DNA of 64,000 bases from Ashinkailepas kermadecensis (lineage: Eukaryota > Arthropoda > Thecostraca > Neolepadidae). The stretch covers positions 58,501 through 122,500 of the forward strand of contig JAOTOM010003820.1 of NCBI GenBank assembly GCA_034440615.1, read 5' to 3'. Of the stretch, positions 1-64,000 are shown piece by piece (position 1 is the stretch's first letter; each line of letters opens with the position of its first letter). The position numbers were made by a program, and so were the translations under genes. Under the pieces are notes generated by a model. It was not told the origin of the DNA and did no database searches. It worked only from the letters and a program-made list of their open reading frames with translations.

Positions 1-804
1 ATATTAATATTAATATTAATAAAATAATTCGTACCACAGCACCGTAATAGTTCAAGAACTGTTTACCGATGTGGGGCGTGTGTTAATGGTAGCTGAGTAA
101 AGTGAGACGTGTTAATGTGCGCGCTGGCATGGGTGTAACCGCTGGGTGGGGGGAGGGGAGGGCTGGGGGACATGTCCCCGAATTTCTGAAAAGGTGCGAT
201 TTGTCCCCTCCAATTTCTTTCGTGCCAACCCCAAGCCTCAGCTACCTGGGTTCGATCGCCGCAAAATTATACTTCATCATTTATAAAGTGAAAATATATA
301 TGAAAGAGAATCACCAAAAATACTAGAAGCCGATCAATGGGCTTCACGGGCTACATGTCGCTACAAAATCTCCGAATGGTAAATCAGCAAACGTTCGAAA
401 TGTCTGCTTCTGGGCCATTCTTGAATGACATGAACCTTGACTATCTTGTGTTCTCGCTCGGGTGGAAAATTGTGCTTTGCGAGGCAACACATTTTCATTA
501 TCGCAAGGCTTTATACGTCTTAGGTTGCATTCCCCTGCGCATATGTTGATATATCTTGAGAAAACGTGACTGGGTATCTTTGAGTATCTTCGAAACCATT
601 GCAGGGAGTCATGGACAGCCTTTAGCACGTACGTCAAGTTGACGTAGTATTCGTATTCGTATTCAGCGACGAGTTCGCTAGAGGCGTATTTGCATTGGCA
701 TTGGTATTCAGCGACGGGTTTATGATTGTTCGAATCAGATTCCACAAATGATTCTGCTTGCACTGAACACACTGGAAGCAACTACATAGGTCTCACATTA
801 CCAC
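1..804. other. Non-coding stretch, nothing recognised
   Basis: The first 30 bases are an ATTAAT-type AT-rich run. The rest is unique-looking sequence with only short accidental open frames. A small repeat of gtattc/ttcgtattc type lies near 645-710. I see no exon, promoter or RNA gene. Confidence 0.5.
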
Positions 805-1960
805 TTCAATGGTCAAGGTCCAACGCACACCGGCTTCTTCAGTCGACTCCAATTTTTTTCGTTTTCACCAAAACCTGTCCAAATCTGGCCACAGGCGATA
901 AGCTGTGATGAACCATCGTGTAACATTTCAAACCGGTATATATCAAGGTTAAGCTTCCAGGTCAAAGGTTGGCTTGATTTATTAGATGGCGGAATTAAAG
1001 CGATATCGACCGAACGCGCGGTTCGGTTGCTATCGATTCAATTTCCATCAAATGGGCGTCATTCGACGTGGCTTGTTATGCGGCATCAGAAAGCTAAGAA
1101 ATCGAAGTCTTGTTCAGGAGCAAAGGTCGAGATGATCCTTCGGTCGCCTCAATGTTTGTTTCGTTTTCGCTCAAACCTATTCAAATCTGGTATCAAGCGA
1201 TAGCCAGTGGTGAACACTCGAGTAACATTTCAAACCGGGACATGTCAAGGTCAAAGGTTTGATAGAGTTTTTGGTGACCTCGCGTTTCATCGCTATGACT
1301 TAAATTTGCAGAAAATAGATGGCATTCGACATCGCTTGTTGTGCGGTGTCAGAAAATTGATAATTTGTAATAATCTGGACCGGTCAAAATTCAAGCCGAT
1401 GTCTTCGGACGCCTTGCATTTTTTTGGCTTACACCCAGGTCTACCCGGATCCACTATCAAGGGATAGCCCATGGTGAACCCTCGAGCAACATTTTGAAAC
1501 CGGAATATGTCGAGGTCAAACCACAAGATCGAAGGTTAGCTTAAATTGCTCCGGAGTCCTCGCACCTCATCGCTATGTGTTCAATTGTCATCAGGTGGGT
1601 GCCCTTCGACGTGCCGTGAGGTACTCTAGCAAACTGTTCAGAAATCACATTAATTTGCAAAGTCAAAGGTCGAACTATTTTCTTCGATCGCCCGCGTTTC
1701 TTCGTTTTCTCCCAAAGCACCCGTATGTGGCATGAAGAGATAGCCCGTGGGCAACCCTCGAGCAACATTTCAACCCAGGACATGTCAGGTCAAGCCTTAA
1801 GGTCAAAGGTTAGTTTTAATTTTTCAAAATCCTCACGTTTCGTCGCTATGGCTTCAATTTGCATTATATGGGTGTCATTCGACGTGGCTTGCCGTACGGT
1901 ATCAGAATGCAGAAATATCAAAATAATTTCGAAGGTGTCGAAGGTCCGGTATATATACAG
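805..1960. repeat. Degenerate tandem repeat, about 270-bp period, four copies
   Basis: Four diverged blocks share the same succession of landmarks. The first is a 'gtgaacc(a/c)tcgagcaacatttcaaaccgg' type segment near 907, 1208, 1472 and 1748. It is followed by a 'caaggtcaaaggtt' segment and then a 'cattcgacgtggcttg' segment near 1064, 1322, 1600 and 1876. Spacings are about 260-305 bp, so this is an old tandem repeat with many indels. No coding potential is apparent. Confidence 0.7.
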
Positions 1961-2161
1961 TGATTGAGTGAAATAGGAATAGGAGGATCAAATCTATTTT
2001 TGTTTGCAGCCGTTGTGATAGCAGGCATTCATATCCTATATGACTAGGAGCTCCCCCAAGAATTCCGTCATAACCTGCTCGGACGGCGCTCTCATCGCTG
2101 GTTTTCAATTTACACTGCCACATTGTTGTTCCGGACATATAAACTATTTTTCGCTTTCCTC

Positions 2162-3100
2162 TTAACACGCGCCCTGGAGGGCCTCTGCAAATTACGCGCA
2201 CTAGAGGGGGGGCACATTCCGATCCTCCCCCCACGATCTCTGCTCCTATTAAAGCTGGAGGAACGAAATTCGCAGAGTGGATGGGTACGGTAGTGAACCT
2301 CTATTTTGTGCAAATTTCATGACCTTGGGTCAATATCTTCAAGGTCAAATGAGGTCACATTTGTCCAAAAACAAATCTTGTTTTGCGTGGCTTGGCTTGT
2401 CATTGTTATGGATCGCTGTGAGTGTGCTTAAATGCTCCAAAATGGGCATCAATAATGTTTTTGGACATTACTAATGATGCAATACAGATGCTAGACCGAC
2501 ATTTGACCTCAGGTCACCTATATAGCAGCACTTTATCAGGTTAGTTAACTGTTCCAGTTACCGGAACCGGGCCGCCCGCCCGACTGCTCCGTCGGGCACC
2601 TGGGCGCAATCGGCTTCGCGAAGAAAGGAGTGATGTGCATGAATAAAGTATGGAAACGCAATGACAAACAGTACAAATGACAAACAGTAGTGCATTTATG
2701 ACAACATTCCAGTTGACCAAGTTTGGTTCAATTAACCTGTCATGAACTTGACCTGACTTGACCTCGGTGACCTAACATGACCTTGAAACTATATAGCATA
2801 TCAACATACATCAAACAAGCCGCTAGTGTGTCAAGAACACTTCCCTTTTGCGGATATAAGGGAAGCGCATCAGCGCCGATTTTTGTGGTCTGGCGCTACG
2901 AAATTTGTTTACTTTAACGGCCCTCTAACTCAAACAATTTTCTGCCGATTTCCATTTTTCTTACTTTAAACGACGCGCCGGTCATTTCTAAGCAGGTACA
3001 CAGAAAATCGCATATATCGACCAGTAAAATCTGCAGTTATGTACGAAAAACCGGAGGGGTGGGCGGATTTCGCGCCCCCCCTCCAGTGCGCGTGTTTTAA
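2162..3100 (+). mobile_element. Non-autonomous TTAA-flanked DNA transposon (MITE), copy 1
   Basis: The element runs from about 2166 to 3094-3096 and is flanked by TTAA at 2162-2165 and 3097-3100. Its left end CACGCGCCCTGGAGGG is the near-perfect reverse complement of its right end CCCTCCAGTGCGCGTG. A second left motif (CGCGCACTAGAGGGGGG, near 2194) also matches the right end, so the inverted termini are compound. A second copy at 54933-55844, same orientation, can be aligned along its whole length and is also flanked by TTAA. A TTAA duplication is the hallmark of piggyBac-type transposition. No transposase is encoded, and the open frame crossing 3039-3575 is fortuitous. Copy 1 differs from copy 2 by many substitutions and small indels, so neither insertion is very recent. 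Assignment to the piggyBac superfamily is inference from target site and termini. Confidence 0.8.
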
Positions 3101-4535
3101 TGGTTCAACGGAAATTGTCAAGTTTCCAAGAGAAGCCAAACGTGAATGCGGACGATTTTATAACCAGCCGGAGTTCATAACCGCGAGAGAGCAATGTTAT
3201 AATCAGGGGTGGATTCAGGAATTGTCATGGGGGGCACTGGTTTGTACGGGCACCATTTCTTTGGAGCGGAGCCACTGCGAAAGCACCTTTCAGCCTCTGG
3301 TTGAAAATTTCGATGGGGCGGGTTTCACACGGTCCTTGTCAAAGGGACGCGTTTCCTTCCAAGGGGGTGCCTTTTCTTGCATAGGGGCGCCTCTGGCTGA
3401 AAAATCCGAACGAGTACACTGCAACCTTTTCAGAGGGGCGCATTTTCCCGGCCGGAGGGACGCCTCCTTCCATGTGATAGGGGGCGTGGGGGGGGGGGGG
3501 GGGGGGGGCGCATGTCCTCAGTGCCACACCCTTTACCCGCCCTGGTTGTCATTCCATCGAAATGTGTCCCCGTAAAACTGGAAAACATGGGAAAGGTTAG
3601 TGTAAGTTCATATTTACTACAACAAAACCATCGTCCAATATGTTCTGTTTTTCCTGCTACAAGAGGGCAACGTTTAACGTACTTACATCATTGCTCTATG
3701 GTGATTGTGAAATCGGGCCCAGCATATACGACACAAAGCTAGATGTTCATAGGAAGTGATAGGGAGTGAAGCTTGCTAATTTTGGCGAAACTTTCTGTCC
3801 TCCCAAACATAGTTTTAACAATGGTAAATCTGAAAATGAGCCATTGAAAATGAAGTGGCTGAAATCCAAGGATTTTTTTTTTTTGTGGGGGGGGAGGCGG
3901 GCTACCCCTCTATCCTGTCAAAACTTACCGTGTCCCTGGTTTGTCCCCCCCCCCACCCGAAATTTCGAAACCGTGGCTACACCCATGTGCGCTGATACAG
4001 ATTGTGTTGATTAGTATTATCGCAGTAACAGATCATCAGTCTGAACTGGAATTCTTACAAGGTATGGCCTGATCTGCCGATCTGTAGGTCATTACACTGC
4101 ATTGCATTATAATACTGTACTGCAGCACATTATTGTATTGCATTGCATTACGTAATTCGGTTACTTTATTGTGTTACACAGATGTAGCCGGCGCATGATC
4201 CAATTCGAGTCATTTCAGGCTCAGCATGTGTCAATGGATGCGTTCGCGCCAAATTTGTCCTCAAACAGTTCGAAATGAATGCGCTACTCAGTCTATGAGG
4301 TTCATTTTTTCGTTTCCAGAATGCGGAGTTTGAAACGCCAGCAGGTTGATATTGCAGTGATTGGCGGTGTTAAAACCCTTCAGCGTCGTCGGTGAAATAT
4401 GGTCGTACATTTTTGATTTGCTGACATTGGTGCAAAAATATATGGCATGAGGTAAAAACATTTATATTCCTTTTCTCCTCGCAAGTACACGATCAAGGAC
4501 TTCACAAATGATCCTTCGTCGCTTCTGAATTTCCA
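3101..4535. other. Non-coding, with homopolymer G and C runs
   Basis: No gene is recognised. A run of G interrupted once lies at about 3481-3509, a T run with a following G run at about 3876-3896, and a C run near 3946-3955. These are places where assembly length is unreliable. Some CATTGCATTA-type simple repetition lies at 4100-4150. Confidence 0.5.
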
Positions 4536-4575
4536 AAATAGCATTGTGACTGCCTCGAAGGTCACAATGCTATTT
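4536..4575. repeat. Perfect hairpin, 15-bp arms
   Basis: AAATAGCATTGTGAC at 4536-4550 is the exact reverse complement of 4561-4575, with a 10-base loop. No U-tract or flanking gene points to a terminator role. Confidence 0.75.
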
Positions 4576-5646
4576 GAGTCACCTAAGTCACGTCATCTTA
4601 AATAACAAGCTCACCATTTCAAAAATCGGGTGAAGATAAATGTCGAAATGGACACAAGATGTAGTGAAGCATGACGAGTCCAGCTATATATAGCTTCATG
4701 CAATTCGTGTTAGTCTTCATTGAATTCCAGGCCTCAAAAATTAGGTGACCTCTTAAAAATGGCCGAGGCTATAACTCCTTAACCGTGGCTCAGAGCTTTC
4801 GGAAAATTGCACAGCTAGATTATAGAGACAATCTAACTTCATATTAGTATTGTCATCGAAATATGAAGTGTAGAGTGTTATTTTGGCCGCTTCACTTGTC
4901 GATTTGTTGGGGAATGGGCCACATACCACAATTCGGAGACATTTCTGCCATTTCTGTTTAACCCTTGACCTCACAACGAGTTGGAGCACTTGTGCAACAC
5001 AAAACTCAAGATCAGACGACTCACATTCTCATACCATCGCGTACCTCGAACGTCAAAAGGTTTATATTTCAGTCATATACCGTTCTAGACAAATATTCAA
5101 ACAGGCCACGATGAACTGGAGCAAAAACATTCATGCATGCTTAATTTAGAACGTATATGTGGGGTTTTAGGGGAAAAAACCCTCTTTTAATTTTTGCTTC
5201 TAAAGATATGATATCAAACGTCATTTCTGCACTTTTTCAAATCGTATTATGACTCCCGAAAGTTAAAGTCAAAATATTGGGTGTTATGCTCTTGTCGATT
5301 TGTCCTGGAATTGGCTGGAGCCGTTTCGAAGATTTTGTGGCGCAGAGGATGAGATGTCGGTTCATGGAGTTCACCAGGGGTTCTTTAGAGGGGATAGCAT
5401 AGGTCATTGCAAGCTATATTAATAAGGGATGTAAAATCGGATAGTTTACATTATCGTAGTTTATTCCCAATAAATACACCCATTTGTTGAGGGGTAAAGC
5501 TTGTTGGGGGTATATATTATTCAAGCGGAACTACTTATTCTTCGTTGTTTACCTATTTGTGCGTAGCCCGGGCCGCTCCTGATCTGATCCTCCATTTCGG
5601 AGGTCAGTGGTCCGCCAGATAGTCATGCCTGGCCTTCGAGACATGT
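4576..5646. other. Non-coding stretch, nothing recognised
   Basis: AT-rich sequence with scattered short open frames on both strands. I see no conserved coding, tandem repeat or RNA-like structure. Confidence 0.5.
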
Positions 5647-5970
5647 GAGCAGACTGTGTGACTCCATGGTCTGCCTGCTGGCGCCGCTGACGTTTTGTCG
5701 CCAGTCTGTGTGACTCCATGGTCTGCCTGCTGGCGCTGCTGACGTTTTGTCGCCAGACTCTGGGACTCCATGGTCTGCCTGCTGGCGCCGCTGACGTTTT
5801 GTCGCCAGACTGTGTGACTCCATGGTCTGCCTGCTGGCGCTGCTGACGTTTTGTCGCCAGACTGTGTGACTCCATGGTCTGCCTGCTGGCGCCGCTGACG
5901 TTTTGTCGCCAGACTGTGTGACTCCGTGGTCTGCCTGCTGGCGCCGCTGACGTTTTGTCGCCAGACTGTG
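5647..5970. repeat. Minisatellite, 52-bp unit, six copies
   Basis: The landmark 'tccatggtctgcctgctggc' recurs at a 52-bp spacing, with few substitutions (gccgct/gctgct, one ccgtgg). The array ends about 20 bp before the splice acceptor of the collagen exon at 5991. Both strands are partly stop-free, which explains a 213-codon minus-strand frame that I do not regard as a gene. Confidence 0.9.
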
Positions 5971-5990
5971 ACCCGTGATTTCGGTGGCAG

Positions 5991-6104
5991 GACCTAGCGG
6001 TGCCGTTGGTCCTCCGGGCCCGCCGGGACCTCCGGGACCTCATGCCTCCAGCTGGGGCTGGGACGACGAGGACTTGTCCGGCTCCGGCTCCGGCATGCGA
6101 CCTC
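5991..6104 (+). CDS. COL18A1-like: Collagen XV/XVIII-type gene, Gly-X-Y exon 1 of those seen
   Basis: This is the first recognisable exon of a multiplexin, a basement-membrane collagen whose C-terminal NC1 part releases endostatin. The exon follows 'ggtggcag' and is followed by 'gtgagt'. It starts with two bases completing a Gly codon and ends with one base. It reads a short triple-helical run (GPPGPPGPPGP) and then a non-collagenous interruption with Trp residues. The interruption contains the string DDEDLSGSGSG, an acidic cluster followed by Ser-Gly dipeptides. That is the classical glycosaminoglycan attachment pattern, and fits the known heparan sulfate proteoglycan nature of type XVIII collagen. 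The one-base 3' phase fits the next exon exactly. Exons before this one were not found. The assignment rests on the whole exon set. Confidence 0.86.
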
Positions 6105-6290
6105 GTGAGTATCGTTACAGTCGCCATCGCAGCTGGGGTCACTGAGACCTCGTGGGTACCGCCACAGTCGCCATCGAAGGGGAGGGCCACTGAGACTGCG
6201 TGGGTGCCGTCACAGTCGCCATCTGAGGGAGGACCACTGGGGTCGCTTGGGTACCGTCACAATCATCATCGGAGGGGGCATTCTAACCAC
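6098..6290. repeat. Diverged 48-bp repeat copying the splice donor at 6104
   Basis: The donor region (cctc|gtgagtatcg...cagtcgccatc) is followed by three diverged copies beginning 'acctcgtgggtaccg', 'actgcgtgggtgccg' and 'cttgggtaccg', each with a 'cacagtcgccatc' or similar segment. The period is about 47-50 bp. The unit thus includes the last exon bases and the 5' splice site. Confidence 0.65.
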
Positions 6291-6610
6291 CGTGAGTCAT
6301 AAACGGTTTAAAGGTAGACACGGGGCTGGTCATCAGAGGTGCCAGTTGAGTGTAGCTATAGAGTGTAGCTATAGAGTGTATAATGATAGCTTCTGCAATA
6401 ACAGTGGCGAACACAATGCCACATTTCTTTACCAGACTCAGTTACAACGGACAGTCACGGTCAGCAACGGCGAACTGCTCCGTGAAGCCCACGTGCTCTA
6501 TATGGAATTTTCTGATCCGTGACAGTCGCAGGCAGTGTAGCTCTCAAGTTGGTCACGTAACCGTCCTAACGCTCAGGCTGCCTGGGTGTGACTAGCCAGG
6601 TGACCTGGAG

Positions 6611-6779
6611 AATTACGTGTCGACTGACGGGTCTGGGCACCAGTCCGACGTCGCGTGCGTGGTTCTCAGCTCCGTCAGGTGGAATGGTGGGTGGATAATT
6701 ACGTGTCGACTGACGGGTCTGGGCACCAGTCCGACGTCGCGTGCGTGGTTCTCAGCTCCGTCAGGTGGAATGGTGGGTG
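6611..6779. repeat. 86-bp tandem duplication carrying a splice acceptor and exon start
   Basis: 6611-6696 is repeated almost exactly at 6697-6779. Each copy contains 'ggttctcag|CTCCGTCAGGTGGAATGG', the acceptor and first codons of the next collagen exon. Acceptor positions are 6669 (upstream copy) and 6755 (copy used in my model). Use of the upstream acceptor would add 86 bases and shift the frame. Confidence 0.9.
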
Positions 6780-6931
6780 CACCCGGCCCGGCGGGTCCTG
6801 TGGGACCCCCCGGAACGCCGGGACGTCCTGGACGCGGTCTGCCCGGCATTCCCGGCAAAGACGGAGCACCAGGACTGTCGGGACCTCGAGGACCGCCTGG
6901 GAACTCCTCTGATGCTGGTGGAGTGCTCAAG
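6756..6931 (+). CDS. COL18A1-like: Collagen XV/XVIII-type gene, Gly-X-Y exon 2
   Basis: The exon starts after 'gttctcag' with two bases that complete the codon left open at 6104 (C + CT = Pro). It ends CTC AAG before 'gtatga', in phase 0. It encodes 58 codons. A short lead is followed by about 13 unbroken Gly-X-Y triplets with Gly-Pro-rich composition (for example GPPGTPGRPGRGLPGIPGKD) and then a short non-collagenous tail ending SDAGGVLK. The triple-helical segment lies on the extracellular, trimeric part of the protein. Both splice junctions are copied in flanking tandem repeats: 86 bp twice on the left, about 58 bp seven times on the right. That makes precise splice-site choice uncertain, although phase and frame support this one. 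Confidence 0.88.
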
Positions 6932-7310
6932 GTATGACAGTGCTCCACTCTCACACCCCACCCGCTTCTGATGCTGGTAGTGCTCAAGGTATGGCAGTGC
7001 TTCACTCCCACACCCCATCCACCTCTGATGCTGGTGGAATGCTCAAGGTATGGCAGTGCTCCACTCCCACACCCCACCCGCTTCTGATGCTGGTAGAGTG
7101 ATCAAGGTATGACAGTGCTCCACTCCCACACCCCATCCACCTCTGATGCTGGTAGAATGCTCAAGGTATGACAGTGCTCCACTCCCACACCCCACCCGCT
7201 TCTGATGCTGGTAGTGCTCAAGGTATGACAGTGCTCCACTCCCACACCCCATCCACCTCTGATGCTGGTGGAATGCTCAAGGTATTGCAGTGCTCCACTC
7301 CCACATCACG
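6911..7310. repeat. Minisatellite, 57-59-bp unit, seven copies, each with the exon end and donor
   Basis: The unit is 'gatgctggtggagtgctcaag|gtatgacagtgctccactc...ccacctct'. The first copy is the real exon end and splice donor at 6931/6932. Six further copies follow, several with a 2-bp deletion ('ggtagtgctcaag'). Every copy keeps CTCAAG|GTATGA or a close variant. Confidence 0.92.
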
Positions 7311-7692
7311 CCCCAACTAGTCGAGCGCGAGACACCCGCCCAGCATTACCAGGCTGGTACCACAGTTACCATTTTGACACCACTAACTGGCGGGATTTCG
7401 TATAACATGTCCACTGAACCCCGCTCCTTGCTGGAACAGCCGGCATCAGGACGATGCGTCTTAACCCGAGTCATCGGCTATGTCCACTGAACCCCGCTCC
7501 TTGCTGGAACAGCCGGCATCAGGACGATGCGTCTTAACCCGAGTCATCGGTTAGCAACTGCTTGGTTCCGAGTCGACAGCGGACGCGTTGCCAGCCTCAG
7601 TGTTGCGTTGACCTCCTGTATGACGTGGATGTTCTGGTGACCTTTTGTGTGACCTCGGCGTTCTGTTGACCTGCGTCGTTGCCATCCCTCAG
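7311..7692. repeat. Intron with a 73-bp tandem duplication
   Basis: 'atgtccactgaaccccgctc...gagtcatcgg' occurs at about 7407-7479 and again at 7480-7552 with almost no change. The remaining intron to 7692 is unremarkable. Confidence 0.85.
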
Positions 7693-7782
7693 GGCGACAA
7701 GGGTGACCGCGGACGGCGAGGCAGGCCTGGGCCGCCCGGTCGGTCTGGTCCCATCGGCGAACTGGGCATGCCCGGCTGGCCA
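7693..7782 (+). CDS. COL18A1-like: Collagen XV/XVIII-type gene, Gly-X-Y exon 3
   Basis: A 90-bp, phase 0-0 exon lies between 'gccatccctcag' and 'gtgagtac'. All 30 codons fall in Gly-X-Y register (GDKGDRGRRGRPGPPGRSGP...), ending GMPGWP. Basic residues in X and Y positions are common here. Because the exon is phase-symmetric, skipping it would keep the frame. The intron that follows turns into a tandem array after only six bases. Confidence 0.92.
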
Positions 7783-8335
7783 GTGAGTACACGCGATGGC
7801 AGCTCATGTATACAGGCAGTGATGCAGAACACACGATGGCAGCCCGTGTACAGGCGGTGACGCAGACCACACGATGGCAGCCCGTGTACAGGCAGTGACG
7901 CAGAACACATGATGGCAGCTTATGTATGCAGGCAGTGATGCAGAACACACGATGGCTGCCCGTGTACAGGCGGTGACGCAGACCACACGATGGCAGCTTA
8001 TGTATACAGGCAGTGATGCAGACCACACGATGGCAGCTCGTATACAGGCGGCGATGCAGAACACACGATGGCAGCTCATGTATACAGGCAGTGATACAGA
8101 CCACACGATGGCAGCCCGTGTACAGGCGGTGACGCAGACCACACGATGGCAGCTCATGTATACAGGCAGTGATACAGACCACACGATGGCAGCCCGTGTA
8201 CAGGCGGTGATGCAGAACACACGATGGCAGCCCGTGTACAGGCAGTGACGCAGATCACACGATGGCAGCTCATGTATACAGGCAGTGATACAGACCACAC
8301 GATGGCAGCCCGTGTACAGGCAGTGATGCAGACAC
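7783..8335. repeat. Minisatellite abutting a donor, 38-40-bp unit, about 14 copies
   Basis: The array starts within the donor region of the exon at 7782. Units are of the form 'acacgatggcagcccgtgtacaggcagtgacgcagacc', alternating with a variant carrying 'cagctcatgtatacag'. Copies differ by a few bases. Both strands are largely stop-free, so the long frames here are by-products. Confidence 0.92.
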
Positions 8336-9743
8336 ACGATAAACCAAGTATGCCACTTATGCACAGTTATTCACCATGGATTGCCGCGTTATCCGCTAAA
8401 AGCAACCACCCTGATGGTATGTGATAAATATATAAATAACCACCCTGATGGTGATTAGACAGCCAGAAGACTGTGATAAATATTCACGTTGTGGTTATAG
8501 TAAGGCGTCGTATCCACTGAATTATGGTAGGTTCATGCTATAATTGTAATGTTATACTAATAATGGCAATGCCGAACGCACAGTGGCTCTCTTATTATTT
8601 ACAAGGCAAGGTTGCTGGTGATGAGAACACATAATTGTAACAATTGAAATGATGACGGGCATTATCAGAATAATTATGATGAACATCGTAGCTACTGAAC
8701 GTAATTAATGTAATAAATAATTACACTAGCCACTCACCAATGACCAATATACGAACAGCCGGCGGGAATAGCAACGATTAGAACAATTTACCAACGTTCG
8801 TGGGGTTTCCTTTACTGTGATGTTGTGTGGGTACATTTGCTGTCTGACATTATGGTGAGGAGTGTGCTTTCAAACTTTTTGTCTACATGCAGCAGCGTAA
8901 TGCTATCACATCCAACTCCAGGTTCATTTCCAATTAAGTTGCCGATGCGTGAGGCATTTTAAATTATGCACTCTAGTAGAAGAAGGATGTGCATTGTGTG
9001 TTAGAAATGCAGGAATGGTGACCTTTCTGTCACTGCATTCCTGTTCAGCATCTCAATCCAATAATGCTCCTGCATATTTGTGCAGCATTCAAGGAGGAAA
9101 AAGGTAAGGGTTTTGTGACGTCTGAACTTTAGCATGAAATATTTGCAAACATTGCCAGTGCATTAAATCTCGCTACTTGTTATATCTCGAACTATGTCGA
9201 CAATAATTCATTCTGATGCAGTTTGTCAGTCACGCTTAAATGGATTCTGAATGCGTCCCTCATCGCAAGCCGATGTACTTGCCGTCAAACAGCAGCATGT
9301 AGGAACTCCCATGTATTGCACACAATTAAAAGAATGTATTATGTTAGAGAGTAGTCAAGTTAATATTGATAAGGGTAGAAGCGTTAGTCATACTAATATG
9401 CTATCTCTCTCACTTGAAGGAGCCAATACGGGTACTGATTGGAGGTTGGCATACTGCGACAGTGTGTTTATCCACTCCTACATAGCGCTGTAACTGGTTC
9501 ATTTGCTCACAGTCGGCCATCACGGTAAATGCCCAAAACACGCTACTCCCTTTCAGACTAATGTTTCCTGTCAGCTGCTCTTTGAGTGCCAGCCGCCCAC
9601 TGAGTGGAGCCCCCACAGTACTACCTACCCCCGAGTCCCCGGCGCCCCCCGAAAAAAACCCCCCCCCGACCCCAAGCCCCCACCAAGCAATAACTACTAA
9701 CAACTCCCCGCCCCCTTCCGAGAAGATAGGCACTGAGTGCGGC
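8336..9743. other. Intron sequence, nothing recognised
   Basis: An AT-rich intron with a small duplicated 'ataaccaccctgatggt' motif at 8405-8455. A C/A-rich stretch lies at 9600-9700. No exon-like segment with flanking splice signals was found. Confidence 0.5.
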
Positions 9744-9835
9744 CGCTCGATACTGAGTGCCAGCCGCCCACTGAGTGCGAGCCGCCCACTGAGTGCTAGC
9801 TACTCACTGAGTGCCAGCCGCCCACTGAGTGTCGG
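9744..9835. repeat. Short 18-bp tandem repeat, about five copies
   Basis: 'ccactgagtgccagccgc' and variants are repeated between 9750 and 9835. A related single motif near 9586-9603 suggests earlier spread. Confidence 0.8.
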
Positions 9836-9997
9836 CTGATCACATTGACCACGTAGGTTGCTACGGGTAGTTACCACATGTCCACTTAGGACGCAGGGAG
9901 TGGTCACTTAGGTCGTCACGCTGCCTAGCTATAAAACTCTGCTGTGATTTGTTCTTTGCATTCCGACCCGCTCACTATTGACCTGTCCCATTGCCAG

Positions 9998-10051
9998 GGT
10001 CGCCGAGGAGAGAAAGGCGTCGGTCTGAAAGGACCCAAGGGAGAGCCGGGG
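9998..10051 (+). CDS. COL18A1-like: Collagen XV/XVIII-type gene, Gly-X-Y exon 4 (54 bp)
   Basis: The exon is exactly 54 bp, the classical fibrillar-collagen exon unit, between 'cattgccag' and 'gtgagtgcc'. Its 18 codons read GRRGEKGVGLKGPKGEPG, six triplets with one irregularity (GVGLKG), in phase 0-0. It has no flanking tandem array, unlike most exons of this gene. Small size and low complexity limit proof, but both splice sites and the frame are good. Confidence 0.85.
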
Positions 10052-11266
10052 GTGAGTGCCTTCTTGATCGTCCACATCTGATAGCTCGTTCAGTGGATGT
10101 GGACGCTGCGCTAAGCTGCAATGTATGCCATGTTGTTGCATTACGTACAATCTGCGTCTGACGCTTCTTTCGCAGGTCATTTGAGTTGAGCGTGCATGAT
10201 TTTGTCGAAGCATCCGTGACAGGAGTTGTTAAACACGTGATGTCAGTAATGTTCTGACTATGTCCTGTGAGTGCGTGTTGTTGAGTTAGATGGGCCCAAG
10301 CAGTTGGTGGGGGGGGGGGCTAAAGTACCAACCCACCACCAGCACTAGATAAAACGCAATACAAGCGTTCCAGGGGTACACCTGACGAGATCAGCCGTCA
10401 TAGCACTGCTAACATAACAATGGTATGCACTGTCCTGTAGCTAGGTGCCACTCACGGTCCAGTGCAACTCCTACAGTGGGAACTAGCACAACGACCTATG
10501 GTATGCACTGTCCTGTAGCTAGGTGCCACTGACGGTCCAGTGCAACTCCTACAGTGAGAACTAGCACAACGACCTATTGTGCCCGAATTACCCCACTAGG
10601 CTGCGGGTGAGTCAGGTCTTGTTGATGATTGACGGTGCGGCGCCCCTCCTTCCGTGAACTAGCACGGGACCGGTGTGATGTCCCCCTGTGTCAAGACTTC
10701 ACAGCGGGACTATGATGTGCCATTGGCAGTATGGTGCAATTCCTGCGGCGAAGTGTGTTACACAATGACTGGTTGAGTCAGTTTCCTCATGGTACCTCGC
10801 AGATGTGTCTGCCGGCGAGATGGCAGCCGCCCATCAATTCCTGCGGCGAAGTGTGTTACACAATGACTGGTTGAGTCAGTTTCCTCATGGTACCTCGCAG
10901 ATGTGTCTGCCGGCGAGATGGCAGCCGCCCATCAATCGTACCGGCTGTTAATTCCAACATCAGTCGTAGCTGTCCACTCGCTTCTGATCAATCAGTAGCG
11001 TGGCGGTCATGACCCGACGATAATGATATGCCAAATGTTCATGATGATCAGCTAGATGATCAGAATGATGAAGTCAAGAACCGAAAGTATAGTCATTGAG
11101 AAATATGTTCGATGCGATTGTATTCTGTTTTACCATTAGAAGTTGCAGCTGCAGTACTAAACACTGAGTCCTTCTTGAAACAAAAGCCATCCAGTCAAGG
11201 TTGACAGCTACTTTATGCATACACCCCAGTCAGCTGACCACTGACGCTTTGTGATTGGCTGCTCAG
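10052..11266. repeat. Intron with two tandem duplications
   Basis: A unit of about 79 bp ('tggtatgcactgtcctgtagctaggtg...') is present twice at about 10420-10577. A unit of about 98 bp ('caattcctgcggcgaagtg...cagccgcccat') is present twice at 10737-10932, nearly identical. The rest of the intron shows nothing recognisable. A G run lies at about 10308-10318. Confidence 0.85.
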
Positions 11267-11350
11267 GTGTGCGCCTGTGATGTGAACGTTGGTCCCGAGG
11301 GAGCTCGCTTCGTACCTGTACCAGGAGCGACAGGACCTCTCGGACCAAAG
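11267..11350 (+). CDS. COL18A1-like: Collagen XV/XVIII-type gene, exon 5 with a cysteine-bearing interruption
   Basis: An 84-bp phase 0-0 exon between 'ggctgctcag' and 'gtacgtc'. It opens with a non-collagenous segment VCACDVNVG carrying two cysteines, then GPEGARFVPVPGATGPLGPK, returning to Gly-X-Y. Short cysteine-bearing interruptions are usual in multiplexins, where they can form interchain disulfides. That role is inferred here, not shown. Confidence 0.82.
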
Positions 11351-11679
11351 GTACGTCAGAGTGAGGACAGCTCGCCTTCGCCTTCCGTTCATTGGACGTC
11401 AATGTCATGGTAGTTCTGGACTTCTCTGCTGGGTGTCTCTCTGAGCAAGTGTCACTTCGAATCTGAATGAGGATCTAGTTGTTGGCTTGCATAGCTTTCC
11501 GAGGGATGTGTTGGTTTTTAACACTTTAAAACATATTGTGATATAAATATTGATAAAGAATGCGCTTTCCCCAGTCTGGTCGAATATAACCACACGTTTA
11601 ATCCAGTGTCTGCCCATTTGCTAACTTTGTGTGTGTGTGTTTTGATGACCTGGTAGAACCTAGGTTGATCTTTCGACAG

Positions 11680-11788
11680 GGGGAGCAAGGCAGTCCAGGT
11701 CTTTCCATCCAAGGCCAGCCAGGCCCAAAGGGCAGTCAGGGAGAGGCCGGTCGAGGTCTGCCAGGCCGCCCTGGAGTCGGCCAACCTG
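11680..11788 (+). CDS. COL18A1-like: Collagen XV/XVIII-type gene, Gly-X-Y exon 6
   Basis: The exon lies between 'ctttcgacag' and 'gtatggag'. It is 109 bp, starting in phase 0 and ending one base into a Gly codon. It reads about 12 triplets (GEQGSPGLSIQGQPGPKG, then GSQGEAGRGLPGRPGVGQPG) with two small breaks in register. The one-base overhang is completed by the exon at 21257 (G + GT), so the intron is about 9.5 kb. That intron is packed with tandem arrays, starting with the 38-bp array 95 bp downstream. Confidence 0.88.
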
Positions 11789-11883
11789 GTATGGAGCACA
11801 CTCAACATCCCCACGCAACTACCCTCATCCAGCTTCACCTTCCCTGAATCCCTGATCCCAACTCCCCAGTCCCTAATATCCTC

Positions 11884-13486
11884 GCCTCGCTCTATATCTG
11901 CCCGGCGCTGTCAACACCCGTGCCTCGCTCTATATCTGCCCGGCGCTGTCAACACCCGTGCCTCGCTCTATATCTGCCCGGCGCTGTCCACACCCGTGCC
12001 TCGCTCTATATCTGCCCGGCGCTGTCCACACCCGTGCCTCGCTCTATATCTGCCCGGCGCTGTCCACACCCGTGCCTCGCTCTATATCTGCCCGGCGCTG
12101 TCCACACCCGTGCCTCGCTCTATATCTGCCCGGCGCTGTCCACACCCGTGCATCGCTCTATATCTGCCCGGCGCTGTCCACACCCGTGCCTCGCTCTATA
12201 TCTGCCCGGCGCTGTCCACACCCGTGCCTCGCTCTATATCTGCCCGGCGCTGTCCACACCCGTGCCTCGCTCTATATCTGCCCGGCGCTGTCCACACCCG
12301 TGCCTCGCTCTATATCTGCCCGGCGCTGTCCACACCCGTGCCTCGCTCTATATCTGCCCGGCGCTGTCAACACCCGTGCCTCGCTCTATATCTGCCCGGC
12401 GCTGTCAACACCCGTGCCTCGCTCTATATCTGCCCGGCGCTGTCAACACCCGTGCCTCGCTCTATATCTGCCCGGCGCTGTCAACACCCGTGCCTCGCTC
12501 TATATCTGCCCGGCGCTGTCAACACCCGTGCCTCGCTCTATATCTGCCCGGCGCTGTCCACACCCGTGCCTCGCTCTATATCTGCCCGGCGCTGTCAACA
12601 CCCGTGCCTCGCTCTATATCTGCCCGGCGCTGTCCACACCCGTGCCTCGCTCTATATCTGCCCGGCGCTGTCCACACCCGTGCCTCGCTCTATATCTGCC
12701 CGGCGCTGTCCACACCCGTGCCTCGCTCTATATCTGCCCGGCGCTGTCCACACCCGTGCCTCGCTCTATATCTGCCCGGCGCAGTCCACACCCGTGCCTC
12801 GCTCTATATCTGCCCGGCGCTGTCCACACTCGTGCCTCGCTCTATATCTGCCCGGCGCTGTCCACACCCGTGCCTCGCTCTATATCTGCCCGGCGCTGTC
12901 CACACCCGTGCCTCGCTCTATATCTGCCCGGCGCTGTCCACACCCGTGCCTCGCTCTATATCTGCCCGGCGCTGTCAACACCCGTGCCTCGCTCTATATC
13001 TGCCCGGCGCTGTCAACACCCGTGCCTCGCTCTATATCTGCCCGGCGCTGTCAACACCCGTGCCTCGCTCTATATCTGCCCGGCGCTGTCAACACCCGTT
13101 CCTCGCTCTATATCTGCCCGGCGCTGTCCACACCCGTGCCTCGCTCTATATCTGCCCGGCGCTGTCAACACCCGTGCCTCGCTCTATATCTGCCCGGCGC
13201 TGTCCACACCCGTGCCTCGCTCTATATCTGCCCGGCGCTGTCCACACCCGTGCCTCGCTCTATATCTGCCCGGCGCTGTCCACACCCGTGCCTCGCTCTA
13301 TATCTGCCCGGCGCTGTCAACACCCGTGCCTCGCTCTATATCTGCCCGGCGCTGTCAACACCCGTGCCTCGCTCTATATCTGCCCGGCGCTGTCCACACC
13401 CGTGCCTCGCTCTATATCTGCCCGGCGCTGTCAACACCCGTGCCTCGCTCTATATCTGCCCGGCGCTGTCAACACCCGTGCCTCGC
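11884..13486. repeat. Large minisatellite, 38-bp unit, about 42 copies
   Basis: The unit is 'cctcgctctatatctgcccg' followed by 'gcgctgtc(a/c)acacccgtg'. Copies are almost identical. The main variant is A or C after 'gctgtc', and rare singletons include catcgc, gcagtc, cactcgtg and cccgttcc. Because 38 is not a multiple of 3 and the unit has no stop in any forward frame, all three forward frames stay open through the array. That explains the 774-, 555- and 529-codon frames. It is intronic on the collagen model. Confidence 0.96.
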
Positions 13487-14045
13487 TCCACACCCATGCA
13501 CCTCGCTCCCCATCCCTGTTCCTCGCTACGCACCCATACGCCTCACTCCCCATCTCTGCGCCTCACTCCCCATCTCCGCGCCTAGCTACCCACCCATACG
13601 CCTCACTCCCCATCTCCGCGCCTAGCTACTCACCCATACGCCTCACTCCCCATCTCTGCGCCTCACTCCCCATCTCTGCGCCTCACTCCCCATCTCCGCG
13701 CCTCGCTACCCACCCATACGCCTCACTCTCCATCTCCGCGCCTAGCTACCCACCCATGCGCCTCACTCCCCATCTCCGCGCCTCGCTACCCACCCATGCG
13801 CCTCACTCCCCATCTCCGCGCCTCGCTACCCACCCATGTGCCTCTCTACCCATCTCCGCGCCTCGCTACCCACCCATGCGCCTCGCTCCCCATTTATGCG
13901 GCTCGCTCCCCATCCATGCACCTCACTCCCCATCCCTGTCCCTCACTCCCCATTTATGCGGCTCGCGGCTCGCTCCCCATCCATGCACCTCGCTCTCCAT
14001 TACTGCACCTTGCTTTCCACTCCTGCGCCTGACTTCCCATTCCAG
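13487..14045. repeat. Degenerate C-rich tandem repeat, about 20/40-bp unit
   Basis: Repeats of 'cgcctcactccccatctc' and 'gcgcctagctacccacccat' type directly follow the 38-bp array. They are more diverged, with the divergence growing to the right. Confidence 0.85.
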
Positions 14046-14324
14046 CGTTTCACCCCGCCCAACTGCGATACATGCTGAATCCGTATCCTCTCATCACCTC
14101 TCGCAGTCACAGCTGATCTCATTCTCTTGGGGCACAACTGTGTTTTATATCACGTTCAGGTCTACATGTTCACACCTGGCTGAATGTTGTTCTTGCATCG
14201 GTACAACCATGCTTAGCATCTACTCAATGCGTTCGTTAGTGTGATTCGGTCACGAAGAGGCTGACGCTGTTCAATGTGAACTCATTAGGTTCGGCGATGA
14301 AAGCGTGTAAACTGTAATGTACCA

Positions 14325-14840
14325 GCCGTCAGACACAGGTGCGATCAGACGGCGACAATGTCGTGGGCCCAGTTGTTGCCGGACGGGCTGTAATGCACCA
14401 GCCGTCAGACACAGGTGCGATCAGACGGCGACAATGTCGTGGGCCCAGTTGTTGCCGGACGGGCTGTAATGCACCAGCCGTCAGACACAGGTGCGATCAG
14501 ACGGCGATAATGTCGTGGGCCCAGTTGTTGCCGGACGGGCTGTAATGCACCAGCCGTCAGACACAGGTGCGATCAGACGGCGACAATGTCGTGGGCCCAG
14601 TTGTTGCCGGACGGGCTGTAATGCACCAGCCGTCAGACACAGGTGCGATCAGACGGCGACAATGTCGTGGGCCCAGTTGTTGCCGGACGGGCTGTAATGC
14701 ACCAGCCGTCAGACACAGGTGCGATCAGACGGCGACAATGTCGTGGGCCCAGTCGGTCAGACGGCGACAATGTCGTGGGCCCAGTCGGTCAGACGGCGAC
14801 AATGTCGTGGGCCCAGTTGTTGCCGGGCGGGCTGCAGCCT
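14325..14840. repeat. Minisatellite, 76-bp unit, six full and two truncated copies
   Basis: The unit is 'accagccgtcagacacaggt...gatcagacggcgacaatgtcgtgggcccagttgttgccggacgggctgtaatgc'. The last copies lose the middle, leaving a 34-bp 'gtcggtcagacggcgacaatg' form present twice. Copies are almost identical (one 'gataatg'). Confidence 0.94.
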
Positions 14841-15186
14841 TCAGGCTGAATTCAGTCGCCTTGTGCTCGATGGAAACGATAATTGAGTTGTTTTTGCCCT
14901 TTCTTTAGTGTGTTATGAACTATCCAGCCGTGGCTAGGCAATTTCGATAGGTAGTCAAGACTTCGTTTGTCTAGACATTTCAAGTCATGTTGGATGAACG
15001 TCGCTCTTTTGATGAAATTCCTCAGGTTTAGATGACAACGGCAGTTGGTCTTACTTGAGGAACTGAAGGTTCAGCTATTTCCATGCAATAGCATCAGCCT
15101 ACTGTGAGACATTACCAAGTACATATGAGGGGAACCCGTCATATATAAATTGAGCGATATTAGTACTTTTAATCAAAATGTAAAAG
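14841..15186. other. Intron sequence, nothing recognised
   Basis: Unique-looking AT-rich sequence between the 76-bp array and a Penelope-like fragment. Confidence 0.45.
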
Positions 15187-15763
15187 ACATTTCCCGACGT
15201 TTCGACTTTATTGCCTTCACCAGGGAAACTTTATATGAATGGGACTGAAAATATGTTTGTGCATTTTTTGAATTCACGGTCAAATTCACTTTTTATACCT
15301 CCGACTTCAGCACCTTTTAGGAACATCACACAGCCGTTAACACAATGCATGTTAGGTACACGGTTCGATTCGTGGTTTGATGCGCGACACCGTGATCAGG
15401 ACAACAAATACAAGTACAGCGAAGATTACAAATTATTTACCCAGGGTCAATACATCGCAACGGAACGGTCATTTTTCTGACGAGCTCAGCTGTAATACTC
15501 GAAGTCTTAAAAAATTAAAACCCTCATGTGCTGGTCGTGGCCACAGTGGCAATATATGCCGCCTCCACCATTCGCCGTTCAGCTCTGGTAGGATTGTTTA
15601 GAGCTGAAACTATGATATTTCCAGGTTTACTTGTAATTTGAGGAATGGATGCGGTCCGACGATTTGACGGCTCCCGATGAGGATCATACAAAAGAAAAAA
15701 ATGCTGTTTTAAAATACAAATGAACCCTATTCGAAATAAAGCGACCGAAATCCGGGACGCCAA
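15187..15763 (-). mobile_element. Penelope-like element 3' fragment with a decayed hammerhead-like motif
   Basis: On the minus strand, the reading ending near 15529 contains RAERRMVEAAYIATVATT followed by ST-stop-GF. It resembles the C-terminal end of the GIY-YIG endonuclease part of Penelope-like elements (a basic stretch, then an E-A-A-x-I segment, then N-T-x-x-G-F). A TGA interrupts the last motif. Downstream on the same strand, 15229-15188 reads a hammerhead-ribozyme-like arrangement. This comprises helix I strands TTTCC and GGGAAA, core CTGGTGA (consensus CTGANGA, so A6 is G), a 3-bp stem II, GAAAC and a GTC cleavage triplet. Hammerheads are known in Penelope-like retroelements. This copy is truncated and probably inactive. 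Left and right borders are not resolved. Confidence 0.55.
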
Positions 15764-18009
15764 ACGTCGTGGGTGTAGTTCTGGGCCCCCTCCGCAAAAT
15801 TTGCCCTATCCTTGGACAATACCTGGCTCCTTCCCTGTCCCCTCAATATTGGCTTGCCCTTTAGTAAGTTTGACTTTTAGCATTGGACCCCATGGACGCC
15901 CCAATCGATTTCGACCATCCAACTTTTTCCATGTATAGTCTCCACCCCAATGTATTTTGAGAACCTGATAGCCCTAGGAAGGAGGCGAGTGTTGGGGCCA
16001 AGGAGAACGGTAACAGTGACATTATTTGTACTTCATATGCACAAAGCCATATGCTTGGAATGGATTCTCGATATAAAAAAGTTCATGCGCACTATTATGC
16101 AGACCTGATGATTGTAGTCATTCCCTGAAGAGATAATGTGGTGAACTCCGATAAGAGTAATTTATTTGTGCTATCACAAGTATGACCACCAATACAGCAT
16201 TTGAGCTCACACATTATTTGTTCAGTCTTTATTTCTTCTAAAAATACCGAAATATTGGCGAGAACTTCCTATGTAAATCCCGATGGCAGCCGGTTGTAAA
16301 ATTGGCCATCGGACAAAAACTGAAATATTGTACAGAACAATTATTTCAAGGTTCTCTCAGTATGCGTTGTTCTGAACTGAGCGGTTTCAGAACGATTTTT
16401 TTGTCCTGAAGATGATGGCGAACAACATTGGGTATAACGTACATGTAAGCATAGGTATCGATTTATCTCATTGTGGGGCCCCTCCCCTCCTCCAATGCCT
16501 TTGACGGATTGACATCCATGCATGTAAGGAGTGTGCCTTGGTTTTTGTTTGTTTGAAAGGCGAACTGACATTCGGGCAGCAAAAATGGGAATATGTGGAC
16601 CCGCAAATGTGTGGACAGTCTGAACAAATCCAGAGCTGTCTTTCTACGTTCGCGTAAACCGATAAAATCCATCACTTTTATGGGACTTTGTCATCCACTC
16701 TGCAGACATCATAGCCACTGCCCCGACGACTGCCATCCACCTCCACTCCGACTTCCACCCCCACCCCATCACCACACCGCCACCGACAACAATACATAAT
16801 CAACAGCCGATACATAATCTGGGCGTGCTAACGAAACTGGTATGAATGCAAGTCCGACATGCCTTTTGATATATCAAAGGATATCCAACTTGTGGTAAAC
16901 ATGTTTATTTCGGGATGCGTCTTCCCTATTCCTTTAAGGGATGACTTTCTAGCCCAGCCGACCCATTTCTGCACCATTGCTCGCCCTTCGCCTGGAACAG
17001 CTGGCAGAGGCTCTGGCAGAGCGACCATTCACAACACATGGTTTGGTTTTTATAATAAAATGTCTGAAGTGATCCATTTTTTTGCCGGTTTATTGACATG
17101 GAGAGTACATCCTACATTTTTAGAGGGATCATTGCTGGAGCGTGATGTTGTTCATTAGATAAACAGGCTACGAAACCCAAGTAGTTGTCATACATATAGA
17201 TAAACAAATAATCATACAAATATAAATGTCATACAATAAGACAAATATACAATAGACGTCATAATATAGATTAGCAATGCATTACAATAAATTTTCACAT
17301 GTACCAAGATACTAAAGCCATTTTCCGAACAAGCTTTAGGCACTGTTGTGCTATGCAATCTTTCAGTTTGGTCCATTTCCCCCGCCCATTGTGATATTAC
17401 TTTCGCGCGTGTCACTGTCATCTCATTGGTAATGTTTTAAGGAAGCCCCACATCTCTCAACTTGATCCATTTCTCCCCTCCCACGATGTCACTTCTTCCG
17501 CGCTTGTCACAGTCATCCCACTAATATTGTTTTAAAGAAACATACTAATTTTATATATAGCTCATGCGGATGTTGAAATGTGCACGAATTACGAACAAAT
17601 GAAAAAAAAATGCACAGCGTAACTGTGGTCGACGTTCTAGTTTGCACGTTGTTTGTTTCAAGTGTTGCTCAATGTGGCATTCAAATGCTGTTCCAGTTCT
17701 CCCTTCCCTCTCCTAACAGCACTGGGACAACGCCTTTCAAAACAATGATATTAGACGCGCGTACTTCACCAGCCACCGTAGGATCCTTTGCATAGGAATA
17801 CACGCTCTTTTGCATTGGGGTGCATGCACATGACATTATTGTCAGAGGGACACTCATGCATCAGGTAAGCGATCCGTGGAATGCCTCAGTGTCATCAGCC
17901 ATTCCATGGAATACGTGAACAAAAGGTATGAGAAGTTGTCAGGGGAATGATGCAATGATGCTATTTCATAAGATGTTTCATGGTAATTTCGAATTCATAG
18001 AATGCCTGA
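15764..18009. other. Intron sequence, nothing recognised
   Basis: About 2.2 kb of mostly unique AT-rich sequence. A CCACC-rich pyrimidine stretch lies at 16730-16790. The phrase 'ccagccgacccatttctgcac...ctggaacagctggcagaggc' near 16958-17030 has weak Gly periodicity, but no convincing splice sites or register. Confidence 0.45.
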
Positions 18010-19585
18010 ACTTGTGAGTCACCTGGCATAGCGAGAGTGGTTGTTTCATATGAGTCACCTGGCATGGCGAGAGTGGTTGTTTCATATGAGTTACCTGGCT
18101 TAGCGACAGTGGCGATTTCATATGAGTCACCTGGCATGGCGAGAGTGGTTGTTTCATATGAGTTACCTGGCTTAGCGACAGTGGCGATTTCATATGAGTC
18201 ACCTGGCATGGCGAGAGTAGTTGTTTCATATGAGTTACCTGGCTTAGCGACAGTGGCGATTTCATATGAGTCACCTGGCATGGCGAGAGTAGTTGTTTCA
18301 TATGAGTTACCTGGCTTAGCGACAGTGGCGATTTCATATGAGTCACCTGGCATGGCGAGAGTAGTTGTTTCATATGAGTTACCTGGCTTAGCGACAGTGG
18401 CGATTTCATATGAGTCACCTGGCATGGCGAGAGTAGTTGTTTCATATGAGTTACCTGGCTTAGCGACAGTGGCGATTTCATATGAGTCACCTGGCATGGC
18501 GAGAGTAGTTGTTTCATATGAGTTACCTGGCTTAGCGACAGTGGCGATTTCATATGAGTCACCTGGCATAGCGGAGTAGTTGTTTCATATGAGTTACCTG
18601 GCTTAGCGACAGTGGCGATTTCATATGAGTCACCTGGCATAGCGAGAGTAGTTGTTTCATATGAGTTACCTGGCTTAGCGACAGTGGCGATTTCATATGA
18701 GTCACCTGGCATAGCGAGAGTGGTTGTTTCATATGAGTTACCTGGCTTAGCGACAGTGGCGATTTCATATGAGTCACCTGGCATAGCGAGAGTGGTTGTT
18801 TCATATGAGTTACCTGGCTTAGCGACAGTGGCGATTTCATATGAGTCACCTGGCATGGCGAGAGTAGTTGTTTCATATGAGTTACCTGGCTTAGCGACAG
18901 TGGCGATTTCATATGAGTCACCTGGCATAGCGAGAGTGGTTGTTTCATATGAGTTACCTGGCATAGCGAGTGGCGATTTCATATGAGTCACCTGGCATGG
19001 CGAGAGTAGTTGTTTCATATGAGTTACCTGGCTTAGCGACAGTGGCGATTTCATATGAGTCACCTGGCATGGCGAGAGTAGTTGTTTCATATGAGTTACC
19101 TGGCTTAGCGACAGTGGCGATTTCATATGAGTCACCTGGATAGGAGTGGTTGTTTCATATGAGTTACCTGGCTTAGCGACAGTGGCGATTTCATATGAGT
19201 CACCTGGCATGGCGGGTAGTTTTTCATGAGTTACCTGGCTTAGCGACAGTGGCGATTTCATATGAGTCACCTGGCATAGCGAGAGTGGTTGTTTCATATG
19301 AGTTACCTGGCTTAGCGACAGTGGCGATTTCATATGAGTCACCTGGCATGGCGAGAGTAGTTGTTTCATATGAGTTACCTGGCTTAGCGACAGTGGCGAT
19401 TTCATATGAGTCACCTGGCATAGCGAGAGTGGTTGTTTCATATGAGTTACCTGGCTTAGCGACAGTGGCGATTTCATATGAGTCACCTGGCATAGCGAGA
19501 GTGGTTGTTTCATATGAGTCACCTGGCATAACGACAGTGGCGATTTCATATGAGTCACCTTGCATAGCGAGAGTGGTCGTTTAAG
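18010..19585. repeat. Dimeric minisatellite, 72-bp unit made of two 36-bp monomers, about 22 copies
   Basis: Monomer A is 'gagtcacctggcatggcgag' plus 'agtagttgtttcatat'. Monomer B is 'gagttacctggcttagcgac' plus 'agtggcgatttcatat'. They alternate strictly, giving a higher-order 72-bp period. The two monomers differ by about ten bases, whereas dimers are nearly identical, so the dimer became the amplified unit after monomer divergence. Damaged copies occur at 18570, 18965, 19140 and 19210. Both strands are stop-free over long stretches (36 and 72 are multiples of 3), so the 551-codon minus frame is a by-product. Confidence 0.96.
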
Positions 19586-19689
19586 ATTGTGCCATTTGCT
19601 GGCATGCTTTACATTTATGTTGAGCCCATGCATTTCAAGAAGCGCCGTATTTCAACAAGACCTACCGTACCATATATCGCTATGATGTC

Positions 19690-19995
19690 GCGGCACCTGC
19701 TGTATTGACTGATGCTGCAACATACGTTGTATTGACTGATGTTGCAATATTTTCTGCATTGATTGATTTTGCAACATCCGCTGTATTTGCTGATGTTGCA
19801 GCGTCCAATATATTGACTGATGTTGCATCATCCCTCGTGTATTGACTGATGTTGCATCATCCCTTGTTTGTTGTGCATGATGGTCGGTCGTCTGTGACGC
19901 TGTCATGTTTGAATATATTTGATGGTCTCGTCTGTTGATCCTTGTTTGTTGTGCATGATGGTCGGTCGTCTGTGACGCTGTCATGTTTACATGCT
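19690..19995. repeat. Degenerate 30-bp repeats and a 73-bp duplication
   Basis: 'tgtattgactgatgttgcaac' motifs recur five to six times at 19699-19855 with about 30-bp spacing. Then 'gttgtgcatgatggtcggtc...gctgtcatgttt' is present twice, at about 19868-19915 and 19941-19988. Confidence 0.8.
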
Positions 19996-20221
19996 GCACA
20001 AAGAGAGTGAGTTCGGACGCCGCCCATCAAGTCCCATGACTGAGTTGAGGATGAAGTTGGGCCGGGGTAGGTTCACTGGCAGATGCTGCACCTTTTTGAC
20101 CCCTCGCCTGTCCTTACTGAGCAAAGGAGTAAATGCCTCTAGACCTGAGGATGGCTAAGCTGTAATGGTGTACTCTGAACCCCTGCTTAGTCCTTTTTTT
20201 GTCGTTTGCTCGTGCATCTGC

Positions 20222-20400
20222 ACCAATGATTCATCAGCAACCGAACCATTGTAGCTGCTGTGGTTCCCCCGTCCAACTGTGTAATGGTATCAGTAACCGA
20301 ACCATTGTAGCTGCTGTGGTTCCCCCGTCCAACTGTGTAATGGTATCAGTGACTGAACCATTGTAGCTGCTGTGGTCCAACTGTGTAATGGTATTACATA
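20222..20400. repeat. Minisatellite, about 60-bp unit, three copies
   Basis: 'cagtaaccgaaccattgtag' plus 'ctgctgtggttcccccgtcc' plus 'aactgtgtaatggtat' occurs three times. The third copy lacks the 'ttcccccg' segment. Confidence 0.85.
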
Positions 20401-20467
20401 GGGGGCTAGGCTCGAGCAAACCTCATTACTCGTATCCCGAAATTAATATTTTATTAACGGTGTGCAT

Positions 20468-20501
20468 GTGTTGTCTGGTGGCATGATCCGCCAGACAACA
20501 C
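20468..20501. repeat. Hairpin, 14-bp arms with one wobble
   Basis: GTGTTGTCTGGTGG at 20468-20481 pairs with CCGCCAGACAACAC at 20488-20501, with a single T-G wobble and a six-base loop. No function can be assigned. Confidence 0.65.
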
Positions 20502-21256
20502 CAGCCATGATCTCCCGCCTCCGTTGACCGACGGCCTCCGTGTGCTGTAAATTTGTCATCGTTTGCACTGTGTCGATTTTATCGACGCATTCAACAGCCA
20601 ATGTCCCACTGGGTGATAGCGTGCAGTCATTCGTGAGAGTTGGTGTGCTTGATGATGGTAGAAGTGTTCAGTAGACACTGGTCGCCTGGCATAAGGCATA
20701 ACATGATCGTGTTTGATGTTTGAAGCTGGTCTGTCTCTCGCCAGGCAGCAGACGGCGAGGTAAGCACCACCTGTGTGGTACACGTGGCGCTGTAGAGACC
20801 GTGTGCAGACGCCAACCCAGTACGGTGTTCGGTGTAAAGTGTTGCCAGTGAGCTACGTGGCGCAACGCTGGTACTGAATTTGATATAGTTGGCTTCCTGG
20901 AAGCCGTAGTGCGGCACGATTTCCTGACTTCCTTGTAAGTAAAACAAAAATAAAAGCTTTGGTTTGCTGGGTTCCATCGGTCGAATGGCATGGGAAGATT
21001 TTGCCACCGAATCAGGAGAACACCGTTCTTTCTCAACACGCGCTGTGCGATAACAGATTGTGCCGACAATTTCCCAAATTACGAAATATTTGTCACACCG
21101 CATGCATTAATGTCATATTTTGGGGAGTGATAAGCGCTTGTTGCATGAGCGTCTGATCTCACAACCAACACACCACCATGGTGATAAATGCAGCTGCAGG
21201 TTTGTGATACTGGTCGACCTCTGGCGGATCAATCTGACTATCCATGGCTTTATCAG
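20502..21256. other. Intron sequence, nothing recognised
   Basis: No repeat or exon-like segment was found before the acceptor at 21256. Confidence 0.4.
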
Positions 21257-21393
21257 GTCCGCCCGGATCTCCGGGTCAATCCGGTTCGGGAGGTCACCAG
21301 AGCGGAGGTTACGGAGAGCGCCCCTCGGACTCTGAATCGGCTCGGATCGTGCCGGGAGCAGTCACCTTCCCCGATACGGAGTCCATGCTCAAG
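21257..21393 (+). CDS. COL18A1-like: Collagen XV/XVIII-type gene, exon 7: end of triple helix and start of NC1
   Basis: The exon follows 'ggctttatcag' and its first two bases complete the Gly codon left by the exon at 11788. It begins GPPGSPGQSGSGG, the last triple-helical residues, and moves into a Ser/Gly-rich linker. It ends GAVTFPDTESMLK, which matches the start of the collagen XV/XVIII trimerisation domain (a V-T-F-x-x-x-E-x-M-L pattern). I place the donor at AAG|gtcagc because the 9-residue spacing to the next exon then matches vertebrate family members. A second in-frame donor (AAG|gtgagg, after 21428) would add 12 residues. The tandem array that follows copies this junction. Confidence 0.85.
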
Positions 21394-22075
21394 GTCAGCC
21401 TCACAGTTGGGCCAACGGTCAAGGTGAGGCTTGGCCGGCGCTGCATTCATGTGACGTCATATCAAAGGTCGGCCTCACAGCCAGGCCAACGGTCAAAGTG
21501 AGGTTTGACCGGCGCTGCACTGATGTGACATGTCATGTCAAAGGTTATCCTCACAGCCGGGTCAACGGTCAAGGTGAGACTTGGCCGGCGCTGCACTGAT
21601 GTGCCGTGTCATGTCAAAGGTCAGCCTCACAGCCGGGCCAACGGTCAAAGTGAGGTTTGACCGGCGCTGCACTGATGTGCCGTGTCATGTCAAAGGTCAG
21701 CCTCACAGCCGGGCCAACGGTCAAAGTGAGGTTTGGCCGGCGCTGCACTGATGTGACTTGTCATGTCAAAGGTCAGCCTCACAGCCGGGTCAACGGTCAA
21801 GGTGAGGTTTGACCGGCGCTGCACTGATGTGACGTGTCATGTCAAAGGTCATCCTCACAGCCAGGCCAACGGTCAAGGTGAGGTTTGGCCGGCGCTGCAC
21901 TGATGTGACGTGTCATGTCAAAGGTCATCCTCACAGCCGGGTCAACGGTCAAGGTGAGACTTGGCCGGCGCTGCACTGATGTGCCGTGTCATGTCAAAGG
22001 TCAGCCTCACAGCCGGTCCAACGTTCAAAGTGAGGTTTGGCCGGCGCTGCACTGATGTGACTTGTCATGGTAAAG
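21386..22075. repeat. Minisatellite, 75-76-bp unit, nine copies, each with the exon-7 donor context
   Basis: The unit is '(t)caaaggtcagcctcacagcc', then 'gggccaacggtcaaggtgag', then 'gtttggccggcgctgcactgatgtgacgtgtcatg'. The first copy overlaps the real exon end CTCAAG|GTCAGCCTCACAG. Each unit has two donor-like strings (AAAG|GTCAGC and CAAG|GTGAGG). TCAAAGGTCA also matches an extended nuclear-receptor half-site, which may be chance. Confidence 0.9.
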
Positions 22076-22611
22076 TGCAGTGGAGATAATCGATCACGAT
22101 TATCATGGACATGGACAACGATTTTATTGTTACATGGACAACGATTTTCCTCAAGATCTACATCCTAGCTGGGCTAATGGCCGATGTCGCCTTTGATATA
22201 TGAACGCAATTTTAAAACTCATTATTGCAATAGTCAAGAATTGTCGTTGAATTATGGTGACAGGTCTGATGTGAGATGGCTGCTCGTCGAGCTGTGGATG
22301 CCTAGTTGGCTGCACGCCTCTCTGGTCACGTGCACCGTGTGCCACCACCGTGCTACTGCTCCTGTGTATCTTAATACACGCATGATGACTTGCCAGTGCT
22401 TCCTCGGGAACTATGACCTGCACAGGTTTGACGTGCCAATTGTGAACTACAGATTCCGCAGATCATTGGCACAGTCATCCCCGAGTTCAGCAGCTCCAGA
22501 CACATGTCGCGTTTTGTGGCGGTTCTCGTGTTACCTGCCTCCGTGGGCCAACGGTCTGCGACTGTGGACTGCAGCTTCCTGGATTACTGACCTTTGCCGT
22601 GCGACTCACAG
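22076..22611. other. Intron between exons 7 and 8
   Basis: A short repeated 'acatggacaacgatttt' occurs at 22109-22150. An open frame of 174 codons crosses 22184-22708, but it has no family resemblance and reads the exon at 22612 in a different frame. I reject it as coding. Confidence 0.45.
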
Positions 22612-22704
22612 AGGTCAGACGTCAGTCCAGTCGGTACGCTGGCATTTGTCATCGATGAAGAGGCCCTTCTTGTGCGAGTCGGCGCTGGATGGCAATACGT
22701 CTCG
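22612..22704 (+). CDS. COL18A1-like: Collagen XV/XVIII-type gene, exon 8: NC1 trimerisation module
   Basis: A 31-codon phase 0-0 exon between 'cgactcacag' and 'gtaagc'. It reads RSDVSPVGTLAFVIDEEALL then VRVGAGWQYVS. This fits the trimerisation domain of multiplexins, whose strands carry the pattern P-x-G-x-L-x-x-V ... E-x-L-x-V-R-V-x-x-G-W/F-x-x-V. The module sets the three chains in register at the start of NC1. The donor (TACGTCTCG|GTAAGC) sits inside a 30-bp tandem repeat of ten near-perfect copies, so at least ten equivalent donors follow one another. The reading frame stays open across the array, so use of later donors would lengthen the protein in steps of ten residues. Confidence 0.88.
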
Positions 22705-23560
22705 GTAAGCCCACACAGCAGCATGTACGTCTCGGTAAGCTCACACAGCAGCATGTACGTCTCGGTAAGCTCACACAGCAGCATGTACGTCTTGGTAAGC
22801 TCACACAGCAGCATGTACGTCTCGGTAAGCTCACACAGCAGCATGTACGTCTCGGTAAGCTCACACAGCAGCATGTACGTCTCGGTAAGCTCACACAGCA
22901 GCATGTACGTCTCGGTAAGCTCACACAGCAGCATGTACGTCTCGGTAAGCTCACACAGCAGCATGTACGTCTCGGTAAGCTCAGACAGCAGCATGTACGT
23001 CTCGGTAAACCCGGATGACAGTACGTCTCGGCAAGTTCAGATGGCAGTGCGTCTCGGTAAGCCCAGATAGTAGCGCGTCTTGGTAAGTTCAGATACTAGT
23101 GCGTCGCGGTAAATCAATATGACAGTACGTCTCGGTAAGCCCAGATAGTAGGACGTCTAGGTAAGCCCAGATGGCGTACGTTTTGATAAGTCCAGATGAC
23201 AGGACATCTAGTTAAGCCCAGCTTGTAGTACGTCTGAGTAAGCCCAGATATACGTGCGTCTCGGTAAGCCCAGATGGCAGTACGTTTCGGTAACTCCAGA
23301 TGTTATGACGTCCAGGTAAGCCCAAATGGCAGTGCGTATCTGTAAGCTCAGATAGCAGCACTTCTGAGTGAGCCCAGATAGCAGCACTTCTGAGTAAGCC
23401 CAGATAGCAGTGCATCGCGGGAAGTTCGAACGTCACTATGTGTCGGGAGATCCAGGTGAAAGTACGTCTTGATAAGCTCGGATGGCAGCACATCTCGGTA
23501 AGCCCAGATGTCGGTACGTTTCGGTAAGCCCGGCTGAAAGTACGTCTCGGTAGGTGTAGA
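22694..23560. repeat. Minisatellite, 30-bp unit carrying the exon-8 donor, ten copies then a degenerate tail
   Basis: The unit 'tacgtctcg|gtaagctcacacagcagcatg' repeats ten times from 22694 to about 22993 with only isolated changes (ttggta, cccaca, tcagac). From 23000 to 23560 it decays to 'agcccagatagcagtacgtctcggta' forms with 34-40-bp spacing. Each good unit holds the last three codons of exon 8 and a consensus GTAAG donor. Confidence 0.95.
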
Positions 23561-24065
23561 TACTAGCTCAACTATGTAAGGTTTGAGGAGAAAACATCTG
23601 TGTCAGTTTTAATGATAGTTGCTGATGGTAGTTTTTAGAGGTAAGTGAAGAGGGTAATGTGTCAGATACCAGACTGGGGAGTTGCCTGCGACTATGTTTG
23701 TAGGTTGAGGAAAATACGTCAGGCACCAGACTGAGGAATCGCCTGCGACTATGTTTACAGGTTGGCCACAATGAGAGCCGATGCGAAAATATTCATATCA
23801 TGTCTAGTTTACCGTATCGGTAGTTGACCCAGTAGTGTCGCTCCACAGGCAGGTGCGGCTCCTATGATCTCCCTATTGTGCAGGTATCGCAGCTGCTGGA
23901 TGCACGAGGCTGAATCATGATAATCGAGAAGGGCTTTCTGCAAAGTTTACTCCGTTCTAAGCAAGGCGTGTTTTTGGAACAGAGCCCTGGGCTTCGCCAC
24001 TCATCGCTCCTGTTACCTCAGTCGCCTCGACAACAGCAGTATCTGCTGCGACGCAAGCACACCTG
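23561..24065. other. Intron with a weak duplication
   Basis: Two copies of 'caccagactg(a/g)ggaattgcctgcgactatgtttgtaggttg' type lie at about 23668-23705 and 23722-23765. Nothing else was seen. Confidence 0.5.
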
Positions 24066-24300
24066 AGGTGTGGGCTAACTCCTGAGGAAGTCACCTGTCG
24101 TGATGCAAGTGCTGGCCAAACCCTGAAGTGGTTACCTGCTGTAATATAAGTATGGGCCATCTGCTGAGGCGGTTACCTGCTGTGATATAAGTGTGCGCCA
24201 TCTCCTCAGCAAGTTACCTGATGTGATATAAATGTTGGCCAAACACTGAGGAAGTTACTTGCTGTCATATAATTGTTGGCCAAACCCTGAGGCGCTCGTC
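24066..24300. repeat. Degenerate 45-bp repeat abutting the exon-9 acceptor
   Basis: Five to six copies of 'ctgaggaagttacctgctgtgatataagtgttggccaaac' type run up to within about 15 bp of the acceptor at 24310. Confidence 0.8.
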
Positions 24301-24310
24301 GTACGCACAG

Positions 24311-24433
24311 CTGGGCTCTGTAGTGGCATACCAGCCGACTGAGGCTCCAACCGTCACCACTCTACGGCCGGGCCTGGACACACCAGCTCCGTTCGAGTCG
24401 GACAGCCTCGTCTCCCAGGCGGACGGACCCACC
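24311..24433 (+). CDS. COL18A1-like: Collagen XV/XVIII-type gene, exon 9: NC1 hinge
   Basis: 41 codons, phase 0-0, between 'gtacgcacag' and 'gtgagtag'. It starts LGSVVAYQPTEAPTV. The leading LG completes the trimerisation module (W-x-x-V-x-L-G in relatives), which supports direct joining to the exon at 22704. The rest is rich in Pro, Thr and Ser with acidic residues (TTLRPGLDTPAPFESDS). That is typical of the protease-sensitive hinge between the trimerisation and endostatin domains, from which endostatin is released. Confidence 0.83.
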
Positions 24434-24465
24434 GTGAGTAGTACATGAGATAACCAGGCCAGCGG

Positions 24466-24530
<65 letters not shown>
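24466..24530. repeat. (TA)n microsatellite
   Basis: An uninterrupted TA dinucleotide run of about 32 units, 30 bp after the exon-9 donor. Confidence 0.97.
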
Positions 24531-24533
<3 letters not shown>

Positions 24534-25045
24534 GCAACATGGACACAGAAACTAGGCTGTCTGGCCTGCACATTCCGAATTGATAGTGCATCAGGATGTT
24601 TGTCATGCAGATAGTCACCAAGATTTATATTTTCGTATCGTATCGTATCATTTCGTATCGTATGTCCCAATTCTACAAACTCGCTGCTTCCATGCACAAT
24701 GCTTACGTAAAATGCCAAGGAACTAGTCGGGGAGTAAGTTGCATTGCTTTTATAAAAAATGTTTCCTAATCACCAAATATGGGTTCGAGTCCAGTTTGCC
24801 TCACGTTTGGCAGGGAGTTTCGGCTTAGACTTGCAATTTGCCTAGATTCTGCCTGTGAACTTCCGTGGAAGGGGACCAAATCCTCCCTGGCATAAGCCGC
24901 ACAATAAGGTTATCCTAAGCACACTTGGAACATCCTGGGCACCTGGGGACATCGTGAGCACATCGTGGATCGTCCTGGGTCCATACATCATGTGCTAGCA
25001 CAGGATGTTTCCTGCCCATCTCCTAGTTCCCGAAAGACAAAATGA
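24531..25045. other. Intron sequence, possible SINE remnant
   Basis: A GTATCGTATC-type simple repeat lies near 24627-24662. 'gggttcgagtcc' at 24780-24791 resembles a Pol III B box, but no A box is seen at the right distance, so I do not call a SINE. Confidence 0.35.
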
Positions 25046-25190
25046 CACGAGCTTGACCATGTGAAGAACTCCCGACCTCTGGCTCTCTCATGAAGCGAAC
25101 TTGACCATGTGCAGGTCTACGACCTCTGGCTCCCTCATGACGCGAGCTTGACCACGTGCAGGACTCTGACATCTGACTCCCTCATTTGCA
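25046..25190. repeat. 49-bp tandem repeat, three copies
   Basis: 'acgcgagcttgaccatgtgc' plus 'aggactcccgacctctggctccctcatg' is repeated three times with about 10% divergence. Confidence 0.85.
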
Positions 25191-25239
25191 CCAATCTCGT
25201 TATGTGATTGCAATGTTAACAAGCGTACCTCTCTCCCAG

Positions 25240-25254
25240 ACATTCCCAAATATG
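25240..25254 (+). CDS. Candidate 15-bp micro-exon (TFPNM)
   Basis: 'ctctctcccag|ACATTCCCAAATATG|gtaagtgg' has a strong polypyrimidine acceptor and a consensus donor around 15 bases. Its phase 0-0 would insert five residues in frame between the hinge and the endostatin domain. This is only a splice-signal coincidence until transcript data exist. Confidence 0.25.
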
Positions 25255-26326
25255 GTAAGTGGAAATGGATAAAATTACTCGTTGTGGTTTATTTGTTGGC
25301 GATTCCCTTATATTGAAAGGATTTAAATCGAACCTGATGTTGAGTAGTACCATTTCTGGTCATGTAATGAGCTTCAATTTTAACATTTCCGTGGTGCTAT
25401 TGAAGCAGGTTGTCTTTAGCGGTGTCGACTGGAATTGTGCCCCCAATGTTGGTTTTCCTTCATTCTCCAAATGCTCGTTAGCTGCCTCCTCGACCCAAAT
25501 TATGGTACAAGTGTAATGTGAAATTATAAGGAGGTGGTGCCCCCTCTCTACAGTGGCTAAGCTCGTGCACGCAATTCAATATGACGTCATCCGTGATTAT
25601 TATTATTATCGTGTCATAAGTAGTTGGCTACGTTACGGTGAGTGACTTTTGACTCGTGCCAGTGTCTTTCCGGTCAGATCCTCACGCCTCGTCTCGGGGG
25701 GAGGGGGGATTATATTTCCTCCTCTAATCTTCAAACTAAGCGACGCACGAAAACGGAATAGGTATCGTCGGACACCGCTCGACGAGTAGGGTCAGAAATT
25801 ATCCCCAACTTTTTCTCCTCTGAAAAGTGACGTCACTAGGGGGTTGACGAGGTCACGACTGACGTTATGTTTTTGGCTCTGGGGAGTTCATTTCGGGGAA
25901 GATTTTAAAAACAAGTCTTATTTGGAATCAGAAAATGAAGACGAAATCGACCATGGCACCAGAATATTTCTGATTTTTTTTCTCTCAATTTTGAAGTTTC
26001 GATTTGTTTGAATTTAATTTGCTAATGGGCAGAGCGTACCGAGAAGCGTTGTTTTAAGTAAACTCAACCTCATAAAGTGCTTACTTTGACCAGAATCTTC
26101 GATTTTAGCCCTAATGGGCAAATACGCAAAACAAATATCATAAAAAACGCAGACATTCCCAAATTCCTCTGGTGGGTTTTGGTGTGTCCCCAAAGATAAG
26201 GGAACGCTGAAAGCTTTATTGAAATATATTTACTCGTTAAAGCGTTACGACTGGTTGCACTTTTTAGAGATGACCTCACTTGACTTTGACTAACTGGGTG
26301 GCCGTGGATGACCTGACCACAAAATT
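25255..26326. other. Intron sequence, nothing recognised
   Basis: AT-rich sequence without tandem arrays or exon-like segments. Confidence 0.45.
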
Positions 26327-26547
26327 GTCACACAACATGTCAAATTGTCACACAACATGTCAAATTGTCACACAACATGTCAAATTGTCACACAACATGT
26401 CAAATTGTCACACAACATGTCAAATTGTCACACAACATGTCAAATTGTCACACAACATGTCAAATTGTCACACAACATGTCAAATTGTCACACAACATGT
26501 CAAATTGTCACACAACATGTCAAATTGTTACACAACATGTCAAATTG
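26327..26547. repeat. Minisatellite, 20-bp unit, eleven copies
   Basis: 'ttgtcacacaacatgtcaaa' is repeated eleven times with one substitution (ttgtta in the last copy). It lies 310 bp upstream of the first endostatin exon. The array is nearly perfect, implying recent growth or a consensus-collapsed assembly. Confidence 0.96.
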
Positions 26548-26745
26548 ATGTGGGAAAAGGTATGCTAAATCCCGGCTCGCTGCCGCGCGCCGTTTTTCAC
26601 CATCCGCGGAGAACCTTAGGGTGGGAGAAAAAAGGGCCCTCCCCCGAGACGACGCGGGTCCATACAACAGCTATCAGCAGACGTGATCATACCTAATTTG
26701 TATTGGTCAAATATAGGTGACCATTGTATTTAGCCTCTTAACCAA

Positions 26746-26781
26746 AGACTTTCCGACAAGACTAGTGTTGTCGGAAAGTCT
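26746..26781. repeat. Perfect hairpin, 14-bp arms
   Basis: AGACTTTCCGACAA at 26746-26759 pairs exactly with 26768-26781 across the loop gactagtg. It lies 80 bp upstream of an endostatin exon. Confidence 0.8.
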
Positions 26782-26859
26782 AGGCTGTGATGGAGGTATC
26801 GACCCGAGCTTAACTGACTTAATCTAACCTGACCTGACTTGACCCGACCCACATGTCAG

Positions 26860-27054
26860 TTGCGACTGGCGGCGCTCAATGAGCCACACAACGGCGACAT
26901 GATGGGACTGCGCGGCTTCGACTACGCCTGCTACCGACAGTCACGCAGATCAAACCTGGGCGGCACGTTCCGCGCTATGTTGTCGTCACGCACACAGAAC
27001 ATCGACAGTATCGTGCGAACCAGCGACCGCCGCCTGCCCGTGGTCAACATCAAG
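26860..27054 (+). CDS. COL18A1-like: Collagen XV/XVIII-type gene, exon 10: endostatin domain, N-terminal part
   Basis: 65 codons, phase 0-0, between 'acccacatgtcag' and 'gtgagcg'. It reads LRLAALNEPHNGDMMGLRGF, then DYACYRQSRRSNLGGTFRAM, then LSSRTQ..DSIVR..DRRLPVVNIK. This matches the first third of endostatin very clearly (L-x-A-L-N, M-x-G-x-R-G-x-D, C-Y/F-x-Q, G-T-F-R-A-x-L-S-S-R, S-I-V-R, P-V-V-N). The first conserved cysteine (YAC) is present. The zinc-ligand histidine of mammalian endostatin XVIII at the position before L-x-A-L-N is Arg here, and no His-x-His start is seen. The exon end CCCGTGGTCAACATCAAG and its donor are amplified in the array that follows. Confidence 0.95.
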
Positions 27055-28005
27055 GTGAGCGGACTGTGTGTGCCGTGCCCGTGGTCAACATCAAGGTGAG
27101 CGGGCTGTGTGTGCCGTGCCCGTGGTCAACATCAAGGTGAGCGGGCTGTGTGTGCCGTGCCCGTGGTCAACATCAGGGTGAGCGGGCTGTGGTTGTGTGC
27201 CGTGCCCGTGGTCAACATCAGGGTGAGCCGGCTGTGTGTGCCGTGCCCGTGGTCAATATCAAGGTGAGCGGGCTGTGTGTGCCGTGCCCGTGGTCAACAT
27301 CAGGGTGAGCCGGCTGTGTGTGCCGTGCCCGTGGTCAACATCAGGGTGAGCGGGCTGTGTGTGCCGTGCCCGTGGTCAACATCAAGGTGAGCGGGCTGTG
27401 TGTGCCGTGCCCGTGGTCAACATCAGGGTGAGCCGGCTGTGTGTGCCGTGCCCGTGGTCAACATCAAGGTGAGCGGGCTGTGTGTGCCGTGCCCGTGGTC
27501 AACATCAGGGTGAGCGGGCTGTGTGTGCCGTGCCCGTGGTCAACATCAGGGTGAGCGGGCTGTGTGTGCCGTGCCCGTGGTCAACATCAGGGTGAGCGGG
27601 CTGTGTGTGCCGTGCCCGTGGTCAACATCAAGGTGAGCGGGCTGTGTGTGCCGTACCCGTGGTCAACATCAAGGTGAGCGGGCTGTGTGTTCCGTGGTCA
27701 ACATCAAGGTGAGCGGGCTGTGTGTGCCGTGCCCGTGGTCAACATCAGGGTGAGCCGGCTGTGTGTGCCGTGCCCGTGGTCAACATCAAGGTGAGCGGGC
27801 TGTGTGTGCCGTGCCCGTGGTCAACATCAGAGGCGTTGCCGTCGTGTCCATCGGGCTGTGTGTGCCGTGCCCGTGGTCAACATCAAGGTGAGCGGGCTGT
27901 GTGTGCCGTGCCCGTGGTCAACATCAAGGTGAGCCGGCTGTGTGTGCCGTGCCCGTGGTCAACATCAGGGTGAGCGGGCTGTGTGTGCCGTGCCCGTGTC
28001 AAAGT
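27036..28005. repeat. Minisatellite, 41-bp unit carrying the exon-10 end and donor, about 22 copies
   Basis: The unit is 'cccgtggtcaacatcaag|gtgagcgggctgtgtgtgccgtg'. The first copy is the genuine exon end and donor at 27054/27055. Every later copy repeats the last six codons (PVVNIK) and GTGAGC, with an A/G variant that turns AAG into AGG in about half of them. One copy is replaced by 'agaggcgttgccgtcgtgtc' (about 27829-27853). Because 41 is not a multiple of 3, use of a later donor would shift the frame. Confidence 0.96.
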
Positions 28006-29660
28006 CAAGTTGGGACTGTTAGTTGCTACGCGTTAGCCCATCTTACCGTCTGGGCATATACGCAATGCATTGAACATGCACTACACCTGGCCGCTAAGCA
28101 TGGTAAGTAACGCCAGTATTCGGCATTAAAACAGCATAACCATACTTTTAACGTGCGCGAATATGTCATTGCACTCCTGACAACAGTTTTGGCGGTGATA
28201 ACAGACCACTCACGGGTCTTCGCTGGGAGCAGCACTACTGCTTTATTCTCCTTGACACGCCCCGATGAGAGTGCGAAAAAGGCAAAGACAAAGCTACGAC
28301 ACCTTCCATGACGGCTGCCATCGAGCTGCCAATTATAATTGCTTTTCGCGCCAGTGTGCTTGTGCTGTGCTCGGTTCCCCACCACCTCCACCATCCATTA
28401 CGATGGGCCATTCATTACCACCTGTACGATGGGCTCATTCATTGGCTCCGAGGGCTATATAAGTGCTCTGGTGTCTATGACCGACCTACCTAACCTTATT
28501 ACAGTCGATACCTCGCCGGACCTTATTCGCTGAAAAGCGTGCGACCAGCGCTACGCATCCAACGGGTAGGCACGGGTCTCTATCACGTTGGGTACGTCTC
28601 CTGGTCGTCTATATACCCTATTCGGTCCTACCCTTCCAGCCCCGGGGCTTGCGACATGCCAAACCAGTTCTTGCATCCTCCGAGCCAATGCACAATCCGT
28701 TTCCCACGAGCAGAGAACAGAGGTGAACTATCGGGCAATGTTTTGCAGCTTTCACGATGTCTAGCGTTAGACTTCCAACGAACGCAGTGCAATGGCTTTC
28801 CTTGACGGCTTCACGTGCATACCGTGCTCGAAGCCCATCTGCACCCTGGGTCCCAGAGGCCAGCGGGAATTTGCGGTCAAAGAACCATTTGATTTCAGTT
28901 AATGCCTCTGAAGTGTTCATTTCGTCGCTCCCTCTCTCAGTTAAAAGTTTTATAAACGCAAATTATATACAACAATGTTAATATTCTGGACAATTTGGAC
29001 AAGTTTAAGCTCTTATTACCATTACTCGGGAACGTTTGGTATATAGGAGGGCGTCTCGCAGATTGGCTGCCTCGCTTATAAATGTACTTCATATAGTAAA
29101 GTAATTCCAGGCAAATATCCAACATCATGGGTGAAGTATCGCTTGCCATGTCCGTGCTGAATCAATTATACCGTGTGTACTCTTGTGCGCATGGTACTAT
29201 CCACGTCTATCTGCCGGTTACTGGTGACACGATCCGAGCGAAAAAGCGCCACGTGTACCCCTGAGCTCCCGAAGGCCCACCATTCCGCCGTGGACGTAAA
29301 TACTCTCCCACCCCCCTAACCACCTCGTCGTCGGGGAATGTACAACGCTATCATCACCGGTCCGGGTTGTATTTCCGACGTCATCCTCGCTTGACGCTGC
29401 CATATCCACGGAGGGTTACCTGACTGCGGCCATTAAGCGGCCATCGCTATTTGACCTAAATGCTATTTTGTATGGACGTTCGTCATAGGAGCAGAGCTAC
29501 GCCACTGAATGCCCAGCTGGAGCGCATCCCTCGAGTTCCCTTACAGTTTGGATTGTATAACTTGTCCGCACCACGGCAGGTAGGTCGGCTATAATTGTAA
29601 TTTTTGGTCCCGCTGGTGCAAGGGTCGAGCGCATTGGAAGGGGAGGGGAAGACAGGGATT
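28006..29660. other. Intron between endostatin exons, first part
   Basis: Mostly unique sequence. 'ccattacgatgggccattcattaccacctgtacgatgggctc' near 28397-28437 is a small duplication. I saw no exon-like segment in phase. The intron from 27055 to 33110 is about 6 kb. Confidence 0.45.
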
Positions 29661-29848
29661 GTTGCACGCACAGTTCTCAACATGCGTGCTCTCGGATCGA
29701 GCGATTTCCATTTTTCACGGCTGCTTCAACCCAAGGGTCCTACATGACGGATGTTGCACGCATAGTTCTCAACATGCGTGCTGTCGGAACGAGCGATTGC
29801 ATTGTTCACGGCCGCTTTCGTCCCCAGGGTCCTACATGACGGATGTTA
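29661..29848. repeat. 94-bp tandem duplication
   Basis: 'gttgcacgcacagttctcaa...cctacatgacggat' occurs twice in tandem, with about 15% divergence. Confidence 0.85.
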
Positions 29849-30934
29849 GGAACCGATTTTTGCTTATTTTTCCTGATCGTTAGCCCAGGCTATACTTCAT
29901 ATTTACCCGCAATAAGTCCTTTTCCACTGTCCCTCCTGTCGGTCAAATTCCGAGTAGATGCTCAGTGTCTCTGCTAGTGCCCTCAGACGTTTCTATACTG
30001 AATCTAATATATTTACATTTATGCACACCTTATGACATTACGGCCTATAAACACACCTAGCACATGCACCACTGGCTATCTCACATATAGCACACGCACC
30101 ACTGGCCTCTACTCAAGTACATCCATACGCGACACAATCCATCCCCCGAATTTATCCTATTTGCCCCCCCCCCCACAAGACGGGTCACCCCTTTCATCCG
30201 AGTGAATTGAGGTTGAGGAGGCAATAGCTATCATGGAAATGATGTCTGTCCGGTACTGTTCGAAAGGAGGAAAGCAGGACAGAGAGACGCCACTCACATG
30301 GCAGATGTTGGTAGCTCTCTGGCCGTCCGTCACTTCAACTCCATCCGAATGACCTTGCTGTCCAAGTTGCTGCTCCCAGTGTGGGTCCTTCTGTCCTCTG
30401 AATCGTACCCTGAGTCCTTGTCCGTGCGACTGTCCTCTCCTTCGTACTGTGCACCAGTTTTCGTTGCAATTTCTTCTGCGCCCATTCCTCCCCCTCAAAC
30501 CATTCACTAGGCTCCGAGTAAAAAGTTCGAGTGTTGTTTGGTCGGCAGTGCACCATCTTTTGTTCATTTGACTACTTTTGTTCATTCTGCCAAGCACAGC
30601 ACACCATAAAGAGGCATTTAGCACAGCAGTGTATTGCGAAATCGATAACCTGAATTAAAGAACGAGCAGCATTAGGAGTATAATTTGCATGTGGAGGCAG
30701 CGTCACTCAAGCATACATGGGCGGAGGACTGTCACAAAAACCATTTTGATATAAAAAATGATATATCCTATCAGCTTTTGTTGTCCAAACAAAAACTATA
30801 TATTGAATGGCACTTAGCATTGATACTGCATATGATGGGCACTCCTTCAGTGACGCAATGGTATTAGGCGATCCAACATCAGTAGGTTTAGGCGATCCAG
30901 CACCAGTAGGTTTAGGTGTTCTAACATCAGTAGA
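29849..30934. other. Intron sequence, nothing recognised
   Basis: A C run lies at about 30163-30173. A degenerate 'caccagtaggtttaggcgatc' repeat lies at 30868-30935. No coding signal. Confidence 0.45.
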
Positions 30935-30959
30935 TTAGGTTAGGTTAGGTTAGGTTGGG
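30935..30959. repeat. Interstitial TTAGG telomere-type repeat
   Basis: Four exact TTAGG units and one TTGGG variant in a row. (TTAGG)n is the ancestral arthropod telomere repeat, so this is a weak taxonomic hint. The diverged flanking 'gtaggtttaggcgatcc' suggests local slippage could also have made it. Confidence 0.7.
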
Positions 30960-32683
30960 TTATTGTTGTAATGTTACATTATTCTTCAATATATACTGAC
31001 CACCGAAAAATCCTTTTTCTTTACAGTCTTTCCATATTGTGTTGAGGTGAGGGGGATAGCATGTTATTTGAAGGATCGTGATGTTATTTTCTTGGTGAAA
31101 TGAAAACTTCAAATTAAAATGCTCATGTCAAAAAGGTTTTCATTTCCAAAATAAATGAACATAAAATGCATACAAACATCAGAAGACGGCATAAAAGCAC
31201 ATTTGAACCAAAACGCGGCATGGGGGCTTTTATATATTTACCCAATTGCATGCATTTTGCAGGTCCCGAGAGTTGGTTTTTAGTCGTTTGATAGGGCAAA
31301 GCAAAAACTCACACATTGTCGAATTCCTTGGATTTGGAAAGCTTAGTAGGCACCTACCTAAACATGAGCTGAAAGCAACATTGTCCCAAAAATACTTCTA
31401 GGTTTTGCATAATTTGATATTGCGGCCAATATCTCTCCAAATCATGCTGCTTGGGGGCCCTCCTGGATACACTAGTGAATGCATGGAAATTCAACAGCTG
31501 ACTAAGCATCACATCAAAGCCCAGTAAGAGCCAACTGGTCCTGAATAGTCTCTTGCGTTGGGCTTTCGGTTCTAGCATTTGCCACCTCCCGTACCTACCT
31601 AAGTGGGTCGGTAGGTGACTTGCTCCTGCCCCACAATGCCGCACATTCCCTTAATCTCACGAATCAATGCACACTTTTGTGTGAAACATACCCAGATGTA
31701 ACTCGAAAGTGACCTTCACATAGCGATTTCCATTGAGAGAACAATGGACTGGACTCTAAAAATGCCGTATACCATGCGCTTGTAATGAAACGAAAACGCA
31801 ATATATGGTGATATCTACCAGAGGCTTTCTTCTACAAAGCGGCGATAGAGTTATCTTAAATTTAAGATGTAAATTCAACCGTACGTTTTCACTATAATTA
31901 CGAGTCACACATGCATATTTGTTTCCATTTTTCAATTTTGCTATGTTCCAGTAATTTAAAGGGTCATTTTATACGAAAATAAGATATGCAAATACTGCTA
32001 GCTCTACTCAGGTGAGGAATTGCATTCCGTGCCTTAATCGGCGGATCGTCCCCGATTGATACAATAAGTTTTCACTTCTACTCTTGCAGAGTCGTGCGAC
32101 GGTTTTGGGATCGGGTATTTAGATTCATGAACACAAAAATACAACCCAGACACATCAATTGCAGCTTTATTGTTGGTGTAATTGGGGATCCAGCGGAAAT
32201 TAAGATGATAATAGTGCTTACCATACATTATTTGCACGTATGTAAAACCCAAGGACAACTGAAATTGATCCATGCTTCCCACAAATATGTTAAAACTGGC
32301 TGACTGGCATGACGGCTTCTGGAGGCTGTGCTAGTAATTTAGAAGCGTCTATAGCCAAAATGGAGACTTCTTGTAGACAACGATTTGTCCCAGAGTCAGC
32401 AATGAGTTGCCTGATGCGTACGATGCCTTGCAGTGCTGAGAGTATACGATGTTCTGTAAGATGCTGTTATGATTAGCTTGCGTTGTGCTCGTTGGATGTT
32501 GGATGAATGTGCTGAAGTAAAATGTTTTTGCGTGGTTAGATCAGTGCGATCAATTTAAAATGTGGATGGTGCGGTCATTAAAATATGACTGATTTTTATA
32601 GCGGTTGTAGAATGCGACAATAAATGACATGCTACTGAGTGATAATAATAATCCAAAGGCATTTTTGTGCTCGTGTTGATGGC
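30960..32683. other. Intron sequence, nothing recognised
   Basis: AT-rich sequence. No repeat, RNA or exon candidate that I can support. Confidence 0.45.
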
Positions 32684-32721
32684 CTTGTATATCCATGTGG
32701 TATGCCACATGGATATACAAG
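32684..32721. repeat. Perfect hairpin, 17-bp arms
   Basis: CTTGTATATCCATGTGG at 32684-32700 pairs exactly with 32705-32721 across the loop tatg. Pairing can be extended outward by TTGATGG/CCATCAA after small bulges. This is long enough to be a hairpin RNA precursor or the core of a small foldback element. Confidence 0.85.
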
Positions 32722-32946
32722 TAGTCACCATCAAGCAAGTGATTGTTGACCACCGCTCCTTATAGTCTATCTGGCTGCAGTATTTTTGAAGGATCTGTTC
32801 ACTGTTCACTAGCGGATATTTGGATGCATTTTATAACTGAGGCATCATTTTAAAACGACCCACGCATCTGTACCTATCCAATGCCCAGAAGTAAAAATAA
32901 ACTTTCTTGTTTAAATACAACTTTGCTCTAAAGCGAATCGAATGTG

Positions 32947-33020
32947 AAGCTGTGGACCCACCAGGGTCCGTGTACACACCAGGGTCCGTGTTCTGGACCC
33001 ACCAGGGTGCGTGGACACAG
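32947..33020. repeat. Short 18-24-bp repeat, four partial copies
   Basis: '(gga)cccaccagggtccgtg' or 'cacaccagggtccgtg' is repeated before the exon-11 acceptor, about 90 bp upstream of it. Confidence 0.75.
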
Positions 33021-33110
33021 CGGGTAGTCGCCGCCTCCCCTCCCCCGGTTGTCACCGTTCGGGGCGGATATAACATGCGCTGTCATCAGCTAATCACTGC
33101 TTTATCTCAG

Positions 33111-33226
33111 GGCGATCTTCTGTTGAAGAGCTGGAAAGGCTTGTTCAATGGCGCCAACGGAGAATTGGCGCAAAAACCGAAAATCTACAGTTTTGATGGA
33201 AAAGACGTCATGGAAGATCTTACGTG
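33111..33226 (+). CDS. COL18A1-like: Collagen XV/XVIII-type gene, exon 11: endostatin domain, middle part
   Basis: The exon lies between 'gctttatctcag' and 'gtaagttc', 116 bp, starting in phase 0 and ending two bases into a Trp codon. It reads GDLLLKSWKGLFNGANGELA then QKPKIYSFDGKDVMEDLT(W). This is the second part of endostatin (L-x-x-S-W-x-x-L-F-x-G-x-x-G and I-Y/F-S-F-D-G-K/R-D-V). The mammalian zinc-ligand Asp that directly follows N-x-K is Gly here, with the Asp one position later. The two-base overhang is completed by the first base of the exon at 34739. Confidence 0.95.
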
Positions 33227-34270
33227 GTAAGTTCAGCTGAATGAGAATGGGCAGAAATGGCCGTAATTTCAAAGTGTATCAATGCCTTCGTGAATCCATG
33301 CCGATTAACTGAATAGCTTACGATGGTGTGCTCTGAGGTGTATGATTCTATTCAGTTGGGAGGGCTCCAACCCCCCTCCCGATTTGCAACTCAGCCCCCC
33401 CCAACTTGGTAGCCATCCCCCCAACTTTGGAAGTCAAACCCTTGAAAATTCAAGCAACGCTGCATAAATGTCTTGTACGACATACAGCTCGCGTTCAACC
33501 TAGGTAGGTGTAAGACTGTCCAAAACTTCTATTGAGTGGTGACGATATTCTTACGGTTCTTCCAAGTATTCTTTAGTATTGCTGGTGGCTGTCCTCTTTG
33601 ATAAATTGAAATAGACGAGCATTATTTTAAGTTATCTCAAATCGATAGTAACGTTTAGCACTGATCGCAATATGGATTTTGCTATGATGGTTACATGCTG
33701 TTTCTTTCCGTACTGTTTTCAGTCCCTTTTGATGACGGAATCTGAAGTAGCGTATATAATTATAATGAAAACAATTATGAAATTAGGCACAATTGCGAAG
33801 CGAAAGGGGAAGAAGTCGTTTCGGCAACCAGTGGATTCTCCATATTCGGTAGTAGTTTTTCATTAACCATTTCCTGATTATTTTGTCCCCGGATAGGCTA
33901 AGTTCCTGGAAAGCTAGAAAAAGAGAAATAATATTTAGAAATGTACGTTTATTTTTCAACATGGCAAAATATAGTGGCCCTCAATCCGGGGAGAAGTTGG
34001 AATGTGGGGTACCCTAGGTTGATCAACACAGGGCCGACCCCCACCCCCCACCCAACTGATCTTGCGATCCTACACCCCTGGGTGTACTTCATTCATTGTA
34101 ATATGCATTAGTAATATTGTTGTGAGATAGGGAAAGCAAACAAGATATTTCAAAACGCTATCGACTTTTCGAATGTTGGAATATTGGCATGCCGTAGTGT
34201 GAGGGTGTGTGTGTGTGTGTGTGCGTGTGTGCGTGTGTGCGTGTGCGTGTGTATATGCTTGTGTGTGTGC

Positions 34271-34306
<36 letters not shown>

Positions 34307-34738
34307 GTATGTATGTATGTATGTATGTATGTATGTATGTATGTATGTATGTATGTATGTATGTATGTATGTATGTATGTATGTATGTATGTATGTATCT
34401 ATGTTTCGCTCCGGTTCATAAGCAATCCTTACTATCTTCATCTCTGACCCATGATACTCATCTCCTCCGTAGGAGAACATGAACCGGGTTCTCTTATCAT
34501 AAGCGTAGTCAGTGAGGTGATATATTTTTCCGATCCCTATTTAATAGCAGCATAATTTGTCATGCTCATAAAAACCAGTCTTAGTATCGGCTGCAATGTG
34601 TTCAAATGTATCTGCCACAGCCCTCCCCTGTTGTATTTAACCCCTTTGGCAACCCAGGAGGCCCCACTGACCCGTGTGCTATGTGACACTTGCCCCGGCT
34701 TGACCTCGGCCCGGTTTGCTCTGTCCGCTGCCTATCAG
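33227..34738. other. Last intron of the collagen gene
   Basis: About 1.5 kb, holding C/A-rich patches near 33367-33422 and the microsatellites at 34199-34398. No additional exon is needed, because phases match across it. Confidence 0.6.
34199..34398. repeat. Compound (GT)n and (GTAT)n microsatellite
   Basis: A GT/GC dinucleotide run at 34204-34266 is followed by about 29 GTAT units at 34279-34398 with one interruption (gtatgtgtat). Frames through it on both strands are by-products. Confidence 0.97.
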
Positions 34739-35027
34739 GCCGCAGAAGATCGTCTGGCACGGCGCCAACCAGTACGGCGAGCGTGACCTCGACTCGTACT
34801 GTGACGCCTGGCACTCAGCCGACTCAGACGCGGTCGGCATGGCCAGCAGTCTGATGCACAGCCAGCTGCTGCAGCAGCACAAGTACTCGTGCGATAACCG
34901 GTTCGCGGTGCTGTGTATCGAGGTGGTGACAACCCGGCGCCGGCGGCGGCGCTCGGCCGAGCCCGACCGCCTGCTCACTGCCGAGCAGTACGAGAGTCTG
35001 CTGCGCAGGCTGGACGACGACGAGTAG
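34739..35027 (+). CDS. COL18A1-like: Collagen XV/XVIII-type gene, exon 12: endostatin C-terminus and stop
   Basis: The exon follows 'ccgctgcctatcag', completes the Trp codon from 33226 and runs to TAG at 35025-35027. It reads PQKIVWHGANQYGERDLDSY, then CDAWHSADSDAVGMASSLMH, then the YSCDNRFAVLCIEV end of endostatin. All four disulfide cysteines of the domain are present over exons 10 and 12 (YAC, SYC, YSC, LCI). After LCIEV the protein continues for about 30 residues not found in vertebrate endostatins. That tail has a run of six arginines (TTRRRRRRSAEPD) and an acidic end (LLRRLDDDE). The Arg run could bind heparin or be a furin-type cleavage site, but both are inference. GC content is high, unlike the introns. 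Confidence 0.95.
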
Positions 35028-35170
35028 GTGGCGCGGCCGGCGGCGGAGACGTCACGCCGCACCTGGTAACGTGGCAGACCGGCGGCGGAGACGTCACGCC
35101 TGGTGACGTGGCAGACCGGCGGCGGAGGCGTCACGCCGCAAGACACCGCGCGCCTGATGACGTGGCCGGC
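35028..35170. repeat. GC-rich triplication starting at the stop codon
   Basis: Three units beginning 'gtggc(a/g)' and sharing 'ccggcggcggagacgtcacgcc' follow directly after TAG (35028, about 35072 and about 35109). A partial fourth begins near 35160. This is the likely start of the 3' UTR. Confidence 0.85.
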
Positions 35171-37475
35171 CGGCTATCAGTTGTGTTCGTATCGGCATGT
35201 TCTCTCATCTGTCTGTTGCCCGCCCTGCTCCTCCCCGCTCTCTTTCTCTCTTCCTCCCTCCCTCCCTCCCTCTCCATCCGTTTCGATGTAAATCTACCAC
35301 GGACATACCTGTGTCATGTGCGTCGAGTTGACTAGATACGCGGGGGTTTGTACAGGCACTAAGGGTGGCTCGGATCTGTGGACAGGGTGGCTGTTGCGGG
35401 CATTCCTCGTGTTGCGCCCGTCACTTCAATGTGCGACGTCGGCAGCATAATCACTGCCAGTGCTCGTCAAGCGTCATTTGCGTTCCGGAGTGACGTCATC
35501 TAGACATCATTCCATCGATACTGAACACGTGATATGTTTTATTCGCATTTGTTGCTTCTGCTTGGGCGACGGAATATCTTCGTTGGATGGTGTTGTTGTC
35601 AATTTTATCACGTGTTTACATTTGTGATAATTTATAACGCTTTTAGTTGACTGCAGTGTGTTTAAGACTTAATTAGTCACACGGAAGGCAGGAGTCTGAA
35701 GGGAATGCTTGAAGTGGCTTATGGTTTGCTTTTATCGTAACTTTGGCCAAGGCGGTTCTAACAGGTTTCTGCTTGTGCCAAACTTAATACGCTAGTCGAT
35801 TGAGATTATGTAAAATTTCAATAACGCAGTGCAAATGTGACGATGTTTGCGCTCCTTTCATTAACGGCAGCTAGGACCGCGCATAGATTGGTATATTGTT
35901 GTTGACAAATTTTTCGTAGCTGCTGATCTATTTGTGCAAGGGAATCAGGAATTGGTAGAGCGTGAAAGTTGACCTAACTTAATATGCCATGTGGCAATTC
36001 TTCCATTTTCAATGCTAGTTATGGGTGAATCACGAGTCGGCTTGTTCTAGTAAAATGTGTTCTTTCCACACTATTGTGTAGGATCAGCTTTGCTTGATGT
36101 TTTGTGGAAAGAAATACATTGTCAACTATACGTAGTCACGTGTTTTCGGTTTCTGTCTGGTTGAAATACAAATAGATACGAATGTGCACACCATAATAGC
36201 TGTTAGCTCCAGAATAGATATAGCACCAGAATAGCTCTCGTCAAGACGGCCTGCAATATCTAATTCGTGGGTGACAGCTGAAATATTCTACACTTTCACA
36301 TAATTGGAAGACTAGCGGCCAATTCAAGTAGAAAGATAACATTTTAGTTAGGTACAGTTTTGACCAGGGTTGGAAAACAGGACTGCTTCTGAATGCTTGG
36401 CATGCAAAAGATTATCCTCTCCGGAAATTTCTGCTCTCATTTTGTCATTTGGAGGTTGAATAGTGCTATTTTGCAATGAACTGCTCTGTCAGCCAATCCT
36501 TATATTTTATATTTCTGTCAATGATTGAAATGTTATTCAAAGCTGATGTCTTCTGTGTAATGAGAAGCGTTCTAAACTATGCAGGTAGGATCATTGTGTG
36601 GGTAGATTCCAGGCGGAAAACATGTTGCCCATATTTGCGTTGAGATAAAAAAACAATCCATTTTATCAAGTCGCCACATGGAACAGCAAACCTGGGTTCA
36701 ATAATTTAGGAAGCCCACCATAATTCACACCTTAGTCAAGGGTGGAAGAGACCATCTCCCAAGGCGTCCAGGCGGCCAAGATAATGCGACTCTTGTCGAG
36801 CCCCTGTCAAAATAATTATGTGATGGGGGAGGATTTATGGACAATTCTATGTAATTTTCTCAGGGTGCAGACCCATGGCCTACTACTCCCGAAAAGCACC
36901 GATAGATATTCACCGTGCGAGCAAAAGAGACACAGAGCTTACCGTACGGTACTTGCGTGCGGTTATTGACAGCGGAACCTAAGGAGTGCTCTGCGGCTCA
37001 GAGTCCCCCTTGCGTGAGCAGGGTGGGGCTCAACCCTCCTGACGAAACCAAGACAATTCACCGATTTGGATAAGTGAGTACTCGGAAGGATTGCTTTTAT
37101 GAATGGACTATTATAGGATTGAGGCTGCTGGTGCCTCAGGACTTCAAATTTACAGTTATTAGTAGAAGCTATGAACACATATACCTTCAAAGATACTAAG
37201 ATTACCAGTGTTCCAGGGCGCATCTTGATGCTTTTTAACTTCTTATTTAAAATCAATTTGTTTCGAATTGTTGGTGAGGCCTTACATAATCACGAGTCAG
37301 TGTTCAGCGCAAGCTTGTTGCATTGACCCTGAACTCACCTCGAGATCGGAAAATTCCAGTTCTATAGGACAATTCCAGCCGAGAGTTTAACGTATCCACA
37401 TACTGGTGCACGAGCGCCCGGTGACTTCGCCTCCTACCTTGCCTGGTCAGTTCCCGAAGGCGGTAAGCGCGTGAA
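35171..37475. other. Collagen 3' flank and intergenic DNA
   Basis: A pyrimidine-rich stretch with a CCCT run lies at 35220-35280. I could not place a polyadenylation site with confidence. The rest is AT-rich without genes. Confidence 0.45.
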
Positions 37476-37551
37476 CCGCCTCGAACCCGTTGTGCCAATA
37501 CTGAGAGACCTTTGCAGGCCAGCGATCTATCCACTGAGCGAATCAGGCGGC
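37476..37551 (-). mobile_element. tRNA-derived SINE head or tRNA pseudogene
   Basis: The minus strand reads an A-box-like 'gattcgctcagtggatagat', an anticodon-arm-like ctggcctgcaaaggtc, and a B-box-like 'cgggttcgaggcgg' at normal tRNA spacing. The anticodon stem has mismatches and the loop is short. There is an extra variable-region stretch and no matching acceptor stem, so this is not a working tRNA. Sequence continuing downstream on the minus strand to about 37290 may be the SINE body, but I cannot find a second copy in the window to prove it. Confidence 0.5.
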
Positions 37552-39382
37552 AATATCACAGGTATAAAAGAATGTAAGGTTGAAAATACCACCTGATGAA
37601 GTTTCAACGAATTATAATGTACTAAATTGCAGCTTTATGCCTGGCCAAGGACGAAAGTTTCAGGATAATTAATTGGGGTAAGAATTCATTAGTTCCCCAT
37701 AAAGTTAATTTATTTCAGTTTCTTTGGTTTGCTAAATGTCAAACAATTGAACTAGAGACACTTTTTCGAAGATAATTGAAGCATTCCTAACCGAATGCTT
37801 TGTCCCATGGTTATTGCAGATTTCATAGCCAACAAACTTATATTTTAAGATAGGGCAGGCGGGGTTTGCTTCATTTTGCTTCATGCAGTTTGCTTTGTTT
37901 GGTTCATTCTTACCAGCAGTTTGCTTCATCTTGGTAGGATGACATATACGAATATACGAAGTGTAGCTATATTTGCTAAATTCAACTATGAAGAAGATTT
38001 ATATATTCCACGACACCGACCAGGAGCCTGAAACTCATTGCTTGTTTATTCGTGTTTTCTTCTTCAGAACATGCACGTTTTGCATACGGCATTAATACAA
38101 TGTTTCATGTTTGGGTATCTGTCGTCGAGACATAGCGCACCAACTGTTCCGCAGGACAACTGGCGCTTAGCTGAACAATGCCATCTGGACCAGGCAGTGG
38201 CGTACCGAAATAGGGTAAAATGGAAATTGGCCCCCTACTGAGAGCTGGTGGGTACACAAATAATCGCTCCGTGTATCTGATGCAATTTATCATATCGTAT
38301 AACATATCGCATTATCATAAAATATATCGCGCCGGGTGCCCGAAAAAAAAAATAGAGCCGGAAACCCCGAAAATATCGCCGGGACCTCGAAAAGCGACCC
38401 GTGCCCCGGATAGTTCAGAAGGGTCCCGAAAAATCATGCCAGGCCTCGAAAACTCGCGTCGAAGCTGCGAAACATGGCTGCCATTCTATGGATTTATTTA
38501 TAGGTCCGTGTCTTGTCCTACTATGGTCAAGACATAAAAATCGCCATACTAAATGGTGAAACTGTGGATGCGCTTTAAACATAACGAAGCATATTTATCA
38601 GTAAATGATCGGCAAAGGCCAGAAATTACAAGTGACACCGTTCGAATGATTCGTTTCCATGTACAAGACAACTTTGACAATTTTGCACCTCTGATCAATA
38701 ATCCAGAATGAAAACAGACACATAAGCATGCATAACATATCTTATAACACATACCAGCAGTTGCCAAGCAAAGTGGGATTTAACCCTGCATTCAGCTACT
38801 GGATCCAGTAAGTAGACATAACACGACACAAAGTTAGCTGTAGCATGGAAACGGTTCAAATAACTAAACATGATACTTATTATTAAAAATGTGGAGTGCA
38901 AATACACAAATAATGTACACATGTAGCCGTGTAGTAGTGTACCTTCAAGATGTAATGTGTAGATAACTTGAGGTTTTTGATACTGAAATGTACATCAACG
39001 CCAAAAGCCATTCCCATGGATGATAAAGCGGACGCATTCAATAAAGATAGTGTCCACATTTCGGCCCAATTGTGCGTCAGCCCAGCCTGCTCCGTTGTCT
39101 CCAGCTTGCATCTGAACTGCAACACTCCACTCGGCCAGTTCACACGTTGAAAGTTGGACATGTTTGCCATAAACAGCAGAGAGCACTTCTCTCCCCTACC
39201 TCACTGCGTCAGATGGTGATGATGTGTTACACCCTTGTAACACGGCTCCGGGACCACATGACCCGGCAGAGCGGGTAGCTGTACACACAGTTCATTCTCG
39301 TCTGGGCCGTGGACGCGGGCCGGTATTCTCGCAGTCCAGTCAGCGGAACCGCTAGCTGAACGTTCCACCAGCAGTGTTCACG
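37552..39382. other. Intergenic DNA with a small degenerate repeat
   Basis: At 38325-38475 a motif of the type 'ccgggacctcgaaaa' is repeated about six times with heavy divergence. It resembles the reverse complement of the repeat field at 45.6-47.3 kb. 37857-37930 has repeated 'tttgcttcat'. No gene is seen. Confidence 0.5.
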
Positions 39383-39394
39383 TGTGCACGTTAT

Positions 39395-39895
39395 AGGTCT
39401 GACCAGCTCAGAAGTATGACCAGGCCGCAGCTCTGACCAGCTCAGAAGTATGACCAGGCCGCAGCTCTGACCAGCTCAGCAGTATGACCAGGCCGCAGCT
39501 CTGACCAGCTGAGAAGTATGACCAGGCCGCAGCTCTGACCAGCTCAGAAGTATGACCAGGCCGCAGCTCTGACCAGGTCAGCAGTATGACCAGGCCGCAG
39601 CTCTGACCAGCTCAGAAGTATGACCAGCTCAGCAGTATGACCAGGCCGCAGCTCTGACCAGCTCAGCAGTATGACCAGGCCGCAGCTCTGACCAGCTCAG
39701 AAGTATGACCAGGCCGCAGCTCTGACCAGCTCAGCAGTATGACCAGGCCGCAGCTCTGACCAGCTCAGAAGTATGACCAGCTCAGCAGTATGACCAGGTC
39801 GCAGCTCTGACCAGCTCAGCAGTATGACCAGGCCGCAGCTCTGACCAGCTCAGAAGTATGACCAGGCCGCAGCTCTGACCAGGTCGCAGTTGTTA
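39395..39895. repeat. Minisatellite, 34-bp unit, about 15 copies
   Basis: 'tctgaccagctcagaagtat' plus 'gaccaggccgcagc' is repeated. Aag/cag variants are scattered, and some copies are shortened to 'gaccagctcagcagtat'. Confidence 0.94.
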
Positions 39896-39929
39896 CCGAG
39901 TCGTAGTTCTGACCCGAGAATAGCCTGCT

Positions 39930-40150
39930 TGTCAGGTCGGGTCGGGTCGGGGGTCGGGTCAGGGGTCGGGTCGGGAGTGGGGCGGGGGTCGGATCGGGGT
40001 CTGGTAGGGGGTCGGGTCGGGGATCGGGTCGTGGGTCGGGTCGGGGTCGGTTCGAGGGTCTGGTCGGGGTCAGGTCGGGAGTGGGGCGGGGGGCGGATCG
40101 GGGGTCGGGTCGGGGGTCGTGGCGGGTATCGGGTCGGGGGTCGGGTCGAG
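39930..40150. repeat. GGGTC-type simple repeat
   Basis: A G-rich run of 'ggtcgggtcggg' motifs with irregular spacing. It is G-quadruplex-prone on the plus strand (many GGG tracts within 220 bp). Confidence 0.85.
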
Positions 40151-40210
40151 TTGTACTGCTGGTCGGGTCACATTTCTGACCAGGTCACAGGTTTGGCTAG
40201 GTCGAGCTAG

Positions 40211-40979
40211 TTGGCAGGTGTCGCCAGTGCAGTGTTGGCAGGTGTCGCCAGTGCAGTGTTGGCAGGTGTCGCCAGTGCAGTGTTGGCAGGTGTCGCCAGT
40301 GCAGTGTTGGCAGGTGTCGCCAGTGCAGTGTTGGCAGGTGTCGCCAGTGCAGTGTTGGCAGGTGTCGCCAGTGCAGTGTTGGCAGGTGTCGCCAGTGCAG
40401 TGTTGGCAGGTGTCGCCAGTGCAGTGTTGGCAGGTGTCGCCAGTGCAGTGTTGGCAGGTGTCGCCAGTGCAGTGTTGGCAGGTGTCGCCAGTGCAGTGTT
40501 GGCAGGTGTCGCCAGTGCAGTGTTGGCAGGTGTCGCCAGTGCAGTGTTGGCAGGTGTCGCCAGTGCAGTGTTGGCAGGTGTCGCCAGTGCAGTGTTGGCG
40601 GTGTCGCCAGTGCAGTGTTGGCAGGTGTCGCCAGTGCAGTGTTGGCAGGTGTCGCCAGTGCAGTGTTGGCAGGTGTCGCCAGTGCAGTGTTGGCAGGTGT
40701 CGCCAGTGCAGTGTTGGCAGGTGTCGCCAGTGCAGTGTTGGCAGGTGTCGCCAGTGCAGTGTTGGCAGGTGTCGCCAGTGCAGTGTTGGCAGGTGTCGCC
40801 AGTGCAGTGTTGGCAGGTGTCGCCAGTGCAGTGTTGGCAGGTGTCGCCAGTGCAGTGTTGGCAGGTGTCGCCAGTGCAGTGTTGGCAGGTGTCGCCAGTG
40901 CAGTGTTGGCAGGTGTCGCCAGTGCAGTGTTGGCAGGTGTCGCCAGTGCAGTGTTGGCAGGTGTCGCCAGTGCAGTGTT
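40211..40979. repeat. Minisatellite, 24-bp unit, 32 copies, one unit a base short
   Basis: 'ggcaggtgtcgccagtgcag' plus 'tgtt' repeats 16 times without change. One unit (at 40597) then lacks an A, and 15 more perfect units follow. All long frames here (for example 40119-42290 plus, 40070-41134 minus) come from this stop-free 24-bp unit and the neighbouring array. Confidence 0.97.
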
Positions 40980-41039
40980 GGGGAGCAGCAGCGACACCTT
41001 CCACAGCTGTGTCTGTGTCTGAGTATCGCTCGCACCAGC

Positions 41040-42330
41040 CGACCTCCATCCGTCCGTGCCGTCACCGCGTCCTCTGGCCCAGCCGACCATCCGTCCGTGC
41101 CGTCACTGCGTCCTCTGGCCCAGCCGACCACCATCCGTTCGTGCCGTCACTGCGTCCTCTGGCCCAGCCGACCATCCGTCCGTGCCATCACTGCGTCCTC
41201 TGGCCCAGCCGACCGCCATCTGTCCGTGCCGTCACTGCGTCCTCTGGCCCAGCCGACCACCATCCGTTCGTGCCGTCACCGCGTCCTCTGGCCCAGCCGA
41301 CCATCCGTCCGTGCCGTCACTGCGTCCTCTGGCCCAGCCGACCACCATCCGTTCGTGCCGTCACTGCGTCCTCTGGCCCAGCCGACCATCCGTCCGTGCC
41401 GTCACTGCGTCCTCTGGCCCAGCCGACCACCATCCGTCCGTGCCGTCACCGCGTCCTCTGGCCCAGCCGACCGCCATCTGTCCGTGCCGTCACTGCGTCC
41501 TCTGGCCCAGCCGACCACCATCCGTTCGTGCCGTCACTGCGTCCTCTGGCCCAGCCGACCATCCGTCCGTGCCATCACTGCGTCCTCTGGCCCAGCCGAC
41601 CACCATCCGTCCGTGCCGTCACTGCGTCCTCAAGCCCAGCCGACCACCATCCGTCCGTGCCGTCACTGCGTCCTCTGGCCCAGCCGACCACCATCCGTCC
41701 GTGCCGTCACTGCGTCCTCTGGCCCAGCCGACCACCATCCGTCCGTGCCGTCACTGCGTCCTCAAGCCCAGCCGACCACCATCCGTCCGTGCCGTCACTG
41801 CGGCCTCTGGCCCAGCCGACCATCCGTCCGTGCCGTCACTGCGTCCTCTGGCCCAGCCGACCATCCGTCCGTGCCGTCACTGCGTCCTCTGGCCCAGCCG
41901 ACCATCCGTCCGTGCCGTCACTGCGTCCTCTGGCCCAGCCGACCATCCGTCCGTGCCGTCACTGCGTCCTCTGGCCCAGCCGACCGCCATCCGTCCGTGC
42001 CGTCACCGCGTCCTCTGGCCCAGCCGACCACCATCCGTCCGTGCCGTCACTGCGTCCTCTGGTCTAGCCGACCGCCATCCGTCCGTGCCGTCACTGCGTC
42101 CTCTGGCCCAGCCGACCGCCATCTGTCCGTGCCGTCACTGCGTCCTCTGGCCCAGCCGACCACCATCCGTCCGTGCCGTCACCGCGTCCTCTGGCCCAGC
42201 CGACCACCATCTGTCCGTGCCGTCACTGCGTCCTCTGGCCGCCCAGCCGACCGCCATCCGTCCGTGCCATCACTGCGTCCTCTGGTCTAGCCGACCACCA
42301 TCCGTCCGTGCCGTCACTGTGTCCCCTGGC
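41040..42330. repeat. Minisatellite, 38-44-bp unit, about 30 copies, containing the GST stop codon region
   Basis: The unit is 'gtcactgcgtcctctggccc' plus 'agccgaccaccatccgtccgtgcc', with or without the 'acc(g)cc' insert. On the minus strand each unit contains 'ctgggccagaggacgcagtgacggcacggacgg'. That is a copy of the last codons and stop of the GST gene (CTGGGCCAGGGGACACAGTGA at 42314-42334). The array thus extends the gene end downstream. Confidence 0.93.
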
Positions 42331-42616
42331 CCAGCCACTGGCGAAACATGCTGATGCCGTCGCTGTTGCATTTGTCGTAGTAGGGCAACGTGGTCTGCAG
42401 ATGTTGCTTCCAGGCGTGCAGGCGCGGATAGGAGTCGGTGCGGTAGCGGAACGCCTCCAACTGCGAGATGGTGGCCAGCAGAGAGAGGTCGGCTATCGAC
42501 AGCCGGTCGCCGACAGCGTACCGGCCGCTCAGGAACGCGTCCAGGTAGTCGAGCGACTGCTTCAGCGCGTTCGCCTTGGTCTCGTCCGGCACCGACCCGT
42601 GATGGATCACCGGCTC
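42314..42616 (-). CDS. Cytosolic glutathione S-transferase, last exon (C-terminal domain)
   Basis: The minus-strand exon starts at 42616 after 'gtggccgtccccag' and ends with TGA at 42314-42316, 101 codons including the stop, phase 0. It reads EPVIHHGSVPDETKANALKQ, then SLDYLDAFLSGRYAVGDRLS, then IADLSLLATISQLEAF. This is the GST C-terminal helical domain with its hallmark G-D-x-L-(S/T)-I-A-D-x-(S/A) N-capping box. The following Y-P-x-L-x-x-W and LPYYDKCNSDG fit arthropod delta/epsilon enzymes. GSTs conjugate glutathione to electrophiles in the cytosol. The exon joins the one at 51189 (DYF + EPV) in phase 0. The C-terminus WLGQGTQ is copied into the downstream array. Delta versus epsilon class cannot be decided without the N-terminal domain. 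Confidence 0.9.
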   Translation of the reverse strand, partial: EPVIHHGSVPDETKANALKQSLDYLDAFLSGRYAVGDRLSIADLSLLATISQLEAFRYRTDSYPRLHAWKQHLQTTLPYYDKCNSDGISMFRQWLGQGTQ

Positions 42617-42629
42617 CTGGGGACGGCCA

Positions 42630-43260
42630 CATCGTGAGAAGGCTGGCCGCATGGTAAGATGGCCGGCCACATGGTGAGATGGCCGGCCACATCGTGAGAA
42701 GGCTGGCCACATCGTGAGAAGGCCGGCCACATGGTGAGATGGCCGACCACATCGTGAGAAGGCTGGCCACATCGTGAGAAGGCTGGCCACATCGTGAGAA
42801 GGCTGGCCACATGGTGAGATGGTCGGCCACATCGTGAGAAAGCTGGCCACATCGTGAGATGGCTGGCCACATCGTGAGAAGGCTGGCCACATCGTGAGAT
42901 GGCCGGCCACATCGTGAGAAGGCTGGCCACATCGTGAGATGGCTGGCCACATCGTGAGAAGGCTGGCCACATCGTGAGAAGGCTGGCCACATGGTGAGAT
43001 GGCCGGCCACATCGTGAGAAGGCTGGCCACATCGTGAGAAGGCCGGCCACATGGTGAGATGGCCGGCCACATGGTGAGATGGCCGGCCACATGGTGAGAA
43101 GGTTGGCCACATGGTGAGATGGCCAGCCACATGGTGAGATGGCCGGCCATATGGTGAGATGGCCAGACACATGGTGAGATGGCCGGCCACATGGTGGAGA
43201 GTGTTGGAACATGAGGTTAAATGGACGGACACATCGCGAGATGGTCGGCCGCATGGTGGA
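42630..43260. repeat. Minisatellite, 21-bp unit, about 27 copies, abutting the GST acceptor
   Basis: 'ggccacatcgtgagaaggctg' and 'ggccacatggtgagatggccg' forms are mixed. The array starts within about 14 bp of the splice acceptor of the last GST exon (minus-strand 'gatgtggccgtccccag'), and the intron end itself carries the unit's 'gatgtggcc'. Confidence 0.95.
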
Positions 43261-45560
43261 GAGTGTTAGAAAATGGATCCAAATGGCATAAACGGAGCAC
43301 ATCTGCGGCACGATAAGGACCACGTCGTCACACTGTATGCTGCTTCGACAATTCGGCATATTACCCTCACGTGTGAGATACGCTACGGCATGCTGCCTTC
43401 ACGTGTTGGATACGGAAGAACTTCCTCCTAAGTTGGACCCGATAAAAGTATATGAAACTGGAATAAGTTGACCTAGGAGAGCCAAGTTGCAGTAACTTCA
43501 AGCTTTTTCTCCCAGCCACTCTCTCCGATCTTATGCCTGCAGCCCTGGAGTCACATAACGACCCTTATGCCCTTAGTAATAGCACCTTATGCTGCTCACT
43601 TGTACGATCATGATCAAATATAGAAGACTGGGCAATAAGTCCTTGTGTCTAAGACCCCTGAGAGGCCCCTGCGGAGTCCCTCGGACCTTTAAGCATGGAA
43701 GTCTCAGACCTTCACAGGGCCCCTCAGGTCGCAAGGTCCCAAGTGGTGTTCCGCAGGGGTTCATCATTCCAGAGGGGCAAAGGGGTGGTCGAGAGTTTGT
43801 CATATGCATTAGCTCAACCAGGATTTTCCTAAGGGCTAAGGTCCTTAGGCCTACCGATAAAAACAATTGCAATGAAACAGGGACTGGTTCCGAGGCGATT
43901 CGCGCACCGAACTCTTAGGGCTTTGGGTGGTGAAAATCTGAAAATGTGTTATTTGATATATTGTTTGATGTAGTGTATATTTGGTTGCTCGGGGATCTTG
44001 GATGCGCCTCTGGTGATATGCCACAAAGCATGATGACGCAGTGAGGAGGGACTCAGTCCCTGTGGGTGGACTCAGAAAAAAAACAAGTCGACTCAGAACA
44101 CTGATGCAGGACTAATTGTTTTGTTTTGGGCAGTACTCGTCGGTCACGAAGCAGCGTAACTTCAGAGATGTGCGATCGCAGCGCCTCTGGTCGCGAAAGG
44201 TGGAACTATGCGCCGTGTTTGGTCAGGCCGCGCTCCAGAGAGTCCTGCTGCATGTTGTTCTTGGGCTGCATGTTACTAAAGAGAACAAGAGTTGAAACCA
44301 GGGGGGGATGAGTAAGGAACTAGTCACCAAATTCAAATACCCCATTCGCGTTTATTAATGCCCAAAACAGTTCCTGGTATGGAAGGAGGTATGCAGTCAT
44401 AGATCATGAACGTTTCATACTTAATCCCCAAGAGAGCTGAAGGCTCCTCATAACTGTTCAGGGGACGGGGAAGGAGTGGACACGTCGCAGAGCCGCAGCC
44501 ATTGGGTGTAATCATGTCAATAGTTCACTGACAGATGGAAGAGGGGCCCGCTTCTCCCTTGTGTAAGAGACAGTGAAGCTAGTTGAGCCTACAGGTAAGT
44601 TGAGCCACCCCCATGATCTCACCTCCTATGGTATCACGAGAACTTATAACCCAGCTGCCTACACTTCGAAGAAAGTCTCCATTTTGGTTGGACGGGGGGA
44701 GGGGAAGGGGGTTGGAAGGGGTAGATGTCTGGTGAACCCAAAACAAAAATGTGTTTTTTGAGTCCAAAGTAATTTTTCCTTGACTTGGAGATGTTTTTCT
44801 TTTCCTTGATTTGTAACAGTTAGGTTGCGGATCAAAGCACACAATTGTAGGCTTTCTCTTGATATCCACCCAAGCCACTTTGACGTTGGATGATAAGGAG
44901 ATGGACAGTCATATTTTATCTGAAGTGTGGTGGGTATGGGGCTAGTTGAGCAATCGCGACCGGGGCAAGATGATCCGTGGATGAACCGTGGCCTCTTAAT
45001 CTGTTGCGTGCTGCTGATGTTTTTCTCATGAATCATGACATAAATTGGCTTAAAATTGTTGTTCAGCCTATTGGCATTGTGCAGATTGTTATGTTATGAG
45101 TTATAGCTTTCATGTTTGTATACCGGAACACGTGAGATGACAAAAAGTGACCATAAGCAACCTGCAACACTAAACGTAACGTTTCCAATTAGTCGTCACA
45201 ACATTTGTTTACATAAATAAGGCATGTGAGCAACTTACCCCACCATTAGGATCAACTTCCCCCACTCCTGGGGTAAGTTGAAACAAGGGCGATACGACCG
45301 AATAACTCAAAATATAACTGACAAATATTTGTCTCACCACATGCCCTCAAGGTCCAAGCATAATAGCTCCACTTACCTTGACTTCCATATTTGGTAAATG
45401 TCCCTTGTAAAAGCTGGCATTTCCCCCGAGGCACTATGTGCCTTTTTGTCAGGAAAGTCCCATCCGGTTCCAGAAACTCCAGAAACCAGTGACATCCGTA
45501 CTACCTAAAATTTGCGTCAGGGGAGATGTGGACAAACGGATCTGAATGGAGCCCATCCTA
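43261..45560. other. GST intron, unique part
   Basis: About 2.3 kb with no recognised exon on either strand. Open frames near 43573-43918 and 44579-45036 have no family resemblance. The polypurine stretch at 44690-44725 is simple sequence. Confidence 0.45.
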
Positions 45561-47320
45561 CCCTCATTAAAAAAAGTCCCGGGATTTCGGCGACCATTTT
45601 CCAAAGCGACCTTTTTCATTGAAATAATTATATTTTGGGACGCAACTTTTTCGGTGACCAACGCATTTTGGGGGCTTTTCATGCCAACGCCAAGGGCCGC
45701 AGGGACTTCCCAGGTCGGGATTGATGTTTAGGCACCAGATATGACTTCTGAGGCCCGTCGCATCCATTTGTTGCGTAGCGCGATGTACAGGGACCCTGGT
45801 CCGACATTTTGGAGGACACAGCATAATTTTCGGGGGCTCGTGTGATGTTTCGGAGTCACCAACGTGATTATCATGGGCCCGGTCAATTTTTTTTGGGGGG
45901 CCCTCAATGTGATTTTCCTGAGCCCCACCGCGACTTTTTGACCCCAGTGTAATCACACTGGGGTTGTGATTCAGGGCCCCGGTCTGATCTTTTGGAACCC
46001 CCAACGTGACTTTCAGGGCCCCAGCGCGACTTTTACTTTTTTTTACCCCAACGTGTTTTTCAGAAGGCCCAACGTGACGTTTGGGGCGATCACACCCCCG
46101 CAGTCACGCAACAATTACGCAGCGTGATTTTCAGTGGCCCCGGCTCGACCATTTGGGGCCCAGCATGATTTTCAGGGGCAACGGTGCGACTTTTTGAGGC
46201 CCCAGGGTGGTTTTCAGGAGCAACGGCGCGACTTTTTGAGGCCCCAAGGTGGTCTTCAGGGGTCCGGCCAGATGAAGCATATGAAATTAAAATTAAGCAG
46301 AAGTCACGTTGCGCTGCCACTTCTGATATACAATCATCATTTCAACGCTGGTCCTGAACTTTTAGGTCACGTCCCATAGTACAGTGGCGTGCCTAGGATT
46401 TGCGCTAGGGTGAGGGGCAATCGGATTTGGATGGGGCCCACCCACCTCCATTTTTTTCAAAGGCCCCGGATTTCGAGCACTATTTTTAATTGAGCCCATT
46501 TTATTTTTTAAATTAAATAATTCGAAATGAACTGAATCATTATTGAAATGAAATAATGACCAACTGAATTGTCCTATAAAGGGCGTCCAATTTACCACCG
46601 TCGTTTCTGAGTCACCAGATTTCAACCCTAACATTTTTTTGGAGCCACAACGCGATTTTCAGTGTCACATGCCTGGTCTTTTGGCCCCAGCATGAGCTTT
46701 GTGGGCCCAGCCTGTCTTTTCGGGACCCCATCGTGATTTTCAAGGACCCAGCACGACTTTTTGGCTTCCAGCATGATTTACAGGAGTCCAGATGGGAACG
46801 TTTTAGGGCCCCAGCGTGATTTTCAAGGGCCCGGGTTCGACTTTTGGGGCCCCAGCGCGATTTTCAGTGGCTCCGGTCCCACCTTTTGGGCCCCAGATGA
46901 TTTACAGGGGTCCGGTCCGTGTTTTTGGGGCCCAGCTCATTTTCAGGGGTCCGGCGATAATTATTTGGCCTCCAGAGTGATTTCCAGGGGTCCCAGCGTG
47001 ATCTTTGGGGGCTCCGGTGCGACTATTTTGGGGCACAGCGATATCTTCACGGGCCTTGGTTTCACTTTTTGCAACCCCCAACTTCATTTCAAGGGTCTGG
47101 AACGATTTGTAAACCCTCAATGCCATTTTCAGGGGCCTTGGTGCGATTTTAGGGCCACAGGCTCATTTTCAGGGGCACCTGCATGACGTTTTATGGTCCT
47201 CGATGTGATTTCTATGGGCTCCGATGTGATTTTTGGGTGTCACAGCGGGATTTTTATGGAGTCTGGGAAAGTTTTTCCGAACCCGGCGCGATTCTTGGTG
47301 GCCCCACAACCTTTCAGGGG
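45561..47320. repeat. Highly degenerate GGGCCCC/GATTTTCA repeat field
   Basis: Dozens of short, diverged units alternate between 'ttttggggccccagcgcga' and 'gattttcaggggtccggtccga' themes, about 20-45 bp apart, for about 1.75 kb. Copies differ from one another far more than in the other arrays, so this is an old minisatellite or many-times-rearranged repeat. On the plus strand the units read as FxGPSxxFxGSG-like peptides, but there is no gene evidence. Confidence 0.75.
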
Positions 47321-47870
47321 GAACTGCCCCCAGTGCCCCTCCCTTCGGTACGTGACTGACACATTATGTATTGTGAATATATTGGTAATATACCGACCTA
47401 GCATAGTTGAGCGACCCGATTCTGCGTGAAGCGACATCCGCTGAATCCATTTATAGGCAAGTTCCATTTGCCTGACAATGATAGTCCAGGATTTGCCTCG
47501 CGTGTGCGGTAGCTGGTTATCAATTCCAACAAAACTAAGCAAAAGCGATAGCATGCCTCCAGGTTTCCACAGGCACCAGTGACCTACAACCGTCCAACCG
47601 GGCGGTCCGCTCACCTCTGCTGCTCAGCCGCGCCTGACCAGCCTCGTCGCTCAGTCCCCTATAGGCCATCCGCGCGCGAGAGAGGGTAACACAGTCGCTC
47701 ATGGGGCGAGGCCCCACCGGGCCAAAGCCCTTGCCTGTCATTGGCCGGCATCACCTATTGCATCACACCGTTCAGCCACACTGACATGGGTGTCGCAATG
47801 GTGACACGGCGCAATGACGCAGCATCGGCCGACCAGCCGTCGTCGCCCGTGAGAACGGAACCTGACTTGG
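47321..47870. other. GST intron, nothing recognised
   Basis: Transitional sequence between the degenerate repeat field and the pseudogene remnant. The frames seen are short and not family-like. Confidence 0.4.
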
Positions 47871-49160
47871 CATAACACCCCTGGTCATAGCCGAGAATCA
47901 AGGCGTCAAGTGCCGAAGTCAATGACAGCAGGTTCCGGCCGAATGTCTGGGATATTCTTGTAGCTCCGATACCAGAATACTTGGGATCCAAATGCATTTC
48001 GAAAGAGGGGTCCGAAGTTGACTTTGTTCCACTTGCGGCTTTGGACTGCGATGGAGAGGTCGGACAAATAACGCTGGTCGCCACTCAACTCGGTGAGAAT
48101 ATATTGCTTAGCGCGACATTCAAGTTTTCCTAGATGGCTTCGAAAGGTGCTGGGGCATGTTCTCGACAGAAGTAACAGCGATATTGTCCAGCGGTCTTGT
48201 AAATGGCCGCGGACACGTTATTGGGCCGCCCAGCTTGTGACACATTCCACAGGTTTAATTCACATTCCGGTCACATCCTAGACCGACAACATTATCGCCG
48301 TACTCGTTGGTGGTGGCAATCAGCTCATTCAAGTGATCCATTGTTCGTCCTGAATGTGGCGTAAGGTGGCAAATGTATTCAGATCCTAACTCTGACAACA
48401 CTCACATTCAAGTGATCCATTGTTCGTCCTGAATGTGGCGTAAGGTGGCAAATGTATTCAGATCCTAACTCTGACAACACTCACATTCAAGTGATCCATT
48501 GTTCGTCCTGAATGTGGCGTAAGGTGGCAAATGTATTCAGATCCTAACTCTGACAACACTCACATTCAAGTGATCCATTGTTCGTCCTGAATGTGGCGTA
48601 AGGTGGCAAATGCATTCAGATCCCAACTCTGACAACACTCACATGCTCTTCCACTGATGCGATTGTCGTTCTGTCAACGGCTGTGCTCTTCTTCCTCACA
48701 TCAACGTAAAGAGTCATGATTTTTTGTTTGTTCATGGAGCCAATCAGAACTTTTGCTTGCCTCGCGCCGTCCGACGACGGTTTCACTCTTGCGCCCGATC
48801 TTGTTTGCATCGACTAAGTTTTTGATGTTGTGCTGGGCTGCGCGCCCTGCATCTGCTTGAAAGGCGTTAACTATGGCAGCTGTAGTCCGGTTGGAGACGC
48901 CAAATCGAACCACAACCGGAGCCAACTGCTCGTAGCTTCGGTTGTGTGATATTTCTTCCCTCTCCCACTGGCTACTTTGTGACGATGACGATACTGTGGC
49001 TTGGTTTGCTCGTGTACGTCCAGCATGTGTCACTCCCAATATCGCACACGACTCTGCTTTCAGAAGAATGTTGCCCAGAAAGCATTTGCCGACCCTTCTT
49101 TCATCAAGTTTCGCTCTGCAAGTCGTCTCCTGTTCATCTACCTGTCTGAGGAACATTTTA
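47870..49160 (-). pseudogene. Broken copy of an uncharacterised, apparently multi-copy gene family
   Basis: Read from 49160 downward on the minus strand, fragments follow one another in changing frames: VVVRFGVSNRTTAAIVNAFQ, then LVDANKIGRK, then IMTLYVDVRKKSTAV and SVEEHVSVV. After a tandem array come VVGLGCDRNVN and GGPITCPRPFTRPLDN, and finally YILTELSGDQRYLSDLSIAV. The order and motifs recall an uncharacterised arthropod protein family. In that family, as I remember it, a (Y/F)-x-V-S-(D/N)-R segment and an E-E-H segment are followed by a G-C-D-G-T-x-V-N-T-G motif and an L-S-x-D-Q-x-Y-L segment. I know no function for that family. Stops, frameshifts and an internal 79-bp array show this copy is dead. 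The match is from memory and needs a database search. Confidence 0.45.
48322..48645. repeat. Minisatellite, 79-bp unit, four copies
   Basis: 'cattcaagtgatccattgtt', then 'cgtcctgaatgtggcgtaag', then 'gtggcaaatgtattcagatcctaactctgacaacactca' is repeated four times, with changes only in the last copy (gcattc, tccc). It lies inside the pseudogene and on the minus strand copies the VSVVRVG...-like piece. Confidence 0.95.
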
Positions 49161-51188
49161 TACGAACTATTCGGTCGCGCAGATATTGGACCTCTTTCTG
49201 AGACACCTTGTTATTTTCAGGGCAGCTACATTCGTCTGTCTTGTACTAGCATCGAGCAACATAAAAGAGTGGCATGAAAATGATGTTTTCTTTCTATGCT
49301 GGTTCCACGCGCCTCTTGTTCGACACTACCTTATTCAATTTCTTGAATTTTCCGTATAGTCCTCTTAATTTCTGCTTCACATTTCTCTGGGTTGTGATTC
49401 TATCCCTTCATTTTCCATATTCCTGCTATTTCTGATGTCACAGATTTCATGGCAAGCTTTCGCATATGGCAGTCGGATTTTTTTTTCGAGAACTCTATTA
49501 TTGGTTAGCAGTTGACTTTGGGCAAGGGTGTGCCGCCCCCAGAAGGAAATGTTTCGATTTATGTCTTGGTCCAACGGAGCCTCCAAGATTGGCGATGGGG
49601 AGGGGGGCATCCACCCCCTAGAGACATGAGGGTCCAGGGGACCCACTAATGACACCACAGGGGCACCTCGCGCCTCCAGAGGATCACAGCGGGCCCATAA
49701 TAGTAGCCAAAAAGGTAAGGGACAGACACCCTTCGCCTGGAGGTCAGGGGGCAGAAGATATGCTAAGACCCGAAAAAGGCATCAATCCGAGGAAAAGCGA
49801 ATTATTTTAGGTAATGCATACTGGGCCTCCAAAGTCCCGGAGACACCTACCAGGTCACGGCTTCCTCAACCCCTGTGCGAAACCTGACTACGCCCTTGAG
49901 TAATGCCACTATTGAATATTCGGTTAAAACACCGCTAACTGCGATAATGTAAGTCGGAAAGCTTACCTGAGCTAAGAACAATTCAGTTTCAGCCAGGTGT
50001 GGTACACAAATTTACCATTTGCCACTGAGATGTATATCCAGCCTTAAAGTCTGAGAATGAAGAAATGAAACTGCCTGTTTTTCAAAGCATTTGGGTTCAA
50101 TGTTGATGAAAATGTCTGAAAGCAAAACACATGCTATGTAGGTATCCAAGACCATACAGGATATTCGGGATGCTCAAACGCCACATGTGAGAATGATCAC
50201 AGCTTACACTTTGATGTTTAGAACTAAAATGAAGCTAATTGATGTGGTCACTTTTGGTTTCAGATTTGCCGTCTCAAATCAAGCATGCAAAGAACAGTTC
50301 ATGACCCACACTAAGCAACACCGAATACTATTCTTAAGTGTTGTTCAAAACCATCATCAGGTTTGCATCAGCTACGATAAATATTGGATTGCTTTGACCA
50401 CTCTTTGAACCGAAGTGTTACCATTTTCTACAGTATCATTCATCCTAATGTTTCATGATATTTAGCATTGGGCACGACATGAATAGGATGGACGGCTCGT
50501 AGATACTTTTCTGCAATGCTACGGTCTTTATTTTTAGTTGCATGGTGTACACTAAGTGTATTATTTCCACGGAAAGCACCGCACACTAACTCTACTGCAT
50601 AGGCTCTGTCCGTGTTTACCTTTAAATTATTTGTTCCGGGGCAAACATATTTTATCAGATGCAATAACATGTTAATGTTAAAACAGAAAATGTTGCTGGT
50701 CGCGAAAGTTTAAGACAACGGTATTTCAGTATACGATAAATTAACCAAAACAAGGACTAGCAAAAACTGTTATTCCAACAATGACGTCGAAATCAAGATT
50801 CCAAAATCATTCACCATTACAGAAACAGCATTGTGGTCCACTTAATGTCTGCCTTGTAAGCAGCACAGTTATACCCTGCCGACCAGCAAGGCCACTTAAC
50901 TACTGTCTCTGACCGTATGACCCACGCTCAGAAACGTCCAGTCCATAGTGGTATATCATGCATACAGTCCAACTGCCGGTCGGCCGTGGAGGAATCGTCT
51001 ACGCTTTGTCTTGTTTCCCGACAGTTGTCTGCCAGGCATAATACCACGCTGTGCATCCCCAGAGAAGCCCTCACCAGTTACTTGATTTCCGCACGCAGAT
51101 AATGCTTTTCCTCCAGGTCGCACAAAATCCTATCGATTCCTTTAACCCAACGCCTGACCTCATGTTGCCAGATGCGAATTCGGCTCAC
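49161..51188. other. GST intron, nothing recognised
   Basis: AT-rich, unique-looking sequence. A run of T lies near 49479-49487. No coding or RNA feature that I can support. Confidence 0.45.
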
Positions 51189-51339
51189 AAAGTAGTCGTG
51201 GATAGCCCTGTTGAGTGTGGCTAGATCGAACTGAAGCAGCCTGTCGATGGTGGCGCGCCTCTGGTGGTCCTCGGCCGGGTACAGGTGGTCGTGTTTGGGC
51301 CGGCCGTGGGCGCTGACCAGGTACTGCAGGATGGCGCGA
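51189..51339 (-). CDS. Cytosolic glutathione S-transferase, middle exon (end of thioredoxin-like domain, linker, start of helical domain)
   Basis: The minus-strand exon starts at 51339 after 'gtgtgtgttgcag' with one base finishing a Ser codon, reads 50 codons and ends at 51189 before 'gtgagc', phase 0. It encodes (S)RAILQYLVSAHGRPKHDHLY then PAEDHQRRATIDRLLQFDLA and TLNRAIHDYF. S-R-A-I-L-x-Y-L marks the end of the GSH-binding domain, where the Glu-Ser pair contacting the glutathione gamma-glutamyl group would lie. The Glu itself would come from the preceding exon. L-Y-P-x-D/E and R-x-x-(I/V)-D-x-x-L-x-F-D-x-x-T-L are typical of arthropod delta/epsilon GSTs. The first 37 bases and the acceptor are repeated 14 times upstream. 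The N-terminal exons were not found with confidence. Confidence 0.9.
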
Positions 51340-52110
51340 CTGCAACACACACCCACACACGGCCGTGGGCGCTGACCAGGTACTGCAGGATGGCGCAACT
51401 GCAACACACACACCCACACACGGCCGTGGGCGCTGACCAGGTACTGCAGGATGGTACCACTGCAACACACACCCACACACAGCCGTGGGCGCTGACCAGG
51501 TACTGCAGGATGGCGCGACTGCAACACACACCCACACACGGCCGTGGGCGCTGACCAGGTACTGCAGGATGGCGCGACTGCAACACACACCCACACACGG
51601 CCGTGGGCGCTGACCAGGTACTGCAGGATGGTACCACTGCAACACACACCCACACACAGCCGTGGGCGCTGACCAGGTACTGCAGGATAGCGCGACTGAA
51701 ACACACACCCACACACGGCAGTGGGCGCTGACCAGGTACTACAGGATGGCGCGACTGCAACACACACCCACACACGGCAGTGGGCGCTGACCAGGTACTG
51801 TAGGATGGCGCGACTGCAACACACACCCACACACGGCCGTGGGCGCTGACCAGGTACTGCAGGATGGTACCACTGCAACACACACCCACACACAGCCGTG
51901 GGCGCTGACCAGGTACTGCAGGATAGCGCGACTGCAACACACACCCACACACGGCAGTGGGCGCTGACCAGGTACTGCAGGATGGCGCGACTGCAACACA
52001 CACCCACACACGGCCGTGGGCGCTGACCAGGTACTGCAGGATGGTACCACTGCAACACACACCCACACACGGCCGTGGGCGCTGACCAGGTACTGCAGGA
52101 TGGTACCACT
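51302..52110. repeat. Minisatellite, 59-bp unit carrying the GST exon acceptor and first codons, 14 copies
   Basis: The plus-strand unit is 'gccgtgggcgctgaccaggt', then 'actgcaggatggcgcgactg', then 'caacacacacccacacacg'. On the minus strand each unit is a polypyrimidine-like 'gtgtgtgggtgtgtgttgcag', an AG acceptor and then the codons for RAILQYLVSAHG. The copy nearest 51302-51361 is the real exon edge. Variants are ggtacc for ggcgcg (AILQYL kept, R changed) and cagt for cgtg. A fifteenth, diverged copy lies at 52220-52262. Confidence 0.96.
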
Positions 52111-52220
52111 GCAACACACACACACGCAGAGACACACATACACAAATATACACACACACACATATACACATACACACACACACACAAATACACACGTACA
52201 CGCGCACGCACACGCAAAGC
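52110..52220. repeat. (AC)n-rich simple repeat
   Basis: An imperfect CACACA run with ATACAC interruptions at the end of the 59-bp array. It is probably the source or extension of the unit's CACACAC tail. Confidence 0.9.
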
Positions 52221-52262
52221 CATGGGCGCTGACCAGTACTGCAGGACGGCGCGACTGCATCA

Positions 52263-53619
52263 CACATACACGGGCAGGCTCCCGAGCAATGAGCCACACG
52301 CGAACAACACAAGATGAATACAAACACACCTGAGTGACATAACACGGCGCACCTGCTCATCTCGCTGAGGGGAGTGACCTCTCGGCCTATCCGGGTAGCA
52401 GAGCTGGGCGATGGCCGGGACTGTTTCGTTTGCCAACTTACCGACTGTGATCGAGCCAACACTACACAAAGTGGCCACATCTATAGCAGTCAGACGAAAG
52501 TGGATCCGGCACCCAGGCGAAGAGCTGGTGCGCTCCACGACAGATGGACCAAACATTTTCCAATTTTACACCCACTAAATTTGTATTTGGACCAAAATTG
52601 GTGTACAGGGTAGTCTTGTGCTCTGAATACGCCTGAACAAGTTTTAGCCTGTCCGACTAACGGTTTCGAAGTAATAGTCCCCGGCAGTATTTTGAGATCA
52701 CACAACAAAGATATTTTGGCGATAGATATCTCATCGATAATGAAGAGAAAATGTGACATATCATGCATCTTTGAGAAGAAAAATGATTAAAAAAAACACA
52801 TCTGTGATAAAATATCAACATTTCTTACGTTTGACCTCGTGACCCCATGCCCTCGTGACCTCGTGACCTTCTGTGTCCCCTAGCCCTTTGAAATTGGTGA
52901 ATTTGATGGCAGAAATACAAACGGGCATGACTTGGCTGCGATATACGAATACTAAAAAAATGCGTTTTCCTTTTAAATATGCCATGTAGATGTCCGTTCT
53001 CCATGGTTTCTATCATTTACCGACATTCGAAACGGGCGGATTTCGATTAAGTTGTCTCCCATTGGAAAACTACGGAGGATCGAACAATGAAATGAAAAAT
53101 GGTGATATAAAAACGTTTGTGTAACAAAAAAATATTTAAATTTATGCATGTATGTCTTATAGTTTGCCTTAGTAAGCTTCACAAAGAGCAAGGTCAATTT
53201 ACCCATAGGTTGGAGTTTATGGACACATTGACTGCGTCGATCATGCAGCGCCCATATCATCGTCCGTCAAACAATGGCGTATGCACGAAGGTCAGTCGAC
53301 GAGACAAATGCATGTGAAGGGGTGGATGTACGTGTGACATCATGCCGTGCTACGATCCTCATTTTGTCAGGTGTAAAAGTGAGTTAAAGAGGGGCATAAA
53401 TCACAGAAAACTTGATTTATGATAGGAAGCGGAAGAGCCGTCCCGATTGAACAATTGATGACTCGTCCCCTAATACTTCCCTAAGGGAGAGATAGGTACG
53501 TCCGAATGGCGCCTTCGCTCATGGATAAGTCGACTGCAGGCAATCAGTACGTGCCACACTGACAGTGCAGCATGGCATCTTGGACACAATGGACTGCCAC
53601 TGCAAGTCAGAAGGTATTA
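52263..53619. other. GST upstream intron or flank, nothing firm
   Basis: A possible preceding GST exon on the minus strand ending at about 52354 (reading ...PLSEMS + AG|gtgcgc, right phase) was considered, but its sequence is not GST-like upstream. The short repeat 'cctcgtgacc' lies at 52834-52870. No other feature. Confidence 0.35.
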
Positions 53620-54850
53620 CCGATAGTTCATCCTACGTGTGACGACGTAATTTTACTTCGGAACATCTGGTGGTCTGATAATGGAAACATCATGCAACAT
53701 CATCAACAAAATGCTGGCCTCACAACAAGGAGTACAGATATGCCTTCATTCTACCTCAATCACTTGCATGAACGTACAGTCGAATCCTTATTGTAACGCA
53801 TACACACGCGTTTTTGTCACGATATGCATAGCATGTCCTGGAAACATGAACATTTTCACAAGCTTCCTGTGGTTTCATTGTTCACATTTCGGGCACTCCC
53901 TGCATAATGCACATTATTGCACATTACTGCACTGCACTCAGCAGTGCACAATCGAACAACGATACGATAGAACAACGAAATAAACATCAGATGATGAGAA
54001 CTTGTTTTGCAACTTACACATTTGTGGCTCTCCAATTCGCCTCTTGTAGTTTCCTTAACAAGGGTTGAACATTTTACGACCACCATAATGTCGTAGCTTA
54101 TTTCAGTGTAGTGGCATAACTTTGCTTCAGAACACCTAGTGGTTACCTACAACACGTACTGAATGCCATCAAACATGACAACGATGCAGTCTGACCATAT
54201 TCGACCATGCTAACATCACAGCGCAAGAAGTACAATTATGCTTTATTTCCACCTGCAGAGCATCATTTATATGGACGTGCAGTCGATTACCTATTGCAAG
54301 CCACTCTTTGCCGTCACAGTGCACCTAGGCTGTGCCCGGAAACAGCATTTCACAACCTTCATGTGACTTCATTATTCACGTTCTTGGGACACTGCGCATG
54401 TGGACATTCCGCACGGGACACTGTGCTGCACAATGGCACATATGTCAGGAAAATGAAGGCAGGTCAAACGGCGTCGATTTGGCTTTGATAACCGAATCGT
54501 TACAAACGGCGTCGATTTCGAAGTTCTCCAACACCGAATTTTGGGGGTGAACATGGAATCTGAGGCCGTGGACAACTTAGGAATTGTCAAAATATTATCG
54601 GAAATTCCGAAAAAAAGAGCAAATTGTTAACGTTATATTTTTGCGCGATGGGTAAAATATAACGTTTTTAGACCGTTTTATGTGATTTCTGGTTACTGCA
54701 ACGCCTAGTAGGGCAATAAATCGCGTAATAAAAGCGAGAGAAACAGCTTGGATTTCCGGAAAATGCTTATTTAGATACTAAAATATGAAATAACACATGA
54801 TTTTAAGATGGCATCTAAAAGAACTAGTCCTGGCGCATCGCGTTGGTCTA
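53620..54850. repeat. Unnamed interspersed repeat, copy A (with internal duplication)
   Basis: 53910-54845 matches the reverse complement of 60415-61715 (copy B) over several blocks. These include 'atttccggaaa...gattttaagatggcatct...ctggcgcatcgc', 'ctgcagagcatcatttatatggacg', 'gttgaacattttacgaccac...gtcgtagcttatttc' and 'aacatcagatgatgagaac'. Within copy A, 53640-53950 and 54115-54430 also resemble each other (ctggtggtctgataatgg / cctagtggttacc; tcattgttcacatttcggg / tcattattcacgttcttggg), a diverged tandem duplication. 54367-54685 is absent from copy B and is bounded by ATGTGA on both sides. No protein is recognised. The element class is unknown. Confidence 0.7.
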
Positions 54851-54932
54851 GGATATTTTCTTAACTTGTTTAGCTTTTGTTTAGCTTTAACTTGTTTTTT
54901 AACTTGTCATTTTTGAATTCAAACATTTCTGC

Positions 54933-55844
54933 TTAACACGCGCCCTGGAGGGCCTCTGAGAATTACCGCACTGGAGGGGGGCGGATTCCGCCCCCTAAGA
55001 TCGGCTCCTAGTAAAGCTGGAGGAACGAAATTCGCAGGGTGGATGGGCACGGTATTGAACTCTATTGTGTGCAATTTTCGTGACCTTAGGTCAATATCTT
55101 CAGGTCAAATGAGGTCAGATTGGCAAAATTTTCCGGTTTTGCGTGGCTTGGCTTGTCATCGTTATGGATCGCTGTGATTGTGTTTAAATGCTCAAAATGG
55201 GCATAAATGATGTCTTGGACATTACTAATGATGCAATGAAGATGCTAGACCCAACATTTGACCTCAGGTCACCTATATAGCACCACTTTATCAGGTCAGT
55301 TACCTGTTCCAGTTACCGGAACCGGCCGCCCGCCCGACTGCTCCGTCGGGCAGCTCGGTGCAATCGGCTTCGTGAAGAAGGGAGTGAAGTACATGAATAA
55401 AGTATGGAAACACAATGAGAAACAGTACAAATGACAACCAGTAGTGCATTTATGGCAACATTCCAGTTGATCAAGTTTGGTTCCATTAACCTGTCATGAA
55501 CTTGACCTGACTTCACCTTGGTGACCTAACATGACCTTGAAACTATACAGCATATCAATATGCATCAAACAAGTCGCTAGTGTTGCCGAGAACACTTCCC
55601 TTTGTCAGTATACTGGAAGCGCATCAGCGCCGATTTTGGTGGTCTGGCGCTAAAACATTTTTGACTTTAGCGGCCCCTAACTTGAAAAATTTTCGGCAGA
55701 TTTCAATTTTCTTGCTTTAAACGACGTGCCGTTCATTTCTAGGCAGGTACACCGAAAATTGCGTATATCGACCGGTATAATCTGCAGTTATTTGCGAAAA
55801 CCGGAGGGGTGGGCGGTTTCGCCCCCCTCCAGTGCGCGTGTTAA
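54933..55844 (+). mobile_element. Non-autonomous TTAA-flanked DNA transposon (MITE), copy 2
   Basis: The element spans 54937-55840 with TTAA directly on both sides (54933-54936 and 55841-55844). It starts CACGCGCCCTGGAGGG and ends CCTCCAGTGCGCGTG, inverted relative to each other. It aligns with the copy at 2162-3100 end to end in the same orientation, including 'gctggaggaacgaaattcgcag' and 'ctgctccgtcgggca'. The precise TTAA junctions here define the element ends better than copy 1. No open frame for a transposase exists, so mobility would depend on one elsewhere. Confidence 0.85.
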
Positions 55845-56390
55845 TGTATTTTACATATTTGCCGATTTTGGCAAGTTTTGTTCTTCTAAGCCTGTCAGAG
55901 TTATGCATTTTGTTTGCATCAAGTTTCCATTCGGTGTATCCTATATCGGTGTATGAAATATTCAACAACTAGAAAATACAACTATACTACTTTCATGATC
56001 GCCCCTGATGTCACATCCGACTCGTGCAGTAGGAACGAGGAAAAGTTCTGGAATTGGCGTAGTGTTCTCTGGATATGCATATGAAAAACGCTCCACATTC
56101 AGCTGATTTTATTTTGATGAACTGAAGTTGCCGCATGCGTCGTGGCTGCCCATGGGCGGCACCGCCTACTGTCGGTACGCCTGCCACGCCGGCGGTGCCT
56201 GATCACATTGGCGCGCAGCTCACGAGACAGCCCTGCTCTATACTCGGCGAGCGTGACGCACGCGGCGGCCGGCCGCGCAGGGGGCCCAGATCAGCAGTCG
56301 GAGGTTACTGAGCATATGTGATGCATGATTGGAACGGAGTCAGGCGGAGTCTGACGGCTCGCGCTGCTTCAGAGTGGTTCAGCGTGGCTC
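55845..56390. other. Unique sequence, GC-rich patch
   Basis: A GC-rich, palindrome-prone patch (ccgcctactgtcggtacgcc, gcggcggccggccgcgc) lies at 56130-56290, next to the following array. No coding assignment. Confidence 0.4.
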
Positions 56391-56394
56391 AGGG

Positions 56395-56890
56395 CGGTTC
56401 AGACGGCTGGTACGGCTGGTTCACGGCTCAGAGGGTGTCAAGGTGGTGGTTCTGGCGGCTGGTACGGCTGGTTCACGGCTCAGAGGGTGTCAAGGTGGTG
56501 GTTCTGGCGGCTGGTGCGGCTGGTTCACGGCTCAGAGGGTGTCAAGGTGGTGGTTCTGGCGGCTGGTTCACGGCTGGTTCACGGCTCAGAGGGTGTCAAG
56601 GTGGTGGTTCTGGCGGCTGGTTCACGGCTGGTTCACGGCTCAGAGGGTGTCAAGGTGGTGGTTCTGGCGGCTGGTTCACGGCTGGTTCACGGCTCAGAGG
56701 GTGTAAAGGTGGTGGTTCTGGCGGCTGGTTCACAGCTGGTTCACGGCTCAGAGGGTATCAAGGTGGTGGTTCTGGCGGCTGGTACGGCTGGTTCACGGCT
56801 CAGAGGGTGTCAAGGTGGTGGTTCTGGCGGCTGGTGCGGCTGGTTCACGGCTCAGAGGGTGTCAAGGTGGTGGTTCTGGCGGTTCAGGTG
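56395..56890. repeat. Minisatellite, about 52-57-bp unit, nine copies
   Basis: The unit is 'ggctcagagggtgtcaaggt' plus 'ggtggttctggcggctggt' plus either 'acggctggttcac' or 'tcacggctggttcac'. The size variants cause frame changes between copies. The unit contains CAAG|GTGGTG, which is not a strong donor. I see no adjacent recognised exon. Confidence 0.93.
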
Positions 56891-57060
56891 GCAAATTCAG
56901 GAGCCTGGTGTAGATAACGCGCCAGCGCCGGTTGGAGTCGACCGGCCGGCCGGCTGACGGAGCAGACTCCAAATAAACAGCTGGATGGAGGGGAGGGGGG
57001 GGGGGGTGACGACGTCCAGCTACTGCTTGTTATTCCAAGATGCTACAGCGACACTGCATG
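56891..57060. other. Spacer between arrays
   Basis: It contains a GGCCGGCCGG palindrome at about 56943-56952 and a G run at 56990-57006. Confidence 0.5.
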
Positions 57061-57064
57061 GCAG

Positions 57065-58600
57065 TCGTGTGTCAGGTGTGACCTGACCACGTGTGGATAC
57101 AAGCTGACTGAATGTGTCAGGTGTGACCTGACCACGTGTGGATACAAGCTGACTGAATGTGTCAGGTGTGACCTGACCACGTGTGGATACAAGCTGACTG
57201 AATGTGTCAGGTGTGACCTGACCACGTGCGGTTACAAGTTGACTGAATGTGTCAGGTGTGACCCACCACGTGCGGATACAAGCTGACTGAATGTGTCGGG
57301 TGTGGCCTGACCACGTGCGGATAGAAGCTGACTGAATGTGTCAGGTGTGACCTGACCACGTGTGGATACAAGCTGACTGAATGTGTCAGGTGTGACCTGA
57401 CCACGTGTGGATACAAGCTGACTGAATGTGTCAGGTGTGACCCGACCACGCGTGGATACAAGCTGACTGAATGTGTCAGGTGTGACCTGACCACGTGCGG
57501 ATAGAGGCTGACTGAATGTGTCAGGTGTGACCTGACCACGTGTGGATACAAGCTGACTGAATGTGTCAGGTGTGACCCGACCACGTGCGGATAGAGGCTG
57601 ACTGAATGTGTCAGGTGTGACCTGACCACGCGTGGATACAAGCTGACTGAATGTGTCAGGTGTGACCTGACCACGTGCGGATAGAGGCTGACTGAATGTG
57701 TCAGGTGTGACCTGACCACGTGCGGATAGAGGCTGACTGAATGTGTCAGGTGTGACCCGACCACGCGTGGATACAAGCTGACTGAATGTGTCAGGTGTGA
57801 CCTGACCACGTGCGGATAGAGGCTGACTGAATGTGTCAGGTGTGACCTGACCACGTGTGGATACAAGCTGACTGAATGTGTCAGGTGTGACCCGACCACG
57901 TGCGGATAGAGGCTGACTGAATGTGTCAGGTGTGACCCACCACGTGCGGATACAAGCTGACTGAATGTGTCAGGTGTGACCTGACCACGTGCGGATAGAA
58001 GCTGACTGAATGTGTCAGGTGTGGCCTGACCACGTGCGGATAGAAGCTGACTGAATGTGTCAGGTGTGACCTGACCACGTGTGGATACAAGCTGACTGAA
58101 TGTGTCAGGTGTGACCCGACCACGCGTGGATACAAGCTGACTGAATGTGTCAGGTGTGACCTGACCACGTGCGGATAGAGGCTGACTGAATGTGTCAGGT
58201 GTGACCTGACCACGTGTGGATACAAGCTGACTGAATGTGTCAGGTGTGACCCGACCACGTGCGGATAGAGGCTGACTGAATGTGTCAGGTGTGACCCACC
58301 ACGTGCGGATACAAGCTGACTGAATGTGTCAGGTGTGACCTGACCACGTGCGGATAGAAGCTGACTGAATGTGTCAGGTGTGGCCTGACCACGTGCGGAT
58401 AGAAGCTGACTGAATGTGTCAGGTGTGGCCTGACCACGTGCGGATAGAAGCTGACTGAATGTGTCAGGTGTGGCCCGACCACGCGTGGATACAAGCTGAC
58501 TGAATGTGTCAGGTGTGACCTGACCACGTGTGGATACAAGCTGACTGAATGTGTCAGGTGTGACCCGACCACGCGTGGATACAAGCTGACTGAATGTGTG
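57065..58600. repeat. Minisatellite, 45-bp unit, about 34 copies
   Basis: The unit is 'gactgaatgtgtcaggtgtg' plus 'acctgaccacgtgtggatac' plus 'aagct', with variants gtgcggatag, acccgaccacgcg and a 2-bp shortened 'acccaccacg'. Each unit contains the palindrome TCAGGT-GTG-ACCTGA and usually a CACGTG E-box. Minus-strand frames stay open because 45 is a multiple of 3. Confidence 0.97.
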
Positions 58601-58903
58601 AGGCAGAGGTGAAAAAGCCTGCTACTCGACCACGAGCATAGGTGATAGATATTTGACACATATCTGCAATTATGGTGACGACCTACATGCTGCATTATCA
58701 TTGATATTTGATTATATTGGTCATCAGGCCGTTTTACATTGTAACATACCCAATCAATATGTGTTCGCAAACCATTCAAACAGTATACGTACTCCTCATC
58801 TTATTTCGGTACATATATGAGCAGCGTATCGAAGTAATTTCGTAGCTACGATCGAGGTGACAAGGGGAGCTAAAGAAAAACGCTACCACGCGAGCTAAAG
58901 TCC
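58601..58903. other. Unique sequence, nothing recognised
   Basis: About 300 bp after the 45-bp array. No motif of note. Confidence 0.4.
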
Positions 58904-59209
58904 ATGGGCTTTAACATGGCCGTGGTACGCTACGAACTGTCACCATCCAGGGAGCCGACGCGACAGTGGCGCTTTACAGCGCAGTTTGTGTTCAAAGCTG
59001 GCTTTAGTGTGTACGTACCTAAGTACATAGGCGCTGCTGAAGCTGAACTTGTGGTGTATGCAGATGTGCAAAAAGTGCCAATCGGATGCCCTCTCTTGAT
59101 TCCAAAGGCCAGTTTTGCCACCTATGACTTGCCACCCTACCTAGAGCATTTACCTGCGTACATTCCAGCGCACAGTACCTCCACTGTGAAGATGCAAATC
59201 ACCACCTAA
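58904..59209 (+). CDS. Open reading frame of 101 codons, unknown
   Basis: It begins ATG at 58904 and ends TAA at 59207-59209. The product has a mixed, globular-looking composition (for example WRFTAQFVFKAGFSVYVPKY and DLPPYLEHLPAYIPAHS) rather than simple repeat. That makes it the only non-array frame in this part with protein-like character. I recognise no family. It could be a fragment of a mobile-element protein or a chance frame. No promoter or splice evidence. Confidence 0.2.
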   Translation: MGFNMAVVRYELSPSREPTRQWRFTAQFVFKAGFSVYVPKYIGAAEAELVVYADVQKVPIGCPLLIPKASFATYDLPPYLEHLPAYIPAHSTSTVKMQITT

Positions 59210-60410
59210 TTACTCTTGGGAGTGCAAACATAGACTTTCCTCAGTCATTGATTTCCTGGTGGCAATACATATTATATAGATGCACATAAAAGCAATGCAT
59301 TAGCAAGCATAGCAATGATGCAAAGGTGCAGCATGACAAAAAAGGTTCAAAATTGTATTAAAACACTGGGTATGCTAGAACTGCAATATGTCAACCAAGA
59401 ATGTCAAATCAGTGTGCCTACAGAACATACACTTCAGTTGCTAAAAGTGAATGTAGATAACATGTCAGATGTCAGAACAAGCTGAGGTTACTAAAACCGC
59501 AACATGACAATAAAGCTTCTGAAATTGCATTGCAACACCATGGATACAGGGATGAAACACAAGCAGACAGGTCTTGGATCCTTGCCATCTTGAGCTTTGT
59601 CCTCTCAAAAAAGAAAATATCCTCCATTTTCTAGTTTGTAGGTTGAATGGTGCCACATTTACAAAGTGTTGATTTACTATTTGGCATAAGGTTCGCAACT
59701 CCCTTGGAAATCACAGGGTGTTTCATATACTACAAATTGGAAGGACACTATCTTCCCAGAGTAGGCTCGCCCACAATTATTCCTCTAAATCCAGGATTCA
59801 ATAACATACATTAAACACCAAATGATGATGTCCAAGATATCACTAGGGAACAGGAAAAGCAAGCTTATATTAAGATGTGGAATCATGGAAAAAATGTAGA
59901 GAGAAAGTTGAACAAGTCAAATAACATATAAATGGCCATTCATGAATTATGCTTTGATAAAGGGCAGGGTCTGCCAAATATATATCCTCTCTTCACCGGC
60001 AGTCCCAGGCAACCACCAAGGGGCATCAGTCAATGGACAATGACCTGCATCCATTTTGTTTAACTCCATAGACTTCAGACATGGATATTATGTACTCACA
60101 ATCAGCGTCAGAAATGAAAAGAATGAAAAGGATACACCGAAGGGAATCTTTATGCGAACGAAAGTCGCAACTCTGGCAGGTCTAGAAGAACACAGCATGT
60201 TTAAATCGACAAATATGTAAAATTCATTTGGCGGAAATGTTTGAACTAAAAATTTACTTTCCATCAAAGAAAATATGTTCCGTTGGCTGCTGACTATCTG
60301 TACCTGTTGAGAAGTCCCTGAAAGTTCCCATTTTCAAAGCTCTACACATTTTTGAATGCACATGCAATTTCAAAATTAACTCGCTAAAAAAACTTTTACA
60401 GATTAAAAAA
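59210..60410. other. Unique AT-rich sequence, nothing recognised
   Basis: Short frames only. 'aaaatg(a)aaagaatgaaaag' at about 60113-60128 is a micro-repeat. Confidence 0.45.
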
Positions 60411-60953
60411 ATATCCACGACCAAAGCGATGCGCCAGAATGAGTTGTTCCAGATGCCATCTTAAAATCATCTGTGAGGTGATATTTACTATCTCAAAATG
60501 CCATTTCCGGAAATCCGAGCTGTTTGCCCCGGTTTTATTACCAGATGTCATGCCCTACTAGAAGTTGCAGTGACCAGAAATCATGACATGAAGGTTGTGA
60601 AAACGATGTTTCCGGGCACAGCCTACGTGCACTGTGACAGCAAAGAGTAGCTTGCAATAGGTGTTCGACTCTACGTCCATATAAATGATGCTCTGCAGGT
60701 GGAAATAAAGCATAATTGTACATATTGTTGTGATGTTAGCAGGGTCGAGTATAGTCAGGCTGCATCGTTGTCATGTTTGATGCCATTCAGTCCATGTTGT
60801 AAGTAAATACCAGATGTTCTGAAGTAAAAGTACGCCGCTACACGGAAATAAGCTACGACACTATGGCGATCATAAAATGTTCAACCCTTGTTAAGGAAGC
60901 TAAAAGAGCTGCATTGGAGACCTACAAATGTGTAAGTTGGAAAAACAAGTTCT

Positions 60954-61602
60954 TTGCGTGTAAAGAAAGCATACGACCTTCAATATACCAGGAGGTGCTG
61001 AGTTGACATCAAAAGTAACGTTAAGGATTATACTGTATTACTCAACATTTCGGCCAGGAGCCATCGTCAGGAGTGATATTAAAAGTCAAGTTTAACAATT
61101 GAAAAAAAAGCACGCGAGAAAAAAGCGTGCAAAAGACACGTGGAACGCAGAAAAGCCTCCTCAGTGGTGCAGACACTTAAAGAAACTCCAAACCAGAAAC
61201 AAACTATGTCAAGATAGAATCCTCTGAGGAAGCCCGAGCCGATAGTCCATATACATATCGATACATACACTCACGCACATATATAGACATAGATCCAATA
61301 TAACGCGTAATACATAAAATATACGTTATGTTTATGTAATTTTATGTGATATACCAAGACGTCGTTTGCGTGTTTAGTTGCGGCCGTAGATTACGTATGT
61401 GTAGAGATTCGAGGACCTTTAGATCAGCGTTGTCCCTGGCTGTTGCTAGAATTTCTACTTTGAAGTTTGTGTTAGTGTCGCTGTTACTTAACGTTACTTT
61501 TGATGTCAACTCAGCACCTCCTGGTATATTGAAGGTCGTATGCTTTCTTTACACGCAATGTCTAAAACCCAGGAGCATCTAAAAGCCATTCTTCGTTGTA
61601 TT
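60954..61602 (-). mobile_element. Short Penelope-like element with 72-bp inverted repeats, 12-bp TSD and hammerhead-like motif
   Basis: The 649-bp insertion has perfect 72-bp inverted repeats at 60954-61025 and 61487-61558, a 44-bp tail at 61559-61602, and a 12-bp target-site duplication AAAACAAGTTCT. On the minus strand a coding remnant ends at a TAA at 61342-61344. It contains NFKVEILATARDNADLKVLE then SLHIRNLRPQLNTQ, the C-terminal part of the GIY-YIG endonuclease domain typical of Penelope-like elements. Between the stop and the inverted repeat, 61077-61036 folds like a type I hammerhead: core CTGACGA (fits CTGANGA), stem II GGC/GCC, GAAA and cleavage triplet GTT. Helix I is ACTC/GAGT and can be extended beyond one mismatch. 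Inverted terminal repeats plus a tail extension and hammerheads are known for this retroelement group. The reverse transcriptase is missing (5' truncated). Perfect repeats and TSD suggest a young insertion. Confidence 0.85.
61036..61077 (-). ncRNA. Hammerhead-ribozyme-like motif
   Basis: Minus strand, 5' to 3': helix I strand ATCACTC, core CTGACGA, one unpaired T, stem-loop GGC-TCCTG-GCC, then GAAA, a two-pair helix III (AT/GT) and the NUH triplet GTT. The closing helix I strand is GAGTAAT. All invariant core bases fit. The extra unpaired base before stem II and the very short helix III weaken it, though minimal helix III is the usual form in Penelope-associated hammerheads. Confidence 0.5.
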
Positions 61603-61715
61603 AAAACAAGTTCTCATCATCTGATGTTTATTTCGTTGTTCTATCCCATCGTTGTTCGATTGTGCACTGCCTATTGCAGTGCAGTAATGTGCAATGATGC
61701 AAGAGAGGAGTTGAA

Positions 61716-64000
61716 TTGCTCAGCAATAGGTATGAGGAGGCTCTCAATAGGAAACAGGCAAACTAGGCAGGTCATGGGGGGATGTAGCTGATAGAGAGAG
61801 AAGTCTTGCAAGCAAGGGAAGGAATAGTTTATCATGTTTTTATGTCAATGCCAGAAGTGTTAGGAATAAAATTGGGGAACTACATGCATATATGTTGTCT
61901 GAAAAGCTAGATTTGGCAAAGCAAGAATTTGAATTGACAGGCTACAACATGCATGCTTATCAAAGGAAGGCAAGGAGAGGAGGAGGTATACTCTTGTACG
62001 TCAGACAAGTAATGAAATGTCATTCCATAGATGATAGTGCACATAATGAAGAAGTAGAATCCTTGTGGTTAGATATAATTCTGAAGAATGGAACAAAATT
62101 TAGGATTGGGGCATTCTATGGACCTCCAGACCAGAATGAAAACATGGACAGGTTGATGCAGGAAGAAATAAGTAGGAGAGCGCATGAGAGAACTGTTTTG
62201 TTGGGGGATTTCAACATAACCGGGTTGGGAAGCAAAACTATAGGTATAAACAAATCAGGAAGAAGTTTCATGAATTGTTTTGAGGAAAATTTCTTCTTTC
62301 AAATGATACATGAACCTACACGGGAAAATGAAATATTAGATCTTGTGCTTACTAATGAGGACAATTTTGTACAAAATGTGAACATAGGAGAGACCTTGGG
62401 TAATAGTGATCACAACATTATACGCTTCTCATTGTATGTTGGAAATGTAGGAACCAATAAGACATTGATTCCAAATTTTGCTAAAGGGAATTACAATGAG
62501 TTCAGGATCTTCCTGAATGAAATTAATTGGGAGGACTTATTGAAAGGCTTAGATGCTAATGAAATGTGGAGAATTATAAAATATAAACTATTTCAAGGTC
62601 AGGATAGGTTCATTCCCAATAGGCGAATTAGATTAACCAGGGTTAAACACCCTTCGTGGCTGACCGGGGAAGTAAAGCATTTATTGGAGTCAGAGAAACA
62701 AGCATTCAAGAAACTAAAATATGCTAACGCTGAGAAAAACCTCAAATCATATAAAATAGCTAGAAATAAAGTTAGGAGGTGTGTTAGGGCATCTAAAAGA
62801 CTGGCTGAAATCAAATTAGCTCGGGAATGTTCAGCAGATAATGCTAAGAGATTCTTTAGAGTCTACAAATTTAAGGCTAAGAAGTGTAGTGTAGGACCAC
62901 TGGAGGTAGATGGGGAATTAAGCATAGGGGAATTAAGATAAGCAAGCAATTCTCATCAGTCTTTACTAAAGAGAATTCTGGTAGAATAGAAACAACTGAA
63001 TCGTATGCCATGACAGGTGATAGGTTGGAGTATCCTACAATAACTACAGAAGCTGTAGAAAAGCTGTTGCAGAATATAAAACCCAATAAAGCTTCTGGAC
63101 CAGATGATATATATGCTAGGGTTTTAGTAGAGTGTGCTAAAGCTTTAGCAGTTCCCCTAGGTATAATTTTCAGGCGGTCTATGGAATATTCTGAAGTGCC
63201 TGAAGATTGGATAAATGCAAATGTAGTACCAATTTTCAAAAAGTGCAGTATGAAGTGTGTAGGAAACTGCAGGCCAGTCAGTTTGACCTCAATAGTTTGC
63301 AAGGTACTAGAAAAACTGGTTAAACAGAATGTTCAGATTCATCTTGATAGGCACAAACTTTTAAGGCATACTCAACATGGATTTTGATCTCGAAGGTCTT
63401 GTTTAGCTAACCTTTTGGAGTTCATGGAGTATGTTACCAAAGAAGTAGACAATCAAAGCAGGATAGATGTTGTGTACTTGGACTTTAGCAAAGCTTTTGA
63501 TAAAGTTCCACATGGGAGGCTAATTCATCAACTACAGCAACATGGGATTGTTGGAAAAGTTATAGGTTTGATTGAAGCATGGTTGAGGGGAAGGAAACAA
63601 AGGGTAATGTTAAATGGATGTAAATCTGATTGGAAGGATGTTCTGAGTGGAGTACCACAGGGCTCTGTTCTAGGGCCACTTCTCTTTATCATCTTTGTTA
63701 ATAACATTGAGGTAGGGCTGAGGAATAGAGTGTTCAAATTTGCGGATGACATCAAGCTGGTAGGAGTGGCAAAAAGTTGTGATCAATCTAGAAATATTCA
63801 ACTAGACTTGGAGGACCTAAAAAAGTGGGCTAATCAATGACAGATGTCTTTCAACTATGACAAGTGTAAGGTTATGCATCTGGGGTCTGGAGGTGAGACT
63901 TTCAGATATACAATGGGAGGGAGGGAACTGGATGTTATTGAAGAAGAAAGGGACTTAGGTGTGTTGGTTTCAAAAGACCTTAAAGCAGAAAAGCAATGTA
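61716..64000 (+). pseudogene. CR1-like non-LTR retrotransposon (LINE), decayed, running off the right edge
   Basis: Plus strand. Endonuclease-like part, about 61818-62450: SLSCFYVNARSVRNKIGEL, then RRGGGILLYVR, VLLGDFNI and NSDHNIIRFS. The stretch that should carry the catalytic I-T-E-T-W motif is deleted between EKLDL and AKQEF (about 61913). A linker follows to 62939. After a frameshift and stop near 62939, the reverse transcriptase part starts: NIKPNKASGPDDI (63079), EDWINANVVPIFKK, NCRPVSLTSI, YLDFSKAFDKVPH, SGVPQGSVLGPLLF and the catalytic FADDIKLV (63738-63761). TGA stops interrupt at 63385 and 63838, both at positions where relatives have coding residues. The element is broken and probably immobile. 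Its 5' end joins repeat copy B at about 61715, so it looks 5'-truncated. Confidence 0.88.

What the first reader, a model, noticed from the sequence alone, without database searches (positions are those of the whole stretch)
6098..52110. Minisatellites are seeded on exon-intron junctions across two unrelated genes
In the collagen and GST genes, the repeat unit of at least eight tandem arrays includes a real exon edge. Donors: 6104, 6931, 21393, 22704, 27054. Acceptors: 6755 and 51339/51340. Stop codon: 42314. Four more arrays start or end within about 20 bp of a splice site or stop (7783, 24310, 35028, 42617). Units differ in length (21-86 bp) and sequence, so this is a repeated process rather than one repeat family. 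Exonic parts are copied too, which a purely intronic process would not do. Established knowledge does not lead me to expect minisatellites to prefer splice junctions. A mechanism tied to transcription, R-loops, splicing intermediates or retro-repair at exon edges is possible inference.
Basis: partly seen in the sequence, partly recalled or inferred. Interest (0 to 1): 0.9.

Follow-up and report, generated by a model that had tools for sequence, protein, structure and literature searches.

The report
Barnacle minisatellites copying exon edges
In DNA that is likely from a barnacle, eight short-repeat arrays contain the edge of a predicted exon, so that copies of a splice site or stop codon lie beside the real one; such repeats are known from amphioxus as 'mirages', and here they likely arose by ordinary tandem duplication of DNA, with a preference for exon edges that their GC-richness only partly explains.

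Summary
I rebuilt two genes: a collagen XV/XVIII-type multiplexin (12 exons, one open frame) and the last two exons of a delta-like GST closest to barnacle proteins. Of their 28 exon edges, 8 lie inside tandem arrays and 14 lie inside or within 20 bp of one. Random placement of the same arrays in the same gaps gives about 2.6 and 3.8 (P about 0.001 and below 0.0003). Matching founder units for GC raises the expected number of edge-spanning arrays from 0.8 to 2.3, so GC-rich edges explain part of the excess. Donors carry the spanning signal (5 of 12); acceptors (2 of 14) and stops (1 of 2) are not significant alone. Arrays reach at most 39 nt into an exon. The class is already described: tandem duplications of exon/intron boundaries, 'mirages', in amphioxus Adh, globin, troponin C and PGBD5 genes. 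New here are an apparent arthropod case, an array built on a stop codon, and a local enrichment test. I favour DNA-level tandem duplication of unspliced sequence, tolerated when the exon-proximal site still works. None of 12 spliced junctions occurs in the window; decoy donors in the one array tested show no sign of selection. Splicing, long reads and a genome-wide test were out of reach.

The parts
5991..6104 (+). multiplexin exon (collagenous); donor after 6104
   Evidence: open frame, phase and splice sites
6099..6277 (+). array, 47-bp unit x3.8, contains donor 6104 (6 exonic nt)
6606..6779 (+). array, 86-bp unit x2, contains acceptor 6755/6756 and 24 exonic nt
6756..6931 (+). multiplexin exon (alternative start 6765, same phase)
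6906..7305 (+). array, 59/116-bp unit, contains donor 6931; 6 of 6 decoy GT
7693..7782 (+). multiplexin exon; array 7609-7672 ends 20 bp upstream, array 7790-8340 starts 7 bp downstream
9998..10051 (+). multiplexin exon without a nearby array
11300..11350 (+). multiplexin exon without a nearby array
11680..11788 (+). multiplexin exon without a nearby array (next array 95 bp away)
21257..21393 (+). multiplexin exon (IVPGAVTF segment)
21391..22069 (+). array, 76-bp unit x9, contains donor 21393 (3 exonic nt by TRF); 8 decoy GT
22612..22704 (+). multiplexin exon (trimerization domain)
22688..23552 (+). array, 26-bp unit (17 exonic + 9 intronic nt) and a more uniform 30-bp sub-array next to the exon, contains donor 22704; 25 decoy GT in 31 copies
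24068..24294 (+). array ending 16 bp before acceptor 24311
24311..24433 (+). multiplexin exon
26860..27054 (+). multiplexin exon (endostatin part)
27035..28009 (+). array, 41-bp unit x23.5, contains donor 27054 (20 exonic nt); 21 decoy GT
33111..33226 (+). multiplexin exon (endostatin part)
34739..35027 (+). multiplexin last exon with stop; array 35037-35140 starts 9 bp later
41035..42336 (-). array, 44-bp unit x30, contains the GST stop codon and 23 nt of the last exon; 29 of 29 decoy TGA
42314..42616 (-). GST last exon with stop
42624..43286 (-). array, 20-bp unit, ending 7 bp from the GST acceptor
51189..51339 (-). GST internal exon
51301..52125 (-). array, 59-bp unit x13.9, contains acceptor 51339/51340 and 39 exonic nt; 13 of 13 decoy AG

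Best explanation
These arrays are 'mirage'-like minisatellites that likely arose when short stretches of unspliced DNA straddling an exon edge were tandemly duplicated and then amplified by ordinary slippage or unequal exchange. An edge-spanning duplication leaves the exon-proximal splice site (or the first stop codon) in place with its full exon context, so the mRNA is predicted to stay unchanged, whereas duplications reaching deeper into the exon are predicted to be purged. That would set the observed ceiling of about 40 exonic nt. Extra births at the edge are inferred to come partly from the GC-rich sequence there, since most arrays are GC-rich too; a residual excess stays unexplained. Shown: arrays, copies, decoys, local enrichment, GC dependence and absence of 12 tested spliced junctions. 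Inferred: duplication mechanism, splice choice and selection.
For: Units differ in length and sequence between arrays, which I take as separate events. Copies hold contiguous exon-intron DNA, with 62 decoy donors carrying GT, 14 decoy acceptors carrying AG and 29 decoy TGA stops. None of 12 spliced junctions tested occurs in the window. Array coverage is 0 at 41-60 nt inside exons, 25% in the last 10 exonic nt and 50% at 21-80 nt into the intron. GC is 64% in exons, 58% in arrays and 45% elsewhere. GC matching raises the expected spanning arrays from 0.81 to 2.26, against 8 observed, P 0.0013; with at least 15 exonic nt, 1.5 expected and 6 observed, P 0.0025. Decoy GTs in the diverged part of the 22704 array fit neutral decay: 15 of 21 intact, 12.6 expected, P 0.20 (22 copies listed, the first left out). 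In two arrays the copied exon part encodes residues conserved in relatives (SRAILQYLVSAHG in GST, PVVNIK in endostatin), so there the exon is the source. The amphioxus papers report the same arrangement and undisturbed splicing (passages).
Against: GC does not account for the whole excess. There is no RNA evidence that the exon-proximal sites are used. In array 27035-28009, 9 of 21 decoy donors differ from the real one at only one of 28 bases, and the splice choice between them is assumed. At the GST stop the last residues (GQGTQ) are not those of the four closest relatives, so there the array may have rewritten the exon instead of copying it. Acceptors show no significant spanning excess.
Confidence: 0.72

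Rival explanations
1. Survivorship and GC alone: arrays are born anywhere in GC-rich sequence, and edges merely look favoured because exons are GC islands whose interiors are purged.
For: Arrays and exons are both GC-rich; GC matching lifts the expectation about threefold.
Against: 8 observed against 2.26 expected after GC matching, P 0.0013; 6 against 1.5 with at least 15 exonic nt, P 0.0025. This is one window picked for the pattern.
Confidence: 0.4
2. A transcription-linked process (R-loops or replication conflicts at GC-rich, G-skewed exon ends) actively starts duplications at exon edges, especially donors.
For: Donors 5 of 12 spanning, acceptors 2 of 14; coding-strand G excess in 12 of 14 edge arrays, sign test P 0.013.
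Against: Skew does not differ clearly from other intronic arrays (rank test P 0.15); one of the 8 anchored and one of the 6 near arrays are C-rich on the coding strand.
Confidence: 0.2
3. The arrays are traces of intron gain by tandem duplication of AGGT-containing exon sequence (Rogers model).
For: PMC3087553 proposes this link for amphioxus globins (passages).
Against: Each spanning intron array here sits at one end of its intron and does not fill it; where both ends have arrays (intron 6105-6755) the units differ (47 and 86 bp). One array lies at a stop codon, not in an intron. Intron age was not tested against relatives.
Confidence: 0.05
4. The arrays are assembly artefacts or collapsed haplotypes.
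For: Some arrays are nearly perfect (40210-40981, 99% matches).
Against: Variants are interspersed within arrays (two kinds of exon head in the 59-bp array; diverged 26-bp and uniform 30-bp copies at 22704).
Confidence: 0.05
5. Decoys are functional and give alternative 5' splice sites or protein variants.
For: Ten decoys in the 30-bp sub-array at 22734-23004 would add residues in frame, ten per unit.
Against: 52 of 62 decoy donors would shift the frame or add a stop; no selection on decoy GT in the one array tested.
Confidence: 0.05

Closest known systems
'Mirage' minisatellites of amphioxus (Adh3, globin BflGb6/BflGb9, troponin C; PMC3087553, PMC3902484, passages seen)
   Same: Minisatellite-like tandem duplications containing a 5' or 3' exon/intron boundary, with many AG/GT signals retained in the copies, differing units and homogenised copies
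   Different: Reported in a cephalochordate; here apparently in an arthropod, with eight edge arrays in one 64-kb window, one of them on a stop codon; splicing was tested there (RT-PCR) and not here
Lancelet PGBD5 60- and 108-bp repeats at splice sites (PMC3902484, passage seen)
   Same: Tandem repeats overlapping 5' and 3' splice sites
   Different: Imperfect repeats in a single gene, the 108-bp one a triplication
Rogers-type intron gain by tandem duplication (cited in PMC3087553)
   Same: Tandem duplication of splice-site-bearing sequence
   Different: No new intron is evident here; arrays sit inside existing introns or beyond the stop
Ordinary GC-rich intronic minisatellites
   Same: Unit size, GC richness, multi-unit periods
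   Different: The unit includes an exon edge

Membership tests
mirage minisatellites | tandem array whose unit contains an exon/intron boundary | tested here: met
   7 splice edges inside arrays (two with only 3 and 6 exonic nt), plus one stop codon
mirage minisatellites | copies carry AG/GT splice signals | tested here: met
   62 decoy GT and 14 decoy AG; some copies have lost GT, e.g. 6 of 21 in the diverged 22704 copies
mirage minisatellites | arrays do not disturb normal mRNA splicing | not testable with these tools
   no RNA of this species; relatives' GST proteins join the exons without inserts
mirage minisatellites | length instability between alleles or tissues | not testable with these tools
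   one haplotype only
mirage minisatellites | occurrence in cephalochordates | tested here: not met
   closest named GST relatives are barnacles; I take this as the taxon in which mirages were reported, not as a structural requirement
Rogers-type intron gain | both intron ends derive from the duplicated exon segment | tested here: inconclusive
   arrays lie at single ends; the one intron with spanning arrays at both ends has different units; opposite intron ends were not aligned to the units
retro-repair from spliced RNA | spliced exon-exon sequence in the copies | tested here: not met
   0 of 12 junctions found with up to 3 mismatches in 20 nt; the GST junction upstream of 51339 could not be tested because that exon was not found

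The most novel reading that the evidence does not exclude
Exon edges, donors above all, are genuine birth hot spots for minisatellites in barnacles, beyond GC content: a transcription- or splicing-coupled duplication process repeatedly copies the same kind of site, so that two distant phyla evolved rows of decoy splice sites independently.
Probability: 0.27. Interest if true: 0.75.

Novelty: new member of a known kind. Interest (0 to 1): 0.48.

Why it matters
It apparently takes mirage repeats from lancelets to arthropods. That makes two questions testable in one genome: whether exon edges seed minisatellites, and how the spliceosome ignores rows of similar splice sites next to the real one. 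It also warns gene-prediction and variant-calling software about decoy splice sites.

Tried and rejected
Uniform coverage: 28% of the window is array, so 8 of 28 edges inside arrays equals the raw coverage expectation. I rejected that as the null because exons are nearly array-free (8% covered, none at 41-60 nt from an edge), and used gap-wise placement with up to 40 nt of overhang instead. Selection on decoys: no sign in the one diverged array tested. Spliced-RNA origin: none of 12 junctions. Acceptor and stop spanning enrichment: not significant. In one search one off-register row (21859) was dropped from the 21393 array, and the 7782 array (6 copies, no GT) was not counted as spanning. GST N-terminal exons were sought with the two closest relatives and not found in the window. 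Literature searches listed no paper that I recognised as an arthropod mirage. They cover only the held open-access library; some searches listed 25 of 53, 15 of 17, 20 of 21 and 10 of 378 papers, and one search found none. A recalled DOI for the amphioxus Adh paper was not held.

Full report
What the window is. A GST read from two minus-strand exons is 81% identical to a protein without an organism name (P0001), 78% to Pollicipes pollicipes and 70% to Amphibalanus amphitrite, so the DNA is likely from a barnacle; the species is unknown. The plus-strand collagen gene is a multiplexin: 12 exons form one open frame of 514 residues with collagen, trimerization and endostatin domains; the best matches of the search are crustacean and insect proteins, many named collagen XV/XVIII (made with the 10-exon model; 120 of 472 hits listed). 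The junctions of the trimerization and endostatin part are continuous with the relatives' proteins. The GST exons join as in relatives. GST residues 1-65 were not found, so the upstream intron likely exceeds 12.6 kb.

The observation. TRF gives 81 rows, which merge to 42 arrays of period 10 or more covering 28% of the window. The 14 exons have 28 edges: 12 donors, 14 acceptors and 2 stops. Eight lie inside an array: donors 6104, 6931, 21393, 22704 and 27054, acceptors 6756 and 51339, and stop 42314. Six more lie within 20 bp (5991, 7693, 7782, 24311, 35027, 42616). Fourteen have no array within 20 bp.

Is it chance? Keeping every array in its own gap and allowing it to reach 40 nt into exons, 2.6 edges are expected inside arrays and 3.8 within 20 bp; 8 and 14 are seen (P 0.0003 to 0.002 in three runs; and P 0.00025). 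Dropping the compact 5.9-8.4 kb region leaves 5 of 22 against 1.1 (P 0.003). Shifting the whole array pattern around the window gives 2.9 array ends within 40 bp of an edge on average against 14 seen (fraction reaching it 0.0003). Requiring at least 15 exonic nt gives 6 against 1.7 (P 0.004). Donors alone give 5 of 12 against 1.2 (P 0.003), acceptors 2 of 14 against 1.2 (P 0.35), stops 1 of 2 against 0.13 (P 0.12); within 20 bp acceptors give 6 of 14 against 1.8 (P 0.0025). Raw coverage alone would also predict about 8 edges inside arrays if exons did not matter, but exons are almost free of arrays (8% covered).

GC content. Exons are 64% GC, arrays 58% and the rest 45%. With arrays collapsed to founder units, 0.81 spanning arrays are expected without and 2.26 with GC matching, against 8 (P 0.0013). 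Counting only arrays with at least 15 exonic nt, 1.5 are expected and 6 seen (P 0.0025). GC explains part of the excess.

Anatomy. The edge arrays hold contiguous exon-intron DNA. Array 27035: 41-bp unit, 21 decoy donors. Array 51301: 59-bp unit, 13 decoy acceptors, each followed by a copy of the first codons of the exon. Array 22688: a 26-bp unit made of 17 exonic and 9 intronic nt, diverged and further from the exon, and a uniform, probably younger 30-bp sub-array next to the exon. Array 41035: 29 decoy TGA copies beyond the GST stop. Array 6606 has one decoy acceptor, array 6099 two decoy donors with 6 and 8 mismatches in 24. Exonic parts range from 3 to 39 nt. Of 62 decoy donors, 52 would shift the frame or add a stop, while the 10 in the 30-bp sub-array would not. 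Decoy GTs in the diverged 22688 copies fit neutral decay (15 of 21, expected 12.6, P 0.20). None of 12 spliced junctions is present.

Mechanism. The simplest account is DNA-level tandem duplication across the edge followed by standard minisatellite amplification (multi-unit periods of 116, 123, 129 and 153 bp are seen), tolerated because the exon-proximal site is untouched. That exon context favours the proximal site is recalled general knowledge of splicing, not tested here. The absence of a spanning excess at acceptors fits a higher cost of duplicated AGs, which is inference. A transcription link rests on a G-rich coding strand in 12 of 14 edge arrays against 10 of 23 others, rank test P 0.15.

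Known kinds. I read passages of PMC3087553 and PMC3902484: amphioxus Adh3, globin, troponin C and PGBD5 genes carry tandem repeats of exon/intron boundaries, called mirages; PMC3087553 reports length differences between haplotypes, somatic instability at Adh3 and undisturbed splicing, and calls the generating mechanism unclear. I also saw passages of PMC8416341, PMC12783039, PMC2688266, PMC4039745 and PMC3152781; none of those passages reports mirages. No arthropod case was recognised in the listings of searches, several of which were cut short.

Verdict. A real, ordinary-in-kind but striking cluster: an apparently new taxon for mirages, a stop-codon example, and a local edge excess that GC only partly explains. 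Whether edges are hot spots genome-wide is open.

Noticed in passing
61751-63840: Non-LTR retrotransposon pieces: endonuclease and reverse transcriptase matches.
   Followed up: partly
22704-23004: The uniform sub-array next to the exon has a 30-bp unit; its ten decoy donors are the only ones of 62 whose use would add residues in frame without a stop.
   Followed up: partly
42314-42336: The GST C-terminal tail (GQGTQ) lacks the basic residues of the four closest relatives; the last 23 nt of the exon lie in the array, so the array may have rewritten the exon end.
   Followed up: partly
24467-24530: A perfect (TA)32 run begins 34 bp past the last exon base of donor 24433.
   Followed up: no
11884-13488: A C-rich array (38-bp unit, 42 copies) starts 95 bp after donor 11788 and is open in all three forward frames.
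   Followed up: no
1-5649: No tandem array scoring 50 or more in the first 5.6 kb, although arrays cover 28% of the window.
   Followed up: no
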